Source of the DNA: an uncultured Flavobacteriaceae bacterium
GTDB taxonomy: Bacteria > Bacteroidota > Bacteroidia > Flavobacteriales > Flavobacteriaceae
Direction of reading: 5' to 3'
Assembly: GCA_947494715.1 (NCBI GenBank)
Contig: CANLWG010000002.1
Location: 310,001-374,000 of the forward strand
Length of the DNA stretch: 64,000 nucleotides
In this document: positions 1 to 64,000 of the stretch, piece by piece
Layout of the letters: the number at the start of each line of letters is the position of its first letter
Numbering within the stretch: position 1 is the stretch's first letter
Notes under the pieces: generated by a model
What the model was told of the DNA's origin: nothing
The model's input: only the letters and a program-made list of their open reading frames with translations
Databases searched by the model: none
Translations under genes and position numbers: made by a program

Positions 1-2524
1 CATTCAAATGGCCCTTTTCGAATTCATCGCTCAAGAACACATCGATCATCATCACCCCATTTTTCAGTTGTTCCGCCATGTCGGTGTCGGCTATCATATC
101 CGGTAGGTCATCGTTTAGGGCCGAGGCACAGCTAGGTTCACAAACCACCACCTTTAATCCTTGCTCCAGGAATTTTTTTAATCCGTCTATTGTTTTTACA
201 CCATCCCTTTTGGCATCCCGTAGAAAGCCATGGGAAATTTTCGGTCGTTGGCAACAACCCACATTGGCCAAAATAACCTCATATCCACAGGAATTCAAAA
301 GTCTTAGGGCGGAAATCCCCACTTGTGGTTCATGATAATTCAAATAGGTATCTGCAAACAGCACCACTTTTTTATCACCCTTATTTGTTTTATGGGCATG
401 TTCCGCAAACCATTTGTAAAATGGTTGTCTTGCAAAACCGGGTAGTTTCCTTCGCTTATCGAATTTAGCGGTATGTTCTAAAATCGATCGGAACAGAACG
501 GTTTTTTGAAGGAGATTGACCATCCCCGCCTTCCATCCGGATATATTCGCCGCGGCCTTTGCCGAATTACGGATCAGTCTATCCCTAAAAGTAATACCAT
601 GTTGGTCATAATACATTTGTAAGCTGTCGCTTTTCATCTTCGCCATATCCACATTACTGGGGCATTCGGATTTACAGGCCTTACAGGAAAGACAAAGATC
701 CATGACCTCATGAAGACGTTGGCTAGCCAAACCTTCTTTTCCAAATTGATTGGACATTGCCAAACGAAGTGCATTGGCCCTACCCCTCGTGGAATGTTCT
801 TCGTCCCTAGTGGCCTTAAAACTTGGACACATGGTTCCACCCAATACTTTTCGGCATTCCCCAACCCCGGTACACATATGTACGGAGGCTTCAAAACCTT
901 CCTCGACTTTGTATTGATATTCGGTTTTTACAGGTTGATCTTGATAGGCCGTTCCATATCGCAAATTATGTTCTATGGTCTGTGCCTCTACAATTTTGCC
1001 TGGATTCATCAAGTTATCCGGGTCGAATAGTTTTTTGATATCCAAAAAGGCTCCGTAAAGGGTTTCGCCGAAAAAACGTTTATTGTAGGCACTCCTTACC
1101 AAGCCATCCCCATGTTCCCCGCTCCAAGACCCCTTGTATTTCATCACCAGTTCAAAGGTATCATCGGTAATGGCTTTCAATCTTTGGATATCCTCAGCCA
1201 ATCTTAGGTCCAATATAGGACGTACATGGATTACCCCAACACTGGCATGTGCGTACATGGCGGCCTTGGTACCGTGCTTTTCACATATTTTCAGGACCTG
1301 ATCGATATACTCTGGCAAGTATTGGGAAGGTATTCCCGCATCTTCGATAAACGCCAAGGGCTTTTTATTTCCTTTTAGCCCCAACATCAATCCCAGGCCT
1401 TTTTTACGGATTACCCATACATCCTCGTAGGCCTCTCCTTCAGGAAAAATCGGGTAGGCATAACCGAATCCTTTTGCCTTTAGTTGTGCAATCATTTGGC
1501 GGGGCCTCTCCATTACATCTTCCAAGGTATCCCCATAAAATTCTACTATTAATATAGCCTCCGGATTTCCTTCCAAAAAGTGACAATGGTGTTTTGTAGT
1601 GAGGTTTTCCCTGCTAAGGCCGATAACCGTTTTATCCAATATCTCAATAGCGGAAGGGGTAAAGGGCAACATGGGTTCTACAGCGGATATGGCCTCCAAA
1701 ATTTCGGCAAAATGTACTACACAGACCGATTTATGTTTGGGCAGGTCTACAAGATTAAGCTTAAGCTCCAAGGTCGTTGCCAAGGTGCCTTCGCTACCGC
1801 AAATCAATTTGCTCAAGTTCCATTGGTCTGTATACACGAATTCGTCCAAATTGTAACCCCCCACTCTTCGCATTACCTTGGGAAAACGTTCTTTGATTTC
1901 CTTGAAATGGGTATCCACCAATTTTTTAAAGGATGTATAGATCTCCCCTTCACGATCGGTTTGCGCGGCCTTTTTATAATATTCTTCCGGGGAATAGTTT
2001 TTTAGATGTAAAAAAGTACCATCCACCAACACTACCGTAGCTTCCAGAACATGATCCACGGTCTTACCGTACAAAATACTTTTGGTCCCAGAAGAATTGT
2101 TGCCGACCATTCCCCCTACATTTGCCCTGCTTCCCGTAGCGGGGTCCGGCGCAAAATGCAATCCGTAGGGCTTTAATTCCGCATTAAGGTTATCCCTTAC
2201 CATGCCCGGTTGTACTCGTACCCATTTTTCCGACTCATTTATTTCCAGGAGAGCGTTCATGTATTTGGAAAAGTCCAAAATCATTGATTTCCCTACAGTT
2301 TGCCCAGCCAGACTTGTTCCCGCGCCCCTGGGAAGTATACTGATCTTATTCCTTTGTGCAATGGCAATGGCATTCTTTACATCTTCGGCATCCTTTGGTA
2401 GAACTATCGCAACTGGCTTTATTTGGTAGATACTAGCATCGGTGGCGTACATGCCCAAAGAGTAATCATCTACCAGCACTTCCCCCTGTAACGATTTGTC
2501 CAAACTATCAAAAATAGCCTTCAT
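1..2524 (-). CDS. FAD-binding and (Fe-S)-binding 2-hydroxyacid oxidase (D-lactate/glycolate dehydrogenase type), 3' end cut by window
   Basis: This is a fused flavin/iron-sulfur dehydrogenase that oxidises a 2-hydroxyacid such as D-lactate or glycolate and passes electrons towards quinones. About 841 codons are visible from the ATG at 2524; the C-terminus lies beyond the left edge. The order is: an FAD_binding_4 domain (motif LPRGAGTSLAGQ, then PDPATGSRANVGGMVGNNSS), an FAD-oxidase C domain (WSGEHGDGL), cysteines of two Fe-S sites (MCTGVGEC and CLSCKACKSECP), and a CCG-type domain with NVGCCQRP and VCEPSCAS. It lies 18 bp after a lactate permease gene on the same strand, which supports a lactate or glycolate role. 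I cannot tell the substrate (D-lactate, glycolate, 2-hydroxyglutarate) from sequence. Confidence 0.85.
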   Translation of the reverse strand, partial: MKAIFDSLDKSLQGEVLVDDYSLGMYATDASIYQIKPVAIVLPKDAEDVKNAIAIAQRNKISILPRGAGTSLAGQTVGKSMILDFSKYMNALLEINESEKWVRVQPGMVRDNLNAELKPYGLHFAPDPATGSRANVGGMVGNNSSGTKSILYGKTVDHVLEATVVLVDGTFLHLKNYSPEEYYKKAAQTDREGEIYTSFKKLVDTHFKEIKERFPKVMRRVGGYNLDEFVYTDQWNLSKLICGSEGTLATTLELKLNLVDLPKHKSVCVVHFAEILEAISAVEPMLPFTPSAIEILDKTVIGLSRENLTTKHHCHFLEGNPEAILIVEFYGDTLEDVMERPRQMIAQLKAKGFGYAYPIFPEGEAYEDVWVIRKKGLGLMLGLKGNKKPLAFIEDAGIPSQYLPEYIDQVLKICEKHGTKAAMYAHASVGVIHVRPILDLRLAEDIQRLKAITDDTFELVMKYKGSWSGEHGDGLVRSAYNKRFFGETLYGAFLDIKKLFDPDNLMNPGKIVEAQTIEHNLRYGTAYQDQPVKTEYQYKVEEGFEASVHMCTGVGECRKVLGGTMCPSFKATRDEEHSTRGRANALRLAMSNQFGKEGLASQRLHEVMDLCLSCKACKSECPSNVDMAKMKSDSLQMYYDQHGITFRDRLIRNSAKAAANISGWKAGMVNLLQKTVLFRSILEHTAKFDKRRKLPGFARQPFYKWFAEHAHKTNKGDKKVVLFADTYLNYHEPQVGISALRLLNSCGYEVILANVGCCQRPKISHGFLRDAKRDGVKTIDGLKKFLEQGLKVVVCEPSCASALNDDLPDMIADTDMAEQLKNGVMMIDVFLSDEFEKGHLN

Positions 2525-2542
2525 TCCAATAGTGTCATTTTA

Positions 2543-4204
2543 TCAAATAAATATAAGTCCCAATAGACCAACTACCAACAAATAATACAAGGTTGGCACT
2601 ATGGTCCTTCGTAGAACCATGCCTTCCTTTCCGAGAAAGCCTACAGTAGCCGAGGCCGCCACCACATTGTGAATCGCAATCATGTTGCCTGCCGCCGCAC
2701 CAACTGCTTGCAGTGCCAATACTACAAAAGAAGGTATTGCCAATTTTGCCGCTACCCCGAACTGGAACAGTCCGAACATAAGGTTGCTTACTGTATTGCT
2801 ACCCGCTATAAAGGCTCCCAGTGCACCGATGGAAGGGGCGAACATGAGATAAATATTGCCGACGGTATCCGCAACCCACTCCGCCATCGCAATGGGCATA
2901 CCGGGAATACCGGCGGGGTTTGCCCCTGAATTGATATAGATACGGACCATGGGTACCGTAAAAACAAGTACGAAGCCAGCACCCAATAGCATTTTTGCAC
3001 TATCCTTAAAGGCGATCCGGACCTTATCCCATTTCATATTGTGTAACCCTATGGTAATCACTCCCGCCAAGAGTAAAATGGTACCGGGCAAATAGAACGG
3101 ACTGCTGGAAGCCGAGATGGAAGTGCCCAAAATTTCGGCCCATACTATCTTAATATCACTTAGCCAGCCCTTTAATGGTAGTTGTGGAAGTCTGGACAAT
3201 ACCAATAGGGTCGCCATCGCGAGATAGGGTATCCATGCTTTGGCCAATGACATCTTTTTCCTGCTGTTGTCATCCTTCAATTTTACTTTCAAAGTGCCGA
3301 ACCAAGTAGAAGGCCAGTTTTCTTCGGTATCAAACTCCCATATCTTTTTCGGAATCAAAAAACCCCGTTTTGCCGCAACCACTACAATGGGAATAGCAAC
3401 CAATGCCCCTAGCAAAGATGGAAACTCCGGTCCTAAAAAGAGACCTGTAAGTACATAGGGAACCGTAAATGCAAGTCCACCAAAAATAGTGAAGGGCAGT
3501 ATCTGCAATCCTTCCTTCCAAGATCTGTTCTTCCCAAAAAAACGAGTCATCATACAGACCATGAGCGTTGGCATAAGGGTTCCGGTTATGCCGTGTAGGA
3601 GTACAACTTCGGAGGTAACCAGTTGTATATAATCCGAAAGTTCAAGACCGGTTACGGCCAGTTCAGCGTTAAATTCGGAACTTTGGATACCTCCACTTAC
3701 CCCAACTAATATGGGAGTTCCCACGGCCCCGAAGGATACCGCAGTACTCTGTACCATCATCCCCAACATTACCGCACAAAAAGCTGGAAAGCCCAAACCT
3801 ACCAGGAGGGGTGCAACAATTGCCGCTGGCGTGCCAAATCCAGCAGCCCCTTCAATAAAGGAACCGAACAGCCATACAATGATAACAACCTGTACCCTGC
3901 GGTCTTTGGAGATATCGGCAAAGCCTTCACGAATTACACTTAGGGCCCTTGAATACTTAAGCAGATTTAAGAGTACGATGGCGCCAAAAACAATGTACAA
4001 AATGTCGAAAGTGATGAACAGTCCTTGAATTGTAGAGGCTATAATATCGATGATAGCTATATCCCAGACTGAAAAAGCGATACCGATAGTGACCAAAAAC
4101 GAAATGGGCATGGCCCTTTTTGCCGGCATTCTTAATCCTACCAAAAGTATAGCGGCCGTAAGAATAGGAACGACCGCTAGAAATGCCAATAAGGATGATG
4201 ACAT
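2543..4204 (-). CDS. lldP: L-lactate/glycolate permease, LldP family
   Basis: A polytopic inner-membrane carrier of 553 residues, the usual length for LldP/LctP proteins, that imports lactate (and in known members glycolate) with protons. It is hydrophobic throughout, with many membrane segments and family-typical stretches such as GSFIEGAAGFGTPAAIVAPL (near residue 115) and a C-terminal AAGNMIAIHNVVAASATVG segment. It is the first gene of a two-gene unit with the FAD/Fe-S oxidase downstream, so uptake and oxidation of a 2-hydroxyacid are coupled. It is divergent from the mannosidase/phosphatase operon starting at 4762. The family call is firm; the exact substrate is inferred. Confidence 0.92.
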   Translation of the reverse strand: MSSSLLAFLAVVPILTAAILLVGLRMPAKRAMPISFLVTIGIAFSVWDIAIIDIIASTIQGLFITFDILYIVFGAIVLLNLLKYSRALSVIREGFADISKDRRVQVVIIVWLFGSFIEGAAGFGTPAAIVAPLLVGLGFPAFCAVMLGMMVQSTAVSFGAVGTPILVGVSGGIQSSEFNAELAVTGLELSDYIQLVTSEVVLLHGITGTLMPTLMVCMMTRFFGKNRSWKEGLQILPFTIFGGLAFTVPYVLTGLFLGPEFPSLLGALVAIPIVVVAAKRGFLIPKKIWEFDTEENWPSTWFGTLKVKLKDDNSRKKMSLAKAWIPYLAMATLLVLSRLPQLPLKGWLSDIKIVWAEILGTSISASSSPFYLPGTILLLAGVITIGLHNMKWDKVRIAFKDSAKMLLGAGFVLVFTVPMVRIYINSGANPAGIPGMPIAMAEWVADTVGNIYLMFAPSIGALGAFIAGSNTVSNLMFGLFQFGVAAKLAIPSFVVLALQAVGAAAGNMIAIHNVVAASATVGFLGKEGMVLRRTIVPTLYYLLVVGLLGLIFI

Positions 4205-4471
4205 ATCCAGTTCAGTTTATGTTCTACAATTTAAACTCTTGCGATTTGCTTAAAAATAATACAAATAGGACTGGTTTTTGGAAAGTCCTTAAGATTCTTT
4301 ATTAGTGCCCAAGTTCAAAACAAAGAAAAACCGACTATCCTGGGCACCTATTCCTAATGACGAATACCATCAACTCAAATTTTGTGGTCAACAATCCAAA
4401 TAAAAAATTTCTTGAAACCAACCTCGCCTTGACCGACCTTGCAGGTTTTCTTTTGGCACTTACATAGGGTT

Positions 4472-4529
4472 ACCAGCCAGAGGCCTTTCTGGCAGGTTTC
4501 GCCATTTTCAATTTGGCCTAAAGGCCAAA
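4472..4529. repeat. Pair of adjacent inverted repeats
   Basis: Two hairpin-forming inverted repeats lie 14 bp apart. The first pairs ACCAGCCAGA with TCTGGCAGGT around GGCCTT; the second is TTTGGCCT-AA-AGGCCAAA. Neither sits directly after a gene, so a terminator role is unclear. They could be a decayed mobile repeat. Confidence 0.4.
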
Positions 4530-4666
4530 AATCAAAATTTTATATTTGCCCTTCCCGGAATTGCAAAAAGACAATTCCAACCTCCCCAAGGGAAGGTGAA
4601 ATCGAAAACCCTGTCTGTGGACACCTAGGCCCTAGATAGAGCCATCTGAGAATTCTTAAGATTCAG

Positions 4667-4682
4667 ATGCAAACCTTTGCAT
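4667..4682 (+). promoter_or_regulatory. LacI-family operator upstream of the phosphoesterase-GH92-EEP operon
   Basis: The sequence ATGCAAACCTTTGCAT is a perfect inverted repeat of ATGCAAA around a CC centre. The same 16 bp occurs at 19900-19915 and 28636-28651. It is close to the Escherichia coli PurR operator pattern (ACGCAAACGTTTGCGT), which points to a LacI-family repressor. It ends 79 bp before the start codon at 4762, a spacing like that of the other two copies. Confidence 0.8.
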
Positions 4683-4761
4683 AAGATCGGCACTGCCATC
4701 GTTTCCATAACCCCTATTTTTATATTGAATTGATACGATTGAAAACTCATTTAAATAGGGC

Positions 4762-6714
4762 ATGAACTTCCTAAGAAACACAAAATATCTGCTCCCTTTT
4801 ATCGTCCTAACAATCGGGATTTCTTGTGCCCCAAAAAAAAGCTTACGTCTCCCAGAATTACAGATTGCCATAATTGCGGACGCGCATCTTCAGGATGTTT
4901 ATGGGGAACTTCAGGATAGCGAATATCGCGGTGTAAAAAATCCTAAAAATGGAGGTTACGCACTTATCAGGACCATGGGGAGTCAATTGAGGTCTACCCG
5001 AATTTTTAACGAAAATTACTTTGCGTTTTTGGCCGCACTTGATGATATAGCCAAAAGAAATGTGCGCTATGTATTGCTCCCAGGGGATTTCTCGGATGAC
5101 GGGCAGCCTATCCATCTGCGTGGACTAAAACGGATTTTAGAAGATTATTCCGAACGCCATGGGCTTTCATTCTATTTGATCCATGGCAACCATGATGTTG
5201 TACGGCCGTTTAACCGCAAAGATGGAAAAGTAGATTTCCTTGGGGAAGGTGGCAAGCGGCAACCCATCATGTCGCATTTGCAAATGTATGTAGCCGACAC
5301 TATCAAAGAACATCCGGTAATAGTTTCAAGGGACATTCAAAATTTGGGGTATTACGAAAGTACGAACCACATGGCCGATTTCGGATTTTTTCCCAAAGCG
5401 GATCATATCTATTGGGAATCCCCATTTTCTGATTATACCTACGATACCTACAATTTCGAGCAGGCCAAAGAACAAGCTTCATTAAAAAACAGAAGCCTTT
5501 TGCTCCCTCCAAATGATGTCCCTCTTCCGGACACCAGTTATCTGGTAGAACCCATTGAAGGGCTCTGGTTGCTTGCCCTTGACGCAAATACATATCTCAA
5601 AAAAGAGAGATTGGGTGAGGAAACAGATTCTAAGGATTATCCCAATACCGGAATTGGCCATGACAATCTTCTTGAAACTAAAAAATACCTCTTGGACTGG
5701 GTGGGAAAAGTGGTGAAAAGTTCGGAAGAACATGGGAAAACACTGATTGCCTTTAGCCATTATCCCATGGTGGATTTTACAAATGGCGCTACCCCTGAAA
5801 TTGATAATTTATTGGTCGGTAGCCAAATGCAATTGAGACGGGTTCCCAATAACAAAGTAGCCGAACTATTTGCCGATAAAGGCCTAAAGCTCCACTTTGG
5901 GGGCCATTTACATATAAACGATACAGGAATCACCACCACAGAAAAGGGAAATACCTTGGTGAATGTTCAAGTACCTTCCTTGGCAGCCTATAAGCCGGCC
6001 TACAAATTGCTTACCATAGGGGAAAAGGAGATTATGGAGGTGGAGACGATAACCTTGGATTCCGTTCCTAGGCTTGATGAATTTTTCAACCTATACGAGC
6101 AGGAGCACACATTTTTGAGAAGTATAAGCGACCAAAATACCTGGAACAAAGCGGTTTTAACTTCAAAAAACTATCATGAGTTTATGACATGGCATTTGAG
6201 GGAACTCGTGCGATTACGTTTCCTGAAATCGGAATGGCCATCTGAATTTGCCTCCTTTCTTTTACCTATTTCCGGTCAGGAATTGTTGGCGTTATCACAA
6301 GCGAACCCTTTGGAACTTCTTGAAGAATCGTTAAAGAAAATCAAGGGTAATGACAACCAAGCTTCAGATTATTGGATAAAAGCCCAAGAAAGTGCCCACA
6401 AATCAAATCTGAATTTTGATTGGTTCGGCGATTGGTCGGGATATGATTTGGTATTCGACCTGTACCGGCTTAGAAGTGCCGATGAATTGGCCTTCAGCGA
6501 TATTGGCCAAGAACGGCTGGACCAATACAGCCTCATCATCGAATCGTTCCTAAAACAAGAAAATCTAATTTCGGACAATGACCCGATGCGAAGTAACATG
6601 CTCGAGCTGATAAAAATGTTTCGAAAATTTATGAACGGTGAGCCCTCCGATCATTTTCAAATACAACTAAAAACCGGGAAAGTAATACCGTTGAACAATA
6701 AACGGACAGATTGA
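4762..6714 (+). CDS. Calcineurin-like metallophosphoesterase lipoprotein
   Basis: A 650-residue predicted lipoprotein (signal peptide ending IGISC, Cys22) that should act in the periplasm or on the cell surface. Metallophosphoesterase metal ligands are in order: DAH at 40-42, PGDFSDDG at 107-114, GNHD at 142-145, FSHYP at 331-335 and GGHLH at 380-384. The catalytic domain thus spans roughly 35-400, with a long insertion between GNHD and the second half; the C-terminal 200 residues have no domain I recognise. It is first in a three-gene unit with a GH92 mannosidase and an EEP phosphatase, behind a LacI-type operator. It probably removes phosphate from a mannose- or inositol-containing substrate; whether it is a mono- or diesterase cannot be told. 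Confidence 0.85.
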   Translation: MNFLRNTKYLLPFIVLTIGISCAPKKSLRLPELQIAIIADAHLQDVYGELQDSEYRGVKNPKNGGYALIRTMGSQLRSTRIFNENYFAFLAALDDIAKRNVRYVLLPGDFSDDGQPIHLRGLKRILEDYSERHGLSFYLIHGNHDVVRPFNRKDGKVDFLGEGGKRQPIMSHLQMYVADTIKEHPVIVSRDIQNLGYYESTNHMADFGFFPKADHIYWESPFSDYTYDTYNFEQAKEQASLKNRSLLLPPNDVPLPDTSYLVEPIEGLWLLALDANTYLKKERLGEETDSKDYPNTGIGHDNLLETKKYLLDWVGKVVKSSEEHGKTLIAFSHYPMVDFTNGATPEIDNLLVGSQMQLRRVPNNKVAELFADKGLKLHFGGHLHINDTGITTTEKGNTLVNVQVPSLAAYKPAYKLLTIGEKEIMEVETITLDSVPRLDEFFNLYEQEHTFLRSISDQNTWNKAVLTSKNYHEFMTWHLRELVRLRFLKSEWPSEFASFLLPISGQELLALSQANPLELLEESLKKIKGNDNQASDYWIKAQESAHKSNLNFDWFGDWSGYDLVFDLYRLRSADELAFSDIGQERLDQYSLIIESFLKQENLISDNDPMRSNMLELIKMFRKFMNGEPSDHFQIQLKTGKVIPLNNKRTD

Positions 6715-6731
6715 ACCCAAAAACCAATACC

Positions 6732-8996
6732 ATGAAAATAAACCAAAAGGCCATGTTAATTGCGATCCTACTTTTAGCCGCTTTACCATCATTGAAGGCA
6801 CAGGAAAAAATGGCTGTAGACTATGTGAACCCGCTTATAGGAACATCGGCCTTAGGTTTTAGCGAAGGTAAGGATGGTGGTGGGACCATGCCCTGTGTGG
6901 GGCCGCCCTTTGCCATGACCAATTTTGTGGCGCAGACGCGTGAAAACAAAATCAGTGAAATGCCCTATGTTTATGAAGATACGACCATTAAAGGATTTAT
7001 GGCTACCCACCAGCCGACAGTCTGGATGGGCGATTATGGCTATGTCAGCGTCATGCCTCAAATAGGGGAGTTAAAATTACTTCCCAACGATCGGGCATTA
7101 CCTTTTTCCCATAACAGCGAAATCTCGAAGCCCCATTACTATTCAGTTACCATGGAGGACGACCGGAAGGAAATAAAAGGGGAAATCGCTGCTGCTTCCC
7201 GTTGCGGCATGTTTCAGTTTACCTTTCCCGAATCCAAGGAATCACACCTCATCATTCAAGGCATCAATATCACCGAGAACAAGAAAGATTTTCAAGGTTA
7301 TCTAAAAATCGATGATAAAAAAGGGGAAATCACCGGGTATAACCCGGAAAGAATGTCCTCCCATTTAGGGCCTAAACTTAGTAACTTCAAAGGCTTTTTC
7401 ATAATACAGTTCGATAAACCATTCGAATCTTTTGGGACGTGGAATTCTTTTCGTACGGAACCTGATATCGTAAAATCGGGAACGGAACAATACGGCGCAC
7501 GAATGGGTGCATATATCAGTTTTAAAACAAAAAAAGATGAAAAAGTCAAAGTAAAGATTGCTACCTCTTTTATTAGTATTGAACAGGCTCGTAAAAATCT
7601 ATCTATCGAAATACCCCATTGGGACTTCGAAAATTTAGTAAATACCACCCGTACGATCTGGCAAGAAAATTTAAGCAGAATAGAAGTAAAGAGTAAATCG
7701 GAAGTACAGAAAAGTATCTTCTACACTGCCTTGTTCCACACTATGTTGTTTCCTCGTGAGTTTTCAGAGTATGGACGCTATTATAGTCCTTTTGACGATA
7801 AAATTCATGAAGGTGTATCTTATAACGATTATTCCCTGTGGGATACTTTTAGGGCGTTGCATCCATTGCTTCATTTTACACATCCCGAACGGGTAGATCC
7901 AATGGTACAATCCTTATTACAGATGTACAAAGAAGGTGGATGGCTACCAAAATGGCCAAACCCCACCTACACGAATATAATGATAGGTACACATGCAGAT
8001 GCTGTCATTGCGGATGCTTATGTAAAAGGGTTCAGGGATTATGACGTAGCCTTGGCCTACGAAGCTGTTCGCAAAGACGCCATGCAGCCACCCTTTCGCG
8101 ATACCGAGAAACATTGGGGCGATCGCGATGAAGGAGTTTTATATGAGGCTCGGGGAGGGCTCACCTATTATCATTCACTAGGCTATGTAGCGGCTGACAG
8201 AACTCGCGAATCCGTAACGCGTACCATAGAATTTGGCATCGATGATTTTTCCATTGCCCAAATGGCAAAAGATCTTGGAAAAACGGAAGATTACAATCGG
8301 TTGATGAGTTGGAGTAAAAACTATAAAAATCTGTACAATCCCAAAACTGGCTTTTTAAATGCCCGCTTATTCAACGGCGATTGGCACGGCAATTCGCAGG
8401 AAGGATTCACGGAAGGAGGGAAATGGACCTATCTTTTTGGTGCCATGCACGATATCCCGGGAATGATGGATTTATATGGAGGAAAAGCCAAATTTGCCCG
8501 AAAATTAAACGAAAATTTTGATGGTGGCCACTATCGGCACGATAATGAACCTGGGCACCATTACGCCTATTTGTTCAATTATGCCGGACAACCTTGGAAA
8601 ACCCAAGAACTGATTAGGAAGCATACTTCTGTGGAAAACTTTAGAAATCTACCCTTGGGTATCAATGGAAATGATGATTGCGGGCAAATGTCCGCTTGGT
8701 ATGTTTTTGGGGTAATGGGTTTTTATCCGGTAACTCCCGGGACGGAAGTTTTTGCCATAGGAGCCCCCCAATTTCCGGAACTTACCCTAAAACTATCAAA
8801 AGATGGTAAATCCAGATTGTTCAAGATCATTGCCAATAATCTATCCGAAGATAATATGTACATACAATCCGTGACCTTGGACGGAAATCGAATTAAAGAA
8901 CCGTTTATCACTTATACCCAGATAATGAATGGCAATAGATTGGTTTTTGAAATGGGGAAAAAACCTAATTTCAATGCGTTTAGTCACAAACCCTGA
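6732..8996 (+). CDS. GH92 family alpha-mannosidase, secreted, canonical catalytic acid
   Basis: A Ca2+-dependent inverting exo-alpha-mannosidase of 754 residues with a cleavable signal peptide ending LPSLKAQ. I chose the ATG at 6732, 17 bp after the upstream stop, because it gives a clean signal peptide; a TTG at 6711 would add seven residues. GH92 hallmarks: GGGTMPCVGPPFAMTNF near the N-terminus, YSLWDTFRALHPL near 370, NEPGHHYAYLFNYAGQP (general acid Glu606 by family analogy) and GNDDCGQMSAWYVF near 646, the region of the general base. It shares an operon with a phosphoesterase and an EEP protein. Linkage specificity (1,2, 1,3 or 1,4) cannot be read from sequence. Compare the second GH92 at 21171, where the acid is Gln. 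Confidence 0.93.
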   Translation: MKINQKAMLIAILLLAALPSLKAQEKMAVDYVNPLIGTSALGFSEGKDGGGTMPCVGPPFAMTNFVAQTRENKISEMPYVYEDTTIKGFMATHQPTVWMGDYGYVSVMPQIGELKLLPNDRALPFSHNSEISKPHYYSVTMEDDRKEIKGEIAAASRCGMFQFTFPESKESHLIIQGINITENKKDFQGYLKIDDKKGEITGYNPERMSSHLGPKLSNFKGFFIIQFDKPFESFGTWNSFRTEPDIVKSGTEQYGARMGAYISFKTKKDEKVKVKIATSFISIEQARKNLSIEIPHWDFENLVNTTRTIWQENLSRIEVKSKSEVQKSIFYTALFHTMLFPREFSEYGRYYSPFDDKIHEGVSYNDYSLWDTFRALHPLLHFTHPERVDPMVQSLLQMYKEGGWLPKWPNPTYTNIMIGTHADAVIADAYVKGFRDYDVALAYEAVRKDAMQPPFRDTEKHWGDRDEGVLYEARGGLTYYHSLGYVAADRTRESVTRTIEFGIDDFSIAQMAKDLGKTEDYNRLMSWSKNYKNLYNPKTGFLNARLFNGDWHGNSQEGFTEGGKWTYLFGAMHDIPGMMDLYGGKAKFARKLNENFDGGHYRHDNEPGHHYAYLFNYAGQPWKTQELIRKHTSVENFRNLPLGINGNDDCGQMSAWYVFGVMGFYPVTPGTEVFAIGAPQFPELTLKLSKDGKSRLFKIIANNLSEDNMYIQSVTLDGNRIKEPFITYTQIMNGNRLVFEMGKKPNFNAFSHKP

Positions 8997-9108
8997 GTGG
9001 ATATTGAACTCAAAAATATGGCCTTACGGCCCTTTTTACGGTCAATTTTATTTTAAAGAAATTGTATTTATCATTTCCACTATTCCAAAGTGGACTTAAA
9101 AAACCTTT

Positions 9109-9966
9109 ATGAAAAAAAAGATAGCAATAGTATTGGTTCAAGTATTGATTTTTTCGTCATTTTCATACGCGCAGAAGAATAGACCCATTAACACCATGTC
9201 CTTTAATATTCGATATGACAATCTAGAAGATGGCAAACAGAATTGGCACCATAGAAAAGAAAATGTCGTTCGGATGATTAATTTTTATGATCTGGATATC
9301 ATTGGAATGCAGGAGGTTTTGGTAAATCAACTCAACTATCTTAAGCAGCATTTAGAGCAATACAGAACAGTAGGTGTAGGCCGTGAGGATGGAAAGGAAA
9401 AGGGGGAGTTCTCCCCCATTTTTTATCGAAAGGATAGGTTTGAAGAGTTAAAAAATGGTACATTCTGGTTAAGTGAAACACCTCAAAAAGTGAGTAAAGG
9501 TTGGGATGCTTCCCTAGAAAGGATAGCAACTTGGGCAATAATAAAGGATAAGATCACTGGGGAAAAGTTTGTCATTATGAACACGCATTTTGATCATATC
9601 GGAAAGCAGGCCCGGATTGAAAGTGCTAAATTATTAAAGCAAAAATCTAAGGAACTTGCAAAGGATTTGCCTTTGATCCTTACAGGTGATTTTAATCTTG
9701 TTCCGGAATCCGAGGCCATAAAAACCTTGACGGAACAGGACGGGGAGAATACCCTGGTAAACTCAAGCACTGTTGCCAACGTAAGCTATGGGCCCGACTG
9801 GACGACCTGTGGTTTTGACAATAGACCGTTCCACAAACGAAAGGTAATTGACTATATTTTTGTAAAACAGTTTAAAAGGGTAATTAGATACGCCGTTTTT
9901 TCAGAAATGCTAAACGATATATTTTTATCGGATCATTGCCCGGTTTTTGCCCAAATTGAATTTTAA
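9109..9966 (+). CDS. Secreted endonuclease/exonuclease/phosphatase (EEP) family hydrolase
   Basis: A 285-residue protein with signal peptide (cleavage near SYAQ, residue 22). EEP fold motifs are complete: SFNIRYDN (31-38), GMQEV with metal ligand Glu69, NTHFDH (158-163), LTGDFN (191-196) and the terminal SDHCPV (274-279). The family includes inositol polyphosphate phosphatases, sphingomyelinase-like phospholipases and nucleases. Export, and sharing a unit with a phosphoesterase and an alpha-mannosidase under an operator also found before the inositol operon, suggest a phosphatase or phosphodiesterase acting on an inositol or glycolipid phosphate rather than a DNA repair enzyme. That is inference. 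Its 3' end converges on iolG. Confidence 0.85.
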   Translation: MKKKIAIVLVQVLIFSSFSYAQKNRPINTMSFNIRYDNLEDGKQNWHHRKENVVRMINFYDLDIIGMQEVLVNQLNYLKQHLEQYRTVGVGREDGKEKGEFSPIFYRKDRFEELKNGTFWLSETPQKVSKGWDASLERIATWAIIKDKITGEKFVIMNTHFDHIGKQARIESAKLLKQKSKELAKDLPLILTGDFNLVPESEAIKTLTEQDGENTLVNSSTVANVSYGPDWTTCGFDNRPFHKRKVIDYIFVKQFKRVIRYAVFSEMLNDIFLSDHCPVFAQIEF

Positions 9967-10023
9967 AACTTTGCCGAGTAATTCATTTGTGATAAACCTG
10001 AAGAACTAAAATCTAAACAGGAG

Positions 10024-11031
10024 TTAACCAATCTCGGATATTTTTACCGGTCTGTTTTCCTGAATGGACTTAATAGCGGCAAGTCCTATTTTTAGAGATT
10101 GTAGCCCATCGTTTCCATCAACGGGCATCATAGTACCGTTTTCAAGCCCCTTAATGAAATCCCTCATTTCTGTTTTATAGGCCTCTTGGTAGCGTTCTAG
10201 GAAAAAATGTAAGGGTAAGGCCGCATGTATGCCTTGATTGTTGTACAATTTGTGTGAATCGTGGAAATTGTTGTTGGATTGTACCATCCCTTTTGAACCA
10301 AAGACTTCAACCCTCTGATCATAGCCATAAGAAGCTTCCCTACTATTATCTATGATGGCCATGGTGCCATCGGTATAGGTTAACGTAACGACTGCAGTAT
10401 CTATATCACCAGCGGCCCCAATGGCCGGGTCGATCAAAACCGCACCTTTGGCATACACTTCCTCTACTTCTTTATCTACAACGAAACGGGCCATATCAAA
10501 ATCATGAATGGTCATATCCAAAAATAGCCCCCCTGATTTTTCAATGTAGCTTACCGGAGGAGCACCGGGATCACGACTGGTAATCTTGACCAAATGAGGA
10601 ATCCCCACAGCTTTGTTTTTCACCAACTCCCGTACCTTTCGGAATTCCTTATCGAACCTTCTGTTAAAGCCCAACATCAACTTGACCTCTGCATCCTTAA
10701 CGGTCTCCAATACTTCCGAAACCCTTGCCAATGAAAGATCCAATGGTTTTTCGCAGAAAACATGTTTTCCAGCCTTTGCGGATAGCTCCACATAATCCGC
10801 ATGTGTATCGGTAGGGGAACAGATCAAAACGGCATCGATCTGGGTACTTCCCAACATTTCCTCAAAAGTGTCGGGCGTAAAGGGTACACCTTTATCCCTG
10901 GCATATTGCAAAGAGCCCTGATCAGGGTCTGTCGCCGCTACTATTTCTACGTCGGGCGTTTGAAGCAGATTGTCCAAATGGATTTTTCCGATTCTTCCCA
11001 ATCCGGCTATGGCCAATTTTAGTTTTGTCAT
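10024..11031 (-). CDS. iolG: Inositol 2-dehydrogenase
   Basis: An NAD(P)-dependent GFO/IDH/MocA-family enzyme of 335 residues that oxidises myo-inositol to 2-keto-myo-inositol (scyllo-inosose), the first catabolic step. The Rossmann motif GLGRIGKIH is at about residues 10-18, the family's CEKPLDL is near 93, and a conserved TIHDFDMARF segment lies near 173. It is the last gene of the iol operon, 14 bp after iolE. GFO/IDH/MocA enzymes vary in sugar specificity, but the surrounding iolE, A, D, C, B and J genes make the inositol assignment strong. Confidence 0.9.
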   Translation of the reverse strand: MTKLKLAIAGLGRIGKIHLDNLLQTPDVEIVAATDPDQGSLQYARDKGVPFTPDTFEEMLGSTQIDAVLICSPTDTHADYVELSAKAGKHVFCEKPLDLSLARVSEVLETVKDAEVKLMLGFNRRFDKEFRKVRELVKNKAVGIPHLVKITSRDPGAPPVSYIEKSGGLFLDMTIHDFDMARFVVDKEVEEVYAKGAVLIDPAIGAAGDIDTAVVTLTYTDGTMAIIDNSREASYGYDQRVEVFGSKGMVQSNNNFHDSHKLYNNQGIHAALPLHFFLERYQEAYKTEMRDFIKGLENGTMMPVDGNDGLQSLKIGLAAIKSIQENRPVKISEIG

Positions 11032-11045
11032 TTGTATTGAATTAA

Positions 11046-11951
11046 TTATAGCCCTAATGTTCTTATGTAATCCCTATTGGATTGCGCGCATTTTTTGGGT
11101 TCTCCCATGCCTGGAAGTATATCCTGTTCAACAACGATCCAATCCATGTAGCCCTTGTCGTTCAAAAGTTTTACTATTGAATTAAAATCCACTGTACCCT
11201 TCCCTAGTTCACAGAATACCCCTTTTTTTAACGCATCAAAATAATCTCCATTTTCCTCGCGTGATAGTCGGGCCGCTTTGGGGTCATAGTCCTTAAAGTG
11301 AACATGCCATATTCTGTCCGAATACTTTACTATGGCATCTGTGGGATTACCTCCGCCAAAGGCGTAATGTCCCATATCCAAACAGAGTCCCAATAATTCA
11401 GGATTGGTCAAGGCCATAAGGGTATCTATCTCTTGTGGGGTCTCTACATACCCGGCACAATGATGATGGAAAACGGTGCGTAGTCCATATTGATCCTTTA
11501 CGGCTTTGGCCACTTTTTCGGCACCCGCGGCATATACCTTCCATTGTATTTCGGAAAGTCCCATTTCAGGGGTTATTCTGCCCGCGTATTGCGTGCGATC
11601 CGGGACGGACCCATTGTCATCGGCCAAAACAATAAATGCATTTTCATACCCTGCTCTATACATCAGTTGGGCAACTTTTAATGCGGTATCTACTCCCGCT
11701 TCATGGGTGCTGCTATCGGCCAAGGCCACTGGAACAAAGGCTCCCAGCAACTGCAAGCCCCTCTTTTCGATTTCCTTGCGTAAAAGGTCTGGGTCTGTAG
11801 GCATGTATCCCCAATCGCCAAGTTCCGTACCGATATAGCCCGTTTCCTTTATTTCGTCCAAAACCTGTTCAAACCCGATTTCTTCGGATTTTTCCTCTAG
11901 ATCGAATTCCAGGGCGCCCCATGAGCAAGGTGCGTTTGCTATTTTGATCAT
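11046..11951 (-). CDS. iolE: Inosose dehydratase-like TIM-barrel protein
   Basis: A 301-residue xylose-isomerase-like TIM barrel of the sugar isomerase/epimerase superfamily. By context it dehydrates 2-keto-myo-inositol to 3D-(3,5/4)-trihydroxycyclohexane-1,2-dione, the substrate of IolD. Visible features: N-terminal NAPCSWGALEF, GYIGTELGDWGYMPTDP, the metal-site segments FHHHCAGYVETP and CLDMGHYAFGGGNPTDAI, and HVHFKDYD. It sits 9 bp after iolA and 14 bp before iolG. The alternatives IolH or IolI belong to the same fold, but an iolE activity is needed and no other candidate is present. Confidence 0.85.
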   Translation of the reverse strand: MIKIANAPCSWGALEFDLEEKSEEIGFEQVLDEIKETGYIGTELGDWGYMPTDPDLLRKEIEKRGLQLLGAFVPVALADSSTHEAGVDTALKVAQLMYRAGYENAFIVLADDNGSVPDRTQYAGRITPEMGLSEIQWKVYAAGAEKVAKAVKDQYGLRTVFHHHCAGYVETPQEIDTLMALTNPELLGLCLDMGHYAFGGGNPTDAIVKYSDRIWHVHFKDYDPKAARLSREENGDYFDALKKGVFCELGKGTVDFNSIVKLLNDKGYMDWIVVEQDILPGMGEPKKCAQSNRDYIRTLGL

Positions 11952-11960
11952 CCTATTTTT

Positions 11961-13436
11961 TTAAAATTTACGAGACCATATATTGGGCCATCTCTCGATA
12001 ATCACTTTGGTCTGGGTGAAAAACTCAATGGCATGTTTCCCCTGCCCATGAAGGTCTCCGAAAAAACTATCTTTCCAACCGCTAAAGGGAAATTGTGCCA
12101 TTGGGGCCGCTACTCCAATATTAATGCCGATATTGCCCGCATCGGCCTCGTTTCTGAACTTTCTTGCATTTGCCCCACTTCCCGTAAATAGGCAGGCCAT
12201 ATTGCCATAGTTTCCGCTATTTACAAATGAAAGGGCTTCATCTATGTTTTTCATCGAAATCAGGCTCATTACGGGGCCAAAGATTTCTGTTTTTATGAGT
12301 TCCTTATCCAAAGCCACGTTTTCTAGAATTGTAGGTGTAATAAAATTACCTTTTTCATATCCCGAAATCGAGGCATTTCTACCGTCAAGAAGCACCTGGG
12401 CCCCTTCATCGATTCCTTTTTGAATCAATCCTTCTATTCTAGTTTTACTCTCCGGAGTGATTACCGGGCCCATGTTTACTCCCTCTTCCCAGCCGTAACC
12501 GGTGGTCCTTGATTTTACGGTTTCATAAAGGGCATCTTTTATTTCTCGCTGCTGGTCATTAACCGTGATAATCGTAGAGGCGGCCAAACACCGCTGTCCC
12601 GCACAGCCATAAACGGAGTCTGCAATAATTTTTGTAGACATCTCGATATCCGAATCGGGCAATATGACCACAGGATTTTTTGCTCCCCCCTGCGCCTGCA
12701 CCCTTTTCCCGTTGGCCGTTCCCTTGGAATAAATATACCTAGCCACGGGGGTACTACCCACAAAACTGATGGCCTTGATCTGTGGATGCTCTAAAATAGC
12801 ATCTACAGAATCCTTTCCGCCATGAACTAGATTTACCAAGCCCTTAGGAACATCCAATTGATCGATGAACTCAAAAATCTTCATCATGGTCAAGGGGACT
12901 TTTTCGGAAGGTTTTACGATAAAGGCATTCCCCGTCGCAATCGCATAGGGCAAAAACCAGAATACGATCATACTCGGAAAATTAAAGGGCGTAATGCAAG
13001 CGGCAACACCTAAAGGTTGCCGAATCATCATCTCGTCTATTCCCGTGGCAATATCCTCAATAACATCACCGGCCATGAGCATGGGCGTACCACAGGCTAC
13101 CTCAACATTTTCAATAGCCCTTTGTATTTCTCCAAAAGATTCGGCCTTGGTCTTGCCCGACTCATTGGTAATGATTTCCGCCAAAACCTCGGAGTTCTCC
13201 TCCAGCAACGATTTTAAATGGTATAGTACTTGAACCCTTTTCATTACAGGTACCTTACTCCATTCTTTGTATGCCTTTTGTGCAGTAATTACCGCCTCGG
13301 CCACATCATTTTTCGTGTCCGGACCATAGGGCACTTTTGCCAAAACCTGTTGATCGGCAGGGTTTAGCACATCTACAGTTTCTGTAGATATGCTGTTCTG
13401 CCAACTACCGTTTATATAGTTTTTTAAAATGTTCAT
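11961..13436 (-). CDS. iolA: Malonate-semialdehyde/methylmalonate-semialdehyde dehydrogenase (acylating)
   Basis: An aldehyde dehydrogenase of 491 residues of the CoA-acylating MmsA/IolA type. In this pathway it converts malonate semialdehyde from the IolJ reaction to acetyl-CoA. The catalytic cysteine is in [11 protein letters not shown] near residue 285; other family marks are [14 protein letters not shown] near 150 and [20 protein letters not shown] near 445. It lies between the sodium symporter (41 bp upstream) and iolE. MmsA proteins also act in valine degradation; the operon position favours IolA. Confidence 0.92.
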
Positions 13437-13477
13437 TTTTTAGAATGCTTAGTACTTATTAATTGAAAAATTGTTTT

Positions 13478-15076
13478 TCATCCATTGCTTCCCAATAAAA
13501 CATAAATCAAAATCGTAATAGCGCACAGCCCTATCGACATGGCCTTGGTATACTTCCATGACACCAAATTGACCGCACCGACATCGGTAACCTCGTACAT
13601 GTTCTTTCTTGGATAAAAATAGGAAACCGCATACATGATGGCCACGTTCAATACAAATTCAATGCCCCATAAATGCACAAAATGAATGCCGTGACCCGTA
13701 TAACCCCAGGTCATAAAAACGTAAAAGCACAGGCCGAAAATCAAGGCGACCTTGGCACCCAAGGCCGAAACTTTTTTCATAAAGAAGCCTGCCAATAAAA
13801 TCGAAGCTATAGGGATAAAGAAAATACCGTTCAGTTCCTGTAATAATTGATACAATCCATCCGAAGCATTGGCGACCATAGGGGCCGTAAAAATAGCCAC
13901 TACGGCCAAGACAGCTGATGTTCCCTTACCGATTCTGACGAGTTGGGTGTCGTTAATATTCTTACTTAGGTGTTTTTTTACAATATCCACACTGAACAAA
14001 GTCGCGACCGAATTCAGCACGGAATTAAAAGTACTTAGAACCGCCCCCATAATTACAGCGGCAAAGAAACCGATCAACCAAACGGGAAGTACCTTTTTTA
14101 CCAATTGGGGATATACGGAATCCTGTTGGTCAAAATAGGTGTCCTGAAAATAAAAGTAACAGATAACGCCGGGAAGCACAATGACCAAAGGAATCAATAT
14201 TTTAAAAAGGCCTGTTAGCAATAGCCCTTTTTGGGCTTCCTTTAAATTCTTGGCGCCCAATGCCCTTTGGATAATGGCCTGGTTCATCCCCCAGAAATAG
14301 AGTTGATTGATGATCAATCCCGTAAACAGCACTTCAAAAGGTAAGACCGAATCAGGCTTTCCGATCACATTGAATTTCTCCGGAGCAAACTCATACACCT
14401 TTACCAAGCCATCAACAATATTGTTATCCCCAATGGCCATTAGCGCAAGGATGGGAATCAATAATCCCCCTATTAAAAGGCCAAGGCCGTTGATGGTATC
14501 GGAATAAGCTACTGCCTTTAATCCTCCAAAAATAGCATAAATGGAACCTATCGCTCCGATGACCACAATGGTAATCCAGAGTCCCTGGGTCGTATCGACG
14601 CCCAAAAAATCGGAAACCCCAAACAGACTTTCAATACCGATAGCCCCTGAATACAGTACAATGGGCAATAACGTAACCACGAACGAAAAAATCAATATGG
14701 AAGCGACCATGGTCCTCGTTAACCCATCAAAGCGGTTTTCCAAAAATTGGGGAATGGTGGTCAGACCCATTTTAAGATATTTGGGCACGAAAAAGATAGC
14801 GGCGATTACCAGTGCAATTGAAGATGTGACCTCCCAAGCAATCACGATAAACCCATTGACATATGAATTACCGTTCATACCAATCAGATGTTCCGAAGAG
14901 ATATTGGTCAACAACATAGATCCTGCGATTACGGTGCCGGTTAGACTTCTCCCTCCTAAAAAATAACCCTCGGAAGATCCTAAATTGGTCCTTCGCAGGC
15001 TATACCAAGTAAAGAGGGCGACCCCTCCTGTAAAAAGGATAAAGGAGGCCAGCGTAATAATCAAATCGGTATTCAT
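13478..15076 (-). CDS. Sodium:solute symporter (SSS/SLC5 family), probable inositol importer
   Basis: A 532-residue polytopic inner-membrane protein with the SSS core: EGYFLGGRSLTGTVIAGSMLLTN-type start, SGAIGIESLFG, and GGLKAVAYSDTINGLGLLIGG. SSS carriers couple uptake to the Na+ gradient; animal inositol and glucose carriers belong here. Lying inside the operon between iolD (15 bp) and iolA, it most likely imports myo-inositol released in the periplasm. Length and topology are typical. The substrate is inferred from position. Confidence 0.85.
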   Translation of the reverse strand: MNTDLIITLASFILFTGGVALFTWYSLRRTNLGSSEGYFLGGRSLTGTVIAGSMLLTNISSEHLIGMNGNSYVNGFIVIAWEVTSSIALVIAAIFFVPKYLKMGLTTIPQFLENRFDGLTRTMVASILIFSFVVTLLPIVLYSGAIGIESLFGVSDFLGVDTTQGLWITIVVIGAIGSIYAIFGGLKAVAYSDTINGLGLLIGGLLIPILALMAIGDNNIVDGLVKVYEFAPEKFNVIGKPDSVLPFEVLFTGLIINQLYFWGMNQAIIQRALGAKNLKEAQKGLLLTGLFKILIPLVIVLPGVICYFYFQDTYFDQQDSVYPQLVKKVLPVWLIGFFAAVIMGAVLSTFNSVLNSVATLFSVDIVKKHLSKNINDTQLVRIGKGTSAVLAVVAIFTAPMVANASDGLYQLLQELNGIFFIPIASILLAGFFMKKVSALGAKVALIFGLCFYVFMTWGYTGHGIHFVHLWGIEFVLNVAIMYAVSYFYPRKNMYEVTDVGAVNLVSWKYTKAMSIGLCAITILIYVLLGSNG

Positions 15077-15091
15077 TAGGTCGGTGGTGGT

Positions 15092-16951
15092 TTAGAGGTA
15101 ATATTTTTGGGTCTTCTTGTTTTTTTGATAGGTCTTATGCGATTCACTTACAGCCACTTTCTCGGATACTTCCGCCACGGCTACATCCCACCAGGCAAAA
15201 CCAGGTACTCCTTTCTTGCGATCCACCTCAATATAGATCAAGGTAGTATGATCAATGGTCTTTGCCTTTTTGAGGGCCGCTTTTAGCTCTTCTACATTGG
15301 AAGTTTTAATTACATGTGCACCCATACTAGCTGCATTGGCGGCATAATCGATAGGTAACAGCCCTCCATCAAGTTGGTTGGTCTCCTCATTGCGATAACG
15401 GTAATACGTACCAAAGCCATCACTTCCCAAAGAAGCCGACAGACCTCCGATACTGGAATATCCATCGTTGTTCAGGAGAACAATGGTCAATTTTTGTCTT
15501 TCCTGAATAGCCGTAATAATTTCTTGCGCCATCATCAAGTAACTGCCATCGCCTACCAGCACATAGACCTCGCTTTCTGGATTGGCCATTTTGGCCCCTA
15601 ATCCGCCAGCGATTTCGTAACCCATACAGGAATATCCATATTCCAAATGAAAGCCTTTTGGATTTCGTGTTCTCCACAACTTGTGCAAATCTCCCGGAAG
15701 ACTTCCCGCTGCACAAATCATAATGTCGCTAGCATCGGAAAAAGTATTTACCGCACCTATAACCTCAGCTTGAAAAGCCGGTGTTTCGTTCTTTTCCAAA
15801 TAGATTTCCGAAACAAATTCATCCCAGCTTGTATTAAAGCTTTCCACTTTTTTCCGATAATCCTTGTTGACCTCATAATCGGACAACTGTTGGTCAATTT
15901 CCTCAAGAATCGCCTTGGCGTCACCTATCAATGGCAATGCCCCATGTTTAAAGGAGTCGAATTCGGTAATGTTGATATTGACAAACTGCACCTTGGGGTG
16001 TTGGAAGGCAGATTTTGAGATAGTGGTAAAATCGCTATAACGTGTTCCGAGGCCGATGACCAAATCGGCTTCCTTTGCGATTTCAATGGCTCCCGGAGTC
16101 CCTGTTACACCAACAGCACCCAGATTTTGGGGTTCGTTATAATCCAATGATCCCTTGCCGGCAAAGGTCTCTGTTACTGGAATCCCTGTTCGGTTGACCA
16201 ATTTTTTCAATATTTCGGTCGCGCCACTATAGATGGTGCCTCCCCCTGAAACTATCAAAGGCCTTTTGCTTTCCTTTATCCGCTCAATAGCCTTTGCCAA
16301 AAAGGTTTGATCTGGCATTGTTCTACCGATATGCCAAACCTTTTTTTGGAAAAGAGCAACGGGAAAGTCATACGCCTCTGCCTGAACGTCCTGGGGGATA
16401 CTTAAGGTAACGGCCCCGGTTTCTGCCTGTGAGGTCAATACCCGCATAACTTCGGGCAATGCCGTAATTAATTGTTCAGGACGATTGATACGATCCCAAT
16501 ATTTGGATACGGGCTTAAAACAATCGTTTACTGAAATGTCTTGGGTAGAAGCAGATTCCAGCTGCTGTAGAACAGGGGCCACATGTCGGGTCGCAAAAAT
16601 ATCCCCTGGAATCAACAAAACAGGAATCCTGTTAATAGTTGCCGCTGCGGCACCCGTAATCATATTGGTGGCTCCCGGACCAATGGAAGAAGTACATACA
16701 AAGGTCTGTAAACGATTTTTTACCTTGGCAAAGGCCGCGGCCGTATGTACCATGGCCTGTTCGTTTCGTGCTACATAAAATGGAAAATCCGGATTTTGGT
16801 GCAATGCCTGCCCGATTCCCGCAACATTGCCATGCCCTAGAATCCCAAAGCAACCTGCAAAAAATTTGTTTTGGATACCATCCCTTTCTACATACTGATT
16901 TTTTAGATATTCTATAGTGGCTTGCGCAACCGTGAGTCTTTTTACTTCCAT
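15092..16951 (-). CDS. iolD: 3D-(3,5/4)-trihydroxycyclohexane-1,2-dione hydrolase
   Basis: A thiamine-diphosphate enzyme of 619 residues, the usual IolD length, that opens the cyclohexane-dione ring to 5-deoxy-glucuronate. I start it at the ATG at 16951; a TTG nine bases upstream is possible. Features: N-terminal ThDP-binding part with ARNEQAMVHTAAAFA, central domain VGLGTRYSDF, and the C-terminal ThDP motif GDGSYLMMAQEI with NNDGYSSIGG. It lies 12 bp after iolC, in the same unit. The ring-opening step is distinctive for inositol degradation and confirms the operon's function. Confidence 0.95.
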   Translation of the reverse strand: MEVKRLTVAQATIEYLKNQYVERDGIQNKFFAGCFGILGHGNVAGIGQALHQNPDFPFYVARNEQAMVHTAAAFAKVKNRLQTFVCTSSIGPGATNMITGAAAATINRIPVLLIPGDIFATRHVAPVLQQLESASTQDISVNDCFKPVSKYWDRINRPEQLITALPEVMRVLTSQAETGAVTLSIPQDVQAEAYDFPVALFQKKVWHIGRTMPDQTFLAKAIERIKESKRPLIVSGGGTIYSGATEILKKLVNRTGIPVTETFAGKGSLDYNEPQNLGAVGVTGTPGAIEIAKEADLVIGLGTRYSDFTTISKSAFQHPKVQFVNINITEFDSFKHGALPLIGDAKAILEEIDQQLSDYEVNKDYRKKVESFNTSWDEFVSEIYLEKNETPAFQAEVIGAVNTFSDASDIMICAAGSLPGDLHKLWRTRNPKGFHLEYGYSCMGYEIAGGLGAKMANPESEVYVLVGDGSYLMMAQEIITAIQERQKLTIVLLNNDGYSSIGGLSASLGSDGFGTYYRYRNEETNQLDGGLLPIDYAANAASMGAHVIKTSNVEELKAALKKAKTIDHTTLIYIEVDRKKGVPGFAWWDVAVAEVSEKVAVSESHKTYQKNKKTQKYYL

Positions 16952-16963
16952 TTTGATCAAAAT

Positions 16964-17977
16964 TTAAAATCCTCCATTTTTTTCTATAAAGGCCAACGAT
17001 TGTTCCAAAGTCGGCATAAAATTGGCACAACCTTTTTGGGTCACTACATGCGCCCCGCTGGCATTGCCCATACGACAGGCTTTGTACATATTCCAACCCT
17101 GTAATACACCATAAAGAAATCCACTGGCAAAGGCATCGCCGGCACCTAGAATGTTAAGCACCTCTACCGGGAATCCGGGAACATCTTGCATAGACCCATC
17201 CCTTTTACAGATACTTGCACCATCCTTACCCCTCTTTACTATCAAGGTCTCGATGCCCGTGGCAAGTAGTCTTTTTATGGATTCGTTTATATCTCCTGAA
17301 ATTTCAGGAGCCGATATTTGCTGGTCCTTTATCGTAACCTGAGACGTATTTACCATAGTCGCCGCCAATATTTCCTCCTCTGTACCTATGGCAATTTTCA
17401 CTTTCGGTAACACGGCACGCATCGTTATTCCGTAGGCCCTATAGTCGTGCCATTGATCTGCTCTGAAATCCAAGTCTAGAACGACGTCAACATTATTCTT
17501 GTCAGCTACTTCAGCGGCATAAAAAGTAGCGCTTCTGGAGGGTTCCCTATTCATGGCCGTACCGTTAATCAACAAAATCCGGTACTCGGGAATATTGGCC
17601 CTGTCCACGTCATCAATGTCCACTTGGCTATCCGCGGCATTGTCCCTATAAAATACCAACGGAAACTTATCCGGAGGTTCTATCCCCAGGACCACTGCAC
17701 TGCTTCGAGCGGAATCCTTTACAGGAATGCATTGGGTATTGACCCCTTCCTTGTTTAGAAAGTTTACAATAAACTCACCTACTTTATCATTTCCAACAGC
17801 TGTTAGCAGACTGGTATTGACTCCCAATCGCGCACAGCCCACGGCAATGTTTAATGGAGAGCCTCCCACAAAGGCATCAAACCCTTTGATATCATTGAAA
17901 GCAGAACCAATGTTTTGGGAGTAAAGGTCTATTGAAGACCTCCCAAAGGTGATTACATCATATTTCTTATTGGCCAT
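16964..17977 (-). CDS. iolC: 5-dehydro-2-deoxygluconokinase
   Basis: A PfkB/ribokinase-family sugar kinase of 337 residues that phosphorylates 5-dehydro-2-deoxy-D-gluconate using ATP. It shows GGSPLNIAVGCARLG near residue 38 and the catalytic PfkB signature NILGAGDAFASGFLYG near 270. It lies 5 bp after iolB and 12 bp before iolD. Many PfkB kinases look alike; the assignment rests on operon position as well as the signature. Confidence 0.92.
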   Translation of the reverse strand: MANKKYDVITFGRSSIDLYSQNIGSAFNDIKGFDAFVGGSPLNIAVGCARLGVNTSLLTAVGNDKVGEFIVNFLNKEGVNTQCIPVKDSARSSAVVLGIEPPDKFPLVFYRDNAADSQVDIDDVDRANIPEYRILLINGTAMNREPSRSATFYAAEVADKNNVDVVLDLDFRADQWHDYRAYGITMRAVLPKVKIAIGTEEEILAATMVNTSQVTIKDQQISAPEISGDINESIKRLLATGIETLIVKRGKDGASICKRDGSMQDVPGFPVEVLNILGAGDAFASGFLYGVLQGWNMYKACRMGNASGAHVVTQKGCANFMPTLEQSLAFIEKNGGF

Positions 17978-17982
17978 ATTCC

Positions 17983-18855
17983 CTATTTATTCATTTCTGC
18001 CCTTACCAAGGGCAATCTCTTATCTTTTGAGGTCCATGAATCGTATATCCATTCATGATCTGGGTCCGTAGTATTGGCCAAACACTGATCCGTTCCTGCC
18101 AAAAAGTTAAGGTAATAACAATGAAAACCATGTTCCGCCACTACAGGATGAAAACCTCTAGGTATCATCACAACATCATTGTGACGGGGTCTCGCAATCT
18201 CATCCAAAGATCGATCTTTGGTATAGACCTGTTGAATTGCATATGCTTCCGGTTTCTGAAATTTATAGAAATAGGTCTCCTCTTGAATGGGTTCCAGAAC
18301 AGTGCCATCCTCCGCAAGAATACGTTCATCATGTTTATGTGCCGGAAAGGAGCTCCAATTACCTGAAGGGGTATACACTTCCCTTACCACAATACTGTGG
18401 CATCCAAAGCCGGGAGGCACTAGATCATTGAACTGTCTGGTAGCATTGTCCCCGCCAAAAATAACTACCGGGGTCTCTTCAGGTGTAACGAACTTTGCGG
18501 GGAAATCCTCATCGGCCCTGCACCAGCCATAGGCAATATCCAAGGCATCGCTGGTAGCCTTTAAAGTAAATTTTGTATGTCTTGGCAAGTATAAGGTATG
18601 GGCCACTCCGCTAAATACATCTGTACGTCCATTCAAGGTTTCCCAATTTCCTTTCTCGCTTGCTACCTTGAAGTTACCGCTCAATAGTACAATCACCAAC
18701 TCATTTTCCTGTGTGTCCCATTCCCAGGTTTCATCCCGGACCATTTCCCTAGCTTCAAAGGAAAGATATTCCCACTGGGCCGATTCCGGAGATATTTGAT
18801 GATATACCCCTGATCCGGTTTTAGGCTTTACTACTAATGGAGATTTTGTTCCCAT
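17983..18855 (-). CDS. iolB: 5-deoxy-glucuronate isomerase
   Basis: A bicupin metal-dependent isomerase of 290 residues, close to the family norm, that converts 5-deoxy-glucuronate to 5-dehydro-2-deoxygluconate. Recognisable segments include the N-terminal cupin with YLPRHTKFTLKATSD, the second cupin with SSFPAHKHDE (metal-binding His pair) and VVMIPRGFHPVVAEHGFHCYYLN. It is 8 bp downstream of iolJ and 5 bp upstream of iolC. Confidence 0.94.
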   Translation of the reverse strand: MGTKSPLVVKPKTGSGVYHQISPESAQWEYLSFEAREMVRDETWEWDTQENELVIVLLSGNFKVASEKGNWETLNGRTDVFSGVAHTLYLPRHTKFTLKATSDALDIAYGWCRADEDFPAKFVTPEETPVVIFGGDNATRQFNDLVPPGFGCHSIVVREVYTPSGNWSSFPAHKHDERILAEDGTVLEPIQEETYFYKFQKPEAYAIQQVYTKDRSLDEIARPRHNDVVMIPRGFHPVVAEHGFHCYYLNFLAGTDQCLANTTDPDHEWIYDSWTSKDKRLPLVRAEMNK

Positions 18856-18863
18856 ACTATTAT

Positions 18864-19829
18864 TTAATGGATAAATTGATTTGCTTTACCTGTGGCACCT
18901 AAAAGGTCAAATTTCTCTAACATGAATGCTTCGTTCGCCTCCATATACTTTTGACCAGGTACTATGGGGTCAAAAAGTTCGGGGGTGTCCCTAAAAAACT
19001 CTCTATGAACCCTTGTCCAAAGAAGCCTTGTATCCGTAGCTATGTTAATCTTACATACTCCGTATGCAATGGACTTAGCTATTTCTTTTGGAGAAACTCC
19101 GGATGCGCCTTCGCTCAGCGCACCACCGCTATGATTTATTCTGCCAATCTCTTCTTCATTTACCGCCGACCCACCGTGAAGCACTATAGGAAAATTAGGA
19201 AGACGCCGTTGTATTTCTTCCAGAATATTAAACTGTATGCCTTCTCCTCCCGAAAATTTATAGGCTCCATGACTTGTGCCTACCGCCACGGCCAAACTAT
19301 CGCATTGGGTCTTTTGTACGAATTTTTCAACTTCGGAAGGCTTGGTATATCTTGCTTCCTTTTCATCAACTGAGATATCGTCCTCAACGCCACTGAGAAC
19401 TCCCAACTCCGCTTCTACAAAGACATTCTTTTCATGCGCCTTTTTAACTATTGCCCTTGTTCTTTCAACATTTTTGTCAAAACTGTCATGTGATGCATCG
19501 ATCATCACCGAATTGTACTTGTTAGAAGCTATCGCATCCAACGCATGTTCTTCATTACCATGATCCAAATGAAGGGCGAAAACCGCTTTTGGATATATTT
19601 TGGACGCTGCCTGGACCATTGCGGACAACATCAATGAATGTGCATAATTCCTTGCCGCTGGTGTAATCTGCACTAAAAATGGCGCGTTCGCCTTTTCTCC
19701 AGCTCGAAACAGTGCATGTACCTGCTCCATGGTAAATACATTTACCGCGGCAATGGCATATTTGCCGTAACACTTTTTAAAGAATTCCTTAGGCGAAACG
19801 AGCATATCAGTCCATTCTACGGAAATCAT
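18864..19829 (-). CDS. iolJ: 6-phospho-5-dehydro-2-deoxy-D-gluconate aldolase (class II FBA family)
   Basis: A zinc-dependent class II aldolase of 321 residues. In this pathway it splits the IolC product into dihydroxyacetone phosphate and malonate semialdehyde. The metal and catalytic segments are HLDHG, MIDASHDSFDKN, VAVGTSHGAYKF and VLHGGSAVNEEEIGR, as in fructose-bisphosphate aldolases. It opens the operon: the LacI-type operator at 19900-19915 is 70 bp upstream. An in-frame ATG eight codons in is an alternative start. Glycolytic FBA is the other possibility, but the position makes IolJ much likelier. Confidence 0.88.
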   Translation of the reverse strand: MISVEWTDMLVSPKEFFKKCYGKYAIAAVNVFTMEQVHALFRAGEKANAPFLVQITPAARNYAHSLMLSAMVQAASKIYPKAVFALHLDHGNEEHALDAIASNKYNSVMIDASHDSFDKNVERTRAIVKKAHEKNVFVEAELGVLSGVEDDISVDEKEARYTKPSEVEKFVQKTQCDSLAVAVGTSHGAYKFSGGEGIQFNILEEIQRRLPNFPIVLHGGSAVNEEEIGRINHSGGALSEGASGVSPKEIAKSIAYGVCKINIATDTRLLWTRVHREFFRDTPELFDPIVPGQKYMEANEAFMLEKFDLLGATGKANQFIH

Positions 19830-19854
19830 CAGAACTTCCTATCAGCAATAAAAA

Positions 19855-19915
19855 AACAATAAAAAAATGATGTTGAAAAGCATAATAGACCAAAAGACTA
19901 TGCAAAGGTTTGCAT
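19855..19915 (-). promoter_or_regulatory. iol operon promoter/operator block
   Basis: The operator ATGCAAACCTTTGCAT (read on the minus strand) occupies 19900-19915, between the end of the regulator gene and the start of iolJ. The 61 bp from the operator downstream align without gaps to 28591-28651 upstream of susC; I count about 50 identities by eye. The TTTG inside the right arm may be a Bacteroidota -33 element, so repressor binding would block polymerase; that part is inference. Confidence 0.75.
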
Positions 19916-19919
19916 TTTC

Positions 19920-20975
19920 CTACAACTTTACTTTGTCATTTTTTCTAGATGCGCATTCCCTTGAAGATGCCCTTAAGACAAGCTCTGGTTTAAAAACTTC
20001 TTGTCTAAAATTCTTCTGCGGACCTTTATCATTTAATCTATGCAATATGATTCGTGCAGAGAGCATACCCAAGCTGTAAACCGGTTGCCAAACCGTAGAT
20101 AACGACGGCCTAAAATAAGAAGAGTGTGGTTCGTCATCAAAACCTACTATTGAAATATCCTCAGGTATCTTCAAGGCCATCTTTCTGGCGATGTGCATAG
20201 CAGAAATTGCAATATTATCGTTCATAGCAAAAATTGCATCCGGTAAATCTTCTAGCTTTAAGAGTTTTTCAGCAGGTTTTAGTCCGTCATCATGGGAAAA
20301 TCCAGGAACATGTTCAATATACTCCTTACGAATAGGAATGCCAGCTTCTTCCAAAGCATCCAAATATCCTTGAAGCCTATGCTTTGTAGTACTGAGATTT
20401 AAAGGGCCCCCTAAATGGGCAATCCTAGTGCACCCGGATTTAATGAGATATTCCACGGCCTGAAAGGCTCCTGCATAATCATCTACCAAGACTTTATCGG
20501 CCTCCAGTCCTGGGCAATCCCTATCAAATACCACTACAGGGATATCATTTTTTTGAAGTGTCCTAAAATGGTCAAAATTTTTGGTTGCCGAAGTAGGTGA
20601 CACCAAAACTCCGTCAACCTGTATTTTTAACAACTTTTTGATGATTACCGCTTCCTCCTCATAGGATTCATTCGAAAGGCAAATCATAATATTGTACTCT
20701 GAGCTACCTATGACATCTTGTATGCCCGTTATTATTGCTGAAAAAAAGTGGCTTGTAATCTCAGGGACAATTACCCCAATGGTATTCGATTTCTTTTGCA
20801 AAAGGTTCAAAGCAAGTAAATTGGGTTGATAGTCCAATTTTTTGGCCAAGGCCCTAACTGCATCCTTAGTTTCCTTCTTTAAGGCGGGATGGTCCTTCAA
20901 GGCTCTGGAAACCGTGGAAGGAGCAATACGTAGCTCACGGGCAATATCGGTAATGGTAACCCTACCCTTTTTCAT
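19920..20975 (-). CDS. LacI-family transcriptional regulator of inositol/mannoside genes
   Basis: A 351-residue LacI/GalR-type repressor. The N-terminal helix-turn-helix reads ITDIARELRIAPSTVSRALK (from residue 8), followed by the hinge NLLALNLLQKKSNTIGVIVP and a periplasmic-binding-protein-like ligand domain (for example GFDDEPHSSYFRPSLSTV near 280). It lies directly upstream of the iol operon on the same strand. Three copies of a PurR-like operator sit before the iol operon, the upstream phosphoesterase-GH92 operon and the susC operon, so it is the obvious candidate repressor. The inducer may be inositol or an iol intermediate; that is inference. Confidence 0.9.
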   Translation of the reverse strand: MKKGRVTITDIARELRIAPSTVSRALKDHPALKKETKDAVRALAKKLDYQPNLLALNLLQKKSNTIGVIVPEITSHFFSAIITGIQDVIGSSEYNIMICLSNESYEEEAVIIKKLLKIQVDGVLVSPTSATKNFDHFRTLQKNDIPVVVFDRDCPGLEADKVLVDDYAGAFQAVEYLIKSGCTRIAHLGGPLNLSTTKHRLQGYLDALEEAGIPIRKEYIEHVPGFSHDDGLKPAEKLLKLEDLPDAIFAMNDNIAISAMHIARKMALKIPEDISIVGFDDEPHSSYFRPSLSTVWQPVYSLGMLSARIILHRLNDKGPQKNFRQEVFKPELVLRASSRECASRKNDKVKL

Positions 20976-21170
20976 GATCGGCGGTTTTGAATCTTTTTAG
21001 TATTTGTCAATTGGCATATTTTATATTGTCGTTCACTAAACATGCTCCCTTTATGCCATTAAAACCTCTTAGAAAAATACAAAAAATTATGATGCCGTTT
21101 TATCGCTGGGAAAAAAGGATGGGAAAACGTAGGGGGACAAGTAAATTTACCAAACTGAAATAGATCATTA

Positions 21171-23510
21171 TTAGGGTTCCTTAAATTCCAAGATTAATTC
21201 CCCACCGTTGACAATTTGTGAATGCCGGATAGCCATTCCCTCGATTATTTCCCCATTCAGAAATGTATTTTTAATGGCCCAATTGCTTTCGCTATTATTT
21301 TTTGCACGAATCACAAAATGCTCTCCAGGATAATAATCAGGATGTAGACTAATCTTAATCTCATCGAAAATGGGGCTGCCCAATTGGTATGTTGGGTCTT
21401 GTTCGGTACCGCCATTCATTTGAAACAATCCCATTTTCAGTAATACCGATAAACTTCCCATGAGCCCTTGGTCCTCGTCGCCATTGTAACCTGTTGATGG
21501 ATCCAAACCACTGAAAACCGAGTCAACTACTTTGCGCGACCAATATTGGGTCAGATCAGGTCTGCCCAGTTGGTTAAAAATAAATGCCGTTTGAATGGAA
21601 GGTTGATTGCCGTAATTGATCGGAACGCGACTATATTCGGGATGCATTTCAACATCATGTGAGTTCCCTGAGGTAAAATCCAGTTTCTCGGCAATTTCAA
21701 ACTGACTATTCAGTTTTTCCACGGCTCTCTCGGTTCCGCCCATCAACTCGGCCAAGCCTACAATATTATGAGGCACAAACCAAGTGGCCTGTGCCCCGTT
21801 CCCTTCTATGAATCCATTTTCATATAAATAGGGATCATAGTTTTCCATCCAATCCCCATTGGAATCCTTTGGTCTAATCCAACCGGATTCCTTGTCAAAA
21901 AGGAGTTTGTAATTGTTTGATCGATCAAGAAAATAGCGATAGTCCTCTTCTCGATTCATTTTTTTTGCAAGTTGGGCTAAAGTCCAATCCTGGTAGGCAT
22001 ATTCCAGCGTGAGGCTGGCTCCATCTTGATGACCTCCAAATTTTCCTTCGGGAATCGGGTATGGCACAAAGCCTTTCTCTAGGTAATGTTTAAAACCTCC
22101 TCCTAAATTTGTTGTGTGTTCATAGCCCGCCTTTTCCATAATACCACCGGGCATATGGTTTTTCTTTAACGCCTTGTAGATAGTTTCTAAACTATCTTTT
22201 ACTATTTCTTTTTGAATGGCACTTATGATAAAAGGAGTGCTTGAAGCGCCTGTCATTACATAGGTATAATTGCCGCCCGAAGGCCCTCTTGGAACTAATC
22301 CGCCATCTTCATGATACTGTAGCAGCGAATGCACAAATTCTTCTTTAATATCAGGATAAACCAGACCCCAAAGTGTGTTCAGGGTCCATTGTGCCCCCCA
22401 GAAAGAATCGGAATTGTAATGGTTGAACTTGGGTTTTCCGTTGACATTCAAAGGCAATTGCCTTACCCTAAAACTATCACCGGTATTATCCGGGTAACTG
22501 CCATCCACATCATTGATCACTCTTCGTCCCTGTAAGGCATGCCAAAGATCGGTATAAAAACGGCGTTGCTTCGCTTCGGTACTTCCACTGACCTTAATTC
22601 TTCCCAGTAACGTATTCCATTCTTCCTTAGATTCCTTCACTACTTTTTCAAAATCCCAATGGTCCAACTCGGCGGTTGAATTCTTTTGCGCATTTTTAAT
22701 CGAAGTATATGAAATCCCTGCTTTTAGCTTTACCGTTTTTTTATCTTGCTCAGTAAAAACAAGGTAATTGTGTGTCCCGTCATCTTGGGTGATCGAATCG
22801 ATTCTTGAATCAAATTCCACATGAAAAAACACCTTGAAGGGTTTGGGGCGTCGGTGTGTCGGCGCCATTTCAAATTCTCCGGCGAGTGCACTGTCGCCAA
22901 TTTTTGCCAATGTACCGTTCCTATTTTCACAAGGGCCCAATAATCCGTTTAAATTAAATAATATGCCGGGTTTCCCCTTGGATGGAAAGGAATATCTGTG
23001 GAACCCTACCCGCTTTGTACTGGTTAACTCGGCGGTTATATCATATTTCCGTAGGTCGACCAAATGATACCCGGGAACGGCCTTTTCCGTTTCGTGGGAA
23101 AATTTTGAATAAAAATCGGTAAAAATGGCCTCCTTGTTTTCTTCCGAAATTGTGACCGGCATTACGGAAAGCCCTGAAATCTGCCAGCCATGAATATGAC
23201 TGAATCCTTTGATGGTATCGGTTTTGTACCGATAGCCGCTACCCCATGCACCACCAATCTGTGTGTCGGGACTAAGGTTAACCATACCAAAAGGACGGCA
23301 TGCGGATGAAAATAAAAACCAGCGGGAGTTTTCGGTATCCAATTGGGTATACACCTTATCTACGGGACGAGCATCATATTCCGTAATCTTGGAAGAACTT
23401 GTCCGTTCTTTACCACAAGAGCCTATCAAGAATACCATTAGAAATATTCCCAAGCCTCTCAAAACAAAAGGTTCATTTGGTCTCATCCTATTTGGAAAAT
23501 TAATTTTCAT
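21171..23510 (-). CDS. GH92 family enzyme, lipoprotein, Gln in place of catalytic acid
   Basis: A 779-residue GH92 protein exported as a lipoprotein (IGSC, Cys32). It keeps the fold marks ACRPFGMVNLSPD, GFSHIHGWQISGLSVMP and DSFWGAQWTLNTLWGLVYP. Aligned to the GH92 at 6732, the segment NQPSIQTAFIFNQLGRP (635-651) matches NEPGHHYAYLFNYAGQP, so Gln636 takes the place of the general acid Glu. The acidic base region is GDEDQG (677-682), but the usual QMSAW is replaced by LMGSL. GH92 enzymes with this Glu-to-Gln change are known to cleave mannose-alpha-1-phosphate diesters, where the leaving group needs no acid. It follows susCD, behind a hairpin at 23629-23656. Substrate is inferred; loss of activity is the alternative. 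Confidence 0.88.
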   Translation of the reverse strand: MKINFPNRMRPNEPFVLRGLGIFLMVFLIGSCGKERTSSSKITEYDARPVDKVYTQLDTENSRWFLFSSACRPFGMVNLSPDTQIGGAWGSGYRYKTDTIKGFSHIHGWQISGLSVMPVTISEENKEAIFTDFYSKFSHETEKAVPGYHLVDLRKYDITAELTSTKRVGFHRYSFPSKGKPGILFNLNGLLGPCENRNGTLAKIGDSALAGEFEMAPTHRRPKPFKVFFHVEFDSRIDSITQDDGTHNYLVFTEQDKKTVKLKAGISYTSIKNAQKNSTAELDHWDFEKVVKESKEEWNTLLGRIKVSGSTEAKQRRFYTDLWHALQGRRVINDVDGSYPDNTGDSFRVRQLPLNVNGKPKFNHYNSDSFWGAQWTLNTLWGLVYPDIKEEFVHSLLQYHEDGGLVPRGPSGGNYTYVMTGASSTPFIISAIQKEIVKDSLETIYKALKKNHMPGGIMEKAGYEHTTNLGGGFKHYLEKGFVPYPIPEGKFGGHQDGASLTLEYAYQDWTLAQLAKKMNREEDYRYFLDRSNNYKLLFDKESGWIRPKDSNGDWMENYDPYLYENGFIEGNGAQATWFVPHNIVGLAELMGGTERAVEKLNSQFEIAEKLDFTSGNSHDVEMHPEYSRVPINYGNQPSIQTAFIFNQLGRPDLTQYWSRKVVDSVFSGLDPSTGYNGDEDQGLMGSLSVLLKMGLFQMNGGTEQDPTYQLGSPIFDEIKISLHPDYYPGEHFVIRAKNNSESNWAIKNTFLNGEIIEGMAIRHSQIVNGGELILEFKEP

Positions 23511-23628
23511 CGCCCTACCTTACTCATGCAAATACCGCTACCTCAATAAATATAAAGGTTTATACCAACAATTTAAGGCTAACTGCTACAGCCCGGTGTT
23601 ATTATAATCTACATCTGCCCCTAAAAAT

Positions 23629-23656
23629 AAAGGCAAGCAAATATTTGCCTGCCTTT
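23629..23656 (-). terminator. Hairpin between susD and GH92, probable (partial) terminator
   Basis: Arms AAAGGCAAGCAAAT (23629-23642) and ATTTGCCTGCCTTT (23643-23656) pair fully except one position that becomes G-U in minus-strand RNA; on that strand the stem is followed by ATTTTT. It would end or reduce transcription after susD, with partial read-through into the GH92 gene. Confidence 0.65.
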
Positions 23657-23795
23657 ACTAAACTAACTCAAACTTAAACAAACTAATTACGAAAAACCAA
23701 CACTATTACTAGTGTAGTATTCTATTTCAAAACGAATTGCCAAGTGGACCGGAATCATTGGAACAGCCCAATCATCCTGCACTTGTTACGATGCG

Positions 23796-25553
23796 TTAAT
23801 ACCCCGGATTCTGTTGCAAGAAACCGTCTATTCCCGAAGCGGCGTCAACCGCACTTTGGGGAATAGGGAACAACCTTTTATTGGGGTCGGCATCTGTCTT
23901 ACCTGTCCAAGAATCTTCATATTTGCCAAAACGTATTTGGTCTCCCCTTCTAAAACCTTCCCAATACAGTTCAAAACCACGCTCACGGAACAGGATGTCC
24001 AAATCAATTGCGGTCCATGCTTCTGGAGTTTGATCCGGACGGGCCGTTCTGGACGTTCTAACCATGTTAACGTCCGCCAAGGCGCCTGCATCGTCACCAT
24101 TTCTCAATTTGGCCTCTGCGCGCATCAAATAAATCTCCGCCAGACGTAGCAATACCAAATCCACACTACTGAAATTGTTACCATTTGGCGAAGTACGGCT
24201 AAATTGATATTTAGAAGGCCGATACCCTTTGTTGTGCAAGGAACCTTCATTGGTGAAGTCAACTTCCAAAGTATGGTCTACATAGCCCACATCCCTATCC
24301 GGTCCGTTCCCTTTTCTTTGTTGTATGGGATAAACCCTGACACTGCCACCATCACAGGTTAAAAAAGCTCCGTCATCACCTTTTCTAGGTCCCCATTGAA
24401 TACCTCGTAAAATTCCCCTATCCATTTCAAAGACAGTGGGTTCAACACAGTAATAGCTATCTTCGGTTTCCGTAGCTAGCAAAGGTTCGCGATTTTCAAG
24501 GTCCTGTAGCTGTACATCGGGAACTATAGTGTTTCTTTGATAGAACCTTGCATCCGCCTCGGCAGGATCAACGGCACCATAGGCATCTACCCAAGTCTGG
24601 TAAAAGTCAGAAGTGATGGCAGGGCCATCCGTACCATCGGCACTTGGGAATTCAGGCCTTGGAAACATGGAACCTGCAATAGGCCAATAGGCCCATCGGC
24701 TATGCTCCCTTCTTAACTGCCCTCGTTGATCCAAAGCAAAGATCAACTCCGCATTGCCATTGTTATCATCGTTGAACAAATCAAAGTACTCCGGGGATAA
24801 TGCAAAAGCACCGGAATTGATAATGTTGTCCGTATACTGTATTACCCGGCCCATGTCTTCCTGGCTAAAGTTCGGGGTACCGTATGGGTCGCGATAGATC
24901 GCAGCATTGAGATACAACCGTGCCAAAAAGCCCCAAACCGCGGCCTGGGTAATTCTACCGGGACCCCTATCCGTGTTGATGACATCCACAACCGCCAACA
25001 GTTCACTTTCTATGTAATCTATGGCGTCTTGAGTCCTAAGCACTTCTGAGAGTTCGGCGGAAGATTCTTTTCGAAGTACCATACCCCAACTATCCAACAT
25101 CAACATGTTTAGATAAGCTCGTAACGCGCGCATTTCATGCAGGGCACCAAGTGCTTCATTGTTACCGCCGTCCGCAAGCGGGGTTAAGACTTCAATGGCG
25201 GCCAATGTTCTTGAAATATTGGTGGTAAGCTCGTTCCAACTATCACCGATCAAATCATTGGTTGGCGTAATGGTATGTGCATGGGTCGCTATATACTTGC
25301 CCCCATCGAACCAGTCCGTTCCCCCACGAAAGGGTAGGATGGCCTCATCCGAAGCTACCAATTGCATTCCATAGTAATGCGTATGTCTCCAAGTCCAGGA
25401 AACATAACCATAGGCAGGAGCAATAGCACCACTAATGGTTTCTGCCTGACCCCCAAATTCAGCTTCATCGATTCGTTCCTCTTCCAGATCGGTACACCCC
25501 CAATTGAACAAGGTACAAGAAGCAAATGTTAGAATTAAAATTTTATTTTTCAT
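23796..25553 (-). CDS. SusD/RagB-family outer-membrane nutrient-binding lipoprotein
   Basis: A 585-residue surface lipoprotein (signal ending FNWGC, Cys20) that caps the SusC channel and binds the ligand. The N-terminal part has TPR-like helices (for example ALGALHEMRALRAYLNMLMLDSWG near 133), and the C-terminus carries the family pattern LRLAEIYLMRAEAKLRNGD near 478 and RGFELYWEGFRRGDQIRFG near 525. It lies 19 bp after its SusC partner. The pair precedes the GH92 with the NQP motif and is under the LacI-type operator, so its ligand is probably a phosphomannoside or mannosyl-inositol compound (inference). Confidence 0.93.
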   Translation of the reverse strand: MKNKILILTFASCTLFNWGCTDLEEERIDEAEFGGQAETISGAIAPAYGYVSWTWRHTHYYGMQLVASDEAILPFRGGTDWFDGGKYIATHAHTITPTNDLIGDSWNELTTNISRTLAAIEVLTPLADGGNNEALGALHEMRALRAYLNMLMLDSWGMVLRKESSAELSEVLRTQDAIDYIESELLAVVDVINTDRGPGRITQAAVWGFLARLYLNAAIYRDPYGTPNFSQEDMGRVIQYTDNIINSGAFALSPEYFDLFNDDNNGNAELIFALDQRGQLRREHSRWAYWPIAGSMFPRPEFPSADGTDGPAITSDFYQTWVDAYGAVDPAEADARFYQRNTIVPDVQLQDLENREPLLATETEDSYYCVEPTVFEMDRGILRGIQWGPRKGDDGAFLTCDGGSVRVYPIQQRKGNGPDRDVGYVDHTLEVDFTNEGSLHNKGYRPSKYQFSRTSPNGNNFSSVDLVLLRLAEIYLMRAEAKLRNGDDAGALADVNMVRTSRTARPDQTPEAWTAIDLDILFRERGFELYWEGFRRGDQIRFGKYEDSWTGKTDADPNKRLFPIPQSAVDAASGIDGFLQQNPGY

Positions 25554-25572
25554 GATTGAAACAATTTTTTAA

Positions 25573-28551
25573 TTAAAATGTTACGTTTAAGCCTAATAAT
25601 AAAGTCCTTGGAGACGGATAGGTAAAACGGTCTATACCAAAGGTTTGAATATCGTCAATATCGGTTCCAGTATTGATTTCTGGATCAAAGCCCGAATAAT
25701 CCGTTATTACAAATAGGTTCTGTCCCGTTAACGTAAATCGAAAGTTACTCACCCAATCGCTTAGTCCGAGTATTGCTGGATCAAGGGTATACCCCAAGGT
25801 GGCATTGTTCAATCGCAAGAAACTGCCATCTTCCAGATATCGGGTAGAGACTTCGTTAGAATTGCTAAGATCTTCATTAGGAAATTGAACGGCAAAATCA
25901 GTGGTATTCAAATTTCTACTCAATTGACTATTGGAAAATATGGTCATGGCCGTATGGTTATAAATCTTATTTCCGGAAACCCCATTAAAATTAAGGCCTA
26001 AATCCCAACTTTTGTAGTTGAAGTTGAAGTAGAAGGCATAGATAATATCTGGAAGTGCAGTGCCTACTGCAATCCGATCATTATCCAAAGACTCACCATC
26101 CCCATTAACATCCCTAAACTGGTTTAAACCATCCGCACCGATGCCGATAAATTCTTTCATAAAGAAGGTGCCTATAGGCTCATCATTGATATACCCATTA
26201 ATGGTAGCACCTGTTTGCCCTGCCCCTTGGGCAGCACCAGAAGTAAGAACCTCAAATTGGGAATCTACCACCTTATTATCCGTATAGGATATATTACCTC
26301 CCACATTAAAGGTGAAGTCCTCAGTGAAATTGCCCCTGTAGTCCAGGGAAAGTTCAAAACCGGTATTTTTTATTTCCAAGTCAGGAATATTGGTCCAAAC
26401 TTTTTCCGTAGGCTGAATGGGATCTATTCTATTTGCGAATAACACCACGTCGGTGACCACTTTGTTGAAATAGTCCAAAGTACCCGTTATCCTATTGCCG
26501 AACAGGCCAAAATCCAGACCAATATTTGTTTGTGTGGACACCTCCCATTTCAAATCCGGAAACGCCGTACGAACAGGTACGGTACCAAAAGGATAATCGT
26601 CCAAGGAAGCTTCGGTCCCGTTAATGGGGTAGGTGTCATTTTCCGTCCTTGAATCAATGAAACTAGCCAAGCTTACTTTGGGGTCTATACCCTCCTGGTT
26701 GCCCGTTTGGCCCCAACTTGCACGAAGCTTTAGGTTGTTGAACACCGAACTATCGGCTAAGAAATCTTCCTTGCTAATATTCCATCCCAAGGCAAAAGAT
26801 GGGAAATAACCATATTTATTGTTCGCACCAAACCGGGACGAACCGTCGGCCCTCATGGTCGCCGTCAACAAATACTTGTCGTCATACGAATAATTTACCC
26901 TGCCAAAGTAAGACTGTAGCTCATTTATAAAAGCTTCGGACTCTAAAGTAGTGGGAAAAGTCTCGGTACTGATCTGGTCTTGAAATCGAGGTTCTATTCC
27001 GTTATTGGCAAATCCTTCCAGTTCAAACAGCTTTTGCTCAAATTTTGTTTCCTGGTAGGAATGGGCCGCCAAAACCGTTAGGTTATGTTTGCCCTGGCTG
27101 AAGGTATAAGTCAGCGTATTTTCAATCAAGGTATTGGTATTTATCGTTGCCCTTGTGTCCAATTCACCTTCCACAAAATCTTCCAATAAAGTGTAAGGAG
27201 TCTCTTGCTCATCGCGAGTGGTAGAGGCATAATCCACGCCCAGATTCAACTTATAGGTCAATCCCTTAATAATTTCAAAAGAAGGTGAAATATTGGCCAG
27301 GATTCTATTGCTATTGGCCTCATCCGTAAAAATCTGATTACGAACAACTGGATTTAAGCGTTCATCAAAAAATGTGGGCTCACCATTGGTAAAAGCGGGA
27401 AAGGTAGGATTCAATTGCAGCATATCTACTATAATCGCGTTGTCATCCGGTCTTTCATTTACCGTTCGGGAAGCAGTCAGGTTAAAATCGACATTGAACC
27501 GCCCCTGAAGTGCCTTTTGGTTTAAGTTTATACGCCCCGAATATCGTGTTAAAGAGCTATTGTTCAAAGTACCCTCCTGATCATCCACACCGGCCGACAC
27601 AAAATAGGAGGACTTGTCCACAACCCCACCACTCATGGAGAAATTAACATTCTTGGAAATACCTGTTCTGGTCAATTCATCCTGCCAATCGGTATTTGCA
27701 CCACCATCGGCTAGTGTTCCCCCTACTGCCGGTACTTGATTTCTAAACTCACTGGCACTGAACACATCCATAGGATTCGCTATGGTGGATACAGCCGTGG
27801 AGACCGATAAATTCATCTCCGTCTTACCGGCTTTTCCTTTTTTGGTCGTAATTACGATAACCCCATTGGCGGCACGTGCTCCATAGATCGCAGTCGCGGA
27901 CGCATCCTTTAACACATCCATTGATTCTATATCCTGTGGATTGAGGAAGTTTAAAGGGTTAGCACCAGGCGCGACACCAATGCTTGAATTATCAAGTATA
28001 AAACCATCCACTACAAAAAGGGGCGTGGTACCTGCACGAAGGCTTCCGACACCCCTAATAATAATGTTCTGGGCGGCTCCGGGTTCACCACTAACATTGG
28101 TCACATTTACACCGGCTATTTTACCTTGTAAAAGTTGACCGGGGTTGGCCACAACACCTTTATTGAAATTTTCACTTTTTACGGAACCGATAGAGCCGGT
28201 TATATCAGATTTTCTCTGAACACCATAACCAACTACTACCACATCTTCCAACTGAGTTGCGTCTTCAACCAACTGTACTGTTACATTGCTTTGCCCTGCA
28301 AGAGGTATATCAGTTGTTGTATATCCTAGATAGGAAACTTCCAAGATAGCGTTTTGATCGGCAACCTCAATGGTAAAATTACCATCAAAGTCGGTCGTTG
28401 TGCCATTGGTAGTTCCCTTTTCTATAACACTCGCCCCGGGAAGGGGTGCATTTTGATCGTCAGTGACCGTACCTGTCACCGTAGTCTGTGCCCATGAAAC
28501 CGAAATAATTCCGAGCAGGAAAATCAGCATTAAAAATCGAATTTTTTTCAT
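25573..28551 (-). CDS. SusC/RagA-family TonB-dependent outer-membrane transporter (no STN domain)
   Basis: A 992-residue TonB-dependent channel. Order: signal peptide ending SWAQ, a carboxypeptidase-regulatory-like domain (TVTGTVTDDQNAPLPGAS, about 24-105), a TonB-box region with VVVGYGVQRKSDITGS, the plug (VDGFILDNSS, AIYGARAANGVIVITTKKG) and a beta barrel ending in LLLGLNVTF. It has no STN domain, so it should not signal to a FecR/ECF pair; this agrees with control by the LacI-type operator at 28636-28651, 84 bp upstream. It forms a unit with the SusD gene just downstream. Confidence 0.95.
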   Translation of the reverse strand: MKKIRFLMLIFLLGIISVSWAQTTVTGTVTDDQNAPLPGASVIEKGTTNGTTTDFDGNFTIEVADQNAILEVSYLGYTTTDIPLAGQSNVTVQLVEDATQLEDVVVVGYGVQRKSDITGSIGSVKSENFNKGVVANPGQLLQGKIAGVNVTNVSGEPGAAQNIIIRGVGSLRAGTTPLFVVDGFILDNSSIGVAPGANPLNFLNPQDIESMDVLKDASATAIYGARAANGVIVITTKKGKAGKTEMNLSVSTAVSTIANPMDVFSASEFRNQVPAVGGTLADGGANTDWQDELTRTGISKNVNFSMSGGVVDKSSYFVSAGVDDQEGTLNNSSLTRYSGRINLNQKALQGRFNVDFNLTASRTVNERPDDNAIIVDMLQLNPTFPAFTNGEPTFFDERLNPVVRNQIFTDEANSNRILANISPSFEIIKGLTYKLNLGVDYASTTRDEQETPYTLLEDFVEGELDTRATINTNTLIENTLTYTFSQGKHNLTVLAAHSYQETKFEQKLFELEGFANNGIEPRFQDQISTETFPTTLESEAFINELQSYFGRVNYSYDDKYLLTATMRADGSSRFGANNKYGYFPSFALGWNISKEDFLADSSVFNNLKLRASWGQTGNQEGIDPKVSLASFIDSRTENDTYPINGTEASLDDYPFGTVPVRTAFPDLKWEVSTQTNIGLDFGLFGNRITGTLDYFNKVVTDVVLFANRIDPIQPTEKVWTNIPDLEIKNTGFELSLDYRGNFTEDFTFNVGGNISYTDNKVVDSQFEVLTSGAAQGAGQTGATINGYINDEPIGTFFMKEFIGIGADGLNQFRDVNGDGESLDNDRIAVGTALPDIIYAFYFNFNYKSWDLGLNFNGVSGNKIYNHTAMTIFSNSQLSRNLNTTDFAVQFPNEDLSNSNEVSTRYLEDGSFLRLNNATLGYTLDPAILGLSDWVSNFRFTLTGQNLFVITDYSGFDPEINTGTDIDDIQTFGIDRFTYPSPRTLLLGLNVTF

Positions 28552-28590
28552 ATCTGGCTGTTTTTGCGTTAGTTAATTTACAAGCCAAAT

Positions 28591-28651
28591 AACAATAAAA
28601 AAGCGATGTTAAAAATTATTTAATGCCAAAAGTCTATGCAAAGGTTTGCAT
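28591..28651 (-). promoter_or_regulatory. susC operon promoter/operator block
   Basis: The operator ATGCAAACCTTTGCAT (minus strand) is at 28636-28651. The following bases (AGACTTTTGG, an AT-rich spacer, TTTTTAACATCGC, TTTTTTATTGTT) match the block before iolJ at nearly every position outside the spacer. A TTTG in the operator followed about 20 bases later by TAATTTTT is close to the Bacteroidota promoter pattern TTTG/TAnnTTTG. Confidence 0.75.
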
Positions 28652-28785
28652 TGATTTACATGGTCTTAAGCCTTATTTAAACTTTAGGGAACATCATTTT
28701 CAAATAACTATTTAGAGCTTTTTAAAACTGGTAAAAAAGTAAAAAGGAAGGTAGAATTTCTAAAAAAATGGGAACCAAGATATGG

Positions 28786-29343
28786 TCAGTTCAACAAGTA
28801 AATCTTCAACAAAACGGCTGGCTCATCAAATTCGTTGGACATCCCATGCGGAACTGTTCCATCAAAAAATAGTAAATCCCCTTTTTCTAAATGGACATCT
28901 TCCTTTCGTATGAGATACGTAAGTTTTCCACTGAGGACAAAAACCAATTCATTGGCATTTGTTGAAATAGGTTTTCGGTATGACCTTCCCAATACATTTA
29001 CAATGTATACCCTTATACTGTTATCGGAAGTATTGCTGGAGAGCAAATGGATATATTCCAAATTTTTTGAATCTTCCCTAACTTCCTTGGTACCTTCCCC
29101 ATCTTTGACAAGTATGTAGTCTCCGCTAATATTAGATGATAGTTCCAACTCTGATAAATCTATGCTCAATGTTTGCATAATCTTTAAAAGCACAGGTAAA
29201 GATGGTGTGGTTCTTAAATTCTCGATTTTGGATATTAAGCCTGCACTTACCCCTGTTCTTTTGGCAACTTGCTGTAAGGTCAAATCTCTTTTTTGCCTCG
29301 CCGATTTTAACTGTCTGCCAATATTCACCAGAATGTCATCCAT
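28786..29343 (-). CDS. XRE-family helix-turn-helix regulator with C-terminal cupin domain
   Basis: A 185-residue transcription factor. The N-terminal HTH_3 domain reads LKSARQKRDLTLQQVAKRTG then VSAGLISKIENLRTTPSLP (about 13-53). The C-terminal cupin (about 105-185) ends with LEKGDLLFFDGTVPHGMSNE and should bind a small ligand. It lies downstream of the aminoethylphosphonate genes, 239 bp after the FAD oxidase gene, so it probably has its own promoter and probably regulates the phosphonate operon. GTAAAA/TTTAC hexamers lie at 29372-29377, 29394-29398 and 29456-29461, and similar hexamers are before phnA. The effector is unknown. Confidence 0.88.
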   Translation of the reverse strand: MDDILVNIGRQLKSARQKRDLTLQQVAKRTGVSAGLISKIENLRTTPSLPVLLKIMQTLSIDLSELELSSNISGDYILVKDGEGTKEVREDSKNLEYIHLLSSNTSDNSIRVYIVNVLGRSYRKPISTNANELVFVLSGKLTYLIRKEDVHLEKGDLLFFDGTVPHGMSNEFDEPAVLLKIYLLN

Positions 29344-29582
29344 ATGATGGGTTTTATAATTTTCAAATCGAGTAAAAGTTCTCTTGCAAGCAATTTACCG
29401 AATAACCTAAGAATATATGAAAATACGTAATAGTTGCAAATGCTCTTTTAGTATGGTAAAAATAGCGATTAAGATTACCAAAAGTGGCATGTTAATGGTC
29501 TATTGTGTATGAATTGATATATCGATTTCTTCCTTTGACCTGTATTTTTGGCGGACAAGATGTATCACCAAAAATAGTGCAC

Positions 29583-30818
29583 TCAACCGCTTACCTTACT
29601 CGACCGGGCAGCCGCGCATTTGTTCAGCCATTCTTCGGAGAACGGATCTATATTGCCAAATCTAGCTATTTTAAACTCGGAAAAGTCAAACGGATTTGAT
29701 CTACCGGCAGCTAGTTCAGCAATCCCTAAGCCAACACCGCCGGCAACCGAAATACCAGCTCCGCAGCATCCAGATGCTATTAGGAATCCTTCCAAATCGG
29801 GATTATCGCCCAAAACCAGTTGGGAATCAGGGGTATATCCGGAAAAACCGGCCACATAATGTTTTATTCCCGTAGTATAGAATTCCGGGAAAAACCGGGC
29901 CAGACGTTCCCCGTTTTCCTCAAGGTCTTTCATGCCTTTGTCCTCACTAAAGACAAAATCACTTATATCATTGGGGATCTTCTTTGGTGAAGCCACCAAT
30001 GAATTGCTTTCCCGTATTCCAAAAAGCAGGCTTCCGCCCTCAGGTCGTGCATAGGCTTGTGCATCTGGTAACAAGACCATTGGGGAATCGACCGGAAATA
30101 TATCGGCTCGTTCGGTTATCCAATATTGGCTTCTAACCGGTGCCATCGGAATTCTCACACTGGCTTCTTTAGCCAGAATAGGCGCCCACACACCCGCGGC
30201 ATCTACTACCACATCGGCATGTATATTTCCTTCGGAGGTGAGTACACCCTTTATGGCATTGCCCTCCTTTAGCAAACCCAAAACTTCAACACCTCGATGT
30301 ATAGCAGCTCCCCGTTTTCTGGCACAGCGCGCAAAAAAAGTGCCTAGCAAATAGGGATCGCAGTATGCTTCATGAGGTACAAATCCAATTTTTAAGGCTT
30401 CATCGACTTTTAGCCACGGAGCTTTCTTCTGCGCTTCTTCCTTTGAAATGTAATAAGCTTCTTGTTTATATTCATTGGCTATCTGCATCAATGTTTCCAA
30501 ATCTTTAACTTTGGCATCACTTGCGGCCACGTGCATCATTCCGCAGTACTTGAAACCCAAGTTTTCTCCAAGCTCTTGTTCCATTTCCTTGGCAACCTTA
30601 AAGGTTTCGATCGTAAGGGGAATATAGGAACGTTTGGAACGGACCATGGTCATAAGGGCGGCGGCCCTACTGGTAGCGGCATTGTTGAGCTCGTTGCGCT
30701 CTAAAAGCACCACTTTTTTATCTGGATTGTTTCTACTATAATAATACGCTATTGCACAACCAAAAACTCCACCGCCAACAATTGCCAAATCTGCTTTATC
30801 CATTGAGCTTTCATTCAT
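29583..30818 (-). CDS. FAD-dependent amine oxidoreductase (DAO family) of the phosphonate operon
   Basis: A 411-residue D-amino-acid-oxidase-like flavoprotein. The dinucleotide motif ADLAIVGGGVFGCAIAYYYS is at about 9-28, and the C-terminal part has HYVAGFSGYTPDSQLVLGDNPDLEGF and ASGCCGAGISVAGGVG, typical of the glycine/sarcosine oxidase group. No signal peptide, so cytoplasmic. It lies in the unit phnA-phnY-phnW-MFS-FAD. DAO-type enzymes in other phosphonate clusters oxidise aminoethylphosphonate or its N-methyl form to phosphonoacetaldehyde; the same role here would feed PhnY in parallel with PhnW. That substrate is inferred from context. Confidence 0.82.
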   Translation of the reverse strand: MNESSMDKADLAIVGGGVFGCAIAYYYSRNNPDKKVVLLERNELNNAATSRAAALMTMVRSKRSYIPLTIETFKVAKEMEQELGENLGFKYCGMMHVAASDAKVKDLETLMQIANEYKQEAYYISKEEAQKKAPWLKVDEALKIGFVPHEAYCDPYLLGTFFARCARKRGAAIHRGVEVLGLLKEGNAIKGVLTSEGNIHADVVVDAAGVWAPILAKEASVRIPMAPVRSQYWITERADIFPVDSPMVLLPDAQAYARPEGGSLLFGIRESNSLVASPKKIPNDISDFVFSEDKGMKDLEENGERLARFFPEFYTTGIKHYVAGFSGYTPDSQLVLGDNPDLEGFLIASGCCGAGISVAGGVGLGIAELAAGRSNPFDFSEFKIARFGNIDPFSEEWLNKCAAARSSKVSG

Positions 30819-30889
30819 TTATCTAAAAAGATTTATGCTTACCGAATATGCTGCTCCCCTTTTAGTACCGAACCAACTAGTAACAAGTG

Positions 30890-32167
30890 TTACGTTTTAA
30901 GGTAGGTTTCAGGACTTTTGAAATTCCATTTTAAGGCGGCCAGACCACCCCCCACCAACGACATGATTACGAAAAAATCGAAAAGACTGTCCCAACCGAA
31001 TTTTTCATTGATGGCAACAACGATAAAGCCAGAAAACATTTGCCCTATGGATCCCATTCCGTTGATAATCCCAGCGGCCATACCCGCTCCTTTTTTGCCT
31101 CCAACATCCATTGAGCCAGCTGTGGAAATAAGCGAATCCGGTCCATAGGTTGACATGCCTATCAAGGCTATGCTTAGTATGGTTCCCATTTTTCCAAAGG
31201 AAACCAAATAGGGATGTATCAAACAAACAACTGCCAATCCAATCAACATAATGGATATGGTACTAAAACGTTTTGAATTGAAAAGTCTATCCGAAGCATA
31301 ACCTGCAAGTATCACACCAAAGAACCCTATTAGCTCATAGACCGATGAAATATACCCTGCATCGCTTACGCCATAGTTCAATGATTTTTCAAGATAAATG
31401 GGCAACCAGAACAAAAAGGCATAGCGTGTCATTTTAAGGATCATATAACAACCTGAATAGATCCAAAGCGCCTTATTTTTGATTAGCAGGGCCAATATTT
31501 TTAGATTCTCCGATTTACCGCCGCCATGAAGTTCATACTTGTTCTCAATAATTACAGGAAGTCCAATTTCTTTGGGGTTGTTTCTTGTAAAGAAAAGGAA
31601 TAACAGTGCTATGGCAAAGAGGATTATAGAGGGGAGAATAAATCCTCTTTTCCATCCCATTTCCGAAAGAAAATCCATATCGAATGCCACGTAGGTCGCA
31701 AAAATCGTAGCCAAGAAACCTCCTGTAACATAGCATGTGGACCACCAAGACATTACGATTCCTCTTTCGTTCATTCGGAACCACGGAGTCATATTCTTGA
31801 TCAACCCGCTCCAACCTGTAGATTGTCCATATCCATTGACGGCGATTAAAAAAACGATAATGCCCACAGAAAACGAGAACCCCAGAAATAAGTTGGCTAC
31901 AGCGGCCAGCAATAGACCTATGGAAACGACCTTTCTTGGACCAAATTTATCCGACAAATAGCCATTAAGGAACTGACCTATCGTATATATTAAACTATAA
32001 ATGAAAATAATGGTGGCATAGTCGGAATTGTCAAGGCCAAGATCCATCTCCATGGAACTCCATGTGACCGATAGATTTTTTCTTCCGAAATAGAAGCCGG
32101 CATAGGCAAGCCAAGTGAGAACAAAGATTCTTTTTCTCCAGTATTTTTGCTCTTTTGTCAATGCCAT
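30890..32167 (-). CDS. MFS transporter, OPA (GlpT/UhpT-like) family, probable phosphonate importer
   Basis: A 425-residue major facilitator with about 12 membrane segments. Its N-terminal stretch LAYAGFYFGRKNLSVTWSSM and NGYGQSTGWSGLIKNMTPWF with the nearby WWSTCYVTGG resemble the organophosphate:phosphate antiporter branch (glycerol-3-phosphate and hexose-phosphate carriers). It sits between phnW (47 bp) and the FAD oxidase gene (71 bp). There is no ABC phosphonate importer (PhnCDE) here, so this carrier probably brings AEP or another phosphonate across the inner membrane. Substrate by context only. Confidence 0.85.
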   Translation of the reverse strand: MALTKEQKYWRKRIFVLTWLAYAGFYFGRKNLSVTWSSMEMDLGLDNSDYATIIFIYSLIYTIGQFLNGYLSDKFGPRKVVSIGLLLAAVANLFLGFSFSVGIIVFLIAVNGYGQSTGWSGLIKNMTPWFRMNERGIVMSWWSTCYVTGGFLATIFATYVAFDMDFLSEMGWKRGFILPSIILFAIALLFLFFTRNNPKEIGLPVIIENKYELHGGGKSENLKILALLIKNKALWIYSGCYMILKMTRYAFLFWLPIYLEKSLNYGVSDAGYISSVYELIGFFGVILAGYASDRLFNSKRFSTISIMLIGLAVVCLIHPYLVSFGKMGTILSIALIGMSTYGPDSLISTAGSMDVGGKKGAGMAAGIINGMGSIGQMFSGFIVVAINEKFGWDSLFDFFVIMSLVGGGLAALKWNFKSPETYLKT

Positions 32168-32214
32168 TTAAGATACGATTACGGTCTTATTATTTTTTAA
32201 TCCCCAAGGAATAT

Positions 32215-33330
32215 TTACCTATAGTCTATTTTTCCCAAATACGTTTCCAACACGCTCAAGAAGGCTTCAATATCCCTTTTGTCGATTTGACCGATATTCG
32301 AAATCCGAAAAGTATCATAATTACTTACCTTCCCCGGATAGATGGTAAATCCTTTTTCAAAAAAGAAATCGTGCATTTCATTAAAATCATATTTCTCCGT
32401 ATCGGGTTCTATGATAGAGGTAATTATCTTTGAATGGTATTCCTTATCAATTAAATACTTTAGTCCCAGACCTTCCAATCCGTTGAGCAGAGTCTCCCAA
32501 GATTGGCTATATCTTTCGTAGCGCTTTTCTATGCTTTCTTCCATGGTCTCCAAAATGGCCTGTTTTAGAGCATAAAAGGTCTGTACCGGGGGCGTAAACC
32601 GGGTTTGGTGGGTTTTTTCAAAATACGCATACTGGGCATATAGGTTCAAGTATAACGTACGTGGTGCGATTTCCTTAGTCTTCTCCAACGCAGTCTTGCT
32701 ACAGATGGCAAAACCGATTCCGGCCATACCTTGGATATTCTTGTTGGAGCTAGCCGCTAAATAATCGATGTTCATCGACTTCATGTCAACAGGGATAGCG
32801 GCAAAACCACTCATTGAATCCACAATAAATTGTATCTTATAGGTAGCACATAACTCACCTATGGCCGAAATATCATTTAACAAACCCGTTGTAGTTTCAT
32901 GATGAATCATTGCGAGATGGGTCAATCCTTCCTCATTTCTTATGGCATCCTCAAGGTTTTTTAAATCTATTGGCTCTATGGATGATGATTTGAAAACCAA
33001 AGTATCTATTTTATAAGCGCTGGTAATTTGGCACATACGTTTACCATAGGCTCCATTATCTATAATTAGGATTTTACCGTTTTCAGGAATTACCGAGCTT
33101 AATATCGCCTCGACCGTTGCTGTTCCTGAACCTCCAAAGAAAACGGTAGCATAGTCCTTGGGATCTCCAACAAATCGTGTGATTTCGGTGGCGCAATATT
33201 CCATTAGGTCGCCAAATTCCTTCTCCCTAGGGCAAATATCCGGTATGACCTGCGCAAATTTTACAGTGTCGGTAGTCGTAGCAGGCCCGGGATTTAATAA
33301 TACGTTTCTGGTAATTTGTTTTATTGACAT
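32215..33330 (-). CDS. phnW: 2-aminoethylphosphonate--pyruvate transaminase
   Basis: A PLP-dependent aminotransferase of 371 residues, normal for PhnW, that converts 2-aminoethylphosphonate and pyruvate to phosphonoacetaldehyde and alanine. Typical features are the N-terminal LLNPGPATTTDTVKFAQ, the FFGGSGTATVEAILSSV segment near 64, IVDSMSGFAAIP near 168 and the PLP lysine in AASSNKNIQGMAGIGFA near 191. It lies 21 bp after phnY. The phnY and phnA neighbours point to the oxidative route rather than to PhnX, which is absent. Confidence 0.94.
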   Translation of the reverse strand: MSIKQITRNVLLNPGPATTTDTVKFAQVIPDICPREKEFGDLMEYCATEITRFVGDPKDYATVFFGGSGTATVEAILSSVIPENGKILIIDNGAYGKRMCQITSAYKIDTLVFKSSSIEPIDLKNLEDAIRNEEGLTHLAMIHHETTTGLLNDISAIGELCATYKIQFIVDSMSGFAAIPVDMKSMNIDYLAASSNKNIQGMAGIGFAICSKTALEKTKEIAPRTLYLNLYAQYAYFEKTHQTRFTPPVQTFYALKQAILETMEESIEKRYERYSQSWETLLNGLEGLGLKYLIDKEYHSKIITSIIEPDTEKYDFNEMHDFFFEKGFTIYPGKVSNYDTFRISNIGQIDKRDIEAFLSVLETYLGKIDYR

Positions 33331-33351
33331 GTGTTCTATTCTATTTTTAGA

Positions 33352-34779
33352 TTAGGCAATGTCCCAGGGAAGGGAATATGTTTTTACATAGGTATAGCCT
33401 TTCATGGTCTCTATTACCCCTTCCTTATAACCAAGACCGGAATCTTTTACCCCTCCGAACGGGGTCCATTCCAAGCGGTAACTTGGGGCTTCATTTACGT
33501 TTACGGTACCTGTATCCAGCTCGGTAATGACCCTTTGAATGGATGGCCAATGGTTGCTGACCACACCTCCGGACAATCCGTAGGGCGTATCATTGGCAAT
33601 TTCAATGGCCTCGTCCAGCGTTTTAAAACGGAGAATCGGAGCAACTGGGCCAAAGGTTTCTTTTGCCACCACCTCGTGTGTATTTTGCACATGGTCCAAA
33701 ACTGTTGGGGCAAAGAGTGCGCCATCCCTTTTATGACCGGCCAAACATACGGCGCCATTGTCGATGGCATTCTGTACGCGGGCTTCCATCTCTTTGGCCG
33801 CTTCTTCGGTAATGACTGTGCCCATGTCGTTTTCTTCATTGTACGGATCTCCGTATTTCAGTGCCTTGACCTTATCGGCCAATTTTTGGGCATAGGTATC
33901 GGCCAAACTTTCATGGACCAATATCCTTCGTATAGCTGTACAACGCTGTGCCGAGTTTTTGAAGGTCCCCGCCATGGTCACTTGCACGGCCTCGTCCACG
34001 TCAGCATCTTCCAAAACAAGCAATGCCGAACTTCCTCCGAGTTCCAAGACCAATTTTTTATACCCTGCTTTGGATGCTATTATCTTTCCTACCCTACTAC
34101 CTCCTGTAAAAGAAACCATGGTGATATCAGGGTGTACGGTCATCATTTCAGCGGTGGCTTGAATATCAGCGCCATTTATTACGTTCAGCATATTGGGTGG
34201 CAACCCACAGTCGAGTGCCAATTGTGCAAAATAGTATGCGGACAAGGGCGTTCGCTCCGAAGGTTTTAAAACTACGGTGTTATTGGTCGCAATTGCAGGG
34301 GCAATTTTATGTACCACCTGATTCATGGGATGGTTAAAGGGCGTAATGGCACTGATCAGTCCTAAAGGAACGCGGGTTGTATAAATTCTTCTGGGCTTTC
34401 CGTTTTTGGATACATCGCAGGGAAATACCTGAGAATCGTCATCCAAGGTCTTCATTGCAGAAAATCTTAGTACATCGGAAACACGACTGGCCTCATATCG
34501 TGTATCTTTTAGGCACAGACCTGTTTCATCGGTAATCATGCGACTTACCTCATCCACCCTTTCCTCTAGTGCGTCGGCTATTTTGTTTAGAATATCGTAC
34601 CGCTCGTATCTGGTCAGCTTAATTTTTGTATTCTTGGTATCCCTTAATACTTCGTCCAAGGTTTTGTTATCGATAGATGAGACCCTTCCCACCTTTTTTT
34701 TTGTATAAGGATTGAACACATCTATCCATTCATTACCCTTTACTTGCCTTCCGTTAATTATACTTCCAAATTCGATCAT
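33352..34779 (-). CDS. phnY: Phosphonoacetaldehyde dehydrogenase
   Basis: An NAD-dependent aldehyde dehydrogenase of 475 residues that oxidises phosphonoacetaldehyde to phosphonoacetate. The fold marks are complete: ISAITPFNHPMNQVVHKIAP near 145, SFTGGSRVGKIIASKAGYKK near 225, LELGGSSALLVLEDAD, and the catalytic cysteine in FKNSAQRCTAIRRI near 281. It lies 26 bp after phnA and 21 bp before phnW. ALDH substrate calls are weak on their own; the phnW-phnY-phnA order makes this one strong. The opposite strand has a 312-codon open frame that is only its shadow. Confidence 0.92.
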   Translation of the reverse strand: MIEFGSIINGRQVKGNEWIDVFNPYTKKKVGRVSSIDNKTLDEVLRDTKNTKIKLTRYERYDILNKIADALEERVDEVSRMITDETGLCLKDTRYEASRVSDVLRFSAMKTLDDDSQVFPCDVSKNGKPRRIYTTRVPLGLISAITPFNHPMNQVVHKIAPAIATNNTVVLKPSERTPLSAYYFAQLALDCGLPPNMLNVINGADIQATAEMMTVHPDITMVSFTGGSRVGKIIASKAGYKKLVLELGGSSALLVLEDADVDEAVQVTMAGTFKNSAQRCTAIRRILVHESLADTYAQKLADKVKALKYGDPYNEENDMGTVITEEAAKEMEARVQNAIDNGAVCLAGHKRDGALFAPTVLDHVQNTHEVVAKETFGPVAPILRFKTLDEAIEIANDTPYGLSGGVVSNHWPSIQRVITELDTGTVNVNEAPSYRLEWTPFGGVKDSGLGYKEGVIETMKGYTYVKTYSLPWDIA

Positions 34780-34805
34780 GGTGTTACTTTTGGTGGTTCT
34801 AGTGT

Positions 34806-36017
34806 TTAAAATCCGTTACTCAAAAAATGGAACAAATCAAAATTTCTACTAGTCCCTGATTTCAGTTTTTGATGATGTTCCTCGTTCAATTTTTTGTTGA
34901 AAATCATAGGAACCTCCTGTGAATGCTCGCCACCATGGGAGCGAAGACCTTCCTTCACTTTGTCCAGATCATGCCATTCAGGAGTCCTTCCAATGGTTGT
35001 GGAGGCATCGGACAAGATTACCAAATCACCAATTCTATCACCTGGCAGCTCAAATTTCTCAACAGCCTCCTGGTTGGTGAGCACGGTTTCAATGCCATCT
35101 AGGCTTAGTAGATAATCTTTAGCGTCCAATAATTGCGATTTATCCTCAAGGTATAAGGTACCGTACCCTCCAAGGGCCCCATGATGCACAACATAAGGAT
35201 CTGTAATAGGTAAAATTACTCTCGTTTTAATGTTTTGGGCATCCAGTAGTTGTTCTATGAATTGTACTTTGGGGGTTCCATCGACGTTTGTTTTTGCTTG
35301 CATACCATGATCGGCAGTAACACCAATAATAGCTCCCAATTTGTCCAACTCCCCTAGCCAATGGTCAATTTTTGCTAAAAAATCATTGGCATCATCACTT
35401 CCCGGAGCGTATTTATGTTGTACAAAATCCGTAGTAGTCAAATACATCACATCAAAATGCTCTTTTTGTAACAATTTCGCCCCTGCTTCTATACAATACA
35501 CTGAAATATAAGGGTCATAAATACCAGGTCTTTCTTTTCCCATCAAACCCTGTTCTACATTTTCAATACCATTTTCTTCCAATGTAGCTTGATTGGCAAA
35601 TTCCGCGGAAAAACAAATTCCATCTAAATTGTGGGCCAACATTTTTCGCAATTTGTCTTTTGCGGTTACCACAGCTACCTTGTGATCGTTTTGGCTAAGT
35701 ACAGATAAAATGGTAGGCACTTTTAGGTATTTGGGATCATTCATCATTACTTCCTTTTGAAGTTCGGTATCCCAATAAAAATTTCCACAAATACCATTTA
35801 GTTTGGGCGGGACCCCAGTTACGATCGCCATATTATTTGGGTTTGTAAACGATGGAATCACACTTTTTACCATTCCGAAAGAACCCTCATTGATAAAGCG
35901 TTGTAAATTGGGCATAACATCTTTAGCTTGCTCGTAATAGGGGTACGAAGCCCCGTCCATACATACCCCGATGATCGTCTTCTTTTGTTTGGGATAATCT
36001 CTATTGTTTATTTTCAT
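34806..36017 (-). CDS. phnA: Phosphonoacetate hydrolase
   Basis: An alkaline-phosphatase-superfamily C-P hydrolase of 403 residues that cleaves phosphonoacetate to acetate and phosphate. No signal peptide, so cytoplasmic. Metal and nucleophile segments: GVCMDGASYPYYEQA near 19, IPSFTNPNNMAIVTGVPP (probable nucleophile Thr) near 60, TTDFVQHKYAPGSDDAND near 190, GVTADHGMQAKT near 227 and LRSHGGEHSQEVPMIF near 366. It is the first gene of the phosphonate unit; the long AT-rich region upstream carries repeated TTTTAC/GTAAAA hexamers. Confidence 0.92.
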   Translation of the reverse strand: MKINNRDYPKQKKTIIGVCMDGASYPYYEQAKDVMPNLQRFINEGSFGMVKSVIPSFTNPNNMAIVTGVPPKLNGICGNFYWDTELQKEVMMNDPKYLKVPTILSVLSQNDHKVAVVTAKDKLRKMLAHNLDGICFSAEFANQATLEENGIENVEQGLMGKERPGIYDPYISVYCIEAGAKLLQKEHFDVMYLTTTDFVQHKYAPGSDDANDFLAKIDHWLGELDKLGAIIGVTADHGMQAKTNVDGTPKVQFIEQLLDAQNIKTRVILPITDPYVVHHGALGGYGTLYLEDKSQLLDAKDYLLSLDGIETVLTNQEAVEKFELPGDRIGDLVILSDASTTIGRTPEWHDLDKVKEGLRSHGGEHSQEVPMIFNKKLNEEHHQKLKSGTSRNFDLFHFLSNGF

Positions 36018-36320
36018 TTAATACGCTGTTTTCTGGAATAAAATTATAGCAAAAGTAAAATTATTTTACATATATTATAATTTTTTACTTAAAAATGTTT
36101 ACTTTAGTTATAACTATTTTACTATTTGTAAAAATCATGTTTCTCTTTACACCAAATATTGTTTCAGGATATATACACTTATGACAGCAAGAATAAACCA
36201 AATGGAGCTTTCGAAAACACCTTTAATATTATCAAATGATTAATAATTTATTCAGGAAATTAACCGGTCTAAAAAAAGACTAATTTGTGACTACCAAAAA
36301 CTAACTTAGATTAACATCTA
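36018..36320. promoter_or_regulatory. Divergent promoter region of phnA and the ECF sigma gene with TTTTAC/GTAAAA repeats
   Basis: This 303-bp AT-rich region lies between phnA (minus) and the sigma factor gene (plus). Within it are GTAAAA-TTA-TTTTAC (36055-36069), TTTTAC (36083-36088), GTTTAC (36097-36102) and TTTTAC-TATTT-GTAAAA (36117-36133). The two inverted repeats flank the two direct copies. They could be binding sites for the XRE-cupin regulator; AT-rich composition alone could also produce some of them. Confidence 0.45.
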
Positions 36321-36923
36321 ATGAATACCCTAAAAAAGGACATAAACAATGAACATGGTTTATGGACCCGTTTTCTTGATGGGAATAAGGTGGCTTTTGC
36401 TACAATTTATACCAGGCATGTAGACGCTTTGTATTCATATGGCTTTAAGATATGCCCAAATACTGATTTGGTAAAAGACAGTATTCAAGATGTATTTATT
36501 GATCTATTTCAACATAGGGAGCAACTCTCGAAACCTTCCAATATTAAATTTTATTTGTTTAAAGTCCTAAAACATACCGTTTTTAGAAAATTGAGGAAGG
36601 AGCGGAAATTTGGAGAGTTGTCAGAACAGACCCTTGGATTGTTCCAAACGGAATACAGTATTGAAAAGAAAACCATTCTTAGCGAAATAGAAAGAAATAA
36701 AAGTTTGCTCATTCATAAGACTTTGGGCCAGCTGTCTTCCAAACAACGGGAGATTTTGTATTTAAGGTTTACCATGGGCTTTAGTTATACCGAAATTTCA
36801 GAAATCGTTGCCATAGACCATAACTCCGTTCGCAAACAGGTGTACAGGGCAATAAAAAAGCTAAGGGAATGCGACCATTTTAAGAATAACGAGTGTATCC
36901 TTTTGTTTTATCAACTCTATTGA
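36321..36923 (+). CDS. ECF RNA polymerase sigma factor, FecI-like
   Basis: A 200-residue sigma-70 family factor. Region 2 includes FATIYTRHVDALYSYGFKICP and DLVKDSIQDVFIDLFQHREQ (about 27-75); region 4 is QLSSKQREILYLRFTMGFSY followed by TEISEIVAIDHNSVRKQVYR (about 135-175). It precedes a FecR anti-sigma gene and an STN-domain SusC gene, the classic Bacteroidota cell-surface signalling arrangement. It should turn on the susC-susD-lipoprotein genes downstream when the transporter is loaded. Confidence 0.93.
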   Translation: MNTLKKDINNEHGLWTRFLDGNKVAFATIYTRHVDALYSYGFKICPNTDLVKDSIQDVFIDLFQHREQLSKPSNIKFYLFKVLKHTVFRKLRKERKFGELSEQTLGLFQTEYSIEKKTILSEIERNKSLLIHKTLGQLSSKQREILYLRFTMGFSYTEISEIVAIDHNSVRKQVYRAIKKLRECDHFKNNECILLFYQLY

Positions 36924-37192
36924 ATTCGTAAATTAAATACGGCCCTTCTATCTACTTCTAATAAGATTTCTTCCAGGGGAGCTAATGATTCCATTCCAAA
37001 ATGTCTTTCACTTCAAGATGATTTAAATGTTTTAATACTGTGAACCAGCATTTTACATACTCATTTCTGAATATATATTCTCTTTTTTGATTATAAAAAA
37101 AAGGGTCTTGGATGGTGAATCTTAAAAAAAACTGAAAAAAGTGTCCACAAATACGACCTTGACTTCCCTTTAGATTAAACACTAAAGAAATT

Positions 37193-38389
37193 ATGAGCCA
37201 ATATTCAAAATATTTGGACGATCAAGGTTTCATAGATTGGATATTCCACCCAACAGTTGAAAACAGCTTGTATTGGGAATCCTTCCTCTTGGAGAATCCC
37301 GAGGAAGAGGAGACTATTTGCCACTTGAAAAATATACTGCAATCCTTAAAAACCAAAGACCACAGTCTGACAGATAGTGAAAAAAAGGAAATTCTAGAAA
37401 AAATCCTTATCAATATAGAACAACCAAAAAAACCAACAAAACTCCGTCGATTGCCTTTAAAGTTTGGACGTTATGCCGCGCTGTTGGTAATCGCCTTTGG
37501 GTTGGGCAGTTATTTTATCCTTGAATGGGATACTAAAGAAGATTTCTCCTTCGAGAATATACGGACTACTTCTATAGATTCCCTTACGGAAACCCAATTG
37601 ACTCTTAACTCCGGGGAACAACTGCTCATAAGCAATAACAAATCGACTGTTAAATATACCCGTTCGGGAGAGGTTATTGTAAATGATAACGACACCCTAT
37701 CTACGTCAAAAGTTGCTGAAAGGGCTACATCTTTAAACCAATTGATAGTACCCTTTGGAAAGCGCAGCAAAATATCCCTTTCGGACGGCTCCGTTGTACA
37801 TCTTAATGCAGGTTCTCGATTTGTTTTTCCAGAAAAATTCAATGGAAATGACAGAAAGGTGTTTTTGGATGGGGAAGCCTTTTTTGAGGTGGCAACAAAC
37901 GCGGATCAACCCTTTATTGTAAAAACACTGGAAAAAGAATACGAAATTGAAGTAGTAGGAACAAAGTTCAATGTTTCCGCCTATGCTTCCGATCAGCACA
38001 TACTTGCCGTACTAACAGAAGGAGAGGTGCACATAAACAAAGCCATTAATTCTTTTTATTCCAAAAAGACAAAATTGAAACCAGGGGAATTGGCCACTTG
38101 GAACAAAACGGATAAAGGGGTAACAGTGGTAACGGTAAATACAGATGACTATACACTTTGGATGGAAGGGATACTGCAATTTGAAAGCCAATCCGTATAC
38201 GATGTAGCCCAAAAAATTGAACGCTTTTACAATATCCAAATAAACCTAGAGGAAACTTCGGCCAATGAAATTCGCATTAGCGGAAAATTGGATCTGGCCA
38301 ATAACGTTGAAAAGACTTTGGCAAATTTTGCCGTAGTCTCAGCTTTAAAACTTGATAAAATCAATGATAAAGAATATGGGGTGAAATAA
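37193..38389 (+). CDS. FecR-family anti-sigma factor
   Basis: A 398-residue inner-membrane protein that holds the ECF sigma factor and receives the signal from the STN domain of the SusC protein. The cytoplasmic N-terminal part (1-90) is followed by a membrane segment RYAALLVIAFGLGSYFILEW (about 92-111), the FecR domain (VPFGKRSKISLSDGSVVHLN through VGTKFNVSAYASD, about 185-285) and a C-terminal DUF4974-like part (LWMEGILQFESQSVYDVAQK, about 320-398). The 269-bp gap after the sigma gene shows no other gene I can support. Confidence 0.93.
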   Translation: MSQYSKYLDDQGFIDWIFHPTVENSLYWESFLLENPEEEETICHLKNILQSLKTKDHSLTDSEKKEILEKILINIEQPKKPTKLRRLPLKFGRYAALLVIAFGLGSYFILEWDTKEDFSFENIRTTSIDSLTETQLTLNSGEQLLISNNKSTVKYTRSGEVIVNDNDTLSTSKVAERATSLNQLIVPFGKRSKISLSDGSVVHLNAGSRFVFPEKFNGNDRKVFLDGEAFFEVATNADQPFIVKTLEKEYEIEVVGTKFNVSAYASDQHILAVLTEGEVHINKAINSFYSKKTKLKPGELATWNKTDKGVTVVTVNTDDYTLWMEGILQFESQSVYDVAQKIERFYNIQINLEETSANEIRISGKLDLANNVEKTLANFAVVSALKLDKINDKEYGVK

Positions 38390-38395
38390 AAAAAA

Positions 38396-38448
38396 CCAGG
38401 GAATGTTCCAGCACTCCCTGGCTACTATACCTGTTAATGGTTAACAGG
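38396..38448 (+). promoter_or_regulatory. Two tandem hairpins between fecR and susC
   Basis: Hairpin 1 pairs CCAGGGA (38396-38402) with TCCCTGG (38415-38421). Hairpin 2 pairs CCTGTTAA (38430-38437) with TTAACAGG (38441-38448) around a TGG loop. They start 6 bp after the fecR stop codon and end 30 bp before susC. They may end the fecR transcript or control susC mRNA. Confidence 0.55.
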
Positions 38449-38478
38449 CACATTGTTTAATTAAAACTAACACAATTT

Positions 38479-41400
38479 ATGAAATTTAATGACCATCCGT
38501 ACCATTGTCCCTTGAATATTAGGGACAAAATCATTCAGTTTATGAAATGTACGACTCTCTTCCTGGTAATTCTGGCCTGTTATTCTTTTGCCGACTCGTA
38601 TGCTCAAAAAACCAAACTTGATCTTGAATTTAAAAATGCTACCATAATCCAAATAATTGAAAGCATTGAAAATCAAAGTGAGTTTATTTTTGTTTATAAT
38701 GATGAGCTCCTACCAACCTTAAAGATCCAAACAAGCAATGTTAGTCTAAAACGTGCAACCATTGATAAGGTATTGGATAGGGTATTGGACAAAAAAGGTG
38801 TTCTATATATTATAGAAGGCCGTCAAATAATTCTAAAAAAGGGAGTATTACAATCCACTAAAGTCCTCCCTGTTAATTTGGAGCAGGTAGATGTGCAAAG
38901 CGAAATTTCCGGAACCGTTACGGACAGATCTGGCGTACCCCTGCCCGGTGTAAATATTTTGGTACAGGGTACTATTTCCGGGACGCAAACGGACTTTGAT
39001 GGAAACTTTAGCATTGAGGCCAATGAAGGTGATGTGTTGATTTTTTCGTACTTAGGCATGAAAACAAAGCAAGTTACTGTTGGTACAAGTATTACAATTA
39101 ACGTAATACTCGAAGAAGACGCTGCGACACTTGATGAGGTTGTGGTAACAGCTTTAGGTATTTCCCGGGAGAAGAAAGGTTTGGGGTATGCGGTACAAGA
39201 GCTACAGGGAGACGACTTAAATGAAGCTCGCGAAAGTAATTTTGTCAATTCCCTTTCTGGAAAAGTTGCTGGTGTTAACATTACCACTTCGGGTGCTGTG
39301 GGTTCCTCCTCGCGAGTAGTTATTAGGGGGGAAAGTTCTCTAAATTTTGGAGGTAATGAACCCTTATATATTGTTGATGGCATTCCTGTAGGTAATGACG
39401 GAACCAACAATGCCACGGATGTTGATTATGGTAACAGCGCAGCCGAGATCAATCCTGCGGATGTGGAATCGCTTACTGTTTTAAAAGGACCTGCCGCCGC
39501 TGCACTTTATGGGTCTAGGGCCGCAAATGGCGCCATTGTGATAACTACGAAATCCGGAAAGGATGGTCAGGGTCTTGGAGTTACTTTTACATCCGGAACC
39601 ACAATGGAAACTATTCTAAGGCTTCCGAAATTTCAAAATGAATTTGGCGGAGGAAGAAACGGGATATTTGAAGGGTCCAATTTTGGGGCCAGTTCCTCTA
39701 TCTACCCGGATGGTCTCGAAGATGGCTATGATGAAAGTTGGGGGCCAAGGTTGGATGTCGGTACATTGGAAAGACAATTTCATTCCCCTACTTTGGGAAG
39801 AATGCGAGGTGGTGATGTGGCCAACCCAAATAGAGGGGAGGTAATACCTACACCCTGGATATCGCGACCCGATAATATTAAAGACTTTTTTAATACCGGG
39901 TATTCCATTTTCAACAATATAGCGGTGACAGGGTCTAATGACAGAGGCAATTTTAGGCTCTCCTACACCAATCTTGATCAAACAGGGACCATTCCAAATA
40001 ATGATTTAGAGCGAAACACGATTGCCTTTAAATCCAGTTACAGACTATCCGATAAATTCAGTGTAAATGCCGCCATGAGTTATATCAACACAAAAAGTAG
40101 TAACAGACCTGAAACAGGTTATGGCAGGCGCTCTATTATGTATTTTATGAACTGGTCTGTTCGGAATATGGATATCGATGCCTTAAGGGACTATTGGCAA
40201 GAGGGTTTTGAAGGTACGCGTCAGTTCCAATACAACTATGGAGAAAATCACAACAATCCATTCTTTTACCAGTTTGAGAACACTAGGGCCCAGGATAAGA
40301 ACCGCCTTTTTGGAAATGTAAGCCTTACCTATGATTTTTCCGACCATTTCTCTATTATCGCAAGGGGGGGCACGGATCTTTTCAATGATTTTAGGCCTAT
40401 GAGATGGGCTCCAAGTACTGTGGGGCAGGAATTAGGAGCGTACAGGGAAGTTACAAGATATTTTGAGGAGAACAATTTTGACTTTTTGTTACGCTATAAA
40501 AATAAAATTGGTGACAAGTTCAACTATGTGATTTCCGGTGGTGGAAACCATATGAAAAGAAATCAAAGGCTTAGATCTATAGAAGCTCCCCAATTGTTGA
40601 TTCCCGGTATTTATTCCATTGCCAATAGTGCCGCAGATGTATTGACTGCGTCTAACGACAGCGAAAAAGTAATCAACAGTTTGTACGCTTTTACAAATTT
40701 TGACTATGACAATACATTTTTTGTAGATATAACGGCAAGAAATGATTGGTCCAGTACGCTTCCGGCCAAGAATAATTCTTATTTCTATCCTTCAATTTCC
40801 TTCAGCACATTGGTGGACCAACTTTTGCCCATGCCCGAATGGGTATCTCTGGCCAAATTAAGATTGGGGGCTGCACAGGTAGGTAGCGATACAGATCCCT
40901 ATAGTCTAAATAACACCTTCGGGTTTGCGGGAACATGGGGGTCTAATTCTTCACTAAGAAGTGATGATTCGTTGTTAAACAACAATTTAAAACCAGAGAC
41001 GGTTACCACTTATGAAATTGGTGCGGATATAAGACTCTTCAATAACAGGCTTGGCCTGGACGTAACTTACTATGATACACGGTCTAAGGATCAAATTATT
41101 CAGGTCCCCCTGGCAGCTTCAACAAGTTATAGAGACCGGGTGATCAATGCGGGAGAGATTCAAAATAGAGGTTTTGAAGTAATGTTGAACGCAACACCCA
41201 TAGAATTCGAAAATGGATTTAAATGGAGCACTTTTATCAACTATTCGCAAAACGAAGGAAAGGTGCTGGAACTTGCTGATGGCATTACTGCAATTATCCA
41301 GCAGGATCCCGGTGAAGACGGATCGATTCAAGCTAGAATTGGCGAAGAAATGGGTGCTATTTGGGGTCCGGGTTACCAACGCGTTGAAAGCGGTCCCATG

Positions 41401-42069
41401 CAAGGCGAAATAATTATATTCGATAACGGACGGCCCAGGGCAACTTCCGAGCAAATCTATCTTGGAAATTTTAATCCAGATTGGCAAGGGAGTTGGGGCA
41501 ATACCTTTTCGTACAAGAATCTTAGCCTATCGGTCTTGGTAGATGTTCGTTGGGGCGGAGAGTTTATTTCCAGGTTTTTCAACAAGGGTGTAGGAGCCGG
41601 GCAGTTGATAGAAACTCGGGTAGGAAGATCGGCAAGGGAAATAGGTAAAGAATACGATGACCCATATTATAAGGTAGGGGCCGCACAATTACCCGATGGC
41701 ACTTACATACCCAACTCAACAAGTACGGACGGCACCTTCAGTGAAGGGGTTTATGGTACAGATGCACGCCAATTCCATAAATCCATAGATCACATCAGTG
41801 AGGCCCAATTATTCGATGCCACTTTCGCAAAACTTCGTGAATTAAGGTTTGGATATCAATTTCCGAATGAATGGTTTAAAGGACTTATAAGGGATGTTCA
41901 ATTCTCTATAGTCGGTCGGAACCTCTTCTTGTGGACCCCTGATAGCAACCAACACTTTGACCCAGAAGTGGCGACCGCAACAGATGGTGGTGGTTTGATC
42001 CCGGGTTTTGAGAACATGAGCCTTCCATCTACAAGGAGTGTTGGTTTCAACTTAAACATGAAATTCTAA
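38479..42069 (+). CDS. SusC/RagA-family TonB-dependent transporter with STN signalling domain
   Basis: A 1196-residue outer-membrane transporter. Order: signal peptide (ending DSYAQ, about 43), STN domain (LDLEFKNATIIQIIESIENQ onwards, about 47-105), carboxypeptidase-regulatory-like domain (SEISGTVTDRSGVPLPGVNI, about 140-215), plug (VVVTALGISREKKGLGYAVQ; YIVDGIPVGNDG; ALYGSRAANGAIVITTKSG) and a barrel ending in VGFNLNMKF. The STN domain fits signalling to the FecR/ECF pair upstream. It closely resembles in layout the SusC at 60610-64000. Its substrate is not shown by any neighbouring enzyme. Confidence 0.95.
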   Translation: MKFNDHPYHCPLNIRDKIIQFMKCTTLFLVILACYSFADSYAQKTKLDLEFKNATIIQIIESIENQSEFIFVYNDELLPTLKIQTSNVSLKRATIDKVLDRVLDKKGVLYIIEGRQIILKKGVLQSTKVLPVNLEQVDVQSEISGTVTDRSGVPLPGVNILVQGTISGTQTDFDGNFSIEANEGDVLIFSYLGMKTKQVTVGTSITINVILEEDAATLDEVVVTALGISREKKGLGYAVQELQGDDLNEARESNFVNSLSGKVAGVNITTSGAVGSSSRVVIRGESSLNFGGNEPLYIVDGIPVGNDGTNNATDVDYGNSAAEINPADVESLTVLKGPAAAALYGSRAANGAIVITTKSGKDGQGLGVTFTSGTTMETILRLPKFQNEFGGGRNGIFEGSNFGASSSIYPDGLEDGYDESWGPRLDVGTLERQFHSPTLGRMRGGDVANPNRGEVIPTPWISRPDNIKDFFNTGYSIFNNIAVTGSNDRGNFRLSYTNLDQTGTIPNNDLERNTIAFKSSYRLSDKFSVNAAMSYINTKSSNRPETGYGRRSIMYFMNWSVRNMDIDALRDYWQEGFEGTRQFQYNYGENHNNPFFYQFENTRAQDKNRLFGNVSLTYDFSDHFSIIARGGTDLFNDFRPMRWAPSTVGQELGAYREVTRYFEENNFDFLLRYKNKIGDKFNYVISGGGNHMKRNQRLRSIEAPQLLIPGIYSIANSAADVLTASNDSEKVINSLYAFTNFDYDNTFFVDITARNDWSSTLPAKNNSYFYPSISFSTLVDQLLPMPEWVSLAKLRLGAAQVGSDTDPYSLNNTFGFAGTWGSNSSLRSDDSLLNNNLKPETVTTYEIGADIRLFNNRLGLDVTYYDTRSKDQIIQVPLAASTSYRDRVINAGEIQNRGFEVMLNATPIEFENGFKWSTFINYSQNEGKVLELADGITAIIQQDPGEDGSIQARIGEEMGAIWGPGYQRVESGPMQGEIIIFDNGRPRATSEQIYLGNFNPDWQGSWGNTFSYKNLSLSVLVDVRWGGEFISRFFNKGVGAGQLIETRVGRSAREIGKEYDDPYYKVGAAQLPDGTYIPNSTSTDGTFSEGVYGTDARQFHKSIDHISEAQLFDATFAKLRELRFGYQFPNEWFKGLIRDVQFSIVGRNLFLWTPDSNQHFDPEVATATDGGGLIPGFENMSLPSTRSVGFNLNMKF

Positions 42070-42087
42070 TACTAAAAAGATATTATA

Positions 42088-43617
42088 ATGAAAAAGGTAT
42101 ATAAATTTTTAATTTTAGGATTATGCGCATTGTTCATAACCATTTCGTGTACGGATAATTTTGAGGATATCAATACAAATCCCAATGCCCCCGATAGAAT
42201 AGAAGATCCGTCCCTATTACTGGCTGAGATTATCAAGAACCTCGCAAATGAAAATTGGGACAACTCCTTTGATCGGGGCGCGATTATTTCAGATCAAATA
42301 TCCAACTTCTTTGTAAGTTCTTTTGCCGATTTTGCCAGAGCCGAAGTAGGCAGGTTCGGGTGGGATTTTTACGAAACGTTAAAGGATGTCGATTTTATGA
42401 TCGCCACTGCTGAAGAGCAAGGGCTCCAAAATTATGTAGGCATCGGATTGGTACTTAGGGCTTGGATGTTTCAAAACATAACGGATAACTTTGGCCCTAT
42501 TCCCTATAGTGAGGCAGGACGTGCTAGGGAAGATATCAATTTTCCAAAGTACGATTCGCAAGAAGCGGTTTATGCCGGAATTCTGGGCGAACTGGAAACC
42601 GCCAACAGTATCTTGGGTAGTACAACGGAAGCCGTACAGGCCGATAATCTATATGCCGGCGATGTACAAAACTGGAGGAAATTTGCAAACGGACTTCGTC
42701 TTCGAATATTGTTGCGACAGTCTGATAGGAAGGATCCCGCCGCAGAGATGCAAAGAATAGTCGGTAACCCTACCGCCTATCCCCTGTTTACTTCGCACTT
42801 GGACCAAGCGGCCCTTCAATATTTGGAGGAAACACCCAACGAACATCCAGCTTACACGGGAAATGTAAGTGATTTTTCGTCTTCGTCCTCCACCAGATTG
42901 GCACTCAATATGGAAGGCATTCTAAAATCAATGGATGATCCTCGTATAGCCGCTTTTGCGTTGCCCACATCGGCCACTATCGACACCCCGAACCCAGAGT
43001 ACTTTGGAGTGCCAAATGGAATTTCGGATATATCAGGTTTTAATGGTGGCCCGGCAAATCAATCGCTTATGGGCTTGTTGTTTGCTCCAAGACAGTACGA
43101 TACCGAGGTGGTATCCCCCAATGCGGCACAAAGCGTTTTTATGCCCTATTCCGAGGTGCAGTTCATACTTGCCGAAGCTAGGGAAAAAGGTTATATCACC
43201 ACAGGAGATGCAGAGACATACTATTTTAATGGTATCCGAGATCAATTTGAGTATTACGCAAGCCGGATTCCCGATAATTTTGGGGTACCATCGGCAGCAC
43301 AACTGATACCTGATCCCAGCTACTACAGTCAAAATACCGTTGCCTATACCGGAACCCAGGAAGAAAAGCTGAACAAGATATATACCCAAAAATGGCTATC
43401 GTTGTTTTTGGTCGGTTTTGAAGCATGGTCAGAATGGAGAAGAGTTGGTGTACCGAGCATAACGGCCGGAGACGATTCTATCGGGTTTGTTCCGGTTAGG
43501 TATGTGTATCCCGCGGATGAACAAACGGTAAACTCGGACAACTACCAAGAAGCTGTAAATATGCTTGGCGGAGAGGGAGACCTAATTTCAACCCGGGTTT
43601 GGTGGGATGTTGACTAA
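42088..43617 (+). CDS. SusD-like outer-membrane lipoprotein
   Basis: A 509-residue lipoprotein (signal ending TISC, Cys21) of the SusD-like family, 18 bp after its SusC partner. It begins TDNFEDINTNPNAPDRIEDP and ends TRVWWDVD. Shared with the SusD at 59027: a start of the type FE(D/T)IN.NPN, MKSWI/LRAWMFQNITDNFGPIPYSEA-like helices, NWRKFANGLRLRILLRQSD, SYSELQFILAEAREKG-like and WLSLFLVGFEAWSEWRR-like segments. The two SusD proteins are clearly paralogues, unlike the RagB-type SusD at 23796. Confidence 0.93.
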   Translation: MKKVYKFLILGLCALFITISCTDNFEDINTNPNAPDRIEDPSLLLAEIIKNLANENWDNSFDRGAIISDQISNFFVSSFADFARAEVGRFGWDFYETLKDVDFMIATAEEQGLQNYVGIGLVLRAWMFQNITDNFGPIPYSEAGRAREDINFPKYDSQEAVYAGILGELETANSILGSTTEAVQADNLYAGDVQNWRKFANGLRLRILLRQSDRKDPAAEMQRIVGNPTAYPLFTSHLDQAALQYLEETPNEHPAYTGNVSDFSSSSSTRLALNMEGILKSMDDPRIAAFALPTSATIDTPNPEYFGVPNGISDISGFNGGPANQSLMGLLFAPRQYDTEVVSPNAAQSVFMPYSEVQFILAEAREKGYITTGDAETYYFNGIRDQFEYYASRIPDNFGVPSAAQLIPDPSYYSQNTVAYTGTQEEKLNKIYTQKWLSLFLVGFEAWSEWRRVGVPSITAGDDSIGFVPVRYVYPADEQTVNSDNYQEAVNMLGGEGDLISTRVWWDVD

Positions 43618-43649
43618 TTAAATCGAATAAAAAAATTAATACAGATACA

Positions 43650-45206
43650 ATGAAAACTAAAAAAAATAAAACATTTTACTATTATATGGCCGCCTCTTTT
43701 CTAGTAACACTTGGCCTTGTCATTTCTTGTTCAGACGATGATGATCTTGTAGGGGATATTGTGAATCCCTATGTAGTAAGTTACAACCCAGTTTCTGGTG
43801 TTAGCGGTGTAGATTTAAGCAGCAATTTGGTATTGACATTCGATGATATCGTTGAAAAAGGGACAGGGAATATCACTATCACCACGGATTTGCCAGAAGG
43901 CACGCAGGTTATCGATGTTAATTCAGACCAGGTGGAAATCAGTAATGTTGGTAGAATAATGACCATCAACCCCCAAGACTTTTTGTCCGGAAGAAATTAC
44001 CAGGTAGTAATAGATGCGGGAATTGTCAAGGACACCGCAGGGAATCTGTTTTTTGGAATGCCCGATAACGAAGAGTGGACTTTTACTTCCGGTGGTAACC
44101 CAGGCGATTTGGATGCTCCTGAAATTGCGGAACTTATCCCTGCGGATGATGCCACCGATGCGACCGTATCCTCCATTGCCCTAAACTTCAATGAAGATGT
44201 TAAGGTGGGCACAGGTGAAATTACTGTGTATGAAAGCGGGGGAACTGCTGTTGCAACTATAGATGTTGAAGGAGAATTTGTGACAATCGATGGACCTGCA
44301 CTTTCTGTAGCCTTATCTAGCAGTCTTGCTTTTGGCGGAGATTTTTATGTCCAAATCGCAGATGGGGCTATAAAAGATATCGCCGGAAATAACTTCCCAG
44401 GTATCTCGGACGACACCTCTTGGAATTTCACGACAACACCGGGTAGTGGTACGGAATTAGTTGTTCATTTACCTCTTGATACGGACATGGGAGATATCAG
44501 TGGAAACAAGTTTGATGCTGTTTTGGGTGCTACGGCAACCGTGGATGTTGAATTTGTCACCGATGCAGAGAGAGGACAAGTAATACACTTTGCCTCTGGT
44601 TCCTATGCCTCACTTCCAAAGCACAATTTATTGAGACCTTCTGGTTCGCAAGATTTCAGTGTTAATTTTTGGGTAAAACAAGATGTTGCAATTGGATCAG
44701 ATCCCGCCCTCTTAGGAAATAGTGACTGGGGTGGTGGATCAAATCAAGGTTGGGTCTTAGCCATTGATGGTGCTGATTCATATGTTCCTGGACCAGGTGA
44801 TGACGAAGATGGTTGGACCATAAATCTTGCAAATGGTAGTGAGAGAATGGATTGGGAAGGCGGTAGAACGGACACTCCTGGTGAAGCCCCAAATTTAGCT
44901 GACGGCGCATGGCATATGGTTACTATGGTAATCGATCAAACCAACAAGGAGTTAAGGGTGTATGCTGATGGGGTAGAATATAGTCAGTCGGATAATCTTC
45001 CAGGTACCCGTGATCTAAATACGCTATTAGGCGGAGCAATGTATGATGAAGTTAACGATTATTCTTTTAATTTATGGGAAGATGGTAGCGGAGTCTATAA
45101 TGCAGGTAGTGACACCCGTTCTCAGTTAGATGGATTTATGGACGAAGTGAAATATTATAACAAAGCACTTACCGTTGATGAAATCACGGCTTTGTTAAGT
45201 GAGTAA
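43650..45206 (+). CDS. Surface lipoprotein with two Ig-like (Big_5) domains and a LamG-type domain
   Basis: A 518-residue lipoprotein (signal ending LVISC, Cys27, then acidic SDDDDL, a Bacteroidota surface-export-like signal). Two Big_5/SbsA-type Ig-like domains follow (NPYVVSYNPVSGVSGVDLSS about 38-150; APEIAELIPADDATDATVSS about 155-265), then a concanavalin/LamG domain (ELVVHLPLDTDMGDISGNKF about 270 to the end). No catalytic motif is visible. As third gene after susC and susD it is probably a surface glycan-binding protein that presents the ligand to the transporter. Big_5 plus LamG proteins are variable, so ligand type is unknown. Confidence 0.85.
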   Translation: MKTKKNKTFYYYMAASFLVTLGLVISCSDDDDLVGDIVNPYVVSYNPVSGVSGVDLSSNLVLTFDDIVEKGTGNITITTDLPEGTQVIDVNSDQVEISNVGRIMTINPQDFLSGRNYQVVIDAGIVKDTAGNLFFGMPDNEEWTFTSGGNPGDLDAPEIAELIPADDATDATVSSIALNFNEDVKVGTGEITVYESGGTAVATIDVEGEFVTIDGPALSVALSSSLAFGGDFYVQIADGAIKDIAGNNFPGISDDTSWNFTTTPGSGTELVVHLPLDTDMGDISGNKFDAVLGATATVDVEFVTDAERGQVIHFASGSYASLPKHNLLRPSGSQDFSVNFWVKQDVAIGSDPALLGNSDWGGGSNQGWVLAIDGADSYVPGPGDDEDGWTINLANGSERMDWEGGRTDTPGEAPNLADGAWHMVTMVIDQTNKELRVYADGVEYSQSDNLPGTRDLNTLLGGAMYDEVNDYSFNLWEDGSGVYNAGSDTRSQLDGFMDEVKYYNKALTVDEITALLSE

Positions 45207-45646
45207 AGACCGAAGCTCAATACGGAAATTGTTGTATTGACATACCGGTTGACAAAAATGAGGTTTCTGCTTGTTGAGTTAGTTTTTTTGAATTAGACTA
45301 AATTGCCCTGTGCAATACAGGGCGTTTAGTTTGATTTGTATTCGATCTCCGAGCTAGAAGCCTTATTTTTAAATACAGTTGAAAAACAGTTATACATAAG
45401 GAAAAGACAATACCAAGGGAGCAGGGAGATAACAACTCCACCCAAAACAGAAAGATATATCCCAAAAATTTGGATGAAGAAACCAAATACCGGATTGAAG
45501 AAGATTCAAAGTATTTTCTTCACCAGGTACTTTCCACTCCTATTATCCCTTCTCGGCTATCGTCTTTGTCGATCTTGGTCAAATATTCTTGCCACCAACA
45601 AGGAGCACGGGAAACGTTCCCGTGGTTTTGTAGCATTACATGTTGC
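45207..45646. other. Convergent intergenic region with terminator and palindrome
   Basis: This 440-bp gap lies between converging genes. It contains a terminator-like hairpin at 45305-45323 and a perfect inverted repeat CACGGGAA-ACG-TTCCCGTG at 45606-45624. A 38-codon minus-strand frame (45520-45636) reads protein-like (it contains YLTKIDKDDSREGIIG) but overlaps the palindrome and matches nothing I know. It may be a decayed gene fragment. Confidence 0.45.
45305..45323 (+). terminator. Intrinsic terminator-like hairpin after the LamG lipoprotein gene
   Basis: Arms GCCCTGT and ACAGGGC enclose a GCAAT loop, followed by GTTTAGTTTGATTTG. It lies 99 bp after the stop codon of the LamG lipoprotein gene and would end the susCD-lipoprotein transcript. 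Confidence 0.55.
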
Positions 45647-46645
45647 TTACTGTTGATTTTTATTTTGGAGGCGCGGGTCTTTTGATTTAATGATAACCCG
45701 CCTATTTTCTATTACTTCCGAACATCGCTCCAAGGTCTCCAGTTCAAGTCGGTTCATAGCTTCCTTTGTATAAAATGTCAGGTGGGGCAAAAGCATTACA
45801 TTTTCCATTTGATAAAGCTTTTTTAAAGGATGGTCAGATTGATTCAAGGGTTCCGTACTGAAGACATCAAGGCCGACCCCGGCTATCTGCTTCCTCTCCA
45901 AGGCATCTAAAAGTGCCATTTCGTCGATCAAGGCCCCTCTGGCGGAATTAATGATGATCGCCGTCTTCTTCATCACCGATAATTCATTTTTGCCTATGAT
46001 GTGCCTGGTATCCCCATTTAAAACCGCATGTAGGGAGATGAAATCGGAAGCTTTGATTAAGTCTGTGAGGCTATCATATTTTTCAATCCCATGTACGGCC
46101 AATTCTTCCTTGGTTTTCCGTGGGTCATAGCCTATAACTCTTGCCCTAAAGCCCAAGCCCGCCATTCTGGCCATACTTGTCCCGATTTTTCCACACCCTA
46201 TTATACCGAGCGTTTTTTCCGCAATATCAAGTCCAAGCCATTCTCGATTTGGCCATACCCAAGCCTTGTCTTTCATTTGCCTTTGTAATATCGGCAGTTT
46301 TTTCGCAAGGGCGATAAGCATGGCAAATGCCCCTTCCGCGACCGTCTCTTCAGCATACTCGGGGATATTCACCACTACTATTCCACGTGCATGTGCCGCA
46401 GGTATATCTATCGCATCTATTCCTACACCATATTTTATTATTGCTTTGAGCCTCCCTGCCGCATCGATGATTTTCTTCGTAACAGGTGTGTAACACATTA
46501 ACAGAATATCGCAATCCTCTATTTCTTTGGCCAGTCTATCTTCAGGCACCCCGTCAGGGAGCAATACCAGATAGTGCCCGCTTTCTCTAAGCGTTTTATC
46601 TACAAGTGGAGTCTCAAGCTCCATATCGGTTCTGATTATCTTCAT
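45647..46645 (-). CDS. D-isomer-specific 2-hydroxyacid dehydrogenase
   Basis: An NAD-dependent oxidoreductase of 332 residues, in the size range of phosphoglycerate and glyoxylate/hydroxypyruvate reductases. The Rossmann motif is LGIIGCGKIGTSMARMAGLG near 144. Catalytic residues are in INSARGALIDE (Arg), GVGLDVFSTEPL (Glu) and LLPHLTFYTKEAM (His). It is last in the ethanolamine-type cluster, separated from the amidotransferase gene by 136 bp that includes a small hairpin (46747-46763). It may handle glyoxylate or another two-carbon product from glycine, but this is a guess; the family acts on many 2-ketoacids. Confidence 0.88.
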   Translation of the reverse strand: MKIIRTDMELETPLVDKTLRESGHYLVLLPDGVPEDRLAKEIEDCDILLMCYTPVTKKIIDAAGRLKAIIKYGVGIDAIDIPAAHARGIVVVNIPEYAEETVAEGAFAMLIALAKKLPILQRQMKDKAWVWPNREWLGLDIAEKTLGIIGCGKIGTSMARMAGLGFRARVIGYDPRKTKEELAVHGIEKYDSLTDLIKASDFISLHAVLNGDTRHIIGKNELSVMKKTAIIINSARGALIDEMALLDALERKQIAGVGLDVFSTEPLNQSDHPLKKLYQMENVMLLPHLTFYTKEAMNRLELETLERCSEVIENRRVIIKSKDPRLQNKNQQ

Positions 46646-46781
46646 TCTGTTTGATTATTTACAATGTCCAAGCCATGACCAAAAGGGGTGAAAAGGATTC
46701 GACTTTCGTTAAGCACATAGCCAAAACTTTTTTGTTTTTGCCCGCCCGTACCCAACAGGTACGCCCGGAAGTATCTTTTCA

Positions 46782-47591
46782 TTAATTATAACCATCGTTC
46801 ATAGCTATATATCTTAACCAAGCCATTATTTCCTGGGTATGTAGCTGATAGTTTATTATTTCTTGTGGCAATCCCTTTTGTTCAGTTAGTCCAACGGCAA
46901 ATTTCTCAACTTCGGTTACCGTAGCAAAACGACCACTATCTATCAGTTTTTTTGACAAAAAGGAAGTGATTAACGCCATATCCGAAGTTTTGAATTCTGG
47001 GTGGTATTGCACCCCAAAAAATAGGGCATTCTTATACCTAAAAGTCATGGCCTGCACTTTTGAATGTGGGTTGCTTGCCAAAACTTGGGCGTTTTCAGGT
47101 AGTTTTGTTATTTCATCAAAATGTATGCAAAGTGCTGAATAGCCCGAATTTCTGTTGGCAAAAAAAGGGTTCACCTTGCCAAGTTCGGTAAGCTCAATAG
47201 GCTTCGATATACCAAATTCCAAGCCATTGCCGCCCAGTGCCACTTTTCCTCCGGATACTACGGTGGCTACCTGCATACCCCAACAACTTCCATAAAAAGG
47301 CACTCCGCTCTCGAATATGGTCTCCGCAAAGGTCAATTGGCGATTTACATCGGGAATATCCTCCAAAACACTCAAAGAGCTACCGGTCCAAAGAACGCCG
47401 TCATATTCCTTTAACTGCGAAATAGAAGGCAGGTTTTTGCCTTTATCCGTGGGGAAGGCTATGTGTGTTCTTGCTTTTGGTACAAGAAATCTCAACATTT
47501 CCTTAAAAGTTATATGATAGGGTTTTATTCCATAACCCTCCCTTTCTTTCCGGGTCACTTCATTGTTTCCTTCAACTATTAATAACTTCAC
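46782..47591 (-). CDS. Class I glutamine amidotransferase-like hydrolase, probable gamma-glutamyl amide hydrolase
   Basis: A 269-residue GuaA-type amidotransferase domain protein without a synthase partner domain. The nucleophile elbow is YGSCWGMQVAT near 100 (Cys), and the His-Glu pair is in FGVQYHPEF near 195. Its ATG overlaps the TGA of the alcohol dehydrogenase gene by four bases, so translation is coupled. In gamma-glutamylated amine pathways a stand-alone class I enzyme of this fold (PuuD is one) releases glutamate at the end. Here the expected substrate would be gamma-glutamylglycine. That role is inferred from the operon. Confidence 0.82.
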   Translation of the reverse strand: MKLLIVEGNNEVTRKEREGYGIKPYHITFKEMLRFLVPKARTHIAFPTDKGKNLPSISQLKEYDGVLWTGSSLSVLEDIPDVNRQLTFAETIFESGVPFYGSCWGMQVATVVSGGKVALGGNGLEFGISKPIELTELGKVNPFFANRNSGYSALCIHFDEITKLPENAQVLASNPHSKVQAMTFRYKNALFFGVQYHPEFKTSDMALITSFLSKKLIDSGRFATVTEVEKFAVGLTEQKGLPQEIINYQLHTQEIMAWLRYIAMNDGYN

Positions 47592-48769
47592 AGTTGAAAT
47601 CGATTTAAATCACCACTCACCGCTGCCCTAAACAGATTTTCCAAGTCCAGGGCATCTACTGGTCTTGCATTGGTGGGGGTAGATGGATCTTTAAAAGCCA
47701 TTTTCCCTATTTCCTGGGCATTTTCTTCGTCAATTCCTATTTCTTGAAGCGTGTGGGGTATCTTCAATGCCGCTCTAAGCTCCAATATGTATTCTATAAT
47801 GGCATCTGTGCCCTTGTTTGGAAGCCCCAGTACGTTACTCAAATACCTCATTTTGTCCTCGATGACCGATTCATTTTGTTTTAAGGCATAGGGTAGTAAA
47901 ATTGCATTCAGCAGGCCGTGTTGCTTATTATAGATGGCCCCCAACTGATGCGCAATGGAATGTACGGAGCCCAATCCCTTTTGAAATGCAGTGGCCCCCA
48001 TGGAAGCAGCTACCAACATTTGCCCCCTTGCGGTTATATCGGTTCCATTATTAAACGCCAAGGGCAAATACTTTGCTACTATCCTAATGGCCTCTATGGC
48101 AATACCTTCTGCCATAGGATGATAACCCGGTGCGCAGTAGGCCTCTATGGCATGTACCATGGCATCTATACCTGTCCAGGCTGTAATATTTGCTGGCAGA
48201 CCAATGGTCAACCCTGGATCGGATATGACCAATGTTGGTAACATTTTGGGGTGAAAAATTATCTTTTTGGTATGCAATTTTTCATCCAAAATAACGGATG
48301 CCCTACCTACTTCAGATCCGGTACCCGCCGTAGTCGGTATCGCAATTATAGGTGCAATACCTTCTAAATCTGCATGTGTCCAATTGTCGCCCACATCCTC
48401 AAAATCCCATAAGGATCGTGACTGTCCGGACATAAACGCGATAGTCTTGGCCGCATCGATAGCCGAACCGCCTCCAAAGGCAATGACTCCGTCATGCTGA
48501 TTTTTATTGTAATGGGCTACTCCCCCCAATACATTGGCTTCTGTTGGATTTCCTTGTACATCACTATATATGCTGAAATCTATACCTCCTTGCCTTAAAA
48601 TGTTTATCGTATTTTCAACAATATCCAATTTCACCAATCCTTCATCGGTAACAAATAATGGTTTTTTAATCCCTAGTTGTTGACATGCCAACGGTAAATC
48701 ATGTATTCTATCTGTTCCGAACCAAATAGCCGTTGGAAAATTCCAATTTGCATGTATTAATTTCATCAA
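47588..48769 (-). CDS. Iron-containing alcohol dehydrogenase
   Basis: A 393-residue group III (Fe-type) alcohol dehydrogenase. The nucleotide-binding segment is AFGGGSAIDAAKTIAFMSGQ near 95. Metal ligands lie in GIDAMVHAIEAYCAPGYHPM near 190 and FQKGLGSVHSIAHQLGAIYN near 255 with a further His in NKQHGLLNAILLPY. It lies between an aldehyde dehydrogenase gene and the overlapping amidotransferase gene. In a glutamylated ethanolamine route it would oxidise the alcohol group of gamma-glutamylethanolamide to the aldehyde. A putrescine route would need an amine oxidase at this step instead, which is missing. Confidence 0.9.
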   Translation of the reverse strand: MMKLIHANWNFPTAIWFGTDRIHDLPLACQQLGIKKPLFVTDEGLVKLDIVENTINILRQGGIDFSIYSDVQGNPTEANVLGGVAHYNKNQHDGVIAFGGGSAIDAAKTIAFMSGQSRSLWDFEDVGDNWTHADLEGIAPIIAIPTTAGTGSEVGRASVILDEKLHTKKIIFHPKMLPTLVISDPGLTIGLPANITAWTGIDAMVHAIEAYCAPGYHPMAEGIAIEAIRIVAKYLPLAFNNGTDITARGQMLVAASMGATAFQKGLGSVHSIAHQLGAIYNKQHGLLNAILLPYALKQNESVIEDKMRYLSNVLGLPNKGTDAIIEYILELRAALKIPHTLQEIGIDEENAQEIGKMAFKDPSTPTNARPVDALDLENLFRAAVSGDLNRFQL

Positions 48770-48816
48770 TAATCCTTTGTCTAAAACTTTAAAAATATCC
48801 GTTCCTTATAATCTTG

Positions 48817-50199
48817 CTACTCCATTTTGCGAAAATGGAAGGACTTTGTCCGAGTAAGGTGTTCATATCCCAATTTTGACAGAGTTACTCCTCTTCCCGA
48901 ATTCTTGAAACCTGTCCAAGCTAAGGCAGGATCCAAATAATCGCATCTGTTCATGAATACCGTACCTGCCTCAATGCGGTGTCCAATACTCTGTGCCTTG
49001 TCCATATCAGTAGTCCATACGGAAGCAGTTAGGCCATATTGGGAATCGTTCATCAATTGAATCGCTTCACTATCGTCCTTTACTTTCATTATTCCCACCA
49101 CGGGGCCAAAACTCTCCTCGGTCATTACGTCCATACTATGGTTTACCTCCACTAAAACATGTGGCGAAAGATAAGGGCTGTTCTTTTTGGAGGCTGGGAA
49201 CAAGGATTCATCTACCAATGAAATGGCCCCTTTGTCCAAGGCCTTTCCGATTTGTGTCCTTACATAATTGGCAGCCTCGGTTTTTACCATAGGCCCAAGA
49301 TTGGTTTCCTGCTCCAAAGGATTGCCCAATCGATACCTCTTGGTCAAGCTTACAAAGCCATCAATGAACGTGTCGTACACAGATTCATGAACGTAGATTC
49401 TTTCAATTCCACAACAGGATTGCCCACTATTGAAAAATGATCCGTCGACCAAATTTTCGATACTGTAATCCAAATTGGCATCTGCCCTTACATAGGCCGG
49501 GTCTTTTCCACCCAATTCCAATCCACATGGAATAAACGTATTGGTCAATGCGCGTTGCACTGCAATCCCCCCTTTAACCGATCCCGTAAAGCAAACACCC
49601 CCTAATTTAGGGTTTGCAATCAATTTGGCCGTGTTTTCATGATTTAAGTGTAAAATCTGAAATACCCCTTTTGGCAGTCCTGCTTTTATAGCTGCCTGGG
49701 CATACCGCTCCGCCACAAGAGGGGTCTGAAAGGAGTGTTTTAAAATCACCACATTTCCTGCCATTAAAGCAGGAATAATAGCATTGACGGAGGTTAAAAA
49801 AGGATAATTCCAAGGACTCAATACACTTATGATGCCCAAAGGAACCCGATCAACAAATCGTTTTCCCGGACTTTGGTCTTCCGGTATGTAGGGAGCCAGG
49901 GCCTCTTCCGCTATTCCGATCATGTAGTTGGCACGATCTTCAAAACCTCCTATCTCTCCGGGAGATTGACCTACAGGCCTCCCCATTTGCCAAGTAATCT
50001 CCTTCGCAATATCTTCTTTGTCCGCCACAATCGCGGTCACAAACGATGTTATATAGTGTGCCCTTTCCTTAATGGGTAAATCTGCCCAAACAGGAAAAGC
50101 CTTGCTGGCCAAGTTTATGGCATCTTCAATATCCTTGGAACCATGTTCTTTGGTAGAACAGTACACGGAGCCATCTATGGGTGAAATGGTGTCCCTCAT
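48817..50199 (-). CDS. NAD(P)-dependent aldehyde dehydrogenase
   Basis: A 460-residue aldehyde dehydrogenase of the succinate-semialdehyde-dehydrogenase-like group. Marks: ISVLSPWNYPFLTSVNAIIP near 125, CFTGSVKGGIAVQRAL near 195, LELGGKDPAYVRADANL and the catalytic cysteine in FFNSGQSCCGIERIYVHESV near 255. It starts 2 bp after the glutamine synthetase-like gene ends. By context it oxidises the gamma-glutamylated aminoacetaldehyde made by the alcohol dehydrogenase to gamma-glutamylglycine. It is one of three ALDH-fold genes in the window (with iolA and phnY). Confidence 0.9.
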   Translation of the reverse strand: MRDTISPIDGSVYCSTKEHGSKDIEDAINLASKAFPVWADLPIKERAHYITSFVTAIVADKEDIAKEITWQMGRPVGQSPGEIGGFEDRANYMIGIAEEALAPYIPEDQSPGKRFVDRVPLGIISVLSPWNYPFLTSVNAIIPALMAGNVVILKHSFQTPLVAERYAQAAIKAGLPKGVFQILHLNHENTAKLIANPKLGGVCFTGSVKGGIAVQRALTNTFIPCGLELGGKDPAYVRADANLDYSIENLVDGSFFNSGQSCCGIERIYVHESVYDTFIDGFVSLTKRYRLGNPLEQETNLGPMVKTEAANYVRTQIGKALDKGAISLVDESLFPASKKNSPYLSPHVLVEVNHSMDVMTEESFGPVVGIMKVKDDSEAIQLMNDSQYGLTASVWTTDMDKAQSIGHRIEAGTVFMNRCDYLDPALAWTGFKNSGRGVTLSKLGYEHLTRTKSFHFRKME

Positions 50200-50201
50200 T
50201 T

Positions 50202-51557
50202 TTATATTATTTCAAAATATCTGTTTAATTGCCAATCCGTTATCGCTCTGCGTTGCTGTTGATCTTCCCATTCCCGGGTATAGGCATAGTGATCCACAAA
50301 CACATCGCCGAACAAGTCTCTCGTCGCTTTGGAATTTTTGAATTGTTCGGCCGCTTGAGTAAGCGTTCTGGGCAATTGAAGCTCAGCAGGAAAATCAATT
50401 TCGTAGGCATTTCCGGTAACCGCCTCCAAGGGTTCTATCTTATTTTCAATACCCCATATACCGGAACCTAAGGCTGCCGCCAATGCCAAATGCGGATTAA
50501 TATCCGCGGCTGAAACCCGATATTCCACCCGTTGGGATTTTGTGGTTCCCGGAATGGCCCTAATGGCACAGGTGCGGTTATCCAAGCCCCAAGATGCAGC
50601 GGTAGGGGCCCAAAAACCTGGAATGAGTCGGGTATAACTATTACAGGTAGCGGCTACCATTGCCAAAACTTCAGGCATTAATTTTTGTTGCCCTCCGATA
50701 AACCATCGCATCACATCGGACATGCTATCTGTTTTGTTTTGATCAAAAAAAGCGGATGTCCCATCCTTTTTCTGTAAAGAAATATGAATATGTCCTGATT
50801 GGCCCGGATATTTTGGTGACCATTTGGCCATGAAGCCGGCCATCATATTGTGCTGTTGTGCCCAGACTTTTACAAAGGTTTTGAAAAACGCTCCGTTATC
50901 GGCCGCTCTCAGCGCATCCGAATGTTCAATTGCCGCTTCGAGAACCCCTGCACCGGTTTCTGTATGCAAGCCTTCCAATGACATTCCCATTTCCTCTGTC
51001 AAGTTCATTATTTCATGATACAAATGGGCATGGGAAGAATTACGTAAAACGGAATATCCAAAGTTACCGGGGGTAATCGGTTCCAAGTTGTTGAAGTTTT
51101 TGTCCCTGGCCGTTTTTGGGGTTTCGTTGAATAGGAAGAACTCAAATTCGCAGGCGGCCGTTGCCGAATACCCTAGGCCATCCAACCTCTCCAAGATTTT
51201 CTTAAGAATGGATCTTGGGCAAACCGCAGCTGCTTCACTCCCTGAGAAATCCGCCAAAAAAATGATGGATTGCCTATCCTCGGTTGGCAAAATACGCATG
51301 GTAATTGGGTCTATATGGGCGGTGGCATCGGTAAATCCGTCATGCCATCCTGTAAAGGAATCCTTATCATATAGCACATCATCGGAGTCCCAGCCAAAAA
51401 TCACATTACAGAACCCAAATCCCTTGTCCAGTGCCGAAAGAAATTTCTTGGCGTTTACATACTTACCCCGAAGTATTCCATCCATATCGACCACGGCCAA
51501 TTTTATATTTTTTATTTGATGCTCCCTTATGTATTTTTTAATCGAATCCGCTGTCAT
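50202..51557 (-). CDS. Glutamine synthetase-family gamma-glutamyl amine ligase
   Basis: A 451-residue glutamine synthetase-fold enzyme of the polyamine/ethanolamine ligase branch (PuuA/GlnA4-like). Segments: N-terminal VVDMDGILRGKYVNAKKF, ACEFEFFLFNE near 136 (metal Glu), TETGAGVLEAAIEHSDAL near 200, SGHIHISLQKKDG near 255 (metal His) and TCAIRAIPGTTKSQRVEYRV near 325. It is much like ligases that attach glutamate to an amine. The upstream gene is an ethanolamine-type permease and the downstream genes are ALDH, Fe-ADH and a class I amidotransferase, so gamma-glutamylethanolamide synthesis is the best guess; putrescine is the main alternative. Confidence 0.88.
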   Translation of the reverse strand: MTADSIKKYIREHQIKNIKLAVVDMDGILRGKYVNAKKFLSALDKGFGFCNVIFGWDSDDVLYDKDSFTGWHDGFTDATAHIDPITMRILPTEDRQSIIFLADFSGSEAAAVCPRSILKKILERLDGLGYSATAACEFEFFLFNETPKTARDKNFNNLEPITPGNFGYSVLRNSSHAHLYHEIMNLTEEMGMSLEGLHTETGAGVLEAAIEHSDALRAADNGAFFKTFVKVWAQQHNMMAGFMAKWSPKYPGQSGHIHISLQKKDGTSAFFDQNKTDSMSDVMRWFIGGQQKLMPEVLAMVAATCNSYTRLIPGFWAPTAASWGLDNRTCAIRAIPGTTKSQRVEYRVSAADINPHLALAAALGSGIWGIENKIEPLEAVTGNAYEIDFPAELQLPRTLTQAAEQFKNSKATRDLFGDVFVDHYAYTREWEDQQQRRAITDWQLNRYFEII

Positions 51558-51678
51558 TTTTTCTTCATTTTTTTACCCATGTTTCGTTAAATTAACTTGA
51601 ACCTCACACTCGATTGGAACAGGTCCGCTTTTGAAGTCATTAATTTAAAAAAGTATCATATTATAGCAGTACTAATTT

Positions 51679-53160
51679 TTATTCTTTTTCCCTTATTTCA
51701 TGTTCCAAAGCGAACTCTTCTTCTGGCGAAAGTATTAAGCGATGTCTCCCTTTTAGCCCAAAATAGATCAATCCGATCACTAAATATCCAATAGCTATAA
51801 AAACTGCGGTTCTATAGGATTGATCCTGAAGCTGAAAACAAATTATTAGAAAGGCAAGAAAAATGGTCATCCATCCGCCAAAATTTCCAAAAGGGCTCCT
51901 ATAAGGTCGCTCCAAATTCGGCTTCTTTTTCCGCAATAAAATAAATGAGCCACATTGCAAAATGTAGGATAGCATGGCACTGAAAACTGCGATATTCAGC
52001 AAAGCGCCACCAATAAAAACCCCACTTTCATCCCCAGCTAAAAAATCTGTTATCATTAATACCCCAAAACCAATGGCAGAACCCAAGATCAAAGCAGTAT
52101 ATGGCGTTTTTCTTTTACTGTGCGTTACCGATAAAATTACTGGAAAATAGCCGGCTCTCGACAGTGAATAAATTTGTCGCCCAAAGGCAAAAATTATGGT
52201 GTGAAAAGATGCCAACAAACCAATAGAGGCAACCAGGGCAAGGAGCTTGGCTATATTGTTACCAAACAAAACCTTGAAACCATCCAACAAGGGCTCACCG
52301 GATTGTGACAATGCATAGGAGCCCAAGGGAATCGAGGCGTTTAGCCACAATATCAAAAAAGCGGAGATTATTAAAGTAATAATGCCATACGTTAATCCTT
52401 TGGGCATATCTTTTTTGGGGTCCACGGATTCTTCTGCTGCCAAAGGCAATTGCTCTATGGCCAAAAACAACCATACCGCAAAGGGCATTGCTTTTAAGGC
52501 CCCTATTAGCCCCATAGGGAGAAACGCACCTCCCCCTCCGGATACATGCTCCGCTTTTCCATCGGTTCCTGCCTTAATATCCAATGCAAAGGTTGTAAAG
52601 TCTATACTTCCTATGGACGATATCCAAAAGACTACCAAACATCCTAAAGCCAAGAAGGTAAGTGTGATCGCAAAGCGAAAGGACAGTGCAACGCCAACTA
52701 TATTCAAAACGGTAAATACCGAATAAAAACCAAACCACCAAAAGGGCAACAGTTCTGGACTAGTCTCAAAGATTCCCTCCATATAATGACTAAGAAAAAA
52801 AACGATAACTGCCGGTGTTAAAATGAACTCTAAGTTTTCTACCAGACCAGTGAAAAACCCTCCCCATGGCCCCATGGCCGACCTGGCAAACGAGTAGGCC
52901 CCGCCGGTGTGTGGCAAGGCAGGGGACATTTCTGCCACACATTGGGTCAGCCCTATATACATAATGGCAACGATAATGGTAGCAATAAACATACCACCCC
53001 ATCCTCCTGAGGCCAACCCCAGATTCCACCCTGAAAAATGCCCTGAGATAACGGCGCCCACACCTAGGGCCCATAGCGACCAAACCCCTGCATGGCGTTT
53101 AAGTGCTCTGGACTCAAAATAAGATTTGTCCATTTTCTTATACTTCACACCCTTCGCCAT
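51679..53160 (-). CDS. APC-superfamily permease, ethanolamine permease type
   Basis: A 493-residue inner-membrane amino acid/amine carrier with about 12 membrane segments. Its N-terminal half follows the ethanolamine permease pattern: GVGAVISGHFSGWNLGLASG, the CVAEMSPALPHTGGAYSFAR segment and SAMGPWGGFFTGLVENLEFI. It lies 121 bp upstream of the gamma-glutamyl ligase gene. No Eut microcompartment or ammonia-lyase gene is present, so imported ethanolamine would have to go by the glutamylated route. Close relatives carry other amines, so the substrate is probable, not certain. Confidence 0.85.
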   Translation of the reverse strand: MAKGVKYKKMDKSYFESRALKRHAGVWSLWALGVGAVISGHFSGWNLGLASGGWGGMFIATIIVAIMYIGLTQCVAEMSPALPHTGGAYSFARSAMGPWGGFFTGLVENLEFILTPAVIVFFLSHYMEGIFETSPELLPFWWFGFYSVFTVLNIVGVALSFRFAITLTFLALGCLVVFWISSIGSIDFTTFALDIKAGTDGKAEHVSGGGGAFLPMGLIGALKAMPFAVWLFLAIEQLPLAAEESVDPKKDMPKGLTYGIITLIISAFLILWLNASIPLGSYALSQSGEPLLDGFKVLFGNNIAKLLALVASIGLLASFHTIIFAFGRQIYSLSRAGYFPVILSVTHSKRKTPYTALILGSAIGFGVLMITDFLAGDESGVFIGGALLNIAVFSAMLSYILQCGSFILLRKKKPNLERPYRSPFGNFGGWMTIFLAFLIICFQLQDQSYRTAVFIAIGYLVIGLIYFGLKGRHRLILSPEEEFALEHEIREKE

Positions 53161-53222
53161 GTCGGTTATTTAAGTTATTGATCGGCCTGTAATTTAATGA
53201 TAATGTTGTACTTAAACCTTTG

Positions 53223-54317
53223 TCAATTTGTTATGAATTCAAATTCGGGTCCCATCTTGACCCGACCCACTTGAATGTTTAATAATTTAGCTACGGAAGC
53301 CGCAATTTGATCTGTGTATAATTGTTCTTTGGAGGTAACTTCTCCCCTAGGCTCTATATTTTTTCCAAACGCCACTAACCATACCTCATCCGCTCCCTTG
53401 ATATCCTTGCCATGGCTTTTCCATGTATCCAAAGGCTCGGTTCCCCTACCATGATCTGTTGTAATTAAAAATGTTGTATTCCCCTTATAGTATATATCAC
53501 TTTCAACAAAATCCCATAATTCCTTTATAAAAGCATCGGTTCTATTCGCTGATGTTAGGTACGCCTGATAATCTCCATCATGGGCAAAATCATCCGTTTC
53601 TCCGTACGAAATGTACACCAAATCAGGATGGTTTTTTTTCATCTGTTCCAAGGCATAGCCATGGGTAAAGGCATCAAACCGAACCGTACCCCACGGACTG
53701 GGTACTATGGGCTGTAGTTCGTTCAAAAACCTTTCCCGTTCTGTCAGTTTATCCTCGGTGGCGATTTCGAATCCCGCATTTACCGGAACGCCGGAACGTT
53801 CCTCATTGATGATGAATGGAAAAACATCCCAGCTGCCAAAAGCTACCACTTTTCCCTTATAGGCAGGAAGATTATTCGCTATTTCCAAAATGGTCCGGTT
53901 CGGATTGTTAATCTTATCATTGCTAGTGATTCTTTCATCATCGGCTTTCCCCGATAATATTTCGTTATACCCAGGATAGGAGAACCAATGTTTATTGGTC
54001 AGGTTCATTTTGCTTCCAAGTAATCTATTCCCATGTATTTGTCCCATTTCCTTAATCGAACCCCATACAAAAGGTAGTAGTCCCTCCCTTCTTTCTTTTG
54101 CGTTTTTCCTCCAAAACTGTTTTTTTAAACCTGTGGTATCCGCTACATATTCTTCATTGGTAATCAGTAAGGAATCTGCACCGGTAAATAGCTCTTGCCA
54201 ACGAAAACCATCCAACGTAATTAAAATGACTTTCGGGTTACTATCTTCTTGGGCATGTAATTTTGACACTTGGAGACATCCGAGAAGCAATGCTCCGATT
54301 AAAAGAATTTTCTTCAT
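53223..54317 (-). CDS. Secreted alkaline-phosphatase-superfamily phosphodiesterase/phosphatase
   Basis: A 364-residue protein with a signal peptide ending KLHAQ; I use the ATG at 54317, because the in-frame ATG at 54356 adds 13 polar residues before the signal. Superfamily metal sites: LITLDGFRW (Asp36), probable nucleophile Ser113 in WFSYPGYNEILSG, YGETDDFAHDGDYQAY (near 240) and ITTDHGRGTEP (near 286). The Ser, rather than Thr, nucleophile and the PGYNE context are characteristic of this subgroup. It acts in the periplasm, upstream of the ethanolamine-type permease gene, so it may release an aminoalcohol or phosphate from a headgroup. Mono- versus diesterase is open. Confidence 0.85.
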   Translation of the reverse strand: MKKILLIGALLLGCLQVSKLHAQEDSNPKVILITLDGFRWQELFTGADSLLITNEEYVADTTGLKKQFWRKNAKERREGLLPFVWGSIKEMGQIHGNRLLGSKMNLTNKHWFSYPGYNEILSGKADDERITSNDKINNPNRTILEIANNLPAYKGKVVAFGSWDVFPFIINEERSGVPVNAGFEIATEDKLTERERFLNELQPIVPSPWGTVRFDAFTHGYALEQMKKNHPDLVYISYGETDDFAHDGDYQAYLTSANRTDAFIKELWDFVESDIYYKGNTTFLITTDHGRGTEPLDTWKSHGKDIKGADEVWLVAFGKNIEPRGEVTSKEQLYTDQIAASVAKLLNIQVGRVKMGPEFEFITN

Positions 54318-54462
54318 AATTGTTGAGTGTTGCAAGTTGATTTCTATTTTGGTCATAGTTTATCTTGTGGTTTTCCCTTTTCCCATCGCTGCTGTTCTTA
54401 TATAACTCTCCAAGGAAAAGACGACTAAAGGTTTTATCGATTAGTCTTGGGTCCTATTCGGA

Positions 54463-56055
54463 TTATTTACTTGTTGTGAATGTTCTCGTTTTGGACCAAT
54501 CACTCCAATTCAAGTTTTGATCCCGATATCTGACTCTCCAAAAATAAGAGGTGTTTGGTTTTAATCGATTAGTCTTTTCGTCCTTCAAGTCATCCTTCTT
54601 TTGTCTATTCTCCAAATAATACCAGTTTTCATGTTGTTTCCAACTGTCAAAATCAGGTTTGGAAAAATCCTTTGTTTTAGCTACTTGCCAATGTGAAGCG
54701 GCATGAAAAGCTCCCTTATAAGGACTTCTAAATTCACCGGCCTTCAATACTACACCTGCTACTTCAACGGTTTCAATACTGGGCGATATTGATTCAGGGG
54801 CCATTGGTTTTCTTTCCTTTTTCCAAATTGTAATGCTATCCCTAAGTTCATTGGGCCTAGATTTATCCTGATTCCCCCTACTGATCCTTTTTATGGTAAA
54901 CTTAGGGTCATCTTTGCTCCCTTCTACCTCTACCATCACAAAACCATATTCATCTTGCGTCACTGTAAACTCATCATAGTCCCTACCTTCAAACTCACCC
55001 CAATTGTCTATAGCTCCACCTGCGGAGGCTACATTTATCCATAAATGTCTATGGTCTTTGGACTGTCCCCTGGAATATCCATGGGTATGGCCAAAAAAAT
55101 GAATGCTTGGTTTTCCGGTTTCGGTTGTAAATTTTTCCAGAGCTTTTACTACCTCTCCTGTAAAATCCCTTTCACCAGGAATCCATAATTCCGATTTATG
55201 CGGGTGGTGCAATTGGGCAAATACAAAGTCGATGCTTGCCTCTTGGGCGGTTTTCTCCAAAAGTTCTATCAACCATTTTTTTTGCTCTTTGTTATCCGAA
55301 TAGCCTTCATTGGAATTCAATCCGATTATTCTGGTATTTCCATAGTCCTTATACCACCAATGTTCGGCATAGGCAGGGGTTCCATTTTCCGGAAGGCTAA
55401 AATATTTGAAGTAAAAGACAGAATTTCTTTCATGATTTCCAAGTACCGGATATACAGGAACGTTGGCAAACAACTTTTCCGCCGGATTAAAGAAATGTTC
55501 CTTCCATTGAAAATACTTTGCCCCATTTTCCACCAGATCACCAGGAATCAGGACCATGGCCAGATTATTAGGCAGGTTGCCCTTAAACTCTTTTTCCAAA
55601 TAAGCCAATATGCCCTCGTTTACAATCTCAGAAAATTTATCGGGTTCATTATGATCATATTGCATATCGCTCATGGCAACGATCTTAAAGGACTCATCAT
55701 CCTCGGCAAAGGGAGGGGTCTTAAACTGAAAAATATCCGAGGTTGCATTTTCGGTAATAACCCGATAATAATATTCTGTAAACCGCTTTAGGCCATCGAT
55801 CTTTACCTCATGAATTCTTGATTCACTGAAATTCACATCATAGGCGATTCCCACGTCCTTCTGTCCCAATTTTGGTGTAAGTCCCCATTCTACTATACTT
55901 TCCTCTCCCGAAGAAGTTTCCCAAAGGATTTTGATGGAGTTGGGTGATGCGTCTTGCAAATAGGGCCTGACCAGAAAAAACACTTCTTTTTTTTGGGCAC
56001 TCGCAGATAAGGATATTACAAAAAATAGCAGGTATGCCAGTTGGTTTAATTTCAT
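54463..56055 (-). CDS. Secreted purple-acid-phosphatase-like metallophosphoesterase with fibronectin-type flanks
   Basis: A 530-residue protein with signal peptide ending SASAQ. An N-terminal Fn3-like domain (FLVRPYLQDASPNSIKILWE, about 27-113) precedes the metallophosphoesterase core: SDMQYDH (129-135), IPGDLVENG (170-178), VLGNHERN (204-211), QLHHPHK (281-287) and GHTHGYSRG (322-330). A C-terminal Fn3-like domain ends with PNTSYFWRVRYRDQNLNWSD. The fold and N-terminal domain match purple acid phosphatases. The first motif is D-x-Q rather than the usual D-x-G or D-x-H, which may affect the metal site. It lies 29 bp downstream of the MBL-fold gene. Confidence 0.87.
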   Translation of the reverse strand: MKLNQLAYLLFFVISLSASAQKKEVFFLVRPYLQDASPNSIKILWETSSGEESIVEWGLTPKLGQKDVGIAYDVNFSESRIHEVKIDGLKRFTEYYYRVITENATSDIFQFKTPPFAEDDESFKIVAMSDMQYDHNEPDKFSEIVNEGILAYLEKEFKGNLPNNLAMVLIPGDLVENGAKYFQWKEHFFNPAEKLFANVPVYPVLGNHERNSVFYFKYFSLPENGTPAYAEHWWYKDYGNTRIIGLNSNEGYSDNKEQKKWLIELLEKTAQEASIDFVFAQLHHPHKSELWIPGERDFTGEVVKALEKFTTETGKPSIHFFGHTHGYSRGQSKDHRHLWINVASAGGAIDNWGEFEGRDYDEFTVTQDEYGFVMVEVEGSKDDPKFTIKRISRGNQDKSRPNELRDSITIWKKERKPMAPESISPSIETVEVAGVVLKAGEFRSPYKGAFHAASHWQVAKTKDFSKPDFDSWKQHENWYYLENRQKKDDLKDEKTNRLKPNTSYFWRVRYRDQNLNWSDWSKTRTFTTSK

Positions 56056-56084
56056 TCTTGTTTCAATTTTTGGTCGGTATTAAA

Positions 56085-57362
56085 TTACTTGGACTCATAA
56101 GGTCCAAACTTGGCCAATACTTCTCTCTTTTCAGATCCATCGTCCAATATAAAGATATCGTATTTTGCTCCTTCTTTATGTACACGGACAACGATATGGC
56201 CTTGCTGGCTTTTATACGAATCCAATCTACCTCCAATTACATCCTTATTGGCCTGTAGCATTACTGTAGAAAATATGTCCCTTTCTCCAGGATATAAAGC
56301 TGTTGAGGTAATTCTTCGTAGTACTTCTTCTCCGGGATGATCAGACGACCAGTTCTGTTGGATCCAGACCCGAGGCCTAACAGATCGAACATAAAAAGCG
56401 TTCTGAGAATCACGATTCCCATGATGATTCAAGGTCGCTACGTCCACAGCACCTACGACTGGGGCGATATGGGATTCCACGGCGTTAAAATCGGTTCCCC
56501 CGAGTGCATCAATGCCACTAATATCACCTCCTGTAAAATAGTCAAAATCACCGTAGGTGATTTTAATACAGGTACTTAAAGGATTTTCGCCGGGATAGTT
56601 TCCTTTGGAAAATATAGAATATGAATCTGAGTTTATGCCAGTCCATATATTGCCGTTTACCGCAATAGCGCGAACAGCGAAATTGGGGAAGTCATTGGGA
56701 GATTTTTTCAGTTTGATTTGATTGCGTTCCCCTGCTTCCAATGTTTTATGCATCAGCCCATTGGTTTTGGATTGATGATCAATGAATTTCCAATAATTTT
56801 TAAGAGTCGCTACCATACCGTAGGCATCGTCTTTATTTACTCCCCTTTGAACTTCGGTGTCCTTCAAATCTATGGGATAATCACTTCCCCTGTCCAAAAG
56901 TGTTTTTATGGGCAAAAGATTTCCCACTTCGGTAATCCCGGTAAGAAAATAATCGCCCTGTCCTGCCATTTTTCTGTTCGCATCCATTTCGCCAAAATGA
57001 TCATCATGGTAGTGGGTTATTAGGGCGTAGTCCAGCTGCTTTGTCCTATTCACCGGAAAAAACTGATGGATGTAATCCACAATCCATCCTGGAGCGGATT
57101 TGGAGTTATTGGGTTTTTGAACGGCATTCCTGGCGGAAAGTGTTCTTGTATGCGTTTCGGACATATCCCCGGCATCCACCAAAAGCGTAGTGGCATCCGG
57201 AAAAATAAAAAAAGCGGCATCCCCGCGACCCGTATTGATATGATGGATTTCCAAAATACCCTCTTCCCAGGGCGGCAATTGTTCTTTTACTTCTTGAGAA
57301 ACCATTGGGGCGGTCACCAATAGGCAACCAATTGCTATTGCCTGGAGGTATGCTAAAATCAT
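56085..57362 (-). CDS. Secreted metallo-beta-lactamase-fold hydrolase, ComEC-C-terminus-like
   Basis: A 425-residue MBL-fold protein with an N-terminal signal sequence (about 1-22). Motifs: TTLLVDAGDMSETH (58-71), ITHYHDDHFGEM (115-126, the HxHxDH site), YFTGGDISG near 283 and VATLNHHGNRDSQN near 310. The last two resemble the C-terminal hydrolase domain of competence protein ComEC. Here it is free-standing and exported, within an operon of secreted phosphatases, so a phosphodiesterase role is plausible. MBL-fold substrates are hard to predict; I do not assign one. It ends 29 bp before the purple-acid-phosphatase-like gene. Confidence 0.83.
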   Translation of the reverse strand: MILAYLQAIAIGCLLVTAPMVSQEVKEQLPPWEEGILEIHHINTGRGDAAFFIFPDATTLLVDAGDMSETHTRTLSARNAVQKPNNSKSAPGWIVDYIHQFFPVNRTKQLDYALITHYHDDHFGEMDANRKMAGQGDYFLTGITEVGNLLPIKTLLDRGSDYPIDLKDTEVQRGVNKDDAYGMVATLKNYWKFIDHQSKTNGLMHKTLEAGERNQIKLKKSPNDFPNFAVRAIAVNGNIWTGINSDSYSIFSKGNYPGENPLSTCIKITYGDFDYFTGGDISGIDALGGTDFNAVESHIAPVVGAVDVATLNHHGNRDSQNAFYVRSVRPRVWIQQNWSSDHPGEEVLRRITSTALYPGERDIFSTVMLQANKDVIGGRLDSYKSQQGHIVVRVHKEGAKYDIFILDDGSEKREVLAKFGPYESK

Positions 57363-57369
57363 TCTATTC

Positions 57370-59016
57370 TTATTTTAACGTGGAGGTAGGAATTATTTGT
57401 TTTGGTATATCGGGGCTTTGATAAAATACATCTAACCAACTGTCGCCACCGCCATTGAACCAAATCACCTCCAAAGGATAGACTCCTTGTTTTAAAGTAA
57501 TACTCCCGTCATTTTCCTTTACCCCGTGATCGCCATCATTGTCAACAACTTCTTCACCATTGATCCACAGCTTGCTACCATCATCCGAACGGGTATAAAA
57601 CGTGTATTTATCGTCCTTATGAATAACAATTTGGGTCTTGAATCGAATTGCCGTACTGCTTTTCACCTCCTCTTTGATCTCATCAGAGGTAATTTCAAAA
57701 CTAGTTCCCCTATGGTCCGGTATTTTGTTTCTCAAAGAAGGGATGCTTGTAAGCCCATCCAAGTAAAAAACTTCGTAGGATACCGGTGCTATAAGGCTTT
57801 TTTCCTTTATCCTAAAAAATGCTTCGCTGACCGTGCTAGATATTCTTCCATTCTTAAACATAGCACTTTTTACGACTGTATTCCAGGTGACTTTGAACGG
57901 CGCCGTATATAGATTTGAATCCTTATCGGGCATTTTACCGTCTAGGGTATAATACACTTCCCCTTCAGAATTTGGGTTTTGAATGGTAACTTCTTTCCCA
58001 TCATCAAACAAGCCTCCTGCTTTTTTACTTAATACCGCCGCTGGTAGAATTACAGGTTCTTCCAATCGTATTGTTAAGGGGTAATCATCGATTTCGTCAA
58101 AACCTTCAAAAGCATTTTTGACCGATTTACCTATCCATGCCCTAGGTGTTTTCAATCCCAGGACAAAGGCCACGGTAGCGGCATTATCATATTGATAAAT
58201 AGGGTACTTAAGTTTGTGGTTCTTCTTGATCGATTTTCCCCAAAGCAAAAACGGAATCTCGATTTCTTGAAGTGATTCGCCACCGTGCCCCTTGCCTAGA
58301 CCCCCATGATCTGCACTGATGATTACGACCGTTTCATCTTCAATGCCAGCATCTTTGATGGCTTTCATCACCACACCTAAAAGTTCATCCGATTTTTCAA
58401 CAGAAGTATAGTATTCCGGTGATCCATGACCGAATTCGTGTCCGGCATGGTCTACGTGATCAAAATGGATAAATGTAAAATTCGGTTTCTTGCTTTTTAT
58501 ATAGTTCCCGGCCAGTTCAGCGGTTTCCTCTTCCGTTTTAGGATTTATATCATAATCTACAGCATCTTTTTCAAAAAGCCTTCCAAATCCTGTCCAGTGA
58601 TATATGGCTCCAACCTCTGCATTTTCAATTTGGTTATCCACCAAGTGAAAAATCGTCGGAAATAGAAAGTCTTCACTTTGGACGACGGCAGGCAACACAA
58701 AATTGTCTTTTTCCCAAGCATTGGAGGTAATCCCATGCTGTTCCGGGCCTGACCCCATAATCATGGATGCCCAGTTGGTGCTCGAACTTGTAGGTAATAC
58801 GGATCGGGCATGTAGCGAATAAGACCCTTCCTCCATTATTCTATCAAAATTTGGTGTTGCCCCGTGTTCCAAACCGTCCGGACTCAATCCGTCAAATCCG
58901 ATGACAACCACATGTTTTGCTTTAGGTAATCGTTCAGCAGTCTCATTAGTACAAGACCACGGGGATAAAATCCCCATGGTCAGTACTATGGCCAATAGTT
59001 TAAATGTTTTTTTCAT
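57370..59016 (-). CDS. Alkaline-phosphatase-superfamily lipoprotein with chitobiase-like and PA14 domains
   Basis: A 548-residue lipoprotein (signal ending PWSC, Cys22) from the ATG at 59016, just past the susD stop; an in-frame ATG at 59106 would overlap susD. The catalytic domain (about 33-320) has VIGFDGLSPDGLE (Asp42), nucleophile Thr80 in SSSTNWASMIMGSG, FDHVDHAGHEFGHGS (185-199) and ISADHGGLGKGHGG (233-246). Next is a chitobiase C-terminal-like domain (YYTLDGKMPDKDSNLYTAPF, about 335-402) and a PA14-like domain (FYTRSDDGSKLWINGEEVVD, about 410-548), both glycan-binding in other proteins. It suggests a surface phosphodiesterase that docks on a glycan. Confidence 0.88.
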   Translation of the reverse strand: MKKTFKLLAIVLTMGILSPWSCTNETAERLPKAKHVVVIGFDGLSPDGLEHGATPNFDRIMEEGSYSLHARSVLPTSSSTNWASMIMGSGPEQHGITSNAWEKDNFVLPAVVQSEDFLFPTIFHLVDNQIENAEVGAIYHWTGFGRLFEKDAVDYDINPKTEEETAELAGNYIKSKKPNFTFIHFDHVDHAGHEFGHGSPEYYTSVEKSDELLGVVMKAIKDAGIEDETVVIISADHGGLGKGHGGESLQEIEIPFLLWGKSIKKNHKLKYPIYQYDNAATVAFVLGLKTPRAWIGKSVKNAFEGFDEIDDYPLTIRLEEPVILPAAVLSKKAGGLFDDGKEVTIQNPNSEGEVYYTLDGKMPDKDSNLYTAPFKVTWNTVVKSAMFKNGRISSTVSEAFFRIKEKSLIAPVSYEVFYLDGLTSIPSLRNKIPDHRGTSFEITSDEIKEEVKSSTAIRFKTQIVIHKDDKYTFYTRSDDGSKLWINGEEVVDNDGDHGVKENDGSITLKQGVYPLEVIWFNGGGDSWLDVFYQSPDIPKQIIPTSTLK

Positions 59017-59026
59017 TCTCTTGTTT

Positions 59027-60580
59027 TTAATCCACATCCCACCAAAGTTTTGTATTGATGTTGTCACCGCCCATACGCTGTACGGCGGCATTGTAATTTT
59101 CCTCATTAGTGGCCTTTACCTGGTTGGGATACTGAAAACGAACGGGGACCTGACCCCCGTTTACTGCATCAGGGCCCGGTATTACCTCCGGCATATTTGT
59201 GCGCCTCCAATCGGACCAGCCTTCAAAACCTGTATAGAAAAGGGAAATCCATTTTTGAAGGGCTATCTTACCCAATTTTTCAGCAGATGAACCTGTTAAG
59301 GCGACTTGGACCTGAGCAAGATACGCATCCAAATCGGTATTCTGCATGGCCGCCGCTATTTCGGTCCATCCTCCTGCAGCTACCCTTTCCGTGTAGTATT
59401 CAAATGAAGCCCGTATGCCGTTTTCGTAGAATTCGGCCGTTTCACCAATGGTTATCCAACCTTTTTCCCTAGCCTCGGCCAAAATAAATTGAAGTTCGGA
59501 ATAACTCATAATAATGGTCTGTGATGCCGTGGGAGAAGCTTCTTCCGGATTACAGGCCCGGCATGCCAAAAGTATGCCCAATCTTGAGATAAAGTTGGAG
59601 CCTGATTCATCAGGGTTTCCCGTTGGACTATAACCTAAGGCAGCCTCATCGTCCAAACCGTTCGGCATACCCACGTAATCATCAAAATTATCGGAATAAA
59701 TTCCTTTTCCCGAAGCCGATGTAGGCTGTGCGAACACAACTAACCTCGTATCGTTGAGTTCTTTCAGCCTCGTTTCCAAAGTGAGACTCAAACGCACTTC
59801 GTCAAAACTACCGGAACGGGTATCGTATTTGGATTGAGGATTATCCGAATTCCATTGCACCAATGCCATATCGGCATTGCTTTCAAAAATAGGAAAGGTA
59901 GACAAATTGCTGGCGATTTGTGTCATACCAGCAAGCGCTTTGGCATTATCTACATCGCTAATGCGCATCAACAACCGCAAGCGTAACGAATTGGCAAATT
60001 TCCGCCATTTTAGAACGTCCCCGCCGTAAAAGATATCCCCTGAAATATTGTCCGTACCCGTGAGCACCGTATTCGCGGTTTCCAAGTCTGCCAATATACC
60101 GTCATAAATAGCTTGTTGGGCATCAAATACCGGTCTTACGTTACCATCACTTATACCCTTTGTAGCTTCAGAATAGGGTACATCCCCATAGGCCTCGGTC
60201 AGATAGGAATATATCCAGGATTTCATTACCAATGCCACTCCATAATAATTTTGTGCATCCGGGTTTTCCCGAGTGTCTCGGATAATATTCTCAACATCCC
60301 TAAGGGAGTCGTAGGCATCCCCATAGGGGTCGTTGGAAGGAGACCAGTTGTAGATGTCGCCACTGGTAAATTGCAGGCGTGCGGCATATTGTACGACCGT
60401 AAAACCTTCTTCCCAACCCTGGTCGCCCCAATTATCAGCCATTTCTAGCTGTATCCCTGGCAATAAAAGCTCAGGTTGAGCGGAAGCCGGAAAATTGGGG
60501 TTTATATTAATGGTCTCAAAGTCTTCGGTACAACCGAACACCAAGAACGATAGTAAGATTATAGCTATTCTATTTTTCAT
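59027..60580 (-). CDS. SusD-like outer-membrane lipoprotein
   Basis: A 517-residue lipoprotein (signal ending LVFGC, Cys17) from the ATG at 60580. An upstream ATG at 60608-60610 overlaps the susC stop as TAATG and would add ten residues that spoil the signal peptide; coupling through it is possible. Features: FETININPNFPASAQPELLL, SWIYSYLTEAYGDVPYSEAT, LKWRKFANSLRLRLLMRISD and the C-terminal TKLWWDVD. It is paralogous to the SusD-like protein at 42088-43617. It should bind the ligand for the SusC upstream. Confidence 0.93.
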   Translation of the reverse strand: MKNRIAIILLSFLVFGCTEDFETININPNFPASAQPELLLPGIQLEMADNWGDQGWEEGFTVVQYAARLQFTSGDIYNWSPSNDPYGDAYDSLRDVENIIRDTRENPDAQNYYGVALVMKSWIYSYLTEAYGDVPYSEATKGISDGNVRPVFDAQQAIYDGILADLETANTVLTGTDNISGDIFYGGDVLKWRKFANSLRLRLLMRISDVDNAKALAGMTQIASNLSTFPIFESNADMALVQWNSDNPQSKYDTRSGSFDEVRLSLTLETRLKELNDTRLVVFAQPTSASGKGIYSDNFDDYVGMPNGLDDEAALGYSPTGNPDESGSNFISRLGILLACRACNPEEASPTASQTIIMSYSELQFILAEAREKGWITIGETAEFYENGIRASFEYYTERVAAGGWTEIAAAMQNTDLDAYLAQVQVALTGSSAEKLGKIALQKWISLFYTGFEGWSDWRRTNMPEVIPGPDAVNGGQVPVRFQYPNQVKATNEENYNAAVQRMGGDNINTKLWWDVD

Positions 60581-60609
60581 GATTCTGTATTTTATGATTC
60601 GCGCGTCCA

Positions 60610-63600
60610 TTAAAAATCGACTTGCAGGTTGAAAGTAAAGAGACGTGTGCTGGGATAGGACATGTTTTCGATACCTGGCTGTAGGGTACCTCCGGATACG
60701 CCCACTACCTCGGGATCAAAATGTGGATTGTCCGTCCAGAGCAATAAGTTTCTCCCTGTTATCGAAAATCTGGCATTGGCAATTGGCAACCTATCGGTAA
60801 TTTTTTTAGGGAACGTATAGCCTAAGGTGACTTCCCTTAATTTTGTATAGGAGGCATCATACTTTGCCGCTTCCACATTATCACGTTCATAAAAGCGGTT
60901 ATTATACGTTCTTGCATCCACATTGGTAGTATTGGGCTCATATACACCTGGAGAGACCTCCACTACGCCCTCGGCCACAATACCTGTTTCCCTACCTTCC
61001 AAGGTTTCCACTAACTGACCGGATGTACTACCAATCGTCTTGGTACGGGACACTACAATACCGCCTTGTCTTGTGTCGATTAAAAATCCTAAGTCGACAT
61101 TCTTATATTTGAAGGTGTTTTGGAGTCCTAGGGTAAAATCCGGGGCATAATCACCTTGATATACCAACCCGTCCGTCCGAATAGGAATCCCTTGTTCATT
61201 GATTATTTTTTGACCAAAGAACTCGCTGTTCGGGTCTTCCACCCGCTGAAACCCCCTACCATAAATGGCGCTGATGGAGCCCCCTTCACGAGCCTGTATA
61301 AAAGCCCCGTTTCTATTGGTCAAGCTAAAGTTTACGCCACCCAGGTCTTTGACTTCGCTTCGGTTGGCAGAAAAATTAAAGGTAGTGTTCCACCTAAAGT
61401 TATCGGTGAGTACCGGTACAAAATTGGCAATGACCTCAAAACCATAGTTTCTAACTTCCCCGGCATTGATCAACTGACTGAAATATCCGCTAGCTATATC
61501 GGTATCGATATTGATGATCTGGTTTCGCGTGCTACTGTCGTAGTACGTAAGATCAAAATTCATACGGCTCTTAAAGAACCGAAGATCAAGTCCGAATTCG
61601 TACGAAGATGTTATTTCTGGTTTCAATTCGGCATTGGGTATCAAGTCCGATTCCGTTAAAACTGGAGTCGAACCGTCAAAAGGTCTTTCGTTTCTATAAA
61701 AACTTCGCAAGCGATAGGGATCGGTGTCATTCCCAACTTCGGCATAGGCGGCCCTCAGCTTCGCAAAGGATACCCATTCCGGCATAGTGAACATATCACT
61801 GGCAATAGCACTTAAAGTCGCCGAAGGATAGAAATAGGAGTTGTTATCTTCCGGCAAGGTACTGGACCAGTCGTTTCTACCGGTAAGGTCAAGAAAAAGT
61901 AAGTCATCATAGGCAAAACGGGCAAAACCGTAGAGGCTGTTGATTCTTTTTTCAAAATTATCCGTATTGACCTGCACGGCCTGTCTTGAATTGTTAAAGG
62001 AATATACTCCTGGGTTGATCAGTTGCGGGGCAACGCTCTTGGTAAAATCCTGTTTTTGCCGCAATTGGTTGCCGCCCACAGAGATATTGACATTCCATTT
62101 TTTATTGAAGGTCTTATCATAGCTCAACAAAAAATCCGTATTACTTTCCTCAAAGAAGATATTGTCTTCTTGATATGTGCCGAATGGGAAGCGTTGTGTA
62201 CTGAATGCCCTTTTCCTAGGCCTAAAATCCCTATAAAAATCACGACCGCTGCGGAGTAGTAGTTTCCAGTTTTCATTAATACCGTAATTGATACTTATGT
62301 TTCCGAATATCCTGTCCTTATTCTGTGCATTGGTATTCTCAAACATGGTGAAAAAAGGATTGTCATGGTAATTATAATTATAGTTGAACTGTTGTGTTCC
62401 TTCCAATCCAGGTTGCCAATAATCCCTCAGGTTATTGGTATTCAACTGCCGGCCATACCAAATAAAAAGATACATGATGCTTTCCGTACCGTAACTTACG
62501 GACGGTCTATTGCCGCTATCCGTTTTCACATAATTGACGTTGGCATTCACCGTCACCTTATCGGTAAGATTAAGGCTACCGCTAAGGCTAAAAGTATTTC
62601 TTTCAAGGTCGGTGTTGGGCAAAGTGCCTTCTTGGTCCAAATTTTGGAAGGAAAACCTCATATTTCCCATATCGCCCGACTTTGATATCGCGATACTGTT
62701 CGTTAGGGTAATACCTGTATTAAAAAAATCTCTGGTATTATCTGGTTGGGACACCCAGGGAGTAGCAGTTATCGGGGCATCACTTACAAAGATATCTCCC
62801 CCGCGAGTTCCATCCGACCGTGGGGAATCGAACTGTGGGATCAATAGACCGGTATCAAGTCTTGGGCCCCAACTCTCATCTACACCATCCGCTATCCCGG
62901 AACCACTTCCATCAACAAATTCAAACTGTTGGTTATTTCCTTGGCCATATTCATTCTGCCAATCGGGTAAGAGTAGAATGTTCTCAATGGTTACGCCTGT
63001 ATTGAAGGATACGCCTAGCCTACCACTTTGCGATTGGCCTTTCTTTGTAGTAATGATGATAGCCCCATTCGCTGCGCGGGCTCCGTACAAGGCCGCGGCG
63101 GCAGGGCCTTTCAAAACGTTGATGCTCTCTATATCCTGTGGATTTATCTCAGCGGCCCCATTACCGTAATCCACATCCTGTGTTCCCGACCCATTTGAAC
63201 CGACTATTTCATTGCTTATCGGAGTGCCATCTACTATAAACAGAGGAGAGTTACCGTTAATGTTCAAGGAAGCATCTCCCCGAATGGTAACCCTTGCCGA
63301 TCCACCAAGACCCGAAGGACTGTTTGTGATTTGTACACCGGCAACCTTTCCCGAAATGCCATTTAGAAGATTGGGCTCCCTTGCCGAAGTAACTTCATCG
63401 GAATCAAGCTCCTGTGAGGCATACCCTAAGGACTTTTTCTCCCTTTTTATTCCTAAGGCCGTAACCACAACCTCCGAAAGACCTGTTGCACTTTCCTTCA
63501 ATGTAATGGTCAAGTTGGTCTGTCCGTTTAACGCAATTTCCTTTGTTGTAAAACCAATATAGGAAATCACCAATGTTGCATTGGGATCTGCTACTTCCAG

Positions 63601-64000
63601 CGTAAAATTACCATCAAAATCAGACTGTGTTCCATTGGCAGTCCCTTTTTCCAATAGATTGGCTCCCGGTAACGGTTGGCCATCCTTATCTACAATAGTA
63701 CCGGTAATCTCCAATTGTTGATTTACAATCGGAACAATTGTCTCTTCAAATACTTCTTTAGAAGGAAGTTCTGTTCTAGGCTTTAGTACAATTTGTTTTT
63801 CCAATACCTCGAACATAATATCGGTATTTGAAAACAGCTTTTCCAAAATGGAGGAAACACGTTCTTTGTTAGCATTTACGGAGACTATTTTTTGATAATC
63901 TACCTCTTTGTCATTGTACATGAATTTGAATTCTGTAAGCGTTTCTATTTTGTTCAGAACATTTTCGAGACGTACATTCTCCAGATTCAATGTAATCTTG
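60610..64000 (-). CDS. SusC/RagA-family TonB-dependent transporter with STN domain, 5' end cut by window
   Basis: About 1129 codons of an outer-membrane transporter; the start lies beyond the right edge, and the reading frame is open to the last base. Visible order: STN domain (NLENVRLENVLNKIETLTEF and on, first 75 residues), a carboxypeptidase-regulatory-like domain (ITGTIVDKDGQPLPGANLLE), plug (VVVTALGIKREKKSLGYASQ; IVDGTPISNEIVG; ALYGARAANGAIIITTKKG) and a barrel ending in LFTFNLQVDF. The STN domain predicts a FecR/ECF pair just outside the window. It heads a same-strand series of secreted phosphatases and amine catabolic genes. Confidence 0.94.
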   Translation of the reverse strand, partial: KITLNLENVRLENVLNKIETLTEFKFMYNDKEVDYQKIVSVNANKERVSSILEKLFSNTDIMFEVLEKQIVLKPRTELPSKEVFEETIVPIVNQQLEITGTIVDKDGQPLPGANLLEKGTANGTQSDFDGNFTLEVADPNATLVISYIGFTTKEIALNGQTNLTITLKESATGLSEVVVTALGIKREKKSLGYASQELDSDEVTSAREPNLLNGISGKVAGVQITNSPSGLGGSARVTIRGDASLNINGNSPLFIVDGTPISNEIVGSNGSGTQDVDYGNGAAEINPQDIESINVLKGPAAAALYGARAANGAIIITTKKGQSQSGRLGVSFNTGVTIENILLLPDWQNEYGQGNNQQFEFVDGSGSGIADGVDESWGPRLDTGLLIPQFDSPRSDGTRGGDIFVSDAPITATPWVSQPDNTRDFFNTGITLTNSIAISKSGDMGNMRFSFQNLDQEGTLPNTDLERNTFSLSGSLNLTDKVTVNANVNYVKTDSGNRPSVSYGTESIMYLFIWYGRQLNTNNLRDYWQPGLEGTQQFNYNYNYHDNPFFTMFENTNAQNKDRIFGNISINYGINENWKLLLRSGRDFYRDFRPRKRAFSTQRFPFGTYQEDNIFFEESNTDFLLSYDKTFNKKWNVNISVGGNQLRQKQDFTKSVAPQLINPGVYSFNNSRQAVQVNTDNFEKRINSLYGFARFAYDDLLFLDLTGRNDWSSTLPEDNNSYFYPSATLSAIASDMFTMPEWVSFAKLRAAYAEVGNDTDPYRLRSFYRNERPFDGSTPVLTESDLIPNAELKPEITSSYEFGLDLRFFKSRMNFDLTYYDSSTRNQIINIDTDIASGYFSQLINAGEVRNYGFEVIANFVPVLTDNFRWNTTFNFSANRSEVKDLGGVNFSLTNRNGAFIQAREGGSISAIYGRGFQRVEDPNSEFFGQKIINEQGIPIRTDGLVYQGDYAPDFTLGLQNTFKYKNVDLGFLIDTRQGGIVVSRTKTIGSTSGQLVETLEGRETGIVAEGVVEVSPGVYEPNTTNVDARTYNNRFYERDNVEAAKYDASYTKLREVTLGYTFPKKITDRLPIANARFSITGRNLLLWTDNPHFDPEVVGVSGGTLQPGIENMSYPSTRLFTFNLQVDF

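Follow-up and report, generated by a model that had tools for sequence, protein, structure and literature searches.

Two adjoining gene units

The window, that is, the whole 64,000-nucleotide stretch of marine flavobacterial DNA analysed here, comprises an apparent inositol/mannose regulon and, inserted beside it, an island of aminoethylphosphonate (AEP) and ethanolamine genes. We assign a probability of about 0.5 to the reading that these are two adjoining nutrient-scavenging units, a regulon for mannosylated phosphoinositides and a movable AEP/ethanolamine island, which draw on the same prey molecules. Judged from gene content, the likely target is mannosyl-phosphoinositide glycolipids with ethanolamine phosphate and/or aminoethylphosphonate. 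The original prediction had treated the window as a single locus, and comparison with relatives divides it in two.

Gene families were called with Pfam and NCBIfam profile scans (40 window proteins; Pfam E ≤ 1e-5), which recovered every enzyme and transporter class predicted originally. IolG, IolB, IolC, IolD, PhnW and PhnA scored over their curated NCBIfam cut-offs; IolE (210.8 against 290), PhnY (629 against 635.65) and the ethanolamine permease (349 against 381.75) scored below theirs, yet these were the best family matches. NCBIfam gave no match at E ≤ 1e-10 for the phosphoesterases MPE1, EEP, AP2 and PAP or the MBL hydrolase, and none at E ≤ 1e-8 for a transporter-like protein of genome G011. 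Export was called from N-termini inspected by eye, with no signal-peptide program. What the proteins would transport, cleave and consume we infer from their sequences. The window carries three adjacent SusC/SusD pairs and two GH92 enzymes (Pfam scan), the pairing of SusCD with glycan-active enzymes that marks a Bacteroidota polysaccharide utilization locus.

The inositol/mannose genes and their operator

Three genes open the first unit on the forward strand: MPE1 (4762..6714, PF00149), a calcineurin-like phosphoesterase with a lipoprotein-type N-terminus and a poor structure model (pLDDT 57.7); the alpha-mannosidase GH92a (6711..8996, PF07971/PF17678); and EEP (9109..9966), which a profile scan and structure-entry match relate to the 'mannosyl-6-phosphatase' 4c1r, so that it may be a sugar phosphatase. 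On the reverse strand follow iolG (10024..11031, TIGR04380), an iolE-like gene (11046..11951, TIGR04379), methylmalonate-semialdehyde dehydrogenase (iolA; 11961..13436, TIGR01722), an SSF sodium:solute symporter, presumably for inositol uptake (13478..15076, NF007790), iolD (15092..16960, TIGR04377), iolC (16964..17977, TIGR04382), iolB (17983..18855, TIGR04378) and a class II aldolase in the putative IolJ role (18864..19829, PF01116 and TIGR00167). The myo-inositol set IolG, E, D, B, C, J and A is present, with IolJ assigned by family only. A LacI-family regulator (19920..20975, PF00356), the lipoprotein-type alpha-mannosidase GH92b (21171..23510, Pfam scan), SusD1 (23796..25553, PF07980) and SusC1 (25573..28551, Pfam scan) complete the reverse-strand series.

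In pairwise alignments read by eye the catalytic-acid Glu is present in each of the GH92 enzymes, and the idea that one of them lacks the usual acid residue was rejected. The accessible text of PMC5930347 describes a His-Glu pair in the GH92 enzyme BT3990; again by eye, this pair seemed to be absent in GH92a and to be His-Asp in GH92b.

The palindrome ATGCAAAGGTTTGCAT, a LacI-type operator, occurs in three exact copies: ahead of the MPE-GH92-EEP genes (4667..4682, 80 bp before MPE1), the iol operon (19900..19915) and the SusCD-GH92 genes (28636..28651, before SusC1). The first copy begins at position 4667, where the original prediction had begun its locus. Within the window, three sites match with at most one mismatch (0.04 expected) and seven with at most three (1.01 expected). 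In both congeners the operator recurs at a GDPD-phosphatase gene as well as at MPE1, iol and SusC1, and in other genera at most of these genes. Given the three exact copies and this recurrence, 4667-28651 looks like one regulon, to which we count the GDPD-phosphatase gene at 68494 (window numbering). An operator shared by member operons and conserved in relatives is what a LacI-controlled inositol regulon displays, and a LacI protein is predicted to bind it. In Arenibacter stretches, four further sites with no mismatch or one mismatch sit at genes that belong to none of the modules.

An inserted AEP/ethanolamine island

The second unit, an island of about 40 kb (28770..64000 and on to about 68470 in window numbering), brings together phn, sigma/SusCD and ethanolamine blocks. 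It lies exactly between SusC1 and the GDPD-phosphatase gene, which are adjacent in both congeners: Ulvibacterium marinum and G150 are unbroken where the window's genome carries 39.7 kb extra. In U. marinum the island is found on another contig, iol and phn lying on different large contigs, and the linkage in the window's genome is thus recent. One ancient locus was rejected for the window species, the island being an insertion relative to both congeners.

The reverse-strand phn block consists of an HTH-cupin regulator (28786..29343, Pfam scan; PuuR-like below cut-off), an FAD oxidoreductase with a putative PbfB/C/D-like role (29583..30818, PF01266), a GlpT/PgtP-family MFS transporter (30890..32167, NCBIfam scan) that may act as the AepP described in PMC8316502, phnW (32215..33330, TIGR03301), phnY (33352..34779, TIGR03250) and the phosphonoacetate hydrolase gene phnA (34806..36017, TIGR02335). 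All three PhnWYA pathway members are present, PhnY falling 1% short of its cut-off. An ECF sigma factor with a FecR anti-sigma factor (36321..38389), SusC2 (38479..42069), SusD2 (42088..43617, PF12771) and a lipoprotein-type protein with Big_5 and laminin-G domains (43650..45206) occupy the forward strand, called by Pfam scan.

The remaining genes are all on the reverse strand. A D-2-hydroxyacid dehydrogenase (45647..46645, Pfam scan) precedes a class I glutamine amidotransferase, the putative gamma-glutamyl hydrolase (46782..47591, profile scans), an iron alcohol dehydrogenase (47588..48769) and an aldehyde dehydrogenase (48817..50199; both Pfam scan), a glutamine-synthetase-like ligase (50202..51557, profile scans) and the ethanolamine permease (51679..53160, TIGR00908). 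The gene set of the gamma-glutamyl-ethanolamide pathway is present, the ligase being the putative gamma-glutamylethanolamide synthetase. Next come four exported-type or lipoprotein-type phosphoesterases: AP2, of the alkaline-phosphatase superfamily (53223..54356), and PAP, a calcineurin-like, purple-acid-phosphatase-like enzyme (54463..56055), both called by Pfam scan and N-terminus; an MBL hydrolase (56085..57362); and NPP, a phosphodiesterase of the alkaline-phosphatase superfamily with a PA14 domain and a lipoprotein-type N-terminus (57370..59106, Pfam scan). The MBL enzyme had no Pfam match and a weak phmmer match to the pneumococcal phosphorylcholine esterase Pce; a Foldseek search returned MBL-type neighbours, with a ComEC domain (9ic4) first and Pce second to fourth (E 1e-10 to 2e-9). 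SusD3 (59027..60610, PF12771) and SusC3 (60610..63999, Pfam scan) end the window. The block runs on: SusC3 reaches C2:374080, and beyond it lie genes for FecR, sigma, a PbfA-type lyase (NF049939 over cut-off) and the GDPD-phosphatase fusion.

Recurrence of the linkage in other genomes

The original prediction expected the iol, phn and ethanolamine blocks to stay linked in relatives. This held in Arenibacter and in the metagenome-assembled genome G151; no linkage was seen in U. marinum, G018, G161 and G006 (Wocania), where iol and phn lie on separate contigs. In G006 phn sits on a contig of just 34 kb, so that a break is possible there. In 10 of 11 Arenibacter genomes with iolD the ethanolamine genes directly follow iol, and in the eleventh the contig ends. 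Nine of the 11 carry phnA and iolD on one contig, 36-68 kb apart with other gene clusters between phn and iol, and two on separate contigs; the full SusCD3 arrangement recurs in eight Arenibacter genomes. G151 holds every module within 61 kb (C32:108-169 kb), with phnA and iolD 18 kb apart. Overall, 10 of 15 phnA-bearing genomes with iolD have the two genes on one contig (18-68 kb apart), namely the nine Arenibacter and G151, in a survey that took in 21 of 30 Bacteroidota-type PhnA loci and left out L056-L062, L064 and L066. Other restricted sets comprised 16 of the 30 loci plus three genomes, and 12 of the 30 plus seven genomes.

Among 149 genomes of the family, iolD occurs in 10, PhnA over cut-off in four and both in three (hypergeometric probability 0.0009 with the window's own genome included, 0.0096 without it). 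The probability of the linkage is 0.0003 for three of six lineages and 0.006 for two of five without the window's own lineage, both resting on a 70-kb threshold picked after the data were seen. At 15 of 30 loci a protein matching one of the window's SusC proteins (E ≤ 1e-12) is encoded within 10 kb of phnA; contig ends truncate several of these 30 loci, and unrelated TonB receptors would escape the count. The C-P genes lie on the same strand in four genera.

Based on the iol-ethanolamine adjacency in Arenibacter and on G151 holding all modules, the proximity of iol to phn and ethanolamine genes is probably not accidental. That relatives join the same genes in different ways suggests a shared food source.

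A probable common regulatory signal in two lineages

In G151 one operator type heads operons of all kinds bar phnAYW. It precedes one apparent operon, GH92a-PbfA-PbfA-MBL-PAP-EAperm-GS-ALDH-FeADH-GATase, and a one-base variant precedes the FecR-SusC2-SusD2-LamG-NPP operon beside phn. In G018 the operator heads an EEP-like/GH92a pair within the phn locus, iol being on another contig. No operator copy was found within the window's own island, in the U. marinum island stretch or at 28 of 30 Bacteroidota-type phn loci (10 kb flanks read), so that only two lineages show signs of joint control with inositol.

Proposed function and alternatives

On the two-unit reading, 4667-28651 and the GDPD-phosphatase would form a regulon under LacI control that serves the use of mannosylated phosphoinositides. 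SusCD1 would take up the head-group glycan and the GH92 enzymes would remove mannose. MPE1, EEP and the GDPD-phosphatase would take off phosphate and cleave the phosphodiester on the lipid side, and the released myo-inositol would be catabolised by the iol enzymes. In the island, NPP, MBL, PAP and AP2 would free ethanolamine phosphate and aminoethylphosphonate groups for import by its two SusCD pairs; ethanolamine would then be catabolised via gamma-glutamylation and AEP via PhnWYA, probably with PbfA too. The units would have been joined repeatedly because their substrates share prey molecules, such as protist or other eukaryotic glycoinositolphospholipids (GIPLs) and GPI-type glycolipids with mannose, inositol, ethanolamine phosphate and sometimes AEP. 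Against this reading, each of the three SusCD pairs may have a substrate of its own.

More tentatively, the genes may form a dedicated system for GIPL/GPI-type glycolipids carrying both ethanolamine phosphate and AEP, in which an inositol-sensing regulon would, in some lineages, also control ethanolamine catabolism together with mannosidase, phosphoesterases and phosphonate lyase. Such a system would have arisen repeatedly by the joining of mobile modules. GIPLs of T. cruzi and T. theileri carry mannose, inositol, ethanolamine phosphate and AEP, according to the accessible text of PMC7618162. The original prediction of a GPI-like or mannosyl-inositol headgroup target gains from the recurring linkage and is weakened for strict GPI, which is unproven as a target. 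A glucosamine-releasing route through GH89 was rejected: this family (PF05089), present in 4 of 12 genomes searched, had no match in the window's genome at E ≤ 1e-10, which leaves the GPI glucosamine-inositol bond without a known enzyme there. The iol locus of G006 encodes a DUF5009-like membrane protein, which scores 23.2 bits against a Pfam cut-off of 25. It does not fill this gap, as in the 11 further genomes searched its relatives sit elsewhere.

Several separate headgroups are a serious alternative, if on our estimate a less likely one. Here the prey, dead or living, would be the same, but inositol (with mannosyl-inositol), ethanolamine and AEP would each derive from a different lipid or glycan in it (PI/PIM/GIPC, PE, phosphonolipids), and the island would merely gather 'membrane headgroup' functions. 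The three distinct SusCD pairs with distinct regulators agree with this, as do the exported enzymes, which match NPP and, more weakly, Pce, both of them enzyme types whose targets are phosphodiester headgroups. So do modules that stand alone: an ethanolamine unit in G080; iol blocks in G020, G099 and G112, with neither phn nor ethanolamine genes across the 13-20 kb stretches read; and phn with SusC nearby and without iolD in Snuella, Kriegella, Membranihabitans, Splendidivirga and one Flaviramulus. However, the G151 operon, which places mannosidase, PbfA, phosphoesterases and ethanolamine genes behind an inositol-type operator, and the same operator at the GH92 gene in the G018 phn locus suggest that mannose, inositol and headgroups occur together.

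It is improbable that GH92 and the island target AEP- or phosphoethanolamine-decorated glycoproteins (invertebrate or protist N-glycans) with the inositol locus a mere neighbour. Zwitterionic N-glycans are reported in the accessible portions of PMC4891362 and PMC6935376, and the G018 GH92a and EEP-like genes lie in the phn locus apart from iol; but the operator ahead of that pair is the inositol one, the Arenibacter ethanolamine genes directly follow iol, and GH92 is the sole glycoside hydrolase family in the window scans. Equally hard to credit is feeding on phosphomannan or phosphatidylinositol mannosides (yeast mannan, actinobacterial PIM) by the first unit with an unrelated island landing by chance, for although EEP is near 4c1r, GH92 is common in mannan loci as far as the sources consulted describe them and the insertion is recent in the window species, the scans found no endo-mannanase family, and chance landing explains neither the Arenibacter and G151 linkage nor the operator ahead of the G151 ethanolamine operon.

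If the two-unit reading is true, surface glycolipids of protists and other eukaryotes would be a nutrient class that bacteria consume whole, gaining carbon, nitrogen and phosphorus together, and inositol glycolipids would be expected to act on the operons named here via one LacI protein. The locus would also be a source of enzymes that trim GPI/GIPL headgroups.

Comparison with known systems

Yeast alpha-mannan-type loci of Bacteroidota carry GH92 and mannose phosphatase. The window resembles them in its SusCD pairs, GH92, 4c1r-type phosphatase and sigma/anti-sigma regulators; it differs in having no endo-alpha-mannanase (GH76 or GH99) among its 40 proteins (Pfam E ≤ 1e-5) and in its complete inositol pathway, its ethanolamine and phosphonate pathways and many phosphoesterases. 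With known iol operons it shares iolG, E, D, B, C, aldolase, iolA and symporter, whereas its regulator is of LacI type and its operator-like sites are common to SusCD, GH92 and phosphoesterase operons. The MBL enzyme keeps the fold and the metal-ligand motif HxHxDH of pneumococcal Pce/CbpE, at a query TM-score of 0.46-0.48 and a sequence identity of 12-14%.

The ethanolamine genes parallel the Streptomyces GlnA4 cluster, as outlined in the accessible text of PMC6529630, in permease, glutamine-synthetase-like ligase, dehydrogenase, aldehyde dehydrogenase and amidotransferase; here, by contrast, the dehydrogenase is an iron alcohol dehydrogenase, not a short-chain enzyme, and the genes are coupled to SusCD and phosphoesterases. 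Among the matches listed in a search of open-access titles and abstract openings, neither this combination nor a SusCD-linked phosphonate locus was described. The phn genes correspond to the PhnWYA/Pbf/AepP route in phnW, phnY, phnA, GlpT-family MFS transporter, FAD oxidoreductase and PbfA-type lyase; the accessible text of PMC8316502, PMC10590968 and PMC8154272 has free AEP taken up and does not name SusC or TonB. In the window, by contrast, phn adjoins SusCD pairs and exported phosphoesterases, and if the proposed function is true, bound aminoethylphosphonate, rather than the free form, would gain a SusCD route.

A palindromic operator marks a putative inositol, mannose and phosphate regulon

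Family scans of the window, part of a 5.97-Mb genome in the same genus group as Ulvibacterium marinum (Flavobacteriaceae), bore out the gene classes named in the original prediction. Its claim of a locus for GPI-like or mannosyl-inositol headgroups stood in part, as an inositol/mannose/phosphate regulon (unit 1) and an inserted island for 2-aminoethylphosphonate (AEP) and ethanolamine phosphate (EtN-P; unit 2).

The palindromic 16-mer ATGCAAAGGTTTGCAT occurs in three exact copies within the window: at 4667–4682 before MPE1 (calcineurin-like phosphoesterase), GH92a and EEP (phosphatase), at 19900–19915 before the iol operon and beside the LacI gene, and at 28636–28651 before SusC1-SusD1-GH92b. 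At up to three mismatches, 7 matches compare with 1.01 expected, a count reached in 0 of 100 shuffles; the three sites are each counted on both strands, and the seventh match (38999) has 3 mismatches. Loosening the centre and allowing up to one mismatch gave 3 sites, where 0.04 would be expected. In U. marinum and G150, the two congeners, the operator core lies ahead of MPE1, iolJ, SusC1 and a GDPD-phosphatase gene, whose product combines a short GDPD_2 match with a C-terminal alkaline phosphatase. In G018, G006 (Wocania), MAG G151 and three Arenibacter genomes, the core also precedes several unit-1 genes or, in place of SusC1, the sigma-factor gene upstream of it; a one-base variant stands before iolJ in G006, G151, G020 and G161. 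Four Arenibacter sites adjoin genes outside the modules. The stretches examined of G080, G011, G099, G152, G155 and the U. marinum island yielded no site at up to two mismatches. The other whole-genome stretches (1.72 Mb, some overlapping) held 38 sites, against about 0.02 expected in random sequence of even composition. From site position and conservation we infer that LacI binds this operator, and that unit 1 is an inositol–mannose–phosphate regulon. Next to unit 1, each of the three genomes examined in this genus has genes for a lactate permease and for an FAD/4Fe-4S oxidoreductase (2–4204 in the window).

The AEP/ethanolamine island is probably mobile

U. marinum and G150 have SusC1 and the GDPD-phosphatase gene side by side in divergent orientation, with under 600 bp between them and an operator at each gene. 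In the window genome, the left-flank match ends at 28769 and the right flank restarts at 68471, leaving 39.7 kb between them. Within this island, a 35.8-kb stretch (32258–68072) matches U. marinum contig C10 at 95.2% identity; outside it, identity to U. marinum is 89.5–92.6% in the unit-1 flank and 85% in the GDPD-phosphatase gene. Contig C10, separate from the U. marinum contig that carries unit 1, has the same order of phnW-phnY-phnA, sigma-FecR-SusC2-SusD2-LamG (a Big_5/laminin-G lipoprotein-type protein), ethanolamine genes, phosphoesterases and SusD3-SusC3. Because the island lies on another contig there, and given the flank comparison, it appears to be the unit that moved, and the adjacency of iol, phn and ethanolamine genes in the window would therefore be recent. 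Alternatively, the island junctions may be a product of misassembly.

At its 3′ end, the phn cluster is arranged differently in the two genomes, reading phnW-MFS-DAO-HTH in the window (28770–32250) and phnW-HTH-MFS in U. marinum (G149:C10:139022–142001). Here identity is 56% for HTH, 81% for MFS and 90% for phnW, against 94–99% at the protein level in the remaining block, which points to a recombination point near phnW. Right of the window, at about 381–394 kb of the window's own contig (L126), lies a tandem set of four ORFs of 1055–1060 aa, a region whose DNA cross-matches copies in U. marinum at ~74–78%.

Parts of the island recur separately

The exported-type enzymes NPP, MBL, PAP and AP2 accompany genes for phosphonate and ethanolamine use. 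Four other genera (G001, G011, G108, G135) carry SusC3-SusD3-NPP-MBL-PbfA-PAP-AP2; ahead of SusC3, on the same strand, are genes for a transporter-like protein, an FAD oxidoreductase and a PhnX-like hydrolase, and an HTH-cupin gene sits in between. Families were named in G011 only, by NCBIfam (TIGR03364, 419 bits, cut-off 285.1; TIGR03351, 241, cut-off 218.9; PbfA NF049939, 714, cut-off 525), and genes of the other three by clustering with G011, whose transporter-like protein had no NCBIfam match. These loci would represent a second C–P route, and a second type of phosphonate locus linked to SusCD, with the same exported-type enzymes. A PbfA-type gene just right of the window scores 700 bits with NF049939 (cut-off 525) and slightly higher, 713, with the generic aminotransferase family NF004755.

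Beside phnAYW, G018 carries SusC3-SusD3-NPP-MBL-PAP together with an EEP-like/GH92a pair and SusCD2; the EEP-like protein is named by its 50% identity to a G161 protein with an EEP domain. G080 has SusC3-SusD3-AP2-permease-GS-ALDH-FeADH-GATase only. These arrangements, with those of the other genera, suggest that unit 2 itself consists of two joinable parts, one for AEP and one for ethanolamine. The NPP stretches at G018:C1:10421–11386 (N-terminal part only) and G108:C1:2049218–2050879 each contain one in-frame stop within the match.

Linkage of the two units recurs in three lineages

PhnA exceeded its cut-off in 4 of 149 family genomes and iolD was present in 10, with both in 3 (hypergeometric 0.0009; 0.0096 without the window's own genome). 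Among 21 phnA-bearing genomes searched, 15 have iolD; the two genes share a contig, 18–68 kb apart, in ten (nine Arenibacter and G151) and lie on different contigs in five (two Arenibacter, G161, G162, G163); a shared contig was recognised by identical length. Counting Ulvibacterium, Arenibacter, G151, G161, G162 and G163 as lineages, three of six have both within 70 kb, a threshold chosen afterwards, with a rough chance of 0.0003 (0.006 for 2/5 without the window's lineage). Sigma-FecR-SusC3-SusD3-permease-GS-ALDH directly follows the iol operon in 8 of 11 Arenibacter genomes; the SusCD part differs in G159, the permease directly follows iolG in G170, and a contig end stops G156 at SusC3. Permease and GS adjoin the operon in 10 of 11. 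Of the 149 family genomes, two (that of the window and G080) encode the GS-like enzyme at ≥83% identity, and another five have a match at 44–49%. Three lineages, two of them named genera and the third a MAG, have arrived at the combination of inositol regulon and AEP/ethanolamine island, in different orders.

In place of SusCD, six Arenibacter phn clusters have a conserved gene block and a DctM-type TRAP transporter gene beside them; the transporter was identified by a family scan in L037 and by clustering in L039, L040, L042, L045 and L046. Two loci of Chitinophaga-labelled MAGs (L056, L057) carry ORFs of 2022–2030 aa close to phnA and phnY, with a few genes intervening. A contig labelled Candidatus Thioglobus (L065) encodes a PhnA that shares 61% identity with the Bacteroidota type, which could reflect transfer or mis-binning.

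The operator may join the units in two genomes

In MAG G151, an exact operator precedes GH92a-PbfA-PbfA-MBL-PAP-permease-GS-ALDH-FeADH-GATase, on one strand with intergenic distances from -64 to 127 bp, and the one-base variant found before its iolJ lies ahead of FecR-SusC2-SusD2-LamG-NPP. In G018, an operator precedes the EEP-like/GH92a pair within the phn locus, and iol is on another contig. The strongest argument for a joint use of the mannose, inositol, ethanolamine and phosphonate functions comes from these sites. An exact operator occurs at only these two of the 80 PhnA loci (1.39 Mb with flanks of up to 10 kb), and none was found in the window's own island, at whose far edge the site of the GDPD-phosphatase gene lies. 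Co-regulation through the operator is not general.

Probable substrate and comparison with known systems

EEP closely resembles 3g6s, 3mpr and 4c1r, of which 4c1r is named a mannosyl-6-phosphatase, and both GH92 enzymes keep the catalytic-acid Glu. The MBL enzyme has weak sequence similarity to Pce (E 2e-4); in Foldseek, Pce takes ranks 2–4 (TM 0.46–0.48 on the query) and a ComEC domain ranks first. Excerpts of one study describe glycoinositolphospholipids (GIPLs) of T. cruzi and T. theileri with inositol, mannose, other hexoses, GlcN, EtN-P and 2-AEP, some bearing one EtN-P and one 2-AEP substituent (PMC7618162). A GIPL class with Man, inositol, EtN-P and AEP would fit all modules. GH89 had no match in the window genome and was present in 4 of 12 genomes searched; its absence there counts against a strict GPI as the target. 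We know of no other enzyme for GlcN–inositol. Mannosyl-inositol phosphoceramides or phosphatidylinositol mannosides need no GlcN–inositol step and leave AEP unexplained. Judged from gene content, as is function throughout the locus, the most likely target is mannosylated phosphoinositide glycolipids with EtN-P and/or AEP. Between two GH92 genes of the Wocania iol block lies a DUF5009-like protein, just below the Pfam cut-off (L155:13793–14935). It presumably resembles enzymes acetylating terminal alpha-glucosamine, and this resemblance offers a lead towards the GlcN step that is missing.

The ethanolamine gene set has a counterpart in the GlnA4 cluster of Streptomyces, as outlined in parts of PMC6529630. 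The window MFS is 81% identical to that of the Kriegella aquimaris phn locus and belongs to the GlpT/PgtP family, like AepP, which the relevant sections of PMC8316502 place in K. aquimaris and further strains, next to PhnWAY, PhnWX or genes with a putative catabolic role.
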